Shown in pieces: positions 1 to 64,000 of a stretch of DNA of 64,000 bases. The notes below the pieces were generated by a model that was not told the origin of the DNA, searched no databases, and was given only the letters and a program-made list of their open reading frames with translations. A program made the translations under genes and the position numbers. Source of the DNA: Nymphaea colorata (lineage: Eukaryota > Streptophyta > Magnoliopsida > Nymphaeales > Nymphaeaceae); NCBI RefSeq assembly GCF_008831285.2, contig NC_045139.1:4066704-4130703 (forward strand), written 5' to 3'. Numbering within the stretch: position 1 is the stretch's first letter; every line of letters begins with the position of its first letter.

Positions 1-116
1 GACTACCGGCCTTTTCTCAGTCCAGTTCGCATCTGATACTGATGCGAGCATGTCTTGCTCGGAGTGATTTTTCCAATCTCGATTTCGTTAAAAAAAAGGA
101 AAGCCACCTCGAACTC

Positions 117-3100
117 ATGGATGGTGCAGTTCGCGCCATCATAGAGGCAATCCATGCCAGTCCCTCCCAGGCGGTTCTCTATGTAACTGGTGGTGCCTCT
201 CAGGTGATGCGTGTTCTTCACTTTTCATCTCTTTCTCTTGCTTTCCTTGTTTCTTGTTTTATATTTCGTTAGCCGTTTGTTGGTGTCTCGTGTTCAGGCT
301 CTTGGGTGGCTCATGTCTGTGCCAGGGGCTTCCAACACTATTCTTGAGGTTCTTGTTCCCTACTCTCGTGCTTCCATGGCTCAATTGCTGGGAAAGGTGC
401 GTTTTAGTTATGCATTTCTTGACGACCCATCAGCACACTGTTGATATTTTGATGGTTTATCTAGTAGAAGTATCCCGTTTTCTGGTAATCGTGGATTCTA
501 ACATGGTGGCCGCACTGATTCTTTTGGGGGATTCTGTGAAATCTTGGTTACTAATCATGATGGTCATATTTTCAATCTTGTAGTACCCGGGGTGCATGTG
601 GCTAGGTGTTTCAAAATAAGTTTCATTAGTGAAGAGCAAAGCAGGGGAACTTTTCCTGTTTTTTTATGATAGTTCCTTAAAGGTGATCTAGACCAAAATT
701 TTGCATCGACGACGTAGTCTTTGGTCAGTTAGTTAGACTATCTAGTGACTTCGCAGTTCGTAATCTCTGAGGCTTGCGACACCTTCAGAGGATGGAACTT
801 ATAAGAGATGATCTATCTTCTAGACTTCCTAAGAAAGAATCTGCTCAAGTCCATTACATTAGAAAAAGAAGAAGAAGAAGAAGAAAAGGTTCAAAAAGTT
901 TACAATCTTTACTTTTCAATGCTTGGCCAAATAATGATCATCTCTGTATTAGGATAGTTACTTCTTGTATACATAAACCTATGAAAGGGTTTAGTAATTG
1001 TGTAGGGCAGACCGAAAATCAGCTGTGGTCGCAGGTCATCTTTAAAAGCCAGCAGCAGTAGGCCTTTTCCATATCACACAAGTTTGTTGCTGCATTTGAG
1101 CAACTTCTCATTAGAATTTTGAATTAGCCTAAGTTGAGCAAGATGGAATCATGGATGCTGTCGGTTAGATAGATTTATGTTGCTGATCAAGCATGGAGAA
1201 GGGCCCTGTTCAGGATATGTCACATATCCATGGGGCTGGTGGCACAACAACTCTAATGCCTGCCTTTGATATGCATCAAGCTGTTTGATGATGGTTCTGA
1301 AACCAGGTCGTAAACCATTTTAAATATTAAGGACATCAAGCTATCTAATTTTTTTGGTTGCATTGCATTCTAGGCAGCAATGAATGGATCTTGATCCCCA
1401 AGCAACTCATGAACTTTCCCTATGAGTGTGCGATGCTTTGGAGATGGAACTATCAGATGTGTAGTTCGCCCTTGAAAACTCATGTAAATTTTAACAAGTA
1501 AGCAATTTACATTTTCGTAGTGTAATTGATTAGAAAATGTGGCGGTGGATTATCTGCCAGCCTTCATTTTTATGTTATTGCAAAGAACTGTTGGTCCTCT
1601 GAACTAGATCTTGGATCAATTTACCAATCTTGGTAAAGTCGGAATTTGGTTATGTTTCAATGAAGACCAAATAAATGGTGACATCCATGCCATAGTATAT
1701 CTGGATTTTCTTTTGATAGGGCATTTAAAACAAGTTTATTGTTAGTTGGATTGGTGCAAAATCAACCTCATTGTGGCCAGACAACATTGTCTTCTGCCAA
1801 AGTATTAATGAACAATTGGTTGTCAGTCTCATTACAAGATGCTGATTATGCTTCTGATGCTGAACATGAAAGAACAAACTCCTTCTTGATACCTGAAGGA
1901 GCTGGGAGTTGGTTTCCAGCAGTTCATGACATCTTGCTTGACACGTAATTTCATAGAGTTGACAAAAGGTTCAGCTATGTGGATAATTCTTCAGTATTAA
2001 AAGGTCACTTTTTTACTGGTTGTTTTGAAAGAAATTGTAATAGTCAGATGCATTTGATTGACATAAAAAATTCTGAGTTTGCTCTTAACATGCTTACATT
2101 AAGTCTTATCCTCTTTACATGCTAAACATCAAAGTTAGTCGTTTAACATGAAGTTTGCTGTACTTTTATCCATCTTATACTCTTTCTTCTTTGTTTCTTC
2201 TTATTCTGTCCTATTTCAATTGACAGGAACAAAATGAGCTCAAATGTTTACATTATAGATTCACATAGACCATTGCTGGTGCTAAGTAGCATCTATGTGA
2301 TGTTCAGCATTAGTAGCTATCTATATTTCTCAATCCTTCTAGGGCTCATAGGAAGGTTGATGAAACAATCTCGTTATGTTTGATGTTTTTCTTGATTCAT
2401 GACACCTGTTGATTATTTTAATATATTTTGTAGGTTCCTACACAATTTGCTAGTAGACATACTGCAGAAGAATTGGCATTGTTGGCTTATAATCGTGGAA
2501 CTCAACTTTCAAAGACTGGTAATGAATCCAGGCTGAAATTAATATTAGCATGATATGGACATGGCAGACTTAATGTTTGATAATGGTCTTTCTGATGCAA
2601 TATGATGAACTTATGCTTGCTTTTAAAGCATATTCTGCATGTAGCTTCTATGTACAATTAGTCTACTGGTGATTTGATTATGTTCCTCAACTGTTACCAT
2701 TTTGAACCATTGTTACATATATCATGATATTTTTGGAAAAATTGCGATAGTAATAAGCAAAATGAGAAAAACGAAAAAAACCAAGAAAACCATATTTTTT
2801 TGAAAAAAGATTAAAATAAATTTATCACATTTTTATCACATCTTTTTTCCTGTTTTTTTATTTTTCTCATGTTTTAAATTAGTATCATCATGAATTCAAA
2901 TTTAAACTTAAGTAAAGTTATTTATGATAATTTATCATCATTAAAACATTTATTTTTATATTTTTATCTAGTATTTGAATGTCTTCTTATTAGTTTCTCA
3001 TTTATTTTATTTTTACCTAATTCTTATATTTTTTTTTCCATTCTCCTGAGATTTTCCCAAGAAAAACAACTTTGCCAAAATACCGAAGAAAAACCTCGCC

Positions 3101-6100
3101 ATTAAAAAATTGATAATGACATTTGTGACAATGTTGAACCATGTCTTTTTATTTGAAAGAGAAGGTAAAACTTTCAGGTGTTGTCACTTGTAATGATTGG
3201 AATGCTTGAATGTACTTGTTCTGCGTTCTTTCATGGATAGCATGATATTGTTATGAGATGTCATATGACTTAAAAATTAGAAAAACTTTCATGTATATGA
3301 TCTGAACTATGGTCTTTAATTATGTAAGTGTACAATGAAGCATCAACTAGTATGTTGTTTGATGACACAAAATTCCTAGACTAAGTACAAGAAGATTGAA
3401 ACACAGATGTTGATAATGGCATGAGATGCTTGAGAATGAGAAATGAACAACATTTCATGAGTGCCAACATGTGGCAGATGGCTCTTCTTCTTTTTACATC
3501 ATATATTTTTGCATGCTGGGAAGATCATATTTGGTATTATAATGTTCAAAATTCAAATTGCTGATGCAAAGGTTGGACTCTTCTTGTTTTGAATGTTATA
3601 TAGACATTTACTCCCTTTTTCCATTTCTCTTTTTTCAAATTATTTGTATCTTTTTTCTTGAAGAATTTTTCTATCCTTCGGTATGTTTCAAACTTTTTTA
3701 ATCTGTTTTGATCTGGATATTTCCCTCATTATTTGAAAGAGAACCAGCAAAGTTGTTCAATTTTGTATGAATTTAAAAGAACTTAGGATCTGCTTTGTAA
3801 CTGCTTCCATGTAAGCACATATATTCCTTAAAAAGTTCAATTAGAATTTCAATAATCTAGTCCTTTTGATAATTTGAGTTTTTAGTATTTCATAATTGCT
3901 TATACCTCAATAGCTAATCTAGCCTAATGTAACATTTCATTTCATTTTTGAACAGGTGCCCCAGTTATAGGTTTGGGTTTTACAGGGTCTTTGGTTGGTG
4001 GACAGCCGAAACGTGGAGACCACAGGTAGCGTTACTAATGAACTTTTTAAAAAAAAAAAAAAATTTAGTTTTACCTTTTTATCTGCATAGTGAACAGAAA
4101 AAAAATAAAAATAAAGGGACAACATCTATACTGGTATCAGTTTACTTGGCACAACAAGTTATGAAGATATTTACAGATGAGATAAGCTTAAATATTCAAA
4201 TTTATAAATCATATTTAGCTGAAGTGGCATGAGGTTAATCTTTTTGTTCATGACCAAGATTCTATTTATCACTTATACTGGATGTTGTTCTCAATTTTGA
4301 ACCTTTTGATTCTAAGATGGTCTGTTACTAACCCCAAATTAAGTGAATTTCATATGAACTCCATGTTTTACATAAAAGCAAGAAGCTGTCTAGTGTCTAC
4401 CCAACTGGAAGTAACCACAACTAGCATTTCTGTGCAAATAGGCAAAAGGAAAACTCTTTGATGCATTAGCCTGTTAGCTGCTCATTTGACATTGCATTCC
4501 TAACCTCTACCACCTTTTTTTGTCTGCCTTCCTCACAGGTGATCAGTCCCAGCTTGAATTTTGATAATGTTCATTCCTTCTAAGACTTTTTTTTAGGCTG
4601 TCCTAGCATTTATTTGAATTTATTGACCCAACCTTAGCTCCACTATTATTTTTCATAAAATGCAATTTGTAAGCAGCCCTGTGAAGGAGAAACCTTTTCT
4701 ATGACTACAAGGATAAGACCATTTTTTATATCGATGATCAATCTAGGATTTCACATTGCCAGTGTTGGGGATTGTCTTCTAATTGACTGTCATGTTAAAC
4801 TTGTTTTTTGTTAATTAACTTTTATTTTAAGTTATTATGTTTTCTTCCAACAGAAGTTCCTAGATCTTCACTATTTTCATCTTGTCCCACATGTTTCTAT
4901 GTGATGTCTGTTTTGTAACTGGATAACTAAGTGCTGTCCTTTTAGGAGTTGTCCATTTTGATTTTGATGTACAGGTTTTACTTGTCAACTAGAACTTCTA
5001 ACCGACTTTGGACATCTGAGGTCACTTTATCAAAGGTTTGCAAATTTTGACATTTGTTCTGCTGGTTATAATCTTAAGAGATGGGAAAAGTACACTAGAT
5101 TCTCATGGCTTTTGGTAGGTAATTTTGTGTTGTTCAATTAGGGTCTACGAGATAGAGAACAAGAGGATAAGGTTTCAAGTTGTTCTGTAGTGTCGGTATG
5201 CCTCTCTTTCCCTTTCCTAGAGTTTTGATTCTTATTTTCATCTCTAGTTGCTTTTTTCTTTGCACACAATCTTTTTTATATGTTCTAACACAAATGATGC
5301 AACCATGAATTGTTTGCATGGTATCAGATAACATCTCTGCTGAACATGTTCTATGGCATTGATGTTACCAATGTTGTAGATGTAACCGGTAATGGTCAAG
5401 TCCAAAGTTAGATAGATAATGTGGTGTTTTAGAAAAGGTTAGTTTAAGTTTTTGTATTAAAAATTCAGTAAAGCAAATCAGGAAAAAATAAAAATTTAAG
5501 GAAAATAGGAAAGAATTGTCTGCATGAAGAAACATGAATGAACTTAAGACAAATGATGAGTGTACGCTCTTGCTACTGATTAGATGCAGATTTTCTTAAC
5601 CACTTAACTTGCCATCAATAATACTTAAACTGGTATCAAAATCAATAAGCTATGTCAAACAGGTGCAGGGTGCAGATCTGACATTTTACAAAAAATCAAT
5701 GGTGCAGGTGTTTCTTTTTTTTTTTTTTTTGGGGGGGGGGGGGTGTTACGCAATATATATACCCAAATTGTGTTGACTTGGGTGCAGCTACTGTTTTAAG
5801 GAACCTCCGTGACTTATAAATAAGTTTTCGTTTTCGTTATGTATGGCTTACTCCTTGGAAGCTTCAAACAACTTTGTGATCTTAAAGTTTTGACTTTGTA
5901 CTTCTTGAAGACAGATATAAGCTCTTAATAAAAGCTGTAAATGAAATCAGCCCTTTTACTTGAAGGCTTAAGCATGTAGAAAATACCATTTATGTCGAAC
6001 TTAATGTTCAGCCTTAATTTTTTTTTTAACACTCATGTTTTCAAGTTGTGACATAAGTTACAATACCTATCATACCAATATGATTTAGTGGGTGTATCGA

Positions 6101-9100
6101 AATTTTTTACTTATTATGGTATCGTTGTATCATTGAAGCTGGCTTTAGGGGTGTAGTGAATTGTTTGTCTTTCATAACTACATTGCGTAACGTATTGTGT
6201 CATGCACTGTTACATACAACACTGGATGTTGCAAAGCAGTTGTCTCATTCCTTTTATAATAGTGAAGTCGTTGATCATCTATTGTTTTTAAAGACCTTTT
6301 TCTGCTCATTGGAATTGAATGTGCTGTATTACATTTGCTCAAGGACATCTATAATAATTTCATCTTTACCTTCGTGTGCTTTGTCCAATATGTTCTATTT
6401 ATCTCAAGCATGATTACTTTTCCACATTTCTTGCTTCTTTTTCTTGTCTTGTACTTTAAGGTAGATTAATTTGTTTATTTAATGTGCTCAAGTAGGCAGT
6501 AGCAGATGCTTGCGGGGCAACAAGTGCACCTATCTCAATGCTAACAGAATCTGAAGTGCCTTATGAATGTGAAAGAATTTTCAATGAGGATCAAGAATTG
6601 CAACAACTTATAGAAGGACATATATGCATGAAAATCTATCCATTTATGCATGGTATGGTAAAATACGGTATCCGTTTAATTATCAGTTGTTTCTCACATT
6701 CTAACAACCTTGGGAACACGAACTTTCAGATGAAAACAACTCTAACTCGGAGAGAAAGATTATATTATCAGGCTCATTCAATCCCTTGCATGAAGGGCAT
6801 CTCAAACTGTTGGAAGTAGCTTCAAGGTAATGAATTGTGGACTCCCTCAGTTTATGTTTTTCGGATGAATGCATCACAAATGTTCAGTGGCTTTCCATTT
6901 TTCAGACATTTTATATGGAGCCCTCAAATGTATGCCTTATTATAATTTATAAAGAGTATCTTTCCTATTGGCTATTGCCAACAGCAATAAGAAGTGTTCC
7001 TCCACTTGTCTTTGAACCTCTCTTTGTGTCCTTTATCTCATGCTATTTTTCTTCCTGGCATGAGCTTGATGCAATGGAGCAGAATCACATAAGTAGTTTA
7101 GAGTTAGTTAAATATTCACATGTAATCATTTGAATATAGGAACAAGTTTTACAGTGATTGATACCAAGAATTAGGTAGAGTAGTTCTGCAGTAATTTTGC
7201 TTGCTTAGCAAATCTTGGTGTTCTGAGTTTGGTACTTGATTATCCAATTTTATCACCTAAATCCTGGCAAGTCCTTCATCTTAAGGAATGAACAGTAAAC
7301 AGTCTGATTACGAAGACATCTTAAAACCTTTTTTGTTGCTGATCTTACTTCATATTGTTTAATTTTCAGCATGTATCCTGATGCCTATCCATGCTTTGAG
7401 ATATCTGCTGTAAATGCAGATAAGCCTCCACTAACAGTTTCCCAAATAAATGAACGAGTTGAGCAATTTAAAAAAGTAGGTGAGTATTATATATTGATCT
7501 GGGATACAGTATACATATTTGAACATGAATGAATTTATCTTTAAGCCTCATAAACTTCCTAGACATTGTTGTACCTTCATTTCTGGCATGCCTAGAGATT
7601 TACTACTTCAGCTATGGTTGTTTAGAATGATTACTGCTTGTAAAAATTTACTTAAATTGTTGCTATTCTTATATTATTCTTGTATGTTGTTCAACACAAA
7701 AGTAGATGTTTGTATTACTCTGAAAACGTTACTTGATTATGGCTCTAAGCACTTGTAAATGTGCAATACCTAGTGATAATGCTTGTTGTAACTTGTCCAA
7801 TAACGACTTTGCTGTTGTGCTTCATGTTCGATTCCAGCTCATTTCATTCTCATGAGACATAAGATTAACTGTGCAAGAGTAATTTGTCTTTTTTTTTATT
7901 CTGAACGGTTATAATGCTATCTTTTTTTGATATTCAAGTTTAGTAGCGTATGCATACAAATGCTTGTTGACATTCTAGTTATCTTGCTCTGCTTTTGTAG
8001 ACAATAGCTTGTTCAGGATTAAGCTTTCTATGAGAGTTATGTCCAATAAATTGCAAGCATGTTTTGGTTTCTATTTTCTGGTGATTCACAATGTACATCC
8101 CTGATCTTTGAAAAAGTTTATCTAGAAGATAAACACGTGCCTAAAGTTATAAACTTCAAGATACTACTTGGACTAGTTGGTTATGACTTATAAGTAGTAA
8201 ATTTGATGCTGACTGATCTTATTTTTATAAGAGTTTATGAAATAATATTTTTTCAATAAAAATCCAGTGAAAACTTTTCTCCAAATTCAATTAACCAGCT
8301 TCTGCAATAGTGAAAGTCTAGGCTGAAGCCGCTGAACACAGGTAATGGAATAGAACATTAAATTTTTCAAATAAGTCATACTATGTTGCCTCAAAAAATA
8401 AAAAAGAATGTATACAGATTCATGTAACAAAAGCAAATTTAGTTAATTACGACCTAAAAATCAAGTAAATTGGTCCAACACCTTACTGTAGATTCTAAAC
8501 TAGGCTGGATCACTCCAAGAGCTCCAAAAGTGGGGTTCATTGGTCCAGCATACCTTCAGATATCTCCAACATGGTCAACTCGCATCTGAGAATAACTGGT
8601 CCAACTTCAAATACCTGTTCTCAAGAATAAACAAAGAAAACACAGGTAAAATAGCTCTAAACCTAGCCTAAGTACCTAAAATTCTAACCTGTCTTCATCA
8701 ACCGTTGCCCCAATCTAGGATCAAGACTGTACATTCTAGAAAAACACAATAAGACTTAAAAATATTAAAACAAGGTCTATCTAACTCGAAATAAGGAAGA
8801 CCAAAAAGGGAATAGTATATAAACTAGCCTAAGATCCCAAGCAATAAGAGACAGAATCAACAGATTTTTTTTATATAGGTCTGCTGGACAACAAGCCAAG
8901 TGATCTTTAAAAGAATCTATAGAATAAACCTAAGGTCTATGCTATACCAAGAAAGTTCATGGAAAAAAGTGATGGAGATCAAAAGGACTTCCAAGAGGGA
9001 CTGAAATGATTTCTAAAACTATATGTTATGCGAAAATGTCCAAGTACAGAAAAATAATCAGATCAAAACGAGCACATAACAAAAAATATTAATCTAAAAT

Positions 9101-12100
9101 AGCTGGTTTGAAACGAGTACAGAACCAAAATATTAATCCGAAAATTCTGGTTTAACAGTAACCAACAACCAATCTAAGAACACAAGACAGCATATGTTAA
9201 AAGGAGTTAAAGAAACCCCCCATTTGCCAAAATTATCAGATGCACAGAAACATTTTTGTTATCTGCTATACTTTAAACCAGTCTGTGAAGGTGAGATCTG
9301 GACAATCACAAAAATGAGCAGAATTTTTTTTTTTTAGAACTAGGCTTCCTAGTCTTTCTAACAAGTGTAACATAACTGAATTGATTTAGCAAAACAGGCC
9401 ACACAGAATTTTCTCTGCAGAATCAGACAGAGAAAAGGCAGGAAACAGGCCAGAAAGCTAAACAACTTTAAAAATCTAGAACACTATGAAAATGATTCCT
9501 AACATTCAAACAAAATTACCTTGTAAATCTACATTCCTAAACTACAAAAGGACACTAAAGAACTTGAGAAGATACCCCAGCTACTTAGAGATAAAGTCAA
9601 CAGTGGGAGGACCCTGTTATGCCACTGTATGAAAGAACCCTGTGAAGGAGGAAGCAGGTGTTAATTGATTAGTAAATCGTAAGATATATCTCAGATCAAG
9701 TTCAAATTTTAAACATAGTTACTGGACACAATTACACACCAATAGTCAGATTCTTTGGACCACAGACTCTGAACCAATCTGTGGAACAGCGGCTAAATTC
9801 TGACAGAAACAGGTTCTAATCAGGGTTCAGAATGGTTCTGACTTTGAATGTCTAACTAAATAGAAATAAATCCAAAAATCACAAAAAAGTACCTATAATC
9901 TAGTTAATACAATAAGGGAAATAATGCAAAAAAGTACATAAAAGTATGTACGAGAACTTAAGATATGTAACTTTGAAGTCAGGTCTGCAGGTCTGACTTG
10001 CTTACAGAGATGGACCTTATCTTCAAATCCGAGTATGGCAGACTTTAAATAGGACCTGACTGGAGTAGCTGTTAAAAAATATGAGATTTAATATCAAAAT
10101 AACTAATTGAACATGCATTGAAAACCTAATACTATCTCACGAGGTAATAATAAGGGATTAGTGGATTACCTAAGTGATCCTAGATTGGAGGGGTTATAAA
10201 TTATAATAACTGATGATCGACCTCTTGGTGCACAGTTTCCAGGAAAGAAACCGCACCGCCTATGCAGCCATCTTCCACATGTTAGGGGGAGAACAAGAAG
10301 AAGAAGAGGCTTGAAGGGGACTTGACAAGGTTTTTTTTTTTTTTTGGAAGGGTGGGAATCCCTGATGTCAGGTTTTGTGGGTTTAAAGATCCAAGGGTTT
10401 TAGAGGGAAATGGACAGTTGAGGTGGGAGGAGAAAAGGGACGGACGGAGGAGAGAGGAGGAGGGTGAAAGAAAGAGAGTTCCAAGAGCGGGCAGCACCTT
10501 TTAGAGAGGTTTTAAAGAAACAAAGGGAGTTTCAGGGGACCCAGATCCAATTTTCTCTTTACTTAAAAATCAGATAGAAATCTCCTTTTCCACTTGGGGC
10601 TTGGATCCTAAATCTGCTTCTCCTTTTCACATGAAATGCATGAATTAATTATTTAGATTCTGCATATTTCATGATTAATCATTGACTAGTTGGATTCTCT
10701 TTTCCTCTTATTTTGGGGAGAGGGGGGAATGAGGTTTCAGGTACTTGACATGCTTAATTACTTCTCAGGGACCTGTGATCAATTGGTGCTTTGTTGACTA
10801 TATTGCAGACTTTGTTTTTACATGATCTGAAGAGGGTGTGAGAGTCATTGTCATGGTCAGAAGTGTAGGTTTTGTATAATTCTATTCATAGTGATATAAC
10901 ACTTTTTGTTTGTTCACTTTTTATTACTACTTATTAGCGAGATCATATTTGGCTTGCACAATTGGTTCGCTCTTTCTATGATATTGTAAATGGCACCATC
11001 TTCAGGGTTTTGAAGTATTAGTTTGCTGGTGCTCTTGAGCAACATTTTGCTGTCAACCTTGTCTATATCTGAAAACTGAAGGCGCCAGCCATTTTCTTTA
11101 ATATCAGCAGGTTAATTTGCATCTTGTTCTAAAAATTATTTGAAAATTAAGCCAAATTGCACCAAAGTACAGATACGTTTCTTCATTAAATTTTGGATTG
11201 GACACTACTACATTTATCCTTGTTGTTTGAGCAATGGTGAGTTCTCTCATGACAGGGAAAACAGTCATTATATCCAACCAGCCATACTTCTATAAGAAGG
11301 CGGAGCTTTTTCCTGGGAGTGTGTTTGTAATCGGTGCAGACACTGCAGTAAGGCTAATTGATGTAAGCTGTTTTCTTTTCCCTGCTTGGTACTATCACCT
11401 ATGTAACAATCTATTTTATGAACCTTGAATCAATTGTGCCCAGGATGGGTCTCCCCAGATTATACTGGAACATGAATGAGTAATCGATCAAATGCATATA
11501 TAGTTGCAGTGATGTGCTCATACAGTTGCAGTAATTAATATAACAAACAGAGTTTCTTTAGAATTAAGTCGTGCGCTTTGTTTTAACCCCAAAAAAATTT
11601 CAAACCAGTCCAATGAAATAATGAATTGCCTTCCTCCTATATTATTCTGAGCATTTTCCCAGCATTCTTTTGTGGCTTTGGTAAATGTTTTCACTTCAAA
11701 TTGCAAAGCATACTTGTCATTTGTCAAGGTCCCTACAGGGGCAACCTATTAAAGAAAGTAAACAAGAAGCATGTATGGCTGCAGAAGTTATGAAGCATGA
11801 ACTCTTTTTTGGTTTATCTGATGGCGAGGGTGACCCTGACCACCAAGCTTATCAGGACAACACCACGGGAAAGCCTTATGAACCATGAAACACATGCTAC
11901 CAACTTAAACAATGAGTGAGCAAAGTATCACTTGTGCCTGCAACTTGTCATTAGGACTTGATGAAGCATTGACTTTTCAAAATCGTTCTTATTGTAGGAT
12001 ACACACAAGTATGATACAATTTCTTTTCGCATAAAAAGTTTTCATAAAAATCTGTTTGGTAGCAGGCGGTGGGGTTCTGTTCACAAATATAAGCCGTGTA

Positions 12101-13006
12101 CTTGTCTTACTGTAAGTTTGGAATAGGAGCTTGGAACGCATGATTTTTCCTTATTCCAAATTATGATATTAATTTTTATCTTCTTCTTATTTGTTAGTTA
12201 TGATATTCACTTTATCTCCATCATCTCATTCATCCTTCTGTTATTTCGTGGCTTCCTTAGTTTTTCCCTTCCTGCATTGTTGCTCATGGTTAAGAATAGG
12301 AAGAAGCAGAGTGTCATTGCTTTCCTACATTCTTCAATCAGTGCCTCGGAGGACAATATGGCTTGTAAGAAATGATATTCTGTTTAGAGGTGCCCGTTTG
12401 CATGTGTCAAAGATGTCCATCGGCATTTCTGTTTTGTACCGGGTCTCTGGCAACAATACTTGATTTTAAGTATTGTCATTGGCTCTTTATGTTTGGTTTG
12501 GTTTCTATTTCTTGTAAGATCTATTCCCGATTCACTCGGGAAGGTGGTTCCCTCTAACATCTTGTTGGAGGTGCCCCTCGTATTGGGCTACTGATAGTAA
12601 TGTTGAAATGTTTTCTGCTCTCTCTCTCTCTCTCTCTCTCCCGCTCCTTCTTCCCCTCTCTCTATATGCTTCAGCCAAAGTATTATGGTGGGGTTTATGA
12701 ACGGATGGTGGAGACTCTGGTGGGCTGCAAAAAGGATAGCTGCATATTCCTTGTGGGAGGTCGAAATGTTAATGGTGTCTTCAAGGTGTGCTGTTTTTCG
12801 CTTTGTAATGCTTGATTTTGTTTACCTGGTCCTCTTATTATATTTCCTTGGTTGACCATGTGGTTTCTTTCCTTCTAAAATGTTATCTCCAGGTTCTTGA
12901 AGATTTCCCAATGCCAAGTGAGTTGAAGGGCCTGTTTGTCTCCATCCCAGAGGAGAAATTTCGTTTGGACATCTCTTCCACAGAAATCAGGGAAAAGCTT
13001 AGGTAG
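117..13006 (+). CDS. Nucleotidylyltransferase-superfamily protein with CinA-like N-terminal domain
   Basis: Twelve exons join with GT-AG sites and consistent phase: 117-203, 298-396, 2434-2518, 3956-4025, 4975-5035, 5142-5195, 6496-6652, 6730-6826, 7370-7479, 11256-11362, 12675-12785, 12893-13006. The product is 383 residues. Residues 20-60 resemble the CinA/PncC amidohydrolase fold (VTGGASQ, SVPGAS, VLVPYS), followed by GFTGSL near 103. The C-terminal half carries the nucleotidylyltransferase signature GSFNPLHEGH (219-228) and ISSTEIR (373-379), which bind nucleotide in NMN/nicotinate-mononucleotide adenylyltransferases. The fusion suggests a role in pyridine-nucleotide metabolism or repair. 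Catalytic function is inferred from family only. I chose the Met at 117 because family similarity starts there; an in-frame Met at 42 and an open frame to the window edge would add residues. Intron 9 is 3.8 kb. The downstream neighbours are unrelated bHLH genes on the other strand. Confidence 0.85.
397..2433 (+). other. Intron 2 of the nucleotidylyltransferase gene
   Basis: AT-rich intron of 2.0 kb with GT at 397 and AG at 2433. The small ORFs at 774-1061 and 1739-1948 have no recognisable motif and no splice relation to the gene. I see no transposon in it. Confidence 0.75.
5716..5743. repeat. Poly(T)-poly(G) tract in intron 6
   Basis: A run of about fifteen T is followed directly by thirteen G inside intron 6 (5196-6495). 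The G run could form a G-quadruplex in the transcript. It may also be inaccurate in length, because homopolymers are error-prone in sequencing. Confidence 0.7.
8330..10560. repeat. Unidentified A-rich block inside intron 9 (possible non-coding element)
   Basis: Within the 3.8-kb intron 9, roughly 8,330-10,250 is markedly A-rich on the + strand, unlike the T-rich intron sequence on both sides. It is followed by a purine-rich GGGAGA/GGAGG segment to about 10,520. No ORF above 75 residues and no reverse transcriptase, integrase or transposase motif is visible. I could not find terminal repeats or a target duplication. It may be an antisense non-autonomous LTR element or old insertion debris. Confidence 0.35.
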
Positions 13007-13135
13007 CAAACTGCTGACGGTTGAGATGTGCCACAATATAACAGAAAAATATAAAGATCTCCATAAGTATCAAAGTGGTGGTGCCTTTCCATAAATCTAT
13101 TTCTGCTGATCTTCCGATCATAATTATGAAAACCA

Positions 13136-13141
13136 AATAAA
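13136..13141 (+). terminator. Candidate poly(A) signal of the nucleotidylyltransferase gene
   Basis: AATAAA lies 130 nt after the stop codon, just before a CT/CA microsatellite. The position is reasonable for a plant near-upstream element, but there is no transcript evidence. Confidence 0.4.
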
Positions 13142-13142
13142 A

Positions 13143-13147
13143 TCTCT

Positions 13148-13192
<45 letters not shown>

Positions 13193-13212
13193 GCACACAC
13201 ACACACACACAC
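13143..13212. repeat. Compound (CT)n(CA)n microsatellite
   Basis: Interrupted CT repeats run directly into CA repeats just after the candidate poly(A) signal. Confidence 0.9.
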
Positions 13213-15552
13213 TCTGTGTGCACAGACATGTGTACGCACATATGCACATGCATGTATCAACAGTTGTGTTCAAATATTCTTCCTTCGTGAGTGCATGTGT
13301 GCGTGTGAGATCCCAGTAACTGCATTGGTAGAAGACTAATCGCTTGTGCCTTGGACCAGTGATCGTCAAGTGCAAAGTTACTGTAATATTATCTACCAAT
13401 ATTATCTACTATTTCTTTTACATCAACTGCTGCCTGACGCTTGCACTATCTGACATTTTATTATCCTTATCCTTGAGGCAGCGACAGCCATGGACAATGA
13501 TGTTTGCATCCCAAATAACAGCTGCATCTTAAGTCCACGGTGACTTGGAAATAACAGCAATAGCTCGAGTCTGCAACATATTGGTTGGTAACTTGGTAGC
13601 GGTAAGGAATATTAGGGCAAGTTAAAAAAAAGATAAAACATGAATCAGGGAATTACTAGTATTCATATAATTGTGCCAACTGAGATTTCCTGCACATGCA
13701 ACTAAAAGATGAAAATGGACGAGGAGGGTTAATTTGTTAGCACGTCTGGTGGTGCGCAAAGAAAGAGGTTTTTGGGGTTGGGGCAGATGCTATCATGGCG
13801 ACTGAAACTTTGGCTATCTGAGTAGAACGATTGACTACAGATGCTTTCATTCGCTGCTGCTTTAAGCCATTTCTGGCATAGGCTTGAAGAATCATACAAA
13901 GAGCACACACGATCGTCTCTCTCTTTGTCGAGTATGTGCTTGTGGGTTACACTTTAGCTGGAATTCTGGTGAAATACTTCAGTTATTTCAGAACTAACTA
14001 TACAGATGTAATCTGCATGTATGGTCCACGCATAATAACTATAGGATGAGTTTTCCTTTTTTTGTAAAACTCGATTTGCATATCAGGAGAGCTCGACCTT
14101 GACTCGGTCCTTTGGTTCCCATGCATCAAGAAGGTGGGCAAGCATGTAATGAAATGCTAAACATGCTGCACCACGCTGCTTCTTCCATCTTAGGTCTATG
14201 AAGTTGGGAGTTTTTTTTTTTTTTTTTTAAAACGATTTGAAACCGTCAGGTTTTGCAGTTTACAAACACGAAGCAGAGAGACAATTGTTCCAGATAGCTT
14301 ATTATATGTTCTATTTCTCCATATTTTTTCTAATATCTACTACATAACGTACAAACACTATTTGACTCACTACTTCAACAATATCTTCCAGTATATCAAA
14401 CTTTTCTACGAGCTGCTACATAACGCTGATACACTAGTACTTGATAGCTGAGCATGCAGTTGTTTGAGCCAACCGTGCATCATGATCACTACCACGGCAT
14501 CATAACCATATAAGATCTAAACTTCTCTGTGAACATTAACCTGAATATGCAAAACACAATTTCGTCAATACAGGACCAAATTTGATCGTAAGTTGAAGAT
14601 TGTTGTATATCATGTAGCACAGAAAGGAATAGAGGCAACGGAAAAAAAAATACCATATTAGTACTCCTTATGCCAATTACTTTTTGTCTTCCTCCTGTGG
14701 AAGGTTACAGATAGCGAGATTAACTAATTTGTTAAACTTAAGAGTGTTATATATGTCTTGATCATAGTAATGTCCGAGCTTCAAATAGTTTAACTAGATC
14801 CTCGAAGGATTCTGCATAGCCATCTTGAGTTCAACAAGTATGAATATGAAAAAACCATGAAGATGGGATGGGCACTTGGGTCGTCCACGCCTGGCACTTC
14901 TTCAATTACAGATCCAAATTTAGGCATGTTTAGCTGGAATTGTGAGGATGCAAATACTGGATAGATCTGATTACAGATCGAATCACAAATCCATTTAGCT
15001 GGATCTTGTAGAAAAAATAACCTAGATCCATTATTAGTAGGATTCTGAATCAAATGCGATAACGTAATCGAGTCTGATATCAAACTAGGATGCCATAAAT
15101 CTGGGATCTTATGCTTGTTGGTTCCAAATTTGGTTTTAAAAGATTGGACTAACTTTGAGCCCAAGTTCCTCAGTCAAATTATACAGGATCGGATTAACTC
15201 GTACCGATAAAGGCTAAATCTGATCCAAACTCGAATTGTTCAAAGAAAACGGGATCATCCTGTAACGAGATTTGGATCCAGTATGCGGTTTCTATGAGTA
15301 GTTAGTATTGACTATTGCATACAGAGAAAGTATGAAACCTGGTTTTGCGCAGGTGACTGCACATTGTGAGGCCGCGTAGGAAGTTTTCCGGCCACCGGAA
15401 AGGATTGACGTGGTATTACGGGTATCCCGTACTGCAAGTTCAGGGGAGGATGAGGAAGCTGAGTGACGTGCGCTGGCAACGCTGCAGCTCTCTGCATCCA
15501 TGGCAGCATCGAAGCTCTTAAAGCCGGAGAATAGGCCATTGCATGAGAAGAT

Positions 15553-16061
15553 TGTTAGAGTCACCACCCACTCCAAGAGTCATCACCGACTCTCACGAAG
15601 CATCTTGAGCCTCCTTTCTTAAGTCGGTGGCTACTAAATAAAAAAAAAAAAATTAAAACAAAAATTAAGTAGAAGTCGGTGGAAGCATCCACCACCGATT
15701 TCCTCTCCCTATAAATAAGGATGTAGGGCCATAGTAAGAGAGTGTAGAAAATCAAGTTGAGTGCTTTTGGTTGTGAGTTGAGTGTGCTCGTATGTTTACT
15801 TGGTGAACTCGAGTGTCGAAGCTTCAAGTGTGTGCTTCAAGGGTACTGAGGTTTTAGCTCACTGCGTGGGTCAAGGTGAGTTTTTTTTGAGTTCTCTTTT
15901 GTAAATCCAGTTTCATGAATAAATAGTTGACATTTTAGAGTATACTCTGCCAAAGTTATTATTAAGAATTGTTCTGGACGTCGAGACTGCTGAATTTTTT
16001 CCGCATAAATTCGAGTTTGTAGCTGAGTTATATTTAGGGCCCGCATTACGTTTTCCCAACA
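15553..16061 (+). repeat. 5' LTR of the palindromic Copia
   Basis: 509 bp, TGTTAGAG to CCCAACA. It contains CTATAAATAAGG near 15,710 as a probable TATA element of the element's promoter. The next bases form the tRNA-Met primer-binding site. Confidence 0.85.
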
Positions 16062-16063
16062 AG

Positions 16064-16075
16064 TGGTATCAGAGC
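16064..16075 (+). promoter_or_regulatory. Primer-binding site, initiator tRNA-Met type
   Basis: TGGTATCAGAGC begins 2 nt after the LTR. It is complementary to the 3' end of plant initiator tRNA-Met and typical of Copia elements. An inverted copy is at 17511-17522. Confidence 0.9.
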
Positions 16076-16137
16076 GAGGTTCTGTCTGAATGCTGTTTTA
16101 CTGGTGAGATTAATTGGGCCAATTATATTATGAAATT

Positions 16138-17340
16138 ATGGCGGCATTAGCGGTTGCATTAAATAATATTGAAAAGGTTAACAATAGCAATTATGGCTAT
16201 TGGAAATCCTGCATGGAGTCATATTTTCTAGGACAGGAATTATGGGAGATAGTTTTGGGATCAGACACAAATATTCCTGTCGACGAAGAAGCGAAGAAGA
16301 AATGGATGATCAAAGCAGGGAAAGCGCTATTTGCAATTAAGGTATCTATTAAGAAAGATTTATTAGAGCATATACGTGATGCCAAGACTACTAAAGAAGC
16401 ATGAGATGCTTTTGCAACGCTATTTTCTAGAGCTAATGATGCCCACTTACAATTGTTAGAAAATGAATTAGCTACAATAACTAAGGGAAATATGATGATA
16501 GCAGAGTATTTTATGAAAGTTAAAAATATCTGTAGAGAAATTTCTCAAATTGACCCTGAGTCCAAAATTAGTGAGGCCCGTATACGGAGAATCCTTGTTC
16601 GCAGACTTCGTTCAGAATTTGGCAGTTTTATAATTGGTGTTCAAGGCTGGCCAATTCAACCAACTTTGTTGGAGTTAAAGAATCTCTTGATCAATCAAGA
16701 AACGTTAGCAAAACAAATGGTTGGGCTTTCTCTCAAAGGAAATAATGAGGAGGCTTTGTTTAGTAAGGGTCAGAGATCACGTTGGCCAGCTAAGCCAGTC
16801 ATTAGGTCTCCAAGTAGGAACATTGGTAAAAAGAAAGAGAAAAATGTAGAAAAGAAAACAAGAGAAACTACACAGCAGTGGAGACCAAAGGTGAAATGTT
16901 TTAGATGTGAAAAATTGGGTCATATTGCTCGTGACTGCAGAGTCAGAATGCATGAAGGAAATACAGTCACGACAAGTAAGCAACATGAGGGAGCTAATGA
17001 AATTGTACAGAAAAGTTTATTTCTGTACTCAATAGAGGTTAAAAAGGATGTTAAACAAGAAAGATGCAATTCCGCCCATATAAAACCTCTAAAAGAAAAA
17101 GAAGAGAAGATCAATTATCAAACTGATTGGATAATTGATTCTGGATGCTCAAATCATATGACTGGTGATGAGAGTAAGTTCGTAAGTATGAAAGAATATG
17201 ACGAAAATTGAGTTGTTATTACTGCTAACAATACAAAGCTCCCAGTGGCATATATTGGAGAAGCAGAGGTTGTAGCTAACTTCGGTAAAGACCGGATTTT
17301 ACGAAACATTTATCATGTTCCAGGAATGACTAAGAATCTC
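16138..17340 (+). pseudogene. Truncated Copia gag-protease of the palindromic element
   Basis: Starts MAALAVALNN. It carries the gag motif SNYGYWK, a CCHC zinc knuckle (CFRCEKLGHIARDC, about 16897-16940), and the aspartic-protease centre DSGCSNHMTGD (about 17137-17170). TGA stops interrupt it at 16402 and 17209. The reading breaks off at the palindrome junction (17336-17342), just after a MTKNL motif that normally precedes the integrase region. It cannot make a working polyprotein. Confidence 0.85.
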
Positions 17341-17524
17341 CCATAATTCCTGTCCTAGAAAATATGACTCCATGCAGGATTTCCAATAGCCATAATTGCT
17401 ATTGTTAAGCTTCTCAATATTATTTCATGCAACCGCTAATGCCGCCATAATTTCAGAATATAATTGGCCCAATTAATCTCACCAGTAAAACAGCCTTCAG
17501 ACAGAACCTCGCTCTGATACCACT

Positions 17525-18058
17525 TGTTGGGAAAACGTAATGCGGGCCCTAAATATAACTCAGCTACAAACTCGAATTTATGCGGAAAAAATTCAACAGA
17601 GTCTCGACGTCCAGAATAATTCTTAATAATAACTTTGGCAGAGTATACTCTAAAATGTCAACTATTTATTCATGAAACTGGATTTACAAAAAAGAACTAA
17701 AAAAAAGCTCACCTCGACCCACGCAGTGAACTAAAACCCCAATACCCTTGAAGCACACACTTGAACACACACTTGAAGCTTCGACACTCGAGTTCACTAA
17801 GTGAACACACAAGCACTCACCAGATCACAAATGGAGCACACTCAACTCACAACCAAAAGCCCTCAACTTGATTTTCTACGTTCTCTTATTATGGCCCTAC
17901 ATCCCTATTTATAGAGAGAGAAAGTCGGTGGTGATGCTTCCACCGACTTCTACTTAATTTTTGTTTTAATTTTTTTTTATTTATTAGCCACCGACTTAAG
18001 AAAGGAGGCTCAAGATGCTTCGTGAGAGTAGGTGATGACTCGGTGGTGACTCTTAACA
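17525..18058 (-). repeat. Inverted LTR copy of the palindromic Copia
   Basis: 534 bp, reverse complement of the 15553-16061 LTR, with extra repeated TCAAGTGTGTG-type units and a different outermost 50 bp. It is followed inward by an inverted primer-binding site, which shows that it is a second 5' LTR and not a 3' LTR. Confidence 0.85.
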
Positions 18059-19671
18059 AAGATGAAACAAATAGTGTACCAGGTGAGCAGCATGACATGG
18101 CTGGCATGTCGTTGTGAACTGAAACTCCATGATTGATTGTTGGTCTCATTGGGTACTGCAGACGCTGACGCTGAAGCGCATCTACAGTGTGATTCGCAAA
18201 GACCTGATTGCCTCCAGCAGTGCCTGATCAAAGCGTGCCAGCTCTATTGGACACAGGTCTTGTTTCCAGAAAAATCTCAGCAAACTAGAACACCCCAACG
18301 TGTCAAGATTTTTTTTAACCTTATAAAAGAATCATTGAGAAGTTCTTGTCATGTACAAATCATATTAAAAAAAGTTACTAAATAGCAAGTGAAATCTATT
18401 TGTCTATGTACATTATGTATTGAATGAACATGCTTCATGATCATAACAGAGCAGTAAAGAAAGCAAATCTGCAGTGCAAAAACTTAAGAACGAGAGCAGT
18501 TTTTATATTTTCTGATAACAGGAAGACCACCCATGAGGTGGAATATCTAGCCGCACTTATTTAAACTGTTGTTTTTAAGATTGCCTCCTCAACAGTATAA
18601 ACCTCCGCAAAGAAGGCTTCATTTTAGCTCTACAAATGTACAGTTTTATATCAGGGAATAAAATTGGTCAATGTTGAGTTTGAGGCCAAGAAGTAGAAAG
18701 ATTAAAGAAAAAGAATTTAGCAGAGTGCTTAAGCGATGTTCAGACTGAAGCGACTTCACATATTCAATTGCTTCATCAAGCATACAGTCAACATCAAGCT
18801 GAAAAATTGAACCACCACATCATAAGCACACAGAAAGAACATTGGGTTTCCCAATTTACTGCAAAATGTTCATCGAGAAATCGAATAAATGCAAAAACAG
18901 GAGAAGTATAAGCGAGATCCTGACTGTGGTAGAGTTGGGGATGTGCAGTTCTCTGATCCGCAAGGCTGCTTCTTCCTGAAAGAAAAAAGCTTAGTCATGA
19001 AACAATTTAACTTACCATACACTTGCAAACATGGGAAAGACCTGGGGAGGGACTATCTTAATTAGTTTGTAATGGGATTGTCTATCATTGTTTTCTAATG
19101 AATTTTCGATGACAATCAATTTAGTGACCAGGCTTGCACAAACACTTCAATGTTTTAGTGGGCATATTAATGTTCTTCACTTGCTCAGTTTGCTAGCTAG
19201 CTAACTTATGCATATGACATTTTTTGTTTATTTCAAAGGTTCTTAACTTGAGAATTCTCATATAAATATAAGATTTTTACTTAAAAGATGGTAAACACGA
19301 ACATGTCTCTAATTTAACAAGAAAAATGCATAACATTAATAAAGTCTGGATCTGTAAAGCGACACATGAGGTCAGGCTTTGACCATGAGGGGTTAATAGG
19401 GACGCGGGTTTTGCGTGGAAGTTATGGCTATAGTAATGCTTCATTAGTTCACCATGAAACAATAATTCAGCAGCCAGTTCAGAAATAAACATTATGCCTT
19501 TACTGCTGAACTGCTATAAATCTTAGCTTACATATCTATGCGGGGGATTCAAATCTGCTGGATGCCATATGTTGGTAGATGGCTAAAAATAAAAATCCAT
19601 CTGGTAGATATATAGGAATTGAAATCAAAAGGCTACCTTATGGTCAGATAGTTATTTTTTAATTTTGTATT

Positions 19672-19815
19672 ATTAAAGACTGTCGCAGAAAGTCCATTTG
19701 CAATGCCAACTGTTTGGCGATGGTTTTGAGTGACAAAATGCACCTTTACATGGTTTTTTGTGACACAAAATAAAAATAACCATATAGTCTTAGAGGCAAT
19801 CAGCTGATTTTTCTT
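19672..19815. repeat. Dispersed short repeat, family A, copy 1
   Basis: Shares a TTTGGCGAxxxTTTT(A/G)AGTGACAAAAT core, then an A-rich stretch, then AGGCxxxCAGCTGATTTT, with the copies at 27.8 and 35.1 kb. Like the 35.1-kb copy it is followed by a CT/TA microsatellite. Probably a non-autonomous element; no target duplication identified. Confidence 0.5.
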
Positions 19816-19942
19816 TTCATATATATCACAAAAATAGACGTCACATTTTTTTTTCTTTTAACCACTTATCATGTTGGATCGAATAGTGCATATTAGATAG
19901 CAGTGTGATTCTAAAAAATTAGAATTACAATTCGATTTTTTT

Positions 19943-20094
<152 letters not shown>

Positions 20095-20473
20095 AACTAA
20101 TATTAGAAAGTATGTGTAATGTTTGACAAAATAACAAATATTTAAACATAGGCATGAATAATATACTTCAAAGCTGGTTTTGACTATTACGTTTTCACAT
20201 CCACCAATCTTGACATGCATGACCGACATAATATCATGTGGCATGGACACCAAGCAGCTGTCTTTTTTTTTTTTCTTTTTTTTCTTTTTCTTTTTTAGCA
20301 TGAAGAAACCATGCAATACAATTGTCTTTTAAATAAGGTAAAAAACCGTGGCTAGTACCCTGGCTATAAGGGCATGAACTTTATCTTTGCTTCAGCTTGC
20401 GCAAAAAATGGTGCCATGAGATTTGAACTTTTGATGTACGAGTTCAAAGTGCCATGGTGCACCTGGCTTACAC

Positions 20474-20672
20474 GGCCGGATCCAGGGGGCGGAGGGAAGG
20501 GGGGCCGGTAGATTTTAAAAACTTCAAAAGTTGATATAAATATAAAAGAAAATTAGTTTAATATATATATAAAATTTGAAAATCTCTATTTCGGCCCATG
20601 TTAAAATTTTGAAACTATAGTTTGACCACTGCGACAAAAAATTCCTGCCTCCTCCCTCCTCCGCCCCTGACC
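20474..20672. repeat. Short dispersed element, family B, copy 1
   Basis: About 200 bp with a GGATCCAGGGGGCGGAGG head, an AT-rich centre and a CCTCCGCCCCTGAC tail. The head/tail style matches the segments at 27430-27625 and 44974-45170. No coding capacity. Confidence 0.4.
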
Positions 20673-23600
20673 GAAGCACCAACATCTTTACAGGCCAAAG
20701 CAAGCATATGTCTTGGGGTGAGGTAGTATCCTCAGAGTTTTATTCTGCCGTGCCAATGATAAAGTTTCTCGACCTAGGTGCTGTTTTTTTTTAAATAAAA
20801 AATTTAAAAAATGGTTAAAACATTTTTAAAGTGCCCATTAATGAACCTCATGCATGTAGAACGTTCCTAAGCAACACAGCTACTAAAACCACTGCTACAC
20901 AAAATCTGTTGCAAGAAACACGCAAACTCAATTAGGGATCTGTGCATACACTAGAAAATATGGAGGGCAGAAACGCACGTCCCATTGCTTATTTGGCTCG
21001 ATGGACCTGTGGAATGCTCAGAGTGCACTCTGTGGGGGCCTTACAAAAGCAGTTGCATGGCCCCATGGAAGATGAAACCTGTGGCCTTTGGTATGTTCTA
21101 GTCCATGGGCAGCCAACTGGCCACACATTCCTTCTCTTAGCCACATGCAGAACTGCTTGCTCTCCAATTAATTTTCTTTGTCTACATCTTGAACTCAGAT
21201 GTTCATCTCATCTACAGTTTGGTTTGTAATAGAGAAGTTCCAAAATCATAAAGTGCTTCCGGTGAGTAAGAGGCTAACAACCCATCACTCGAGACAAGAA
21301 ACCTACAGATGCAAGCGCCCCTCCTCCCCTTTGCACCCCCAATTCCCTTTATAACTAGGGTCATGGGCTGCTTTGGCTTCAACGATGACAATGTTATACC
21401 CTTTAACTTCGGTATTGTACCCTATTACTTATGACGTAGAGGCATAATGTTCATGGGAGTCGAAATTGAACTTGCCTTTTTACATGTCTTTAAGACCAGC
21501 TACACCATGCCCTTTGAGGATACAAACAATATCTAAAGCAAAAAAGTGCAGTTGATATAAAGCAAAAAGTACAGTTGCTACATGATCATCATATGAAGAT
21601 CAACATATATAAGCCAACAGAAAATAGTTTGTCAATTAGGGATCTAATCCTGTAACAAAATCATTTGCCGAACTAGATTAGCTGCTTAACTCGTCAGAAT
21701 ATTTAGGTTTAATTTGTTATAGAGTCTGGCGGATCAAACTTTAAGTTCAGAAAGAACATGGATAGAAATTTCAATAACATTGGAATTCTCATTGCAATTA
21801 CAGAAACTCACACTAGACTGAGATCCAAAGGCCTATATTTGGAGTAGATATAATTGGGAATTGTATTCAGATTCGATTATTGCATGTTTTTAAGATCCAT
21901 ACATTTTTGTTGCAATATCTGCCATCTAAGTATCAAATTAATCTGCAATCCGGCATGTTAAGCATCTTCAGCCTCACAAATTAATCTGAAGTGACTGTCA
22001 AAAGGATAACTATCATTTTCTGAAGTTCTGTGTTCGTTTTTATATCTGAATTTAGATTTATATCAAATCATCCTGATTGCCCTTGGCTGAGATCCACGTA
22101 GGTAATCGTGTGTGTAAATGTATATTTGGGTATACCCATAAAAGTGTGATGAATTATATCTAACTCAAAAAGTTAAGAAGCTGGTGGAAAATGTAACTCT
22201 CGATAACCCAAATAGCTGACAAGAATCTAGTTTTTAATGTTTAATTTGAAAGAAGAGAAAACGCAAAAACGAGAGAAGATAATGCAGATGAGGTTGAGGT
22301 TGAGGACGGCTCTCAACGTAAGTACCATTAATGAAGGCGTTAACATAGCTGATAAAGATCAGGGAAGAAGGGTAACGCAGCAGTATTCCTCTTGAGGCGG
22401 TTGACATTTATATCACTGCACTCTCGATTCATGCAAGAACGAAGAAAAAACAGGGACATGCAAGATTGCAGGGTGATGAATTACTTTGTTCTTGCTCCAT
22501 TGCCTGTTTAAGCTTTTCAGCCTCTTATACGCCTGCATCCTTTTTATCCCCTAATCTTGGGTTCTCATCCTTCTTTCCTTCAAGAGCGAAGCAATTATCA
22601 CGGTTTGTCTTAACTAAAGATTTGCATTGATGGCACCTTGGCTTACAGGTTCAACATCTTCTTTTCCCTTTTCAATACATCGTTTAATTTGTCTTTGGCT
22701 TTCCGTTTCTTTCTTTTTCCTGTTCGCATCTTCAATCGCCTTTGGTCCCTAAACGATTTCTTTATTATTTTTCAAGAATTTTCCTTGCCTCTGCTATAGA
22801 TTTGCTTGATCTGGCAGCTCGACTTGTTTCCTTTCAGGTCGTGCAGTCGCTTGCTTTCCCAGCTTCCATGCACTGGTCACAGTCATGAGTAATGCTGCCA
22901 TTTTCATCATTTGCCTCTGCTGTGGATCCGCTAATTTCTATGGCATCCCATTTTTATGATGTGCTGGTCATGCTATTGTTGAATTAAAATTCATCGTTCT
23001 TAAATATTCTAACACTGCTTGTATGATCAATGGGGATGGAAAACATGAACCCAATTCATAGATCTACGCGTTTCTGCAAGGAGACTGAAAACAAGCTATT
23101 TTATAACCTGTTTCTTTCTCTGTTTACTGAAGCAGGCAGTAGTCAATGCCTGATCTGATGTGAGAATAAAAGAAACATTGACAAAACAGGACATATCACA
23201 CGACCTAAGTCCTGACAACAGTCGCTGCAGTAGTTGCCTGCAATAGAAGCAAGAAACATTCCTCTGCTTTAAAAGCGATTTTAGTGACCATAAGAACCAG
23301 TTGATGGCAGGCAAGAGCACCAAATAAAAGAGAAACTAAAATTCTGATGAATTCACCCGACAACTGAAAGGAGTGTTTTCTTCAACAAGCTGATTACCAC
23401 TGTATCAACATAAAAAAAATTGGCTCTTGTTGGTCCATATAACAACAATTAATTTAAACTTTAAACCTACAGCCTGTTACGCACGATTCACAATTTCACA
23501 TTGGCAACACGTATCAGTTTCTCATCGAATATGAGACAGGAACCGAGATTTACAACATTGCTGCGAGCTGAACAGATCAGAAAATTGTTGGGCTTCAAAA

Positions 23601-24746
23601 TTTTGTCAAGCTAGAGCATGTCAGGATGTCACCAAGTACACACAAAGAAGAAGTTGGTGTGCACAGGAAAGTTTGGGATCGGATTAATCAAATGACAAAA
23701 CATTTATACATTGACAGCCAAAAACAAATTCTAAATATGGCCATTAGGGAGGTACTTAATCCACAAGGGCTTCTCATACCTTAAGTGAATGGGGTTAAGT
23801 TGTCATAAACTTCTCCAAATTGAAGGAGATAGAGTTTAAATATGCCCAGTTTGATTCCTTTTTCTATTTTCACAGCACTGCGGCAACCAACTTCAACCGT
23901 GATTCTGTGAATGCCAACTGCAGATGTAAACCTTGGCTTGCCATAGATCGTTTGAGCTTAATTTGTAGGTAACAGCCATGCACCAAGAGTGCATAGTAAA
24001 GCTATTTTATGTCTTTTATTTCTTATACACACTGCTGTTATATAACATAAAGATAATGCTTGCGGTCTGACTGTGTACATCCTGCAACAAGCGAACTGCG
24101 TTAACATATGTGGTGGAGTAGACCATATAAGCAGCACCAGCATTCGTCCTGAAATATAGTTCAGAAATTAAAAAGCAGCATTGCTTTGAATCTGTAACAT
24201 TATTCCAATATGTACTAGCATCGACCTCTTTCTCACTTTGATAGGCAAAGGCAGGACATACATCCTTTTATGTCAAAAATGAAATAGAAAACATGGCCTA
24301 GGTATTGAACTCATGACCTCCTTTAGCTTTGACTCCCTAATCTGGCAGCCCAAGTTCTCTGGCAACTGCCAGCATAGCAAGAAGTTGACAAAGAATGAAC
24401 CAGAGCGAAAAGAACAGACGCAACAGGAGACTACCAGTTTATATGCTACTTCTGACTGCCCATGGAGAGTTTTTGAGCCTGTTGCACATAGAAAGTGGAA
24501 AAAGTGAAGACAAAAAATTTTCTGTAATATTTGTGCAGCATAACAGTAGCATAAATTCTATACGCAATCTTTTGCAGACGTGGCCCTAACAGAAGTGTCC
24601 TGCATTTAGTGCGCTAGAATAAAGCAGTAAAGCACCTTTGCGTTAACTACATGGATGTGATTTTCATGTTCAACCAAAAGCTTAGGGGTGACTCAATTTT
24701 CTAAAACATAAGATTTTATGAGAGAAAAGTCTATTTTAATACATAC

Positions 24747-24749
<3 letters not shown>

Positions 24750-24809
<60 letters not shown>
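24750..24809. repeat. (TA)n microsatellite
   Basis: Interrupted TA repeats just downstream of bHLH copy 2 exon 5. Confidence 0.9.
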
Positions 24810-24884
24810 TAAAAAGGAGTTTAATGCTAGCATGTGCCAGATGTTGTTGGATGGTTAATATAATGATCACAGAGAGCTATGAAC

Positions 24885-26232
24885 CTGGTCTACAGGTGCA
24901 TGTAGGTGAACAGACTGAGAGCATTCTGTATCATCAGTCGTCGATGAAGAAAAATCACGAAACCCAGGTCCTCCAAGCTGCAGATCAACGGGAGGATGAG
25001 GGAGCTGCATGACATGCATGGGAAAAGATGGGACTCCATGGAACCATGGCACAGTTGAAGCTCTTGAAAGAGAAGAATGAACTATTGTAGGAGAAGAAGA
25101 GATCAGCGGAACAGTTGCATAGCATCCCATGCATGGGTTGCCATGGCCACAGCGCCTTCCTTGATTGATTCTTAGTCCCGCTGCTTCAAACTGAGGGTGC
25201 CACAGTCCACACTGAAGCTCAGGCGTGGGTGCACCAAATGGAGCAATACCGGACGCCTTACTCTCAATCAACATTTTCTGAGCAAAGCATGTTCAATCAC
25301 AGTCACAGATCTGTTCTTAAAGAAAAAAGAAATATCAAGTTGCATATTGCTTTACGGCAAGGTAATTACCTTGCTTTAACGTGTATACATGTACAAAATA
25401 TGTAAACAAGAAATGAGATGGAAAAATTGAAGATCTGTAATGTTCTTTCTCTGATTTCTGTCATGTCCGAAGGAATAATCATTTAACGTTTTTAATGAAG
25501 AGTTTTCTTTTGGTTAATTGGTCGCTTAATATTTCCAACATATGTTGCAAAAGGAAATTAATGATTTTCCGGAGCCTTGCACAAACAGTTGAAGAATTCT
25601 TGTTTTTATGTATCTTTTATCATGAAAATCTTTTGACAGATTGTCAAATCAATATTTGATTTAACTATTAAACAGTAGTATATATAGTTGACAGATAGCA
25701 ATATAAATTAAGTGCCAAATTAAGAAAGTTTTTGTATGTGCAAAGTATTTACAATGATCATATTTAATCTAACTCAAAATTTTGCATATATATATAAATG
25801 GAGAACAACATTAATTTGCTTTGCTCCTTTCAGTATTGATGGGAAAAAAGAAAAGAAAAGAAAGTTTAACTGAGAAAGAGAAGTAAACAAAGAGCTTACA
25901 GAAACTTGGAACTGAAGAGATTTGGCATATACAATTGCTTCATCGAGTACAGAGATCATGTCAAGCTGAAAAGTTCAACGATCACAGGCTAAGCATAAAG
26001 GTTTTCCTAGTAGTATGCATTTCGAATGCAGTTCTGAGTATAATGTCGCTCCTGTAAAAAAAGCGAAGTAAAGACGAAAGCGGAAACTAATCTGACCTTA
26101 TTGGAACTGGGGAGAAGTGCTTGCAATTCTCTGATTTTTTTCTTGATTCTGCCTCCATGTTCCTATAGGAAAATGAACACCAGTTAGCGTTCAACTCACA
26201 CTTCACATACATGCAAACGTGAAAATGCATGT

Positions 26233-26288
<56 letters not shown>

Positions 26289-26555
26289 AACACAAGTCAC
26301 CTTCATCATCAATCTAGTTCTATATTACCATCGTATCGGTTCTTTTCTCATATGATCTTCAAATATTTGCAAAATATGAAAAGGATAATATTATTTAGTC
26401 CCCATGCATGATGATAAGCAGCACCATCTATACAGAATTATGATACCAGCACCAATGAAAGCTCATATTAAAATCAATATATTAAAAAAAAAACTTACTT
26501 CTTCTCCTTTAGTTTGCTTTGCACGTCGACACTTCCTCCGCTTTGGCTCCTGTCC
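24885..26555 (-). CDS. bHLH array copy 2: PIF-like HLH gene with eroded basic region (partial model)
   Basis: Four exons join in phase 0 with intact GT-AG sites: 26499-26555 (basic region), 26097-26162 and 25900-25965 (the two 66-nt HLH exons), and 24885-25277 (131 codons, C-terminal). Helix 1 contains IRELQALLPSSNK and helix 2 LDEAIVYAKSLQFQV, so dimerisation looks possible. In the basic region, the HER contacts used for E-box binding are changed: Gln replaces His5, Glu9 is kept, and Gly replaces Arg13. Stable E-box binding is therefore unlikely, which recalls non-DNA-binding HLH regulators. An upstream exon candidate is at 29566-29634. The small 3' coding exons seen in copies 3-6 were not found, so the stop is unknown; reading through exon 5 would end at 24867. 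It may be a functional short HLH or an early pseudogene. Confidence 0.6.
26233..26289. repeat. (TA)n microsatellite in copy 2 intron 2
   Basis: TA repeat interrupted by TG and TTTA, lying between exons 2 and 3 of bHLH copy 2. Confidence 0.9.
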
Positions 26556-26653
26556 CTAGTCGCAAAATTAGATTTGCACCTAACTTCAGGATCTTGTTGG
26601 AAAGATAAAAAAGTAAAAAAAAAAGAAAAAAAAAAGAAAAAACTGATAGTTTT

Positions 26654-26656
<3 letters not shown>

Positions 26657-26719
<63 letters not shown>
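26657..26719. repeat. (TA)n microsatellite
   Basis: About 31 TA units upstream of the copy 2 basic-region exon. Confidence 0.95.
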
Positions 26720-26720
<1 letters not shown>

Positions 26721-27429
26721 CGACTCTAAAGCACTGCACTGGCGTAGTGGTCGGCATTCAACCACTTCCCTCGTGAGATTGCAGAAAAAAGTGATTAGGC
26801 AACTGACGAAGGAAGATCCGTGGTGGCAGTCTCGGCCATTTAACCTAAAACATTATCATTCTCCAGCAAAAACAAAAAAAGTCATCCAGATGATACGTAA
26901 ATCCCATATATATATTGTTGGAATGGCTAAAAATTAAAGACCACCTCTAAAAACACCAAAAACTGTTCTTAAAAGCATCATAATTTTTTCTGCACATAAC
27001 ATACATAGTTGCTAATGCACTTACAACAACTATCCACCAACAATAACACACTGAAGTATACACACACATAAAAGACAGTTTCTTTTTCTCTTATTCCTAA
27101 ACGTCCTAGCATAGATGTCAGCATTAATGATAGGGATACTTTTCTTTAAAAAAAAACTACTTGAAAAATGGATACTTGAACTAAGGGATTCCACACTCAC
27201 ACACTGATACACACGCATAAATGAAGAAACACACACATATACATATATGAATAAACATGAAAGCCAATTAAACATTGAATTGTGTATGCCACTGCTGATA
27301 TTGCTCATGTGCAGCCACTAGTAGGGACACTCATTTAATATCTTCAATTTGTTTGGGGCATTCATATATATACAAACAATTAAATATATCAAAACATTAA
27401 CATAATATTAAAGTAATCTTGTGAGGTTG

Positions 27430-27625
27430 TCAGGAGCGGAGCAAGGATTTTTTTTAGGAGCAGGCCAAACAGGCCAATGAACTTATTCAGACAGGGACCA
27501 AACTAAACCTGAATCTAAAAAATACACTACCCAACTAAAAGTTTTCAATTTTTTTAATGTATTTTTTTTTTCACTTAGTTAGGGTGGGGCCACGGCTTAG
27601 GCAGCCCCCCTCCCTCCACCCCTGA
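27430..27625. repeat. Short dispersed element, family B, copy 2
   Basis: Head AGGAGCGGAGCAAGGATTT, AT-rich centre, tail CCTCCCTCCACCCCTGAAGG. Similar in layout and length to 20474-20672. Confidence 0.4.
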
Positions 27626-27834
27626 AGGCTGCTTTGGGCAATTGTTCACACCAGTGACTCTGCCACTGTGTGCAACCTAAAGTATTACCATGAACTCTGA
27701 AGATGATTGTTGGAAAGATAAAGGTAAGAAAAAGAAAAGGTGAGAGAAATTAAAAGAAGTTGAAATCTATGACAGAAAAATAAGTTAGAAAAACTTGTAT
27801 ATGTATATAGTATATATGAAAACAAGGATCTTAA

Positions 27835-27925
27835 AATTTGCAGACATTCTGTTGCTAAAGCTGCCAATACACATTTGGCGACAATTTTTAGTGACAAAAT
27901 AAAAAAAAGACTATCTAGTCACACA
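27835..27925. repeat. Dispersed short repeat, family A, copy 2
   Basis: Shares TTTGGCGACAATTTTTAGTG with the 19.7- and 35.1-kb copies, and is likewise followed by a dinucleotide repeat (CA/GA). Confidence 0.5.
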
Positions 27926-28062
27926 CACACACACACAGAGAGAGTTTTCCTGAACAAAAAGACGACTTGAACCTGCACGCGTATTTGAACTAAGGGTTTC
28001 CAATACGTACTTTATATAAGCAAAGATACATGCATGATGCAAGGAGGCAAATTAAACGCAGA

Positions 28063-28170
28063 AATGTATCTCGTGGTGCAGCTGCCTGATATGCATTACC
28101 ATGAACGAACTCGAAAGAAGATGACGAAGAACAGTGCAGATCCGCGACTGGGTTGGCGTCCCCATGCATG
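28063..28170 (-). pseudogene. Relic of a bHLH exon 5
   Basis: The minus-strand reading has CMG near its start and MHIRQLHHEIHF near its end. This resembles MHVTQLHHPPIY in copy 3 exon 5 and MHVMQLPHPPVDL in copy 2. The intervening SSS-rich part is shortened. No neighbouring HLH exons are recognisable. It suggests a further, nearly erased array member between copies 2 and 3. The match is short and could be fortuitous. Confidence 0.4.
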
Positions 28171-29045
28171 CGCTTGGGTGCACATTTAACGTACTCCGCA
28201 GATGCCCAACGGAATGAAGAAAAATATCTGCGGCCTTCATTCGTACATTCTAGACGGTCGGCCCACACGCTAGATGCCCGACACCTGGAGCATTTTCAGT
28301 TTAGTTTTGTCTTCTGCACATATTTAGGCTTCCAGGAAATCCTGTGTGCTCCTCCCTTCGAATCTCATTCTTAAACTGATTTGACATCCCTCGCTCTCTC
28401 TTGTTGGTGGGCTTATGATAGTTTGAGTAAACACCCTCTTGTTGTCAAGAGTCAAACACATGAACAGCGTCCTCAAACAGGTTGAAAAAGTGTCTGCTGA
28501 ACACTTGTGAAGAGAGAGAAAGAGAGATTTGGATCTCTCTAGGCCCGTCTAGTTCTATCAAAACTTTATCTCCCTTTATCTCTAATATATATATATCTCT
28601 CTCTCAGGCTCTTCTGGATGCATCGGGCCTGCTTGTCCCTAGTAAGATTTCCCTGTACAATCCCTTCTTTTTTTGTCACCATGTAAATGGAGCGATAAGG
28701 CTTAAAAAACCACAGGCAAAAATTGAAAACATGCGGTGATGAATACTGTTAGCTGTCAAAGATTGGGGGCCGTCCACATCCACTTATCAAAAGATGTACT
28801 AAGAGGTCGTCTCATTGCTTGAAACAGAGTTCTGTTCAAGCATTTAACAGTGAAAGGTGAATTAAACACATGGATCAAATTAATGAAAAAGTTATGTCAC
28901 CATAGTGCTCTGTGCTGGAACGGCACATTCCAAAAAATGTAAGTGTGGCAGTATGGTGCAGGTATTTTATTAATATTATTATATTTAGATAACAGAATAA
29001 ACATATTATTACAATTTAGTTATGAGTCGAAGTCGCACCCATGTG

Positions 29046-29488
29046 TAGGGATGTCAACGGATCGGATACATCTTCAACCATATCCGTTTTTTCGGATATT
29101 CATATATTCGGATTCGGATTCAGATTTGAATTCAGATAAAGCAAAGTCATATCCGAATCCGAATCTGAAATCCGATTTTACAATCCGAATCCGATCCGAA
29201 CCCGATTTTTATATTTATATCCAATATGAATCCGAATTTTGAACCGGATTTTGCCATTTTTCAAGTATTAGATAGAGGATATTTGTCTAAAACTGAATCC
29301 GATCCGAATTCGTATCCGAGTCTGATCCAGTATTCATGTATATCTAAATCCGAATCCGATCGGATGTCATTTATTAAATCTGAATCCGATCCGATTTCTT
29401 AATCAGATACTAAATTTTTATCCATATCCGATTTTTTTGGATCAAATCGGTTGGATATCGAATTCAAATAGAATATATTAACATCCCC
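29046..29488. mobile_element. MULE-like MITE with degenerate GGATCGGAT core
   Basis: A 443-bp non-coding element flanked by a perfect 9-bp direct repeat, ACCCATGTG (29037-29045 and 29489-29497). Its ends read TAGGGATGTCAA and, on the other strand, GGGGATGTTAA, short imperfect inverted termini. The interior is made almost wholly of degenerate GGATTCGGATC/ATCCGAATCC words. A 9-bp target duplication is the hallmark of Mutator-like elements; hAT elements make 8 bp. No transposase ORF. Confidence 0.75.
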
Positions 29489-29565
29489 ACCCATGTGCGC
29501 ACCCGATGTGGACTCCAATACGACAGTAAAATAACATAGTCTCATGACTTAATGAAAAAGCGTAC

Positions 29566-29634
29566 CTGATTGAGCAAAGCCCATGAATCGAATTCTGTGC
29601 CTCCAACGACTGTTTGAGTGGCTGTCCGCTCCAT
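29566..29634 (-). CDS. Orphan first-exon candidate (bHLH copy 2 or the relic copy)
   Basis: An ATG at 29634 opens 23 codons starting MERTATQTVV and ending ALLNQ at a strong CAG|GTACGC donor in phase 0. Exon 1 of copy 4 also ends in Asn-Gln at a phase-0 donor, and copy 2 exon 2 begins in phase 0. No clear TATA box is upstream. The link is by position and splice phase only; it would skip a 3-kb intron. Confidence 0.35.
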
Positions 29635-32163
29635 GCAAAGGCAGACGGTAGAGAGAAGAGTTGCTGCATGCACCACCTTAAAGTAGGAATAGGGTATTTT
29701 GGTAATTTAAAAAATATTTTTTTTGGTCTTTTTAACTTTTTTTGAATCATTTTTTGTCCTTTTACGAAAAGATTCTCCTTTTTACTAACATGGCGTTTTG
29801 GTCGTTAGCGGCACAACAAACATACGCCGAAAGAGAAAAAAACATTTTTGAAATTAATGAAAAAAATGTTCTTAAGGCTTTTCACTTTTATCTTTAGAAA
29901 AGTTTTGTTTTCTTATTTAAATAAAAGTATTTTCCTCATTAACCATACTTATACACTAAATTTTGTGCACGAACACCGTGCATGTAACCAGCTTCAGCTT
30001 GGCAGACTCTTAAGAACAGGTCGTCGCATTCTTGAGATCGTTGGAGAACAGGAAATCAAAGGACAGGTAACTTAATATAAGAAAGAAAACAAGTCTATTA
30101 TTTTCGTGGGAAAAAGCTGTAATTTGTTACTAAAATCTGCATGACCTATACCATTATTTGCAAAGTTCTATACTTTTACTACACAAGCGCACACTAGCGG
30201 AACCTACCATGTAGCTGCGCAAAATAAAAACAAACACAGTTTTAGGTGGAGAAATTTGATGGCTAATCGGACTTTAACCTGAAGTGAGTATTGAAGCTAA
30301 AACTTTCAAGTTTGATGTTGGCAAGTTCTGGCACTGAGAACAAATCTGATCAGTTCAGTTTAAGGTGGTGAATCTGAGGATTTTCTCATGCAGGTCACAC
30401 GTACAACGACGAATTCGTCTTTGAGACTTCATTTTAGAGAGCCCTACAGTTACTGTTCTAGAATTTGAAGAAATCGAAATGTAAAAGCAGTGGGGACGAT
30501 CTCCATTGATCAGGTTTTGATGATTCATTGTATTTTGGCTTTGGCGTAATGAAATTCGATTTTTTTTCTTTATGTCAAATATTATGTAATGTCTCTCTTT
30601 CTAAGCTATTCCTTCTGGAACAACTATGGGTAAGCCTTAAAACTTTAGTCCTCACATTAGCTTACATATTAAGTATCCTATAGGAACCAGCCGCTGAAAA
30701 AGAACAAGCACTTTTTACCAAATTTTTAGTAACAACAACCGCAAATATTAATGCATTAACCATGTTTGTGAGCTATAAAAGAGTATGGATTCAAGTAGTG
30801 GACATAGATGGGGACACTTTTGAAGTGGGTAGGCTGTAGAGTGTGGAATAATTTGGCTATGTATGGAACGGGGTCAGGTGCAATTAATGGGTTCAAGTAC
30901 ATGAGGTCAAGTGTATACATTAGTTAGAACATTGATCCGGTCTAGTATAAACTGGTTCAGCTATGCATGTATATGTGTGTGTGTGTGTAATGAGAGCACA
31001 TGCTAAGTTTAATTAGTTATCAAAAATAAATCACAGTTGGACTCACTACCCATTGGTTGCAATTGACTTAGATCCACCCAAGACCTGATCCATTTTTTAA
31101 AAATATCCTTCTTTTTTTCCCCTTATGGATGTAAGCATCAAGCATAGGCTACACGGGTTTCGTAAACCACATTTTTGTATTTCGTCAGAATGATAGAGTA
31201 ACTTGAGCCTTGGTTCGAGCTTGACCCATATGAGTTTCGCTCCAGCTTGACTTGTTTATCAAATGAGAAACTTTGAGCCTAGAGGTGAATGCATCTATTT
31301 AAGCAAGCTGAGCTCGAGCTAGGTAAGCTCAAGTCATTTTAGCTCAATTAAGCTCATTGGATGTGCATACGCTAGATTAGGTTCCCCAGCTAATATTCAT
31401 TTGTTGCAGAAAATGCACTCAGTAATTCAAAGAATGCATGCTGTTTTTTCAAAAGAGGTTTGTATTTCATAAATCGTTGATGCACTCTGCAAGTTTAACA
31501 GAAAAGCTTTTCTAATGCATGGCATGGTTATGCTTAAGTTGGCCAACAGCTGGCTTGAGCTTGCTTAAACTCGAACCAAGCTGATCAGCTGAAGCTAATT
31601 ATGGTTTGAGTTTGACTTCAACATGAGCTGGGCCTGCTAGGACCAAGTTTGAGATGGCTCGGCTCGGTTCGGCCTCGAACTCATCTCATGAACAGCCCTA
31701 CACCTGCTTTTGCCATCACACATAAGTTGATAGTTAAGAGGGTAACATGAATGAAATTATGAAGGTCTCCCAACTTTAACCTGTGCTGAAAATTTCAGGT
31801 CCTTGGGCCAAAGTAGGTTTACAAACACGAAATTTTCGAAGGTAAAGAAGTAGAAGGGCGCGAAAGCGGAAGCAGAAGAAGAACTGGAACTTGACCATCC
31901 TACACCTTCCTATATAGGCCAGTATATATCTGGCTTATTATGCAGCTTATACCAATCCACTATAACTTCCACTATCCTATATCTTCTATTTCAGGCTAAC
32001 TTTGCAACAGCGACTCCCAGCTCACATTTGAGGATAGTAGTTGATGTTTGATCTATATATACTACACGTCATTGTGACTGATAGTGTATCGGCAAATGAG
32101 TCCACAAGGCCAAGATGAGACAGGCAGTTTTGCTTGAACTTGATCTGGAGAACAGGATTAACT
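29635..32163. other. Intergenic region upstream of copy 3's 3' end
   Basis: AT-rich DNA without supported genes. A block at about 31,195-31,710 is rich in AGCTCGAGCT-like words and ends in GAACAGCCCTAC. A short (TG)n lies near 30,975. Confidence 0.55.
31195..31710. repeat. Degenerate CTCGAGCT-rich element
   Basis: Repeated GAGCTCGAGCT/GGCTCGG-type words end at GAACAGCCCTAC, whose reverse complement (GTAGGGCTGTTC) resembles the TAGGGATGTCAA terminus of the 29-kb MITE. No clear left terminus or target duplication was found. The 41.1-41.5 kb block looks related. Confidence 0.4.
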
Positions 32164-35152
32164 TTATTCTGCAAAACAATAACCGGTAGCATGCAGCAAC
32201 AAATTTTGTAGTAAGAGAAGTGTACAGAAAATCAAGTAACGAACAGAGAAGGCAGAGCAGAAGATAAAGTACCAGTAGAAGCACTAGTCATTGTAGTAAC
32301 TGACTCTTCCTGCTGAGCCTCAGCCTCCTGTAAAAAGTAAATAAAAGAGTGCTTGTTTACTTTTTTCCACGTAATGCGTGCAGGACAAATTGTATACTAC
32401 TTACACATGCAACAGTTCGATCTATGGTTTGCCCTGTCAATTCTCTCTGTTTCTTATGAGAAATAAAAATAGTTTACCTTATAATTGGCCAACCCGTTGA
32501 TGGGTCTTTGGATTGCTGAGCTTTTAAGTCCCAGTTCAGCAAGCAACTCTATCTGGTTACCTCATAAAGTTGGTATATAAGAACTGAAGCTTCCAAGAAT
32601 TTAAAGCTTGTAAAATAAGAACTATTATAGAGGTGGAGCTTGATTGACTGAACCATCTGTATTTCCTTCACAGGCATGACCAACTGTAAATTAGGTGACT
32701 AGGCCAAGGCCGAGACCACCGCCATGCATCTTGCATGGAGATGATTTAATATCTGCCTTGAGCCACAACTCAGGCTTGACAACATCTAAACTCTGTGCAG
32801 TTGGTCTGAGCTCAAATAATGTGAGCTGCAACCATCTCCTCATGCAAGGGATCTCTGTCACTTTTCTGGCTGATTAAGTAGTTTGCATGCCAAGTTCTTT
32901 CCTTTTTTTTTTTTTGTGGTTTGACTCTCGGGGAAACCACACCTAGGCCAAGAAATTTTGTCCTTTGCCTGGGAGTGTAAAATCTTGAGGCTAGTTCCTC
33001 TGCATCCAAAGCCTATGCTTGCTTAGGCTTATGCAGAAAGTCAAGCGACTCACCTTATACCAGCAGCTAGCCCAACCAGCTATGCCAAACCAACTGGGGC
33101 CTGCAGGCTGAGTCTTAATTCAACTCAAACATATAATAGACTCTTAGTACAGAGAGCTGCCCACCTGGTGTGGCACAAGAGAGTTCACTGGGCAAGACCA
33201 AGTCCGAGCATCGGCCAACACGAAGCGACACTTGCATGGTGGTAAAGGTCCTGCTTGCTGCAAGTAAATGGGAGGGTGATGGAGCTGAGTGACATGCATT
33301 GGGAAAGTTGGCAATTGGTGCAGCCATGGCAGGGTTGAAGCTCCAGAAATATAATGATGAGCAGTTGAAGAATGAAGCGGTGGAACACTGGAGTAGCATC
33401 CCATGCCTGGGCATCCATGACCAAAGTGCATCCTTTGATTGGTTCCTAGTGCCATTGGTACTTCCAATGGTCCCACTGGAAAATGGGGATGTTGAAGGCA
33501 TTGTAGCCCAACTGTGGAAACTCCATCTTGAAGGCTGTTTCTCATCATCATTGCCTGATCAACCCCTCTCCACCCAAAAAGAAAAGAACTATTAGTTAGT
33601 GAAGAACTGATTGACAGACAAATATGTGCACATGATCAGTTGTGAACGACACTGGGTGTTGGATCAGTAATATGGTCCTGCCTAGGGATTTCTTTAACTG
33701 AAGATTATTAACTAGAAAAAATATCTTCTGGGTTGTTAATTCAGGCATACTGTTGCTCCAGTGGTACTGGCAGAAAGTGAATTTCACCAAGTAAGCTACC
33801 ATGTTGGAAGCATGAAAACCAACAGAAGCATCTGAGTGGAGTTATAAGCTAGCTGGCTTGAATGCCTGGGTGCTTCCCTCATCCCTAATTAACATTGCCA
33901 TGTTTTTTCTGGATGATTCTTGTAGTGAAGCAACAAAGGCATTGGCATTTGATTGGCTTAGATCAATTTGAAATGACTGCATAGATAATCTAGACGAGGT
34001 TGAATTTCATAAAAAACAAAGTAACAACATGATTCTATGAGTATACATAAGCTTCAATGCCAACTCTAATCTTCAATGCCAACTCCATAAATGACTTGGG
34101 TTTGTGTACTTTTTCATGTATTTGTTTTAAGGATGTTACCTAATACCAGTAAACTTGCAGCCAAACATCACAAAAACAGCAAAATTAACAAAATAATGTG
34201 AACATTTGTTATACCACAGTGTTCTTCTACAAAATTGAAAGAACAAAAAAAATGAAACTGTTACAAATAAACAAATAGCTTACACGAACTTCAGATTGGA
34301 GTAACTTCACATAGTCAATTGCCTCAACGAGCACAGAGACCATATCAGGCTGTAAATGATTTCAACGGTGAAAACTTTAGCCATCACTTTTGGACTATTT
34401 AAGAGTTGAAATTACTTAATCTGTAAGAAGGAAGAGATGATCCGTAAGAAGAAACTTACCTTGCTGCTATTGGGAAGAACTCCTCTCAATTCCCTAATTT
34501 GTTGCTTGATTCTAACTCTCTCTGCCTGTTGAGAGCTAAGTTCAAATTATGAGTTAAGCTCTGCACCTTACTTAAAAAGGTAAAAACTTGCATCATACAT
34601 ACAGGAGAACCAGAAAGTGAGATGAACAAGATTAGTGGTTGCCTAACCAATTCCACCAATCTTGCCTATATGTAAGGCGAGAAAAGACTATAGCTGCACA
34701 AATAGTTCCCTTTTCCCTTTAATTTGCTCTTCTTCAATATAAAGACACTCGATTTTTCAAACCTGTTACGCTACTGGTTTATGAAGCGTCATGTTTATGG
34801 TGTATTTTTCTAAATGATGCTCACACGTACAACCCTCAAAAATTATGTTCTTATCCATTACGATATGTACTTCTGTAACAAAGAGCTACTTAACAATGAT
34901 GAACTGAATACTCATATTTTTTCAATATTTTTAGCCAACTCATAATTGATTCAGCTGAATCAGTCGGTCAACCTATCCGCCAACCAAAGCTGCATATTCG
35001 GATTAATACAAACTGATTATTATAACATAACTGAGTGAACCCACTTAGCCAAGTTATCATGTTACAAATACACATCTTGCGACGATTTTTAGCGACATAA
35101 AATACAAAAAAAATACATCCAGCCACAGGCGGCTGATTTTAATTCCCCTCTT

Positions 35153-35198
<46 letters not shown>

Positions 35199-37159
35199 AA
35201 GAGGAGAAGTGGGTCGCGGAGAAGTTTGGAGGTGGAGCGTACGAGGTTATAGAGATGTCAAGTGCTCGGGCTCGGAATCAGATAAATTCCATCTCAGAGT
35301 CGGTTGAATTTCTGAACTTCATTCAACTAACTCAAGATCCACCTACAGATTCGTAGGTAGGCCATGGGAAAAACGACTAAGATATTATGACTTGCTGTGG
35401 TTTCTGTTACATCAAAATCACATTTCAATTAGTTGAGTGTAGATGGCTCTCTCATTTGAGGATGGGGATCAAATCCACAATGGGGTCTGATTTCCTAAGA
35501 AAGAAGACCGCTTTTCTCACAAACTCGCGAAAGTAGAAAGCAACTTCTAAGGAGACATACCAGCAAGAGGCTTTGAGAGAACGAGTGTTTCTTGAATTAC
35601 TTGTACAAAGGCAGTAGACGAACAGTAAATCTGAACGTCAAGAACTTACCCTTTCTTTCCTGCTGTGCCTCTTTGCAGGTCGATGGACCTTCCTTGGATG
35701 TTCACGCATCTTACGATCGCTGGAAGCCTGAGATAAAAAAAAGACGAACTGTTCATGAAATTTGAAGACCACAAAGATGATTAGTGGAATTAGCTTTCTC
35801 TCTGCTTGGCCGCTTCTGAGCAGTTGACTTCATCTTCTTAAATGCTTCGCTCGAGATTCTCACCCTTCATCCCTTCTCATAAATAGAGCCTAGATACAAT
35901 TGCCTACGGCTTTGATTCCACATGTCGGCGTTCTTTTACAGGTAGATGAAGAAGTTGATCAATAAGACAGAAAACGGACCACAAAATAAACCTCATTTTC
36001 CCTCTCAACACCAACAACAAATTAAATAATCCTCATTCTTCCTCTCAGCTACTTGATTGATTGAGCACACACACACACATATAAAAACCACAAAATCAAG
36101 TTGGTATAGAATTTTTCAAATTTTTGCCCATGGGTTCCTTATATTTTTTTAAAAAATTATGCAATAAGTGCGCAGGGCTGCCTGCCCATTTGTCTCTGCC
36201 TCCGTTAATCGAAACAGTGAATTTGAAATGAAATGACGTCCGAAGTTTGGATGGTACATCTAAGAAATGCGATGATATTTAGACAAGCAAATCAAGAAAC
36301 CTAAACCGAAACATGTTTTCGTCATACCAACAAATTTGAGCTTATTGTAACGCAGAGAACAAGACAGAACTTGGGTAAAAATTCTTGTTATACCAAGAAA
36401 TTTGAGCCTATTTTAATGCCGAGAACAAGGATAGAACTTAGATAAAATGCACCTTAAAAGCAATATTGAAGTGAAATTTAAGGATCTAATGTATTGTGGA
36501 GATGCTGATGTGATGGAAACTTAAAATCCAACGCCTATCCACCGCCAAATCTAAAATAAAAATAATGAATCAGATCAAATCAATCAGAGGTGATCCCATG
36601 CCTTTTTTTAGGGGTCATTGGATAAATGAAACAGTTGGTGAGTGAGTATTAGTAGTTGATGAATCTGTCCCACAGGTTTATGGACACTAGTTTTAGTATA
36701 TCATGATTTCTGCCTCAAACTTTGAGGTACATTCATGAAATACTCCTAATCAAGACTTTAATTCATCAAACACTCATAATCAAGTCTAAAGTCTAAAGGC
36801 TCAATGGATGTCAGTAACTTTTCTGACAATGTAAAACCAGATTATAAACTTCTATGAATTTTTTTTTGTTGGTCAATGCAGTCAGATTCACAACCTACTT
36901 TAAAGCTGGTATGAACCGCAACCAAATATCTTTCTTTTAACGAGTGCAATCGGCGGTTAGGAGGCGATCAAATGTAACCTATCAATTGCCGATCCCTCAG
37001 AACAACACTGAGATATTCAAGTCATGGCAAAAGGAAGCAATCTGAGTGAAAAAATTCATATGCACCACCAACAGAAGAAAGAAAAAAGAAATAGAAGGAA
37101 ACAGAAACGAAATGGATGAACATCGATAGCTTGCGGCGAAAGTTTAGGAAGATTACCAT
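32164..37159 (-). CDS. bHLH array copy 3: short PIF-like bHLH lacking the N-terminal domain
   Basis: Exons: 35650-35727 (basic), 34460-34525 and 34284-34349 (66-nt HLH exons), 33165-33554 (130 codons), 32273-32327, and a final 5 nt to the TAA at 32164-32166. A likely start is the ATG at 37157-37159, directly followed by a GTAATC donor and 67 nt below a TATAAATA box. This gives a 220-residue protein beginning MASSDRKMREHPRK. The basic region RHSRKERAER keeps His5, Glu9 and Arg13, so E-box binding is plausible. Helix 1 is IRELRGVLPNSSK and helix 2 reads VEAIDYVKLLQ. The acidic N-terminal domain of copies 4-6 (about 120-137 residues) is absent. All splice sites are canonical. The start exon is inferred; the internal Met in exon 2 is an alternative. 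Confidence 0.65.
35060..35145. repeat. Dispersed short repeat, family A, copy 3
   Basis: Lies in intron 2 of bHLH copy 3. Shares TTGCGACGATTTTTAGCGAC and GGCGGCTGATTTT with the 19.7-kb copy, which lies just upstream of copy 1 exon 3. A CT/TA microsatellite follows. Confidence 0.5.
35150..35195. repeat. (CT)n(TA)n microsatellite
   Basis: CT units followed by about 14 TA units, directly after the family A repeat. Confidence 0.9.
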
Positions 37160-37225
37160 GTGAAGAGGATGGAAGATAAAGTAAAAGTTGCTGCACAGTT
37201 CACCTTATCAAACACAGATGCTACT

Positions 37226-37233
37226 TATTTATA
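37226..37233 (-). promoter_or_regulatory. Putative TATA box of bHLH copy 3
   Basis: TATAAATA on the minus strand, 67 nt upstream of the proposed ATG at 37159. The spacing compares with the TATA-ATG distances of copies 4-6 (about 64-104 nt). Confidence 0.5.
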
Positions 37234-38002
37234 CTACTCCGAAGAGCATTTCTCCGTGGAATCTAAAATTTTCTGGAACACTCCACTTCCTCTTCCTCTG
37301 CCTGCCCAAGTGCACTCTTCCACTTTCTCACACCTGGAGATACATAAAACGCCGAATGCCCACCTCATTTTTGCTGCAAACAGTTTCTCCACTTTCCAGA
37401 AACCGTCTGCGGCCGCCAGCCCTTGGTTTGGAAGGGGGCCGGATAGGGACGAGGCAGGACATAATCTAGAAAAAGGTATTAAGAGAAAGCGGTTGGAAGA
37501 GGAGGAGGAGGAAGCGTTGACTGCTGCAAATTAGGCAGGTTCCTCGGTTTAAGCCCTTCGTCATTAATGGCTCATGGAGGTCCTCTCTCCCTACACTCTT
37601 CATATAATTAAGTTGATTATGTTCAGCAATGGCATCTCGATTCTTCCAATATGATTTCGATTAAGAAATCTCTCTCTCTCTCTCTCTCTCTGTGGATTTC
37701 CCTAGAGTCTTCCAATTTGTACCTGTTCGACAATGGGAGTCCTTTGGATCTCCATCTCGATTCTTCCTTTTTGTTTTCACTTAAAACTCTCTCTCTCTCT
37801 CTCGCATGTATGTTTACATAGAGGAAAAGTTGGCCAACAAAGAACTAAGCTATCTAGAGGCTTCCCCCACGTGTTGCATGGTCCCTGCAGACTGATCAAA
37901 ATGAAATGCATGGGTTCCATTTTGCAAAGGCTTCAGTCTTCGCTGTCCCATAGTGGATCCTACAACTGATAGAAGTAGAAGTTTGTCATTCAATAAAGGT
38001 TT

Positions 38003-38279
38003 TGTTGGTGTATGGAAGTTGATCCATACTTATGTAAGGGCATATATGTCATTTTGTACAAATACGGGTTTGCCCTAATCCTTATGTTTTGAGGATGGCC
38101 GCCGCTTGATGGTGTCTGTTCTGTGTGTTCATAGAAGAGAGAAAATACAAGAGATCTGTGCGACCATGAACGTAGGAGATTATTGCTCCGAACCACGTAA
38201 ATCGTTGTCTTCTTCCTTGTTGCTTCTAACCCACTCTTGAGAGTGCGAGAGAAGAGTTTATTGTGTGTTGTTCCTAACA
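38003..38279. mobile_element. Probable solo LTR of a Copia-type element
   Basis: 277 bp running from TGTTGGTG to CCTAACA, that is TG...CA. It contains the GGGCATATATGTCATTTTGT-type phrase common in short plant Copia LTRs. Flanks are GGTTT on the left and GGTTC on the right, a 4/5 match to a 5-bp target duplication. No primer-binding site or internal region is adjacent, so it is best read as a product of LTR-LTR recombination. Confidence 0.6.
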
Positions 38280-39899
38280 GGTTCCTGCTGACACTCAACA
38301 TGCATGGGCAGGCACCGAACTACAGAATGACGAACCCTCTTCAAAATGAGTAATCTTCAAAATGAGTAATAGGAAGTTTATACAGATTATATAAGACTGT
38401 GCTGTCGGGCTGTTCAAGGGCCAGGCAAGCCTCCAAACCAGTAGGCCCGACTTCCTGCCGCTTCTTACAGCGTAAAGGGATGTAGATACTGTTAAAGTAT
38501 GAAATCCGATTTCTACTTAATAATTTTTTTCTAGTTTTCGTAGATCCAACTTTGTGGTTGGTTGGTGGGAGGTTGCAGGGAGGCAGCTACCAACACAACA
38601 AGTAAGGGAATTATTATAATTTTGAGGAGCATTTATCTCTCGTGTTCTTGATTTTTCTGAGTAAGTGAAAAACCGTGTGCAGCCATAGACGAGAAGTTTG
38701 AGCTTGAAATCATATAAAAATCCTTCTGTGTTTTCTTCTTCTTCTACTTCTCTTAATATCACCAATTAGAGAGAGAGAGAGAGAGAGAGAGAGAGGCTTC
38801 ATTCTTAACACACAACCTCAGGCTGGCACTGAACCCGCCAGGACTCAGTCTGATGACCAATAGAAAGGGCGTTGGCCTCAGGAAACCCTTTGTGGCTGCC
38901 ATGGTTGTCGAGGAGCTCCAGGTAAGAGGAAGGGAGTTTAAAAAGGATGTTATATATAGTGACAGAGCCAGAAAATTTTATCAAAGGGCATTGAGGTGAG
39001 TCTGAATTGGACACTACATTTACTTGAAATCAGGTTCAGCTCCCTTCTTACAAACATTTTCAAGGACTTGTGTTGGTTAGTATGGACAGTTGCCCATGGC
39101 CACCCCTCCCCACATATAACTCAGCTACTGCTTATCCACACACATGACACATACAATATAGTCAATCTTGTCTTTCCGAACGGTAAGGTTCTTTTTGACA
39201 AATACAATTCTACAGGTAAATGTGAAAGCATTTAAAAGCCATAAAAATTTAAAAAAAATCATGAAAATATGATGTGAATAGTGGGTTTAGATTAGAAAAA
39301 GTGGTCAAACAATCAGCCTTTTCAGCTTATAATACATCAAATTTTCACCTGTAAATGTATGCATGATGTTAGTTTTTTGTCAAAATTGCAATTTATACAT
39401 GCTTTTTTCTATGCTTATATAAATATAAGAAACATAAAGAGAGCATCTATTAGTATATATCCCTTATGATTGATTATTTTCACTTGACTTGCACAAACAC
39501 CATATTGTCTTCGTCCAATTTGAATTTATAGATGTCGTTTTCCATGCTTATTTAATTAATAAGGAACATGCTTTAAGTAAAACTAGCTTAAAAAAAGTTT
39601 AAATTAACTTGTCGGCATCAAAGATCTGTGGAATCTCTGCCACGGGCATAGTAAGTCGTTGTTTTAGAAAAAACCAACTTAGATCAAATAAAAAAATCTT
39701 CATATGTTGATATCACCCTTTTGACAAATTAGTTGTGCACGCACCAACTTTAGTTAGTCTGACTGTTTAGAGGGGATCAAAAACTTCTAATTGACAAAAG
39801 TTGGCCCAATTATCGTTTATATTAAATGAAATTGAGTTTGAAAAGAGATCACCATAGTGTATATATATCTTATATGCTTCTTTTATTCAATGGAAAAAC

Positions 39900-40029
39900 G
39901 GTAGAGTGTATATGATTGCGTAACATTGAAAAAAAATAGATAAGCTATGTCGCGGTTGGTGCAAGGTAGAGTGTATATGATTGCATAACATTGAAAAAAA
40001 ATAGATAAGCTATGTCGCGGTTGGTGCAA
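39900..40029. repeat. 65-bp tandem duplication
   Basis: Two adjacent units (39900-39964 and 39965-40029) begin GGTAGAGTGTATATGATTGC and end CGGTTGGTGCAA. I see a single mismatch (GCG versus GCA), so the duplication is recent. Confidence 0.9.
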
Positions 40030-40117
40030 TGGATTGGGTAGAGATGGTATATAGGAGGCTAGATTTTGTTTGAAATTTTCGTAATGCCAGCTCTTTGTAC
40101 TATAAAAAGAATACACT

Positions 40118-40275
40118 AATATACAAGTTGAAGTATAACGGGCGCGTCACTTCGAAATACTACACCAACCAATATGCAAGTTGCTTTATAATAAGTGCGT
40201 CACATCGAAGCACCCACCAATCGATATGCAACTTGAAGTATAACGGACGCGTCACTTTAAAGCACCACACCAGAA
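40118..40275. repeat. About 53-bp minisatellite, three units
   Basis: Units start near 40118, 40171 and 40223. Each has AATAT(A/G)CAA(G/C)TTG, then a GCGTCAC word, then CGAA/TAAAGCACCAC. Units 1 and 3 are closer to each other than to unit 2. Confidence 0.75.
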
Positions 40276-40683
40276 AACTAGAGAGATAGAGAGAGAGAGT
40301 TCTGTATTGAAATCAAATCTGTCTCGATCAAAGTAAAATGGACATATATTGATTTACATTCATTCAACATCCTGTGGTACACGTACAACTCAGATGTCCA
40401 CTGTTACAATTACCGCTCGTAATGATACCGATTCATGATCAGACCAATGAATGTCATGTATTTTGTATCACTTGAATAGATTATAGTGGTTCAACTAACA
40501 ATGAGATCTGACTTCTTCAAATTCATAAAGAAGAGAACTATAGTTTTAGAATCCTTGATACTACCCTTTTAATTTTTTATCAATTCAAAAAAGTTTATGA
40601 ATTATTCTTCCCTTTGAAGTTACGCACTTAAACAGCCAGTCCACTGTACCTATACTTGAGACTCGCCATAACCTTCTTCGACT

Positions 40684-44380
<3,697 letters not shown>

Positions 44381-44443
44381 GGGTCGATGCAGGCAACCAG
44401 GAGACCAGTTTGTGTTGCCTTCAAGGGGCAAAAGGTCAGTCCC

Positions 44444-44450
44444 TATTTAT
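44444..44450 (-). promoter_or_regulatory. Putative TATA box of bHLH copy 4
   Basis: ATAAATAGGG on the minus strand, 64 nt upstream of the ATG. Further upstream are a CCAAT word (about 44,488) and an ACGT-core word, CACGTA (about 44,471). bHLH and bZIP proteins recognise ACGT cores, but this site is weak evidence. Confidence 0.5.
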
Positions 44451-46483
44451 GTCTGTAGGCATGGCGACTACGTGCATTGCACATGGCTATTGGTAACCAT
44501 ATGCAATGCATATAGTTGCCGATTTGCTAAGACTTGGAACGTAGCGATGAAGGTGGCGTCCAGATTAAATCCCACCACCTCTTTGGCGAACCCCGGATTT
44601 GGCCGGACGGCGGGAATCCGGTAAAAGGTCGGGGATCTTGCATTCTGGGCCGTTCGTTTTAAAATGTTTGGACAGCTTTAATCCGGCTGACTGGTTTGGA
44701 AACTCAGGCGGTCCTATGCCGGAGTTCTCGGTTTTTTGTTTTTAGCATCAGGTGTGAGGGGAGGGGTGGAAGACTCCAAATTGCACCGAGATAGGAAAGG
44801 AGGCATGGAAGACTCCAAATCGCACCGAGTTGGTTTGTTTTGGGTACACCTCATCATGTTTAGCTGCCCTAGCTAGATGCACGGTATATATATATATATA
44901 TATATATATAAACATAATTCCTCATGTGCCATCTGTGCATTCGGCCTCTTCTGCATGTAGACCGATTGATCAAGTGCAGACCCAGAAATTTTTCATGAAG
45001 GGAGCCAAATTAAAGTTTCTAAGTTTTGAGATGAACCGAAATATCATTTTTTAGAATTTTTATATAAGACAAGTAAAATTTTTTATAATTTATATGTAAT
45101 TTTTTTTAAAAAAAATTTGAAATGGGGCCAAGGTCCATGCGAGCTCCCTTGGAGGGCTCTGCCCCTGCTCAAATTGGCTCGAGCCTGATCCAAATGTAGT
45201 TACTTACTTATACATTCCAACCTGGCCAGAATGAAACTTAGACCCAATTGAAATAAGTGGTCCACATCCAACTGAAATGAAGAAGCAAGACTAATTCTGA
45301 AACTCTAACCTTTTATACTTGCTCGAGTCATAGTTAAAGCAAAATGAAAAAGAAAAAAATGGTTATATGTATCCGAGGCTGATCTAAAATCTGTGCTACG
45401 TAGCCTCAGCAAACAGTGGATCTCAGCATCGCAGACCTCAAATCCATGCTACATGCACAGAGGCAGGATCCGAGATCTGAGTGTGTCAGATCACCACGGA
45501 TTGGAGATCTCCGATGAAACAAAATAGACCCGAAGTGCTAGATTTGACTGAAGATCTTAGTTAGATGAACCATGGATTTTACAGTAGATCTTTTGCCACA
45601 TTAGCAAAAGGATGACATTTAATTAGATCCACATCAGATCTATGGATTTCAAATCCAAGGCTATCACACGACCCTTTAGGTCCAATATATTTGGTGAATT
45701 CAAAAATCTTTGTCTACCCCAACAATCATCCGAAGAATTTCAGCCAAAGAAAGGGATATGTAGTAGGGTTGATGATGTTTTTATATTCATTTAATATTGT
45801 TGATATTTTGACCGATTCAGATATTATGTATGTAAAGTGCTTGAGGTAGTGGCTCGGATTCTTCGTGGTGTTGCTTCTTAAATGCTGGCATTCTTTGCTT
45901 TCCAACATTATATTTTACCTTAATATGATGCCGTAATCACTGTTTTATTTCATTTGGTCTTCCTAATCCTTCTTGTAAAGGATGTAATGTCGCTCTTCCC
46001 GCTTCTTTTTCTTTGTGACTTCACTTCTCTTTCCTTTTTTGATGTCATATCTTATATCAAATTTCTTGGTGTTCTTTATTTCTTTCAGTTCTCAAGTGTA
46101 GTCTTGTGTCTGGTACGTTGTGAATTTCTCACGCCATTGCTCGTGTCCTGCAGTACTCACACTAGTGATCTCAACAAGTTTAGAGGTAAAACTGTGCTTG
46201 TTCTTCTTTCTCTGCAGTTCATCTATTCGTGCTTAAGCAAAATATTGTTTCTATTAGTTTAATACATTTACATCCTGATTTCCAAACAGCCTACTTTCAG
46301 CTGTATTTTCACAGGGAGATCATTTCCCGTTGCTGCTGCATCAAAATACAGTGGATATATTGAGAAGGCAAAACTTCAGAGAATCCTTTGCACCATCCAC
46401 TTAGGACAGTGCTATATCTAAAATATGGTAGAAAGACAAGTACTCATCTCAGTCTCCTAGAATTTGGCTTGCAGTGAAGACCT
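44451..46483. other. Intergenic region between copies 4 and 5
   Basis: Contains a 39-bp imperfect direct repeat (TGGAAGACTCCAAAT at about 44768 and 44807), a short (TA)n (44885-44910), a family B element (44974-45170), and a GATC-word-rich stretch (45420-45700). From about 46,020 the sequence is the downstream flank duplicated at 59.6 kb. Confidence 0.55.
44974..45170. repeat. Short dispersed element, family B, copy 3
   Basis: Head GCAGACCCAGAAATTTTTC, AT-rich middle, tail GGAGGGCTCTGCCCCTGCTC. Length and layout match the copies at 20.5 and 27.4 kb. Confidence 0.4.
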
Positions 46484-49436
46484 TTAGCTTGAACCTGCAC
46501 CACAGAGCAAAACTCAGAGTAAGATGTAGAAACCAAACAATATGCTGTGGAAGGTCTAGACACAAAGGAAAGTACCAGTGTCCCAGTTGTTGCTTTCCAA
46601 TTTGGTATTTGAAGTCTCTTCCATATCCTGCAAATAAATAAAGCAACATGCTTAACTCGTTATACTCCATATTCAACATCTTGACCTTTGCCCGGAACCC
46701 TTCTACTAGAACTACAACAACAGCAACAATAACTCTTCCTGTCTCTCACTCTCTTTGTCTCTCTTTTATACACATGTATATTTTCATGCTAATGGAGTAA
46801 AAAATCCACTCTTGCTAAAAGTTGTGGCCCAAAGATCTAGACTTAGTGTTGATTCAGTGCTTGGATGAATTTTATGCAAAACCAAGTTGACATAACCAGG
46901 GATTACCTAAACCCACCTTCTTGGATCTCAGCCTTCTAACAAATCATGAACAGAAAGGCTCACCAATCCTGAAAGACTTTCGAATCTCGGCGAGGTTTGT
47001 GCTCAAGCCAATCAAGGTAACAAAGTCCCCGCGAGACTCAGCTACCCATGTCTGTCCTTTATGGAGTGGCGTAGATTTATTTCAATGAAGGGGACTTGAA
47101 TAGCAACACAGTTATTAGGGCAAAGCAACGCTATTTCTCTGAATGTATAGAGATCTGAACCTGGGTTTGCATAGGCAGCTGCTGATGATTCAATGCTGTT
47201 GGGATGCCGAGTGCTACTGGACTGAACCAGCTCGGTGGGCGAAATCCTTCATACTGTAACCCCGCTGGGGCATGTGGCATTTGAAACAGAGGCAGAGAGG
47301 GGAACCCATGGAACCGTGGCAGGGAAGAAACTCTTGAAAGATAACACTGAGCCATTGCTTGAGAAGAAGGTAGTGAAGGAACACTCAAGGACCTTAGCAT
47401 GACTGGCTTGCCATCATCATTGAAAGGCATTTCTTCATTGTTTCTTGGTTCCATTGATCCAAACTGAAGAAACTGAGGAGATTGACGCCCAGCTGTGGAA
47501 GCACCAAGTGGAGTTGCAGTAGGATTATTCATTTTCACCCACATTTGCTGAGAAATATATGCCAAAAGAAAAAGGGGTTCATCAAAAAGTTCAGACAATC
47601 TATAATGGTGGATGATATATTGTAAGTAAATCATGTTGGTTCAATATGTAAAGAGACACCTTACATGGACGTAATGTTGAAGAGATTTCACATAGTCAAT
47701 GGCTTTGCCAAGTACAGATGCCGTGTCTACCTGCACAATTGGGATGTAGCTTTCAGCATGATTTGCCAATGATGAGATCGATTTTTGAAACAAATCTGGT
47801 TTTTGAAAATTATTCCGACAGGTGGCTTTAATAAAATAAAATCAATTGATTAGCATTGATCTGAAGCAGCTATAATTCTGAATTGCATAACGATACAAGG
47901 AACAGATAATTCAAGAAATTACTTAAAATACTACGAGAATTAAATAATGCTTTTAGAATCTTGAATCAATTGGAAAAGAACTGATAGTGATTACGAAAGC
48001 TTATGGCCAAGAAAGTCTAAAAAAATAAACTAATTAATCAAAATTCCTATTGATAAAATATACGAATAAAGAGAAAAAAAGGTAGAAGCCGCCTAACCTT
48101 CTCCACTTCTGGAATAAGTGATTGCAAGGTTCTCATTTTCTGGTTGAATTTTTGCCTCCGTTTCTGCTGAGAAAAGGGTTAAACAGAATGAACCTGCAAG
48201 TTATGAGTTCACAGAACATGTGCCATGAAGTTTTCACATGTTGATGAACATAACCATGTATCTCTCAAAAGAATGAAAAAGAAACTAAAAGTTATGATAT
48301 GTCTTTACACTTGCCGATATCGGTAAATCAGGATTTCTTGTGTTGCATTGTACATGTAATTCCACCAACAGATTGAAACTTTTTATAATACAAATTTATG
48401 AGTATTGCACTGCACTGGATTAGCAACGGAAAGAGAGTGCAAAACTTCTTGTTTACTGAAGCTAAATCAGACTAAAACCTCTCACTGTTAGCATCAAAAT
48501 TAGCTTGAATATTGAAAACTTTTTTTTTAGTTCGAGCTCTTTAGCTTTTTAATCCTTGTAATTAAAATAACACATGAGACGTTAGATATTGTTGACGGGC
48601 TTTTGAGAAATATGAATATTTTTATGTAAATTGATTCAGACATATGAATTTAAAGTCAATAGCATACATTTTGACTACCCGCAACGAAACCTGATTCATG
48701 AATTAACTCAACTACTAAAATCATGAACACATGATGAAACACTCCTATATTGGTTGAGGTCTCTAATGAGAAAGCACAAGAAAAGAAGGAATTGCCTTTA
48801 TGATTAATATATTTTGTCGATTAACGCGAAACTAATGAGCACTTGGTACAGTGAGACTCACCTTTTCTGCTTGACTGTGCCTCTCTGCATCCCTCCGATG
48901 CCTCCTTGGGCAGCCATTCTTCCTCCACAATTTGGCATCCTAAAACCAACAAAAGATGCACATGAGTTTAGACAGACAGCCATGTCTAAGTCACTAAGAA
49001 TTGAAAGAACTTGCTCACAGATGCTCACTTCAGTTGTCTTTTCCTTTGCTTCACTAATTTTCTGAACCACCTCTCCGCCATCATCTCTCCTAGATAACTC
49101 CCACCCACCAGAGCTCATCTCATCCACCATCAGATTACTCGACGAGCCCACTCCAGAGCACAGCTGCTCGACATGATCATCCACTGAGTTGGGCACAAGC
49201 ACAGAGTCACCTAAGGATGGTGGTGATTTCAATCCCAGCTCATTCAGGCTAGCCTGCGGGTCGGGCTGCAAGGCCAAGGGCTCATCACAGAACACCTCAG
49301 TGCTGCAACCTTCACTAACTGAAATCTGCAATGGCGAGACAGTATTGAATTCCTGAAGGTCGCCACCGCCGTTAGAAAAACCTTCGCTGTTATTGCTGCC
49401 CAATAACCAGTCGAGCATCTTATCGAACTCACCCAT
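46484..49436 (-). CDS. bHLH array copy 5: full-length PIF-like bHLH transcription factor
   Basis: Seven exons: 49029-49436, 48862-48939, 48098-48163, 47665-47730, 47161-47547, 46576-46627, and 46484-46494 (stop TAA). About 355 residues. Exon 1 (136 codons) begins MGEFDKMLDWLLGS and is acidic, ending in SGGWELSRRDDGGE and EAKEKTTE. Exon 2 supplies a strongly basic stretch (KLWRKNGCPRRHRRD, likely nuclear signal) and HSQAEK. Across the exon 2/3 junction the basic region reads HSQAEKKRR with His5, Glu9 and Arg13. Helix 1 is KMRTLQSLIPEVEK; helix 2 is VLGKAIDYVKSLQ, with Gly-Lys replacing the usual Asp-Glu. The 129-codon exon 5 has the array's MAQCYLSR and FQMPHAPAGLQ motifs. Canonical splice sites throughout and a TATA box 104 nt upstream argue for a live gene. 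Nuclear E-box binding is inferred from the family. Confidence 0.85.
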
Positions 49437-51026
49437 GAGTAGGAGCTAGGTGAATTAGCATAGAACACTCTGCACACTCTGTAAACTGAAACAGAGCAAA
49501 CTAACACCTTTTTTATTTTGTTGAGACGCAAGGTGGATCTATTTATACATGTTGGCACCCAGAAAAGAGACCAGCATATGGAAGCCATGGGAGTTTTCTA
49601 TTATTAGAGAGAGCAAGAGAGAGTTCTGTGAGTTTTTACTGTAAGAATGGTAGTCCAGAAACTCTCACGTATGAGAGGGAGAAAGCGCCAAAATTCCACC
49701 GCAAAGACCCTGGTTTCGGAATACTGTAGCTCGTTGTTTTGATACGTGGGTGAAACCTGTAGAGGCCGGGCCGGTCTGAACTCGGCCGGCTAACCTCGTT
49801 AGTGGCTGCACCAACGTCCACCTGGAACAATCCCAGCTGCTAATTATGAAGCCCTAACCCAAATTTTTCCAAGTATATTTATCCAATTAAGAAGAAGATG
49901 ATTATATGTGATGGTTAACTCATTATTAGCACGAATTCTTTTCCTCACATAAACATATTTTATGATGAGTGAACCTGTTCATGTTGTGGTGAAAACATCA
50001 GAAAGCAAAGAACAAAGGAGAAAAGAGAGAGAATTCAGTGACAATAGAAAATTATGGTAATCTGTAAGTAACCCGAAATACATGAACAAGCCCCTTTTCA
50101 TAAGAAACTTGAGCCTTAGATCTGAATTAGATCTTGGACCAGATCCAAACTCAAACCAACAACTATAATCCACTCGAAGGATCTAAACGGATTCAAATCT
50201 ATCTAGGATCCGGACTCTAAGCACGCTGCATCATGTGAAGGCGACCATTTTGGAAAACATTACATTAAGTAATAGGATATGGGGAAGCCGATGAAGAGAA
50301 GAAGCCTTTTTTTTTGTAACTTTGATTGGATCTCTTCTGCACTTTGGCAACCACTAAATGTGAATAGAATATCTTTTTAAAGGGCATCTTTGTCTCTTAC
50401 GGATGTCCTTTTGCCTTGTTACATGGAGATTTTTTAGAGATATTTTTTGTCATTTCGGCACCGAAACCTATTGCACGATTCAGGGACAACTTTGACTTTA
50501 GGACATCAATTTGAATTTTCATTGTTTCTCAATGGTTTTCTTTATACTGAGTGTCACTGATTCAAAAAGTATATCAGCCCAATTATACGATCTAATCTGC
50601 ATTACTATAGAGAGTTCTAGAAAGCCTTTTACAACACGTATGCAAACAACAAAAAGTTGATAGGACAAAGTGATGAGAAGCCTAGAGAAAACTAAGAAGC
50701 ATCTGCCCCTTGTTTGCGTTTGAATGTACGGAGAATCAGCAGATGGAGAGAACACTATTGAGTCAGCAACATGTTTCATTCATAGATGATTCTAGATCTC
50801 TCTTGAACATTTTGTTCTCTCTCTCTCTCTTTCTCTCTCTAAGTCATCATCTTCCATGGGCACCCTGATTTTGCAAGTTCCAGTTTTAGATGCCCCTTCT
50901 CTCTACCATCCAAAAGTCCAGAATCAAATTAAGGACAAGGACTACTTGATATGAGGCTTGTAGGAAGCCTTGTGATGGAAGAGACTTTTCCTCGTACAGG
51001 GTAGACTTGATGTTCTTGTACTTGAA
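49437..51026. other. Upstream flank of copy 5
   Basis: Promoter and duplicated upstream flank. A short GATC-word-rich stretch lies at 50080-50220 and a (CT)n tract near 50,818. No gene is seen. The Tnt1-like Copia is inserted at its far end. Confidence 0.6.
49540..49547 (-). promoter_or_regulatory. Putative TATA box of bHLH copy 5
   Basis: TATAAATAGATCC on the minus strand, 104 nt above the ATG. The homologous position in copy 6 reads TATAAGTAGATCC. Confidence 0.65.
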
Positions 51027-51031
51027 AGAAC

Positions 51032-51713
51032 TGTTGGGTCTGGTCCAGCCTCAAGACCCGACCCGGCCCGTCACTTAAGTGACGGGTGGGAGAAAGGAAG
51101 GGCACCCGATGGTGCCCCTTCCTCATGAGTCCTCTCTCACGTCTCTCTCTCTCTCGTTATCTTTTTTGGGGAAAAAGAGAAGGGGAACCTCTTGTGGCTA
51201 CATACGGGAGGAGAAGGAGAAGGAGAAGAAGAAGAGGAAGGCAAGGAAGAAAAGAGGAGAAGCAAGGCGCGTGGGTCGATTGGCACGCCAAGAAGAAAGA
51301 GGAAAGACAAAGAAGGAAAAATGAAGGGAGTCTTTATTGGGTGATTTCTTTCTTGAATCTTTGGGGCTCTTTCTTTCATTCGTATAAGAGAGTGTTATTG
51401 TTCTCTTGAGTTCATTGTTTTTCATAAAACAGTAAAGATATTGTTGCTCGTGTATTTGGCTCCCTTTCTTGATATATAGAAAGTCTCTCTTGCCCGTGGT
51501 TTTTTTACCCAATTATTGGGGGTTTTTCCACGTAAATTGGTTTCTTATTTTTCTGCATTATTTAGCATATATTTTGACGTATATTGCTGCAATAGTGGTG
51601 TTGGAAACTTGTTTTTATGCTCGCTGCCCTATGACTCCGTTTTTAGCAGTTTTGTGGTGGTTTGCCCTATTTTATTGTTGTTGAGCATTCTTTTGGGGGA
51701 CACGACTATAACA
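51032..51713 (+). repeat. 5' LTR of the Tnt1-like Copia
   Basis: 682 bp from TGTTGGGTC to CTATAACA. It contains a perfect 20-nt palindrome (51067-51086). The small purine-rich ORFs inside it are not genes. Confidence 0.95.
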
Positions 51714-51716
51714 AAG

Positions 51717-51729
51717 TGGTATCAGAGCC
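51717..51729 (+). promoter_or_regulatory. Primer-binding site of the Tnt1-like Copia
   Basis: TGGTATCAGAGCC, initiator tRNA-Met type, starts 4 nt after the LTR. Confidence 0.95.
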
Positions 51730-51758
51730 AAGTTGGTTGTGTGCATTCTTATTAAAGG

Positions 51759-54700
51759 ATGAAGTCGACCCCCACTAGGATGGTCTTTTTAAATGGGAAC
51801 AATTGGACTATATGGAAAGCGAAAATGGAAGATTTGCTGTATTGTAAAGACTTATATGCACCCATTGAGAACCAGAAGCCAGCGAATATGACAGATGAAA
51901 AATGAAAGTTATTGGATAGGAAAACCATTGGCACCATCGGACAATGGTTAGATGACTGTGTTTTTCATTTGGTATCCGCAGAAACGAGCGCAAAGTTGTT
52001 ATGGCAGAAGTTGCGTGATCTTTACGAGAGGAAAACAGCTGGGAACAAGGCTTTCTTGATTAGACAATTGGTAAATCTGAAACTTAGAGAGGGAAAACCA
52101 GTGTCAGAGCATTTGAATGAAGTGCAGAGCATAATCAATCAGTTGTCAGCCATGAAAATGATATTAGATGATGAGTTACAAGCACTCTTGTTGCTTAGTT
52201 CTCTTCCCGACAGTTGGGAGACTTTAGTTGTTTCTTTGAGCAACTCCGCTCCAGATGGTGTGCTTACGATGAAGCATGTAACCAACAACATTCTAAATGA
52301 AGAAACAAGGAGAAAGTCTCTTGGTACTGGTAGCTCGCAGGTGCTAGTGATGGGAGACAGGGGCAGACAGAAGAACCGTAACAAATGGCATGACAGGTCA
52401 AACTCTAGGTCCAAATCAAGACCCAAGATGACAGGTAAATGCTTTCACTGTGGTATTCCAGGGCACAAGAAGATTGATTGCAGGAAATTGAAAGAAGAAA
52501 AAGAGCAGAAAAAGAAGACTCAAGAAAATGTGAAGCCAAAAGAGTACACTGCAGTTGCTTCAGATGATGAGATAGTGTTATTCTTATATGAAGAAAATGA
52601 TTGTCTTACAGTTCAGAATGGTGATTCTACATGGATTTTAGATACAGGGGCATTATATCATGCCACACCATGTAGAGAGTTATTCTTATCCCACAGAGCA
52701 GGTGATTTTGGAGTAGTTCACATGGGCAACAGTGACACTTCGAAGATTGTTGGGATAAGAGATGTTTGCATTCTTTATGACTTTGAGAGATGTGAGACAT
52801 GTTTCAGACTTGAGAATGAATTTGATTTCTGCATGAAGACTAAGTGAAGATGGATATTGTACTTCGTTTAGTCAGACAGGTTTGAAACTTATCAAGGGGG
52901 CACTAGTGTTGACTAGAAGTGACAGATTTGGCTCTTTATATGGGATGAAGTCTCGAACCAGTAGTGTGGATGTCAATGCAGTTACTGGTGGTACTTCGTC
53001 AGATTTGTGGCATAAGAGGTTAGGTCACATGAGTCAAAGAGGAATCGACTTGCTCACCAAGAAGAATTTGTTACCAAAGACAAATGGTGCACAAATATCT
53101 TCATGTGATCATTGTTTGGTTGGTAAGTTGCATCGAATTTCCTTTCAGAAAAAGCGCTCTTCAAAAACTAAAAATGTTTTAGATTTAGTTTATTCAGATG
53201 TATGTGGACCCATAAATATAACATCTAAAGGTGGAGCATCCTATTTTGTTACATTTATTGATGATGCATCTAGGAAGGTGTGAGCCTTTATAATGAAAAG
53301 CAAAAGTGAAGTAAATAGCAACTTCATGACTTTTCATACAGCGGTTGAGTGCGATACTGGTAAAAAGATGAAGAGACTACGTACAGATAATGGTGGTGAG
53401 TACATAGCATCTTCTTTACGAGATTATTATCTAAAGCATGATATTAGACATGAAAAGACAGTTCCTTATACTCCACAACAAAATGGAGTTGCAGAAAGGA
53501 TGAATAGGACAATAATTGAGAGAGTTAAAAGTTTGTTATCTATCTCTAAGTTGCCTAAGTATTTTTGGACAGAGGCAATGCGTACTGCAGTTTATTTAAT
53601 AAACAGGTCTCCTTCAGTGCCTCTAGATGGAGAGATTCCACAGAGAGTTTGGTCAGATGAAGATGTTAAGTATGACCACCTTAAAATTTTTAGTTGCAAA
53701 GCATTTATGGATGTACCTAAAGAACATAGGACCAAATTAGATGATAAAGCTATTCCTCTAATATTTCTTGGTTATGCAGATGATGAATTTGGTTACAGGT
53801 TATGAGATCCAAAGAATGACAAAATCTACAAGAGTCGTGATGTTGTCTTCAGAGAGGATCAAACTATTGAAGATGTCATGGGAGACACGAAGTCAGGTGT
53901 GAATGCTAGTGGTATTCATGAGCCAAACCTATGCAGAACCTAAAGAACTTTCATCTGAGCATGGTGAGACTAATGAAGATGTAGAGGAAGAGGAAAGAGA
54001 GGCAGATGAGCAGTATACAAATGGCAGCCCTATGGAGACTCAAACTGATTATGAGCATGAGTTGGAGGGGGAGCTTCCTTCGCATTCAGAGCCAATTGAG
54101 GAGCAATTGGGAAGAGGTAAAAGAACACGTATACCATCTACTAGATATTCTACTGATGAATATATTATGTTTACAAATAGTGGAGAGCCAGAATGCTATG
54201 CAGAGGTGCTAAATGATGTGCATAAAGATGACTGTATTAAAGCTATGAAGGATGAGATGCATTCTTTATACAAGAATCACACTTTTGATTCGGTAGAGCT
54301 ACCAAAAAGTAAGAAAGTGTTGCAGAACAAGTGGGTCTACAAGCTTAAAAATGAAGGTCAAGGCAAGTTGAGATACAAAGCTCGGTAAGTGGTGAAAGGT
54401 TTCAAGCAGGAAAGAGGTATTGATTTTGATGAAATTTTTTTTCCTGTTGTTAAAATGTCATCTATCAGGGTAATACTTGGTTTAGTGGCTTGTCTAGACT
54501 TGGAGTTGAAGCAATTAGATGTAAAAACTGTTTTTTTTCATGGAGATCTAGAAGAAGAAATCTACATGACACAACCAGAAGGTTTTGTGGTTGCCAGGAA
54601 GAAACACATAGTTTGTAAGTTGAAGAAGAGCTTGTATGAGCTTGTCTAGACAGTGGTACAAGAAATTTGATGCATTTATGATAAATCAAAAGTATCGCAG

Positions 54701-55735
54701 GTCAGCCGTAGATCATTGTGTCTACATCAGAGAGTTCTCATCAGGTAGCTTCATTATCTTGTTGTTATATGTAGATGACATGCTTATTATTGGACATGAT
54801 TGTCAATTGATTAACCAATTGAAGATCGATATTGGTAAGTTCTTTGATATGAAAGACTTGGGGCCAGCACAACAATTGTTAGGCATGAGGATTGTTCGTG
54901 ATAGGAAGGCCAAGAAGTTGTGGTTATCATAAGAGAAATACATTGAGAATGTGCTTAGCAAGTTCAACATGAAAGATGCCAAAACTGTAAGTATACATTT
55001 AGCAGCACATTTTAAATTGAGAAATGAACAATGTCCTTCTTCAGCAGATGAGAAAGAAAGAATGGAGAATGTTCCATATGCCTCCGCAGTAGGGAGTCTC
55101 ATGTATGTTATGTTTGCACACGTCCAGACTTGGCTTATGCAGTTGGTGTAGTTAGCAGGTTCTCAGGCAAGAAGCATTGGGCAGCAGTGAAGTGGATCCT
55201 AAGGTATCTGAAAAGTACTTCCACTTACTGTTTATGTTTTGGTGAATCTAATCCAGAGATACAAGGATTTGTTGATGCAGACATGACAGGTGATTTGAAT
55301 TCTAAAAAATCTCTTTCTGGTTATGTTTTTACTTTTGCAGGGGGCGCTGTATCATGGCAGTCCAGGTTGCAGAAGTGTGTTGCTCTTTCCACTACAAAGG
55401 CAGAATATATTGCAGCAACTGAAGCTTGTAAAGAGTTGTTGTGGATGAAGAGTTTTCTTCATGATATAGGCCTTAGTCAGAAGACCTATGTGTTGCATTG
55501 TGATAGCCAAAGCGCTATACACATGACGAAGAATTCAGCGTTCCACTCAAGGACTAAGCACATTGATGTCAGATATCATTGGATTCGTGATGTGCTTGAG
55601 CAGAAATTGATTCAGTTAGAGAAGATACAGACAGAGAAGAATCCTGCAGATATGATGACGAAGTCTCTACCTAAGGAGAAACATGACATGTGTAGAGACC
55701 TAATTGGGATGACTGCCTTTAAGACAGTGTATTAA
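51759..55735 (+). pseudogene. Decayed gag-pol of the Tnt1-like Copia
   Basis: Starts MKSTPTRMVFLNGNNW. Visible domains: CCHC zinc knuckle CFHCGIPGHKKIDC (about 52439-52480); protease WILDTGALYHATP (about 52630); integrase HHCC finger (LWHKRLGHMS ... CDHC, 53007-53120) and DDE residues (YSDVCGP, RTDNGGEY, NGVAERMNRT); reverse transcriptase with LLYVDDMLI (about 54760); RNase H (FVDADMTGD, ALSTTKAEY, DSQSAIHM). In-frame stops lie at 51903, 53281, 53803, 54386 and 54930, with frameshifts near 52,780, 53,930, 54,645 and 55,125. Three of the stops replace an expected Trp codon (TGG to TGA). It cannot be autonomous. Confidence 0.92.
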
Positions 55736-55770
55736 TTTTGTTCTTTTTGCAGGTATGTTCCCTCTCTTGA

Positions 55771-55784
55771 GGCTGGAGGGGGAG
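55771..55784 (+). promoter_or_regulatory. Polypurine tract
   Basis: GGCTGGAGGGGGAG lies immediately upstream of the 3' LTR, the standard plus-strand priming site. Confidence 0.85.
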
Positions 55785-55786
55785 TT

Positions 55787-56466
55787 TGTTGGGTCGGGTC
55801 CAGCCTCAAGACCCAACCCGGCCCGTCACTTAAGTGACGGGCGGGAGAAAGGAAGGGCACCCGATGGTGCCCCTTCCTCACGAGTCCTCTCTCACGTCTC
55901 TCTCTCTCGTTATCTCTTTTAGGGAAAAAGAGAAGGGGAACCTCTTGTGGCTATATACGGGAGGAGAAGGAGAAGGAGAAGAAGAAGAGGAAGGCAAGGA
56001 AGAAAAGAGGAGAAGCAAGGCGCGTGGGTCGATTGGCACGCCAAGAAGAAAGAGGAAAGACAAAGAAGGAAAAATGAAGAGAGTCTTCATTGGGTGATTT
56101 CTTTCTTGAATCTTTGGGGCTCTTTCTTTCATTCGTATAAGAGAGTGTTATTGTTCTCTTGAGTTCACTGTTTTTCTTAAAACAGTAAGGATATTGTTGC
56201 TCGTGTATTTGGCTCCATTTCTTGATATATAGAAAGTCTATCTTGCCCGTGGTTTTTTTACCCCATTATTGAGGGTTTTTCCACGTAAATTGGTCTCCTA
56301 TTTTTCTGCATTATTTAGCATATATTTTGACGTATATTGCTGCATGAGTGGTGTTGAAAACTCGTTCTTATGCTCGCTGCCCTGTGATTCTGTTTTTAGC
56401 AGTTTTGTGGTGGTTTGCCCTATTTTATTGTTGTTGAGTATTTTTTTGGGGGACACGACTATAACA
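55787..56466 (+). repeat. 3' LTR of the Tnt1-like Copia
   Basis: 680 bp, TGTTGGGTC to CTATAACA, close copy of the 5' LTR. The 20-nt palindrome is repeated at 55822-55841. Confidence 0.95.
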
Positions 56467-56664
56467 AGAACCATTTGATCCATGTCCTTGTCATGTCCAT
56501 TACTTGTAAGACAATTGCCGACTATGAACACTGATTAGATATTCAGTTGTCTCTGGCATGCCATTTCTGTCATGTGAATTCGACGATACTGTGTCAAAAG
56601 TTATTGATTGGTCACATCTGATTATTCATTAAAATGTTGTACCTACATATTAAAACTACTTTTC

Positions 56665-56739
<75 letters not shown>

Positions 56740-59700
56740 AGAAACACGTTCTTCAACCAAAGTGAAGAACGTCACTACCATCAAACACGTATCTAAGGAC
56801 GACTTCTCTTTCTTCCATTCGACCCTTGTTTTTGGAACTGTAGGCAGCCCCTGTTTGAGCCTCTGGTTTCAGAAGATAACTTTACAGGGACTGGTTTCCT
56901 CTAACCGTAGCTTCGTGGGTAGAACTCTGCAGACATTCTGGAACTATTTTTCATTCTGTTGCGGCAACTTGCTGGGTAAGGATGGAGAGAGGATTTCTGA
57001 TCTCAGTCTCTCTCACTCTCCCTTCTTCCTCAGATGTTTCTAGGAACTGATCTGATTGTGTCACCTGTTTCTTTCTTCACTTCTCTGATGATTCTCGACC
57101 CTTCTCGTGGGACGCGTCGTTTATTATTCCCCACCCTCGTCTGTACTCTACTGTTTTCTCTTTCACCAACTTCTTTTGTTTCTTCCACCTTTTACTTCTT
57201 TGTAATTCTCGACGCTTCTTAGACATGTCATCCATTCTCTTTCTCTCTGTATATCTGTAGGATCAAGGATCAAGGATGAAGAACCTTCCTTCAAGAACAT
57301 TCCTTTTGTGGCACGCGTCACATATTTTTCCTTCAACTTGTCACGGGACCCTCCAGACATCTGTTTGAATTTTATAATTACATACGAAAACTTTAATGGA
57401 TACGTATTAAGCCTATATAAGAAATAACCTTGGTGACGGATATTTTGAAGATGCACGATTGAAAGAAAAAATATTTTTTTTTTCAAAAATATTTTATGTA
57501 TTTAATACTAATTAGCAACCTTTTTTTATCTTTTTTTTTCTATAAGCCAATCGTTTTAAAAAATGTCAGTGACCCAGATGTTATATATGCTGCCATCAAA
57601 CACATGTGAGTTTGTTAGCTACTCACTTTATATATATATATATATATAAACAAGAATATTTCACTAAAGAGACTACTTAATTTCTATAGTACTTTTAGAG
57701 ATTAAGTCATATTTTTGGTGGAAACTTTCCAATGAGGCCTCAAGTGATTTTTTGTTGAATTAAAAAACCTAAAACAATATTAGTTGTGCTTTCTTTTCAA
57801 TGTTACCTTATCCTACTGAATAACATTTGTCATTTTAGTTAATATTTTTTGCTATTCAAGTTGATAAAATGTTATTCTAACCCCTTGTTTGACAAATTTC
57901 ATAAACTGTAGCTTTTCTTATAACATTGCTAAATGTGATCTTACTTTTTCGAAATTGTAACAAAAAGGATGGAAGGCGTTCCATGTTATATTGTTAACAA
58001 AGGAAACTATATTTCTGGTTTTATCATAGATATATTTTGGTAATCATACCGGGTGAAAATTTTTTCAGATTTCACTTTTGCCTAGGAGGAAGGGCCTTTC
58101 ATTTAATAAGTAGGGGCGCATTGGTTATTTCTAGTTCATAACACATGATCTTTATTAATGGCCAAAACATATAACTGCTTGGCAAAAGACAAGTATGACA
58201 GAATATTTCATTATTTTGAGTTGCAAAGTGAACCTTTTTTTTTGGGTTCTATGTACCTACGAAATTGTGTAGAAGTTCAAGTTCTTTAGATTTTATATGT
58301 GGAGGCAGAGCTACATGGGCTGGTGTGGGCAGTTGGCCACATCAATCCCTCAAGATTTCTTTATCTTTAATTAATATTTTCAAATATTTGGTTTGTCATG
58401 TATGTGATTGCCCTTTTGAATATTAAAATCCATGATGGGTGCCTCTTCCAAAAATTTTTTCTGAAATCCTTTTATGATTAATCAATTTAAAAAGTACTCA
58501 TCGTTTAAGCAATTAATTTAATGATCACTGCTCAAACTTTAGTATTTCATATTTAGTCACTCAACCTTTGGAGGTAATTCTGGAAAAGTTCAGAGGTCCT
58601 ACTATTCCAATTCATATAACTCTAGTTTAGCAAGAGTTAAGTATATGATTGTTCATAAGCCGAGTTCAAACCAAATTGGCTCTCTTCGAGCATAACTATA
58701 CTTTCGAATTGGCTCCTCATCTTTTTCTCCATTCAATTTGAAATAAATTGAATTCACATTGGAATATGTGAATATCGGATAAATATGATATGGTAAAGGA
58801 CACATCCAATTTGAATTCACTGACATTCCTATACCTAATATACTTGCAACACCATTTTAGATAATACTAAAAGGAGTTTCGTACACACATAATTGTAAAG
58901 GAGCATACTTTAGCGTAAATGAACAGCGCTTTGATTGGCAAAACTTCAACTAGTTAAAATGAAGAACTTTAATAAGTCGTTATGAGAAGCTTGTTGTGCT
59001 CTTATACATAAAATAACAAATGTAATTAACCCACCATAATCCCATACTTAGCTTACCCAAAATTCAAATTTATGGTGCTCTCTCTCTATATATCTATCTC
59101 TTGCATTTTACCTAAGGGTCTTGGCTTATTTGATATTGGTGTCGGATCTGAGAAGAACACAACAACTTAGTTGTATGTTTAGAGACACAGCAGAAAATGT
59201 AGCCTCAGTGGGGATGCATCGTCGAGGTAGACGTCTATCTCGCCCTTCGCATTGGCACGAGGATGACTTTTACTTCCGACTAGCTCTTTCTCTTTCTCTT
59301 TTCTTGTTTTTTTGTAGGTTTGATTATTGTTCTTGTTCATTATTGTTCTTGTTTTGTTTGCTACCTTTTTTCTTATGTCTCTTTTTTTTTCTTTGTTTTG
59401 TCCTTGTTGTTTGGTGATGCCTTGTTACCAAAACTTGTTTTTCTTTTTAAATGAATTTCCATTTTGTTGGTTCTCTCTCTTTCTTCGAGGTGGCGTTTGA
59501 ATGCCTGGTATTAAAGTGTCTAGTATTTAATACTAAACCTTGTTACCAGGCGGTCAAGGAAGTCATTCATTTATTGACTTCTCTTTTCTTTTTTGACGTT
59601 ACTTCTTATATCAAATTTCTTGCTTTTCTTTATTTCACTCAATTAATATTTCTATGATCTTTATATCTGATGCATGTCAAGTTCTCACCCCATTGCTTGT

Positions 59701-60035
59701 GTCCTACACCCATTTTTGTGATGGCAACAAATTTAGAGGCACAGATGTGCTTATTCTTGTTTTTCTGCATTTCATTTATATATTCTCCCACTTATAATCA
59801 AACAAAACATTATTTCATGTAGCTTAATGCACATTTATTTCCCAACATCCTACTTTCTGCTATATTTTCCCAGGACTTCGGTGGCTTTTGCATCAAACAC
59901 GCTCCACATATTGAACAGGCACACGCTTGATCAGACATTCGTTTCCACGATCCCCTCTAACGCTATGTACCATATCTAAAATATGGCAGAAAGCTAAGTT
60001 CTCAGTAACCTACATTTGGCTTGCAACAAAGGCCT
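56467..60035. other. Intergenic region between the Copia and copy 6
   Basis: Begins with the rest of the copy 5 upstream flank (GTCACATCTGATTATTCATT near 56,610 matches 63,893). Then comes a (TA)n tract (56668-56736) and AT-rich DNA to about 59,570 with no recognised gene. Next is the duplicated downstream flank of copy 6. Confidence 0.55.
56668..56736. repeat. (TA)n microsatellite
   Basis: About 33 uninterrupted TA units. Confidence 0.95.
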
Positions 60036-62513
60036 TTAACTTGAGCCTGCAGCAACGTAGAGCAGAACTCAGAGTGAGATGCAGAAATCGAAAAAGATGT
60101 TGTCGAAGGTCATATGAGAAAAGAAAGTACCATTGCCCAAGTTACTGCGTTCCACTTCTGCATCCTGCTGAAAAATAGAACAACATACTTAACTCGCGTT
60201 ATCCGCCGACTATAGAACTACAACAATTACAGCAACTACAACTTTCGGCTGTAGCCTTCCCCCATGTTTTCCTTGCATTCGGGTTTACAGAGCTTGCATG
60301 GCGACTTTTATAGTTCAAGAGAGTAACACACTGGGTTGTGACAACGGCCACGGGGTTTCGTAACATAGACTTTTTTTTCAGTTCACTGTCTTTCTGCCCA
60401 GTTGCCTACGCCCTCGCTCATTTAGACTGACATGGGACTTGAATAGCAGGATAATTAGGAAGGATTCAGCAAGGCCATTTCCCTTAGAGATATAGAAATA
60501 TGAACCTGGGTTTGGATAGGCAGCAGCTGATGATTCGACATGGCCGGGACGAAGAGTGCTACTGGACCGAACGCGTGCGGCGGGTGAAATCCTTCATACT
60601 GCAACCCTGCAGGTGGATGTGGCATTTGAACTAGAGGACTTAGCATAGGTGGGAACCCTTGAAACTGCGGCAAAGAAGAAGCTCTTGAAAGATAACACTG
60701 AGCCATTGCTTGAGAAGAAGGAAGCCGAGGAATACTCAAGGACCTTGGCATGACTGGCCTGCCATCACCATTGAAAGACATTTCTTCATTGATTCTTGGT
60801 TCCGTTGATCCAAACTGAGGAAGCTGAAGAGATTGAAGTGCTGCGGGGGAGGCATCAAGCGGAGTTGCAGTAGGATTCATTTTCTCCAACATTTCCTGAC
60901 AAATGAATGCCAATGTAAAGGTTGATGACAAAGGGATGTGGATTGATGAGGAAGGTGCATATGATCTATAAATATAAACTGATCATATTGGTTCGATAAG
61001 TAAAGAGAAAACCTTACATTGACGCGAAGTTGAAGGTATTTCACATAGTCAATGGCTTTGCCAAGAACAGACTCCGTGCCCACCTGCAAAATTAGGAACT
61101 AACTTTCAGTATGATTATAACCAATGTTGTTGATCGGTTTTTGGAAAAAAAAAAAGAACTGCTTTAAAAAATATTTAGAAGGGTGGTGTTAGTCAAATGA
61201 AATTGATTAGTTTTCAATATTTGAAGCAGCTATAATTCTGAATTGCTTAAATCGATTAGAATTTAGTAATGAGTTAACTAATGTCAGCTTGATTTGATTC
61301 AATCGATTAGAATCTATCTTAGAAACAATTGAGAGGTGATTAAATCGCTGTTGGTAAAAGATAGGGAAAAAGAAAAAATAAAAAGGCAGAAGTAGCCTGA
61401 CGGCCCTGACCTTATCCACATCTGGAATAAGTGATTGCAAGGTTCTGATTTTCTGGTTGAATTTGTGCCTCCGTCTCTGTTGAAAAATGATATATTAAAC
61501 AAAACCAACCTGCAATATGAATGTACGGAACATATGCCATAAATATTACAACCAAGCCCTGTAAAGGTTATTAATACTGAAGAAAAACTTTAGTCCACAA
61601 AATGAGAGCTGAAAGTTGACCCAGAGTCTTAAGCCTGCACTCTTTACGCTGTACCTTTGTAAAATTGATAATTCTAACCTTCCCCAAAGCACAAATACAC
61701 ATCATTATTATGTAGAGTTAACCAACTGATATACCGCGCGATGCATGATGAGATATGGTGCATTAATGGAGCCATGTAATGTTGAAATTCTTTGAACCAA
61801 TAATTGCAGGGACAGAAGGTATTTATATCAGAAAAACACAGGAAAAAAAAAAGAATTGCCATTGTGATATGTTTGAAGAAAGAACTGCAGCATATACTTT
61901 GCCAGTTAACACGAAACCAATCAGCAACTATTACAGTGAGACTCACCCTTTCCGCCAGACTGTGCTTCTCTGCATCCCTCCGATGCTTCCTTGGATAGTC
62001 ATTCTTCCTCCACAATTTGGAATCCTAAAATCAACAAAAGACGCAACTAGAGTTGGACAGAGAGCTCAATGACAGTGAAGAAACTTACTGAAAGATACTC
62101 ACTTCAATTGTCTTTTCCTTTGCTTCGTTAAGTTTCTGAACCTGCTCCCCACCATCGTCTCTCCTAGAGAACTCCCACCCACCAGAGTTCGTTCCATCCA
62201 GGATCAGATTACTTGTTGAGCCCACTGGAGAGCGCAGCTGCTCGACATGACCGACTGAGTTGGGCACGAGCACAGAATCATGTAAGAAAGATGATTCCAT
62301 CATTCCCAGCTCATTCAGGCCAGCCTGCGGGTCAAGCTGCGAAGCCATGGGCGCATCACAGAAGAGCTCAGGACCGCAACCTTGACTAACTGAAATCTCC
62401 AATGGCGACACATTATTCAATTGTTGAACGTCGCCATAGCCGTCGCCATTGGCATTGCCGTCGCTGCTGCTGCTGCCCAGTAACCAATCAAGCATCTCGT
62501 CGAAGTCGCTCAT
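60036..62513 (-). CDS. bHLH array copy 6: full-length PIF-like bHLH transcription factor
   Basis: Seven exons: 62103-62513, 61947-62024, 61411-61476, 61018-61083, 60506-60895, 60131-60164 (or from 60167), and 60036-60046 (stop TAA). About 351 residues. It is the duplicate of copy 5: MSDFDEMLDWLLGS start, SGGWEFSRRDDGGE in exon 1, KHSLAER then RRRHKF as basic region (His5, Glu9, Arg13 kept), helix 1 KIRTLQSLIPDVDK, helix 2 SVLGKAIDYVKYLQ. In the two HLH exons I count 17/22 and 16/22 identical residues with copy 5. Exon 6 has a CAGCAG tandem acceptor that could add or drop one Gln. All splice sites are GT-AG and the frame is open. Likely a nuclear E-box-binding factor; targets unknown. No APB motif. 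Confidence 0.85.
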
Positions 62514-64000
62514 TGCTGAACGTTGCTTCTGCTAACCGAAACAGAACAAACCACCTTTTTTATTTTGTTGAGACGCAGCGGTGGATCTACTTATACATGT
62601 TGGTACCAAAAGAAAAGGTACAGCTGCCAAGATGTAATCCATGGCTCGTAGATTGCTATTATTAAGGAGAGAGTTCTGTGTGTTTCCACTGTATGCTGAC
62701 AGCAGAAGCCCAGAAACTCTGAGGTATGAGAGGGAGAAGGGCGTCTTCTCTTCTCGGAAGGCTTCAAAATTGCACCGGTTGGTCGCCAACCAGAACACAC
62801 ATCATCACTCAAGGGAAGGGAAGGATCTCGGCGACGACCCTGGTTTTGGAACATTGTAGCTCCTTGTTTTGTAACCGGCCGGGCCTGGCCCGTCTGAACT
62901 CGGCCTAACCAGCTTGATGGTCCAGCCAGTCATGGACCTGATCCTAGGTCAACTTATTTACGATGGATCAAACCTTTGTTCCTTCTAAATTCCATGTGAA
63001 AGATGGTTTTGGCTCATATAAATTGTAATGTAATGAAGCGAACAAGATGTTTAATCAGCAAAGGTTGAAAAGTGCACAAACAACGTACTTTGTGAACATT
63101 TTATGACGAGAGAAGATGCTCATCTTGTGGTAAAAGCATACTAATGAGGCAAACACTAAAAGATATTTCATAATTACCAGTTGCTCCTCTTTAAATAGAG
63201 GATATAGCAATTTCATTCGTGTCGCCAACTGCTCATTGTGAAGGGAACTTTTACCTTGTTGAAGGGTATTTTTGTCTTTTAAATTAGTTTCACGCGTGTT
63301 TAAGCTGCTGCGTGACACGCACCACGCAGAGACAGAAGGTGAGAGGCCAAAGTCAAGAAAAGCCTAGAAAGAACTAAGAAGCGTCTGCCCCTAGTTTGGG
63401 TTTGAATGTATTAGGAAACATCAGTCGATGGAGAGAATTTCTTCAACTACAGACGAGAGCTGTATTGAGTCAGCAACAAGCTCTTTAGATGACTCAAGAT
63501 GCCTCTAGATTTCTCTTGAGCATTTGATGATCTCTTACTTTCTCCTGTTTTGCTTACCAAGGTGACGGGTGGCGCGATCGGTTCAGCTCATCGGTTCGGT
63601 TAGGTGACCTGTTATAACTATGTCTTTACTTTGATTTCTAAAGGTTGACATCCGGATGATATTAGAGAATAATGTTGATCATGAGACTAGAGGTATCTAA
63701 GTGGACCGGCGCTGATTTTGCAATTTTAGGTTCCCCGTCCAAAGCTTAGTAAAACCAAAAGGCGTAGATGGGAAGCTTTGACAGGGAGAATCTTTTTTGT
63801 GAAGTGTTGACTCGAAACATTTGGAAAAAGGGCCACTAATCGGTGCATTTCCTGAATCGACTCTTCCCACATTCCTTGCGTTTTGGCTGTCACATCTGAC
63901 TGTTCATTGTCGTATATAATTTGACCATAAATGTGATTAGTATTTGAAATATTAAAAAAAATGAAAACCATACCCAAAGCTAGCTATGTCACAATATGCG
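62514..64000. other. Upstream flank of copy 6
   Basis: Promoter and duplicated flank. CCCAGAAACTCTGAGGTATG near 62,710 matches CCAGAAACTCTCACGTATG upstream of copy 5. No gene, and no Copia at the site homologous to 51,032. Confidence 0.6.
62588..62595 (-). promoter_or_regulatory. Putative TATA box of bHLH copy 6
   Basis: TATAAGTAGATCC on the minus strand, about 80 nt upstream of the ATG, homologous to the copy 5 box with one change. Confidence 0.55.

Follow-up and report, generated by a model that had tools for sequence, protein, structure and literature searches.

A divergent array of PIF/SPATULA-subfamily bHLH genes in the water lily Nymphaea colorata: long, short and dead copies

The window analysed here, a 64,000-nucleotide stretch of Nymphaea colorata contig NC_045139.1 (positions 4,066,704 to 4,130,703), carries six bHLH loci, copies 1-6, which together span 15339 to 62513 and all lie on the minus strand. 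Exon models and Pfam HLH matches bear out the number and orientation of loci that an earlier note had read in the window. The orientation changes beyond the window end, where copies 7 and 8 lie on the plus strand, about 11 to 27 kb further on. Copies 4, 5 and 6 form a long class and copies 2, 3 and 7 a short class, while copies 1 and 8 are dead. Exons 3 and 4 measure 66 + 66 bp, in phase 0, in copies 2-7; exon 3 deviates in the dead copies, with 17 codons in copy 1 and 19 in copy 8 instead of the normal 22. The Pfam HLH model (PF00010, cut-off 20.7 bits) scores 29.4 bits in copy 3, 38.6 in copy 4, 44.3 in copy 5 and 41.1 in copy 6, and 17.4 bits, under the cut-off, in copy 2. Individual exons and open stretches gave no HLH match when run against Pfam, a single exon being too short for the model.

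The seven-exon layout proposed for all the loci could be demonstrated for three of the six, namely the long-class copies, in each of which the frame is open, the introns are GT-AG and the phases agree. Copy 4 (40684..44380, minus strand) encodes 311 aa in exons 44380-44021, 43932-43858, 43455-43390, 43269-43204, 42632-42330, 41795-41741 and 40694-40684. Its RefSeq model, P0019, has 310 aa and the name 'PIF-LIKE 13-like'; it is identical to our model up to residue 290 and then continues past the exon-5 donor. Copy 5 (46484..49436, minus strand) encodes 355 aa in exons 49436-49029, 48939-48862, 48163-48098, 47730-47665, 47547-47161, 46627-46576 and 46494-46484. Copy 6 (60036..62513, minus strand) encodes 351 aa in exons 62513-62103, 62024-61947, 61476-61411, 61083-61018, 60895-60506, 60164-60131 and 60046-60036. 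An eroded basic region in copy 5 was considered and dropped: exon joining there involves a tandem CAGCAG acceptor, of which the upstream site adds one residue and the downstream site preserves the H-E-R-R register. With the downstream acceptor, the basic region of copy 5 is intact; that of copy 2 is eroded. Compared with the bHLH domains of PIF, SPT and fern proteins from other plants, copies 4-6 show 45-53% identity. SPATULA and ALCATRAZ feature an N-terminal amphipathic helix, and, judged by eye, the sequence DEIFGFLF of copy 4 resembles DEISLFLRHIF of Brassica rapa SPT.

A search around copies 1-3 for the long first exon gave no convincing match, and the short class is modelled from exon 2 onward. 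Copy 3 (32164..35727, minus strand) comprises exons 2-7, at 35727-35650, 34525-34460, 34349-34284, 33554-33165 and 32327-32273, with a last coding piece at 32168-32164. Two other models treat this gene differently: isoform X2 of RefSeq LOC116248434 (P0017) uses a different frame in exon 2, which alters the basic region, and the N. thermarum model (P0018) skips exon 3. Copy 2 (24885..26552, minus strand) is modelled over exons 2-5, at 26552-26499, 26162-26097, 25965-25900 and 25277-24885. The 5' end of its exon 2 is unsure: it does not fall at a splice site, and the model starts just two codons downstream of a stop codon. Neither copy 2 nor copy 7 has an in-frame ATG in exon 2, and both therefore need a first exon that has not been found. 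Splice sites are canonical and frames open across six exons in copies 3 and 7, and, the 5' end apart, across four exons in copy 2. None of the matches listed in three protein searches is an N. colorata protein for copy 2, 5, 6 or 7.

Copy 1 (15339..18975, minus strand) retains exons 3-5 only: exon 3 at 18975-18925, exon 4 at 18798-18733, and exon 5 in two pieces at about 18224-18060 and 15551-15339. Its exon-4 donor reads TT in place of GT, and exon 5 is interrupted by a 2.5-kb insertion (15552..18059), in which inverted blocks at 15552-16250 and 17336-18059, 89% identical, surround a gag-type open frame. By eye, the insertion reads as copia-like. The separate relic exon listed in the earlier note was not found, since all pieces outside the models with E below 0.4 belong to copy 1. 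Clearly dead, dispersed relics do occur on C3 and C5. A genome search with copy 7 as query, taken up to E 0.1, gave 14 matches, each of them within the array or at a place already identified as another bHLH gene; the same query missed copy 8, so decayed copies can escape such searches.

Two duplications are visible in the DNA. Since copies 7 and 8, on the plus strand, resemble copies 3 and 1, respectively, one arm was duplicated in inverted orientation. Colinear inverted BLASTN pieces place the left arm at 18199..37803 and the right arm beyond the window end, near C2:4139.2-4156.9 kb; these pieces are 68-86% identical and total about 4.5 kb aligned. No counterpart of copy 2 was found in the right arm, and it was therefore lost there or never copied. 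A direct duplication repeats the copy-5 block (46020..50829) as 59574-63544 around copy 6, in DNA pieces whose 71-82% identity extends through introns and both flanks. The array would thus have grown by a tandem duplication yielding copies 5 and 6 and an inverted duplication carrying copies 1 and 3 to copies 8 and 7, with two copies (1 and 8) and the fragments on C3 and C5 left as dead by-products. dN/dS is 0.52 for copies 5/6 (bootstrap 0.36-0.69), 0.65 for their roughly cut exons 2-4, and 0.63 for copies 3/7 (bootstrap 0.41-0.90), high values that fit relaxed selection. The proposal of birth-and-death evolution gains support from intact, short, basic-region-altered and dead copies standing together, along with the relics elsewhere. 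The left flank, at 1-13 kb of the window, is a patchwork of open stretches in which no Pfam family was matched; these may be similar to the Arabidopsis nucleotidyltransferase-like protein AT2G01220. Further left, outside the window, Pfam recognises a domain of mitochondrial ribosomal proteins (PF10213, 2.2e-09).

Two trees place the array, one of 18 rows and 62 columns and one of 27 rows and 44 columns. They draw on eight of 16 proteins plus P0020 and P0021, near duplicates omitted, and on seven N. colorata genes chosen by eye from 91 genome matches, 30 of these with loci. In the 18-row tree, a branch with 96/98 support divides the array, together with PIF, SPT and fern sequences, from the three remaining bHLH sequences, which argues against an origin of the copies in unrelated subfamilies. 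The 27-row alignment is too short to repeat this split, and subfamily VII needs two changes there; the tree separates the array from all other rows by a branch with 73/84 and recovers the grouping by exon 4 of copies 1-3, copy 4 and copies 5-6 that had been noticed earlier. With 68/0 in the 18-row tree and 73/84 in the 27-row tree, a single origin of the array is weakly supported.

Gene structure also fits subfamily VII. N. colorata has at least four dispersed genes that this analysis labels PIF-type, on C10, C14, C12 and C4, and all four loci read contain the same two 66-bp helix exons, with GT donors in seven of eight cases; the second donor of C14 would be GC. These genes and one on C3, labelled here SPATULA-type, carry the 66 + 66-bp exons in the same places as the array. 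They differ from it in lying on other chromosomes and in having helices near the PIF/SPT consensus, whereas the array is strongly diverged. On the best reading, the array is a Nymphaeales lineage that has diverged within bHLH subfamily VII (PIF/SPATULA) and appears to lack a recognisable phytochrome-binding motif. The label PIF-like is apt for the subfamily, on tree and intron positions, but does not establish these genes as phytochrome-interacting factors: copies 4, 5 and 6 have no APB-like core.

The two classes part at the residues that contact DNA. In PIF3, DNA is recognised by H348, E352, R355 and R356, and dimerisation requires M363, L366, Y388 and L392, according to the available text of PMC11552376. 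There, H348A and R356A have Kd values of 3.39 uM and 106 +/- 112 uM, respectively, compared with 0.32 uM for the wild type; the authors term the mutants' DNA binding partial and postulate that the four recognition residues were fixed early in land plants. All four are present in the six long-class sequences (copies 4, 5 and 6, P0001, P0020 and P0021). The four short-class sequences keep one to three: one in copy 2 and in the Victoria cruziana protein P0011, two in copy 7 and three in copy 3, where only R355 is changed. R355 is replaced in all four. This count omits the dead copies 1 and 8, P0019 (the same gene as copy 4), and the copy-3 models P0017 and P0018, which read exon 2 or 3 otherwise. 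The four dimer-core positions, with I, L or V allowed at M363, are held by all ten long and short sequences; the core is not specific, being passed by all 18 sequences compared, other bHLH families included. Outside it, copies 3 and 7 carry Q in place of K362, and four copies (3, 5, 6 and 7) differ at D383. Copies 2 and 7 and P0011 thus combine loss of DNA contacts with retained dimer residues, the pattern expected of an HFR1-like competitor.

Both classes are also present in Victoria cruziana. P0001 is 54-55% identical to copies 5/6 (54% over the whole length for copy 5), P0021 is 54% identical to copy 4, and P0011, the closest Victoria protein to copy 2 among the matches listed, is 59% identical to it, has the same short build and likewise lacks the DNA-contact set. 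Among known systems, the available text of PMC7383782 places Arabidopsis bHLH23/56/119/127 (AT4G28790, AT4G28800, AT4G28811 and AT4G28815) in subfamily 24 with the PIFs, SPT and ALC. They share the subfamily with the present genes, and their neighbouring locus numbers suggest a local array, a case for which that text does not use the word 'tandem'; none of the four proteins is among the matches listed in the three protein searches. Such arrays are therefore probably not new in this subfamily, and the premise that PIF/SPATULA genes are dispersed singletons fits the PIF-type genes of N. colorata but probably not these Arabidopsis loci. The same source describes HFR1 (AT1G02340), of this subfamily, as unable to bind DNA and as competing with PIFs by dimerising with them, the Arabidopsis activator-antagonist pairs being encoded at separate loci. 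The short class resembles HFR1 in its altered DNA-binding residues, HLH domain and subfamily, and differs in that its members share one cluster with relatives keeping the DNA-contact residues; pairing here is predicted from sequence. Among the titles and abstract openings listed in a literature search there was no paper on this array, and 'bHLH' does not occur in the main text of PMC7015852.

These features suggest a model to which we give even odds of being right: within a divergent subfamily VII array, the long members would bind DNA and the short members would be HFR1-like competitors. Copies 4, 5 and 6 would bind G-boxes as dimers, and the short members, acting as HFR1 does, would join these copies or canonical PIFs in dimers with little or no DNA binding. 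Copy 3, with H348, E352 and R356 retained, may still bind DNA.

Plain birth and death, in which only copies 4-6 work and every short copy is a decaying or functionless duplicate with chance open frames, is a serious competitor, though we hold it to be somewhat doubtful. Clear cases of death are copies 1 and 8 and the C3 and C5 relics; a start exon is not evident for copies 2 and 7; dN/dS reaches 0.63 for copies 3/7; and for copy 3 the RefSeq model conflicts with that of N. thermarum over exons 2 and 3. Yet dN/dS remains under 1 even at its upper bootstrap bounds, the six exons of copies 3 and 7 and the four of copy 2, apart from its unsure 5' end, have canonical splice sites and an open frame, and the short build of copy 2, without the DNA-contact set, recurs in its Victoria relative. 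Alternatively, the short members could bind DNA at a changed site, so that what diverged in the array would be the choice of targets and no inhibitors would have arisen. The net positive basic regions of copies 3 and 7 would suit this, as would the three contact residues of copy 3 and the one or two of four held by the three other bHLH families compared; the replacement of R355 throughout the short class and the single contact residue left in copy 2 and P0011 make it improbable.

Least probable of all, and very unlikely in our judgement, is that these are ordinary phytochrome-regulated PIFs multiplied locally. The subfamily and exon layout shared with the N. colorata PIF-type genes and the RefSeq name of copy 4 speak for it. 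However, an APB-like core is absent from copies 4, 5 and 6, the only array models with a first exon, and from seven close Nymphaeales proteins, whereas a loose pattern, written after viewing the legume sequences, matches seven of seven legume PIF-type proteins; moreover, the 27-row tree places no array sequence among the PIFs. The strict form ELxxxxGQ matches none of 27 proteins, and copies 2, 3 and 7, whose N-termini lie outside the models, are uninformative on APB.

The model of DNA-binding long members and competing short ones admits a broader version, which we offer tentatively and consider rather unlikely. The array may be a self-contained water-lily module uncoupled from phytochrome, as the missing phytochrome-binding motif hints, in which one locus would supply G-box-binding bHLH proteins and HLH-only antagonists derived from an older sister class, both classes predating the Nymphaea/Victoria split and being kept through the inverted duplication. 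Should the short copies be silent, the locus would be an ordinary birth-and-death array. As it stands, the short class is a case within one subfamily in which the DNA-recognition residues have changed and the dimer core has not. If it does hold activator and antagonist kinds side by side, the array of this early-branching flowering plant would be a place to study, residue by residue and with Victoria as a time point, the origin of HLH-only antagonists from parents that bind DNA.

Self-comparison of the window DNA, followed by exon modelling, located six bHLH copies, all on the minus strand. Copies 6 (62513-60036), 5 (49436-46484) and 4 (44380-40684) give complete seven-exon models of 351, 355 and 311 aa that end in GSS, GSS and GSN, respectively. 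Residues 1-290 of copy 4 agree with RefSeq P0019, which then continues through the exon-5 donor, so the last two exons of this copy are still a prediction. Copy 3 (35727-32164) has canonical sites in exons 2-6, and its final exon, as modelled, would terminate after one codon. A protein search matched it to isoform X2 of N. colorata RefSeq LOC116248434. Its exon 2 (35727-35650) has two open frames, of which isoform X2 takes the alternative one; the isoform also begins exon 3 at an acceptor further upstream, so that its product differs in the basic region. Copy 2 spans 26552-24885 as modelled. Copy 1 (18975-15339) is dead, because exon 3 is shortened, the exon-4 donor is gone and an insertion interrupts exon 5. 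The insertion (15552-18059) is an unusual, palindromic retroelement, its type judged by eye, in which two facing inverted blocks, 89% identical, flank a single gag-type open frame.

The array holds two protein classes, distinguished by residues whose roles in DNA contact and the dimer core have been measured or modelled for AtPIF3 (excerpts of PMC11552376). All four DNA-contact residues are present in the six long-class sequences, namely copies 4, 5 and 6, Victoria cruziana P0001 and P0021, and N. thermarum P0020. The short class retains one of four in copy 2, three in copy 3, two in copy 7 (beyond the window end) and one in Victoria P0011. The four dimer-core positions are kept in all 10 of these sequences, with I, L or V allowed for M363, and also in 8/8 other sequences compared; three of the latter come from other bHLH families and have 1-2 of the 4 DNA contacts. 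The count excludes the dead copies 1 and 8, P0019, which represents copy 4, and two copy-3 models, P0017 (exon 2 in another frame) and P0018 (exon 3 skipped). No convincing match to the long first exon was found near copies 1-3 or copy 7. Victoria P0011 starts in the exon-2 region, and N. thermarum P0018 begins with a different exon, in whose window counterpart (37419-37351) L replaces the first M. A CAGCAG tandem acceptor precedes exon 3 of copy 5 (48169-48164); use of its upstream AG would insert one residue into the basic region and shift the register, a choice that might switch DNA binding.

Compared with PIF, SPT and fern sequences, the bHLH domains of copies 4-6 show 45-53% identity, and compared with three other bHLH sequences 27-38%. 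The corresponding ranges for copies 2, 3 and 7 are 32-43% and 23-38%, so the short class has no clear placement by identity. A tree of 62 columns and 18 rows separates the array and subfamily VII (PIF/SPATULA) from other bHLH (96/98), with 68/0 for a single origin of the array. A second tree, of 44 columns and 27 rows, includes N. colorata PIF-type, UNE10-type and SPT-type genes, labels that we assigned from sequence features. Here the array forms one side of a branch (73/84), with a short class of copies 1, 2, 3, 7 and 8 plus Victoria P0011 (95/94) and a long class (81/75), in which P0001 groups with copies 5/6 (98/96) and P0020 and P0021 with copy 4 (93/85). Subfamily VII needs two changes on this tree, and 42% of bootstrap trees set it apart by a single branch. 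A 66 + 66-bp exon pair is common to the array and 4/4 PIF-type loci read, with one GC donor at the C14 locus. An APB-like core is found in none of copies 4, 5 and 6 but in 7/7 legume PIF-type proteins, the loose pattern having been composed after inspection of the legume sequences; the strict pattern matched 0/27 proteins.

Because Victoria has relatives of copy 2 (P0011), copy 4 (P0021) and copies 5/6 (P0001), at least three array lineages are probably older than the divergence of Nymphaea and Victoria. Copy 2 is linked to P0011 by identity (59%, where copies 3 and 7 have 37-39%) and not by the tree. P0001 is equally distant from copies 5 and 6 (54.1 and 55.4% identity), which are 70% identical to each other; this fits either later duplication or gene conversion. 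Copies 5/6 gave a dN/dS of 0.52 and copies 3/7 one of 0.63, with bootstrap ranges below 1; in the four other pairs tested the values were 0.35-0.63. These values are consistent with relaxed purifying selection and are no proof of function.

The array continues on the plus strand beyond the window. Copy 7 (C2:4141612-4143906) has exons of 81, 66, 66, 258, 46 and 11 bp with canonical sites and an HLH score of 29.7 bits (cut-off 20.7). In copy 8, similar to copy 1, exon 3 (19 codons) and exon 4 lie at about C2:4156057-4156321, and exon 5 is broken. On the right flank, C2 4139.2-4156.9 kb carries an inverted counterpart of window 18.2-37.8 kb, aligning piecewise at 68-86% identity. As a control, window 18-38 kb was compared with stretches L033-L039 and L070. 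Inverted aligned bases numbered 2,978, 1,044 and 487 in right-flank stretches L035, L038 and L034, the first figure taking in some non-colinear copy 2/copy 7 similarity; L070 gave 140 inverted and L039 197 direct bases, and L033 (left of the window), L036 (C5) and L037 (C3) gave zero. No counterpart of copy 2 was found in the right arm. Self-comparison traces copies 5 and 6 to a direct duplication of 4-5 kb, an event separate from the inverted one. Two pieces at 57081-57809, 70-73% identical, recur in direct orientation past the window end (right flank 858-1380), so the repeat pattern near copy 6 is more complex than a single duplication.

A whole-genome search with copy 5 returned 32 matches, comprising the array, other bHLH genes, a C5 piece and a weak C3 match. 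The C5 piece (L036 4955-6348), of the copy 5/6 class, has 3 stops and is no retrocopy, because intron sequence is partly kept. The C3 match (L037 4745-4976) is a frameshifted exon 1/2 relic of the same class. Searches with copies 4, 2 and 7 gave only other bHLH genes beyond C2, with no further relative recognised. Between copies 5 and 6 lies a plus-strand copia-type element, judged by eye (51032-56467), with LTR-like ends (51032-51714 and 55787-56467) 95.6% identical and a coding part broken into several open stretches. Downstream of copy 4, at 39900-40029, a direct tandem repeat of 65 bp shows 98% identity. Left of the array, 1-13000 on the plus strand probably holds a gene divided into many small exons; its product may be similar to a plant nucleotidyltransferase-like protein, although a Pfam search gave no match.

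Beyond the sequence classes, exon structures, relatives and duplications that the analysis shows, a mechanism can be proposed in which copies 4-6, judged by their contact residues, would bind DNA and the short class would dimerise. By analogy with HFR1, which has no DNA binding of its own and competes by dimerising with PIFs (excerpts of PMC7383782), the short class would then compete. Several points speak against this competitor model: start exons are missing from copies 2 and 7, the gene models for copy 3 clash, and the dimer core is unspecific. Like the N. colorata array, Arabidopsis AT4G28790, 28800, 28811 and 28815 (bHLH23, 56, 119 and 127) belong to this bHLH subfamily (table in PMC7383782). 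Their locus numbers suggest a local array, so an array of such kind is probably known already. A literature search, mostly at title and abstract level, found no paper on the N. colorata array among the matches listed. What looks new is the inverted duplication of this array and, within one array of an early-branching angiosperm, the presence of both DNA-contact-complete and contact-deficient classes.
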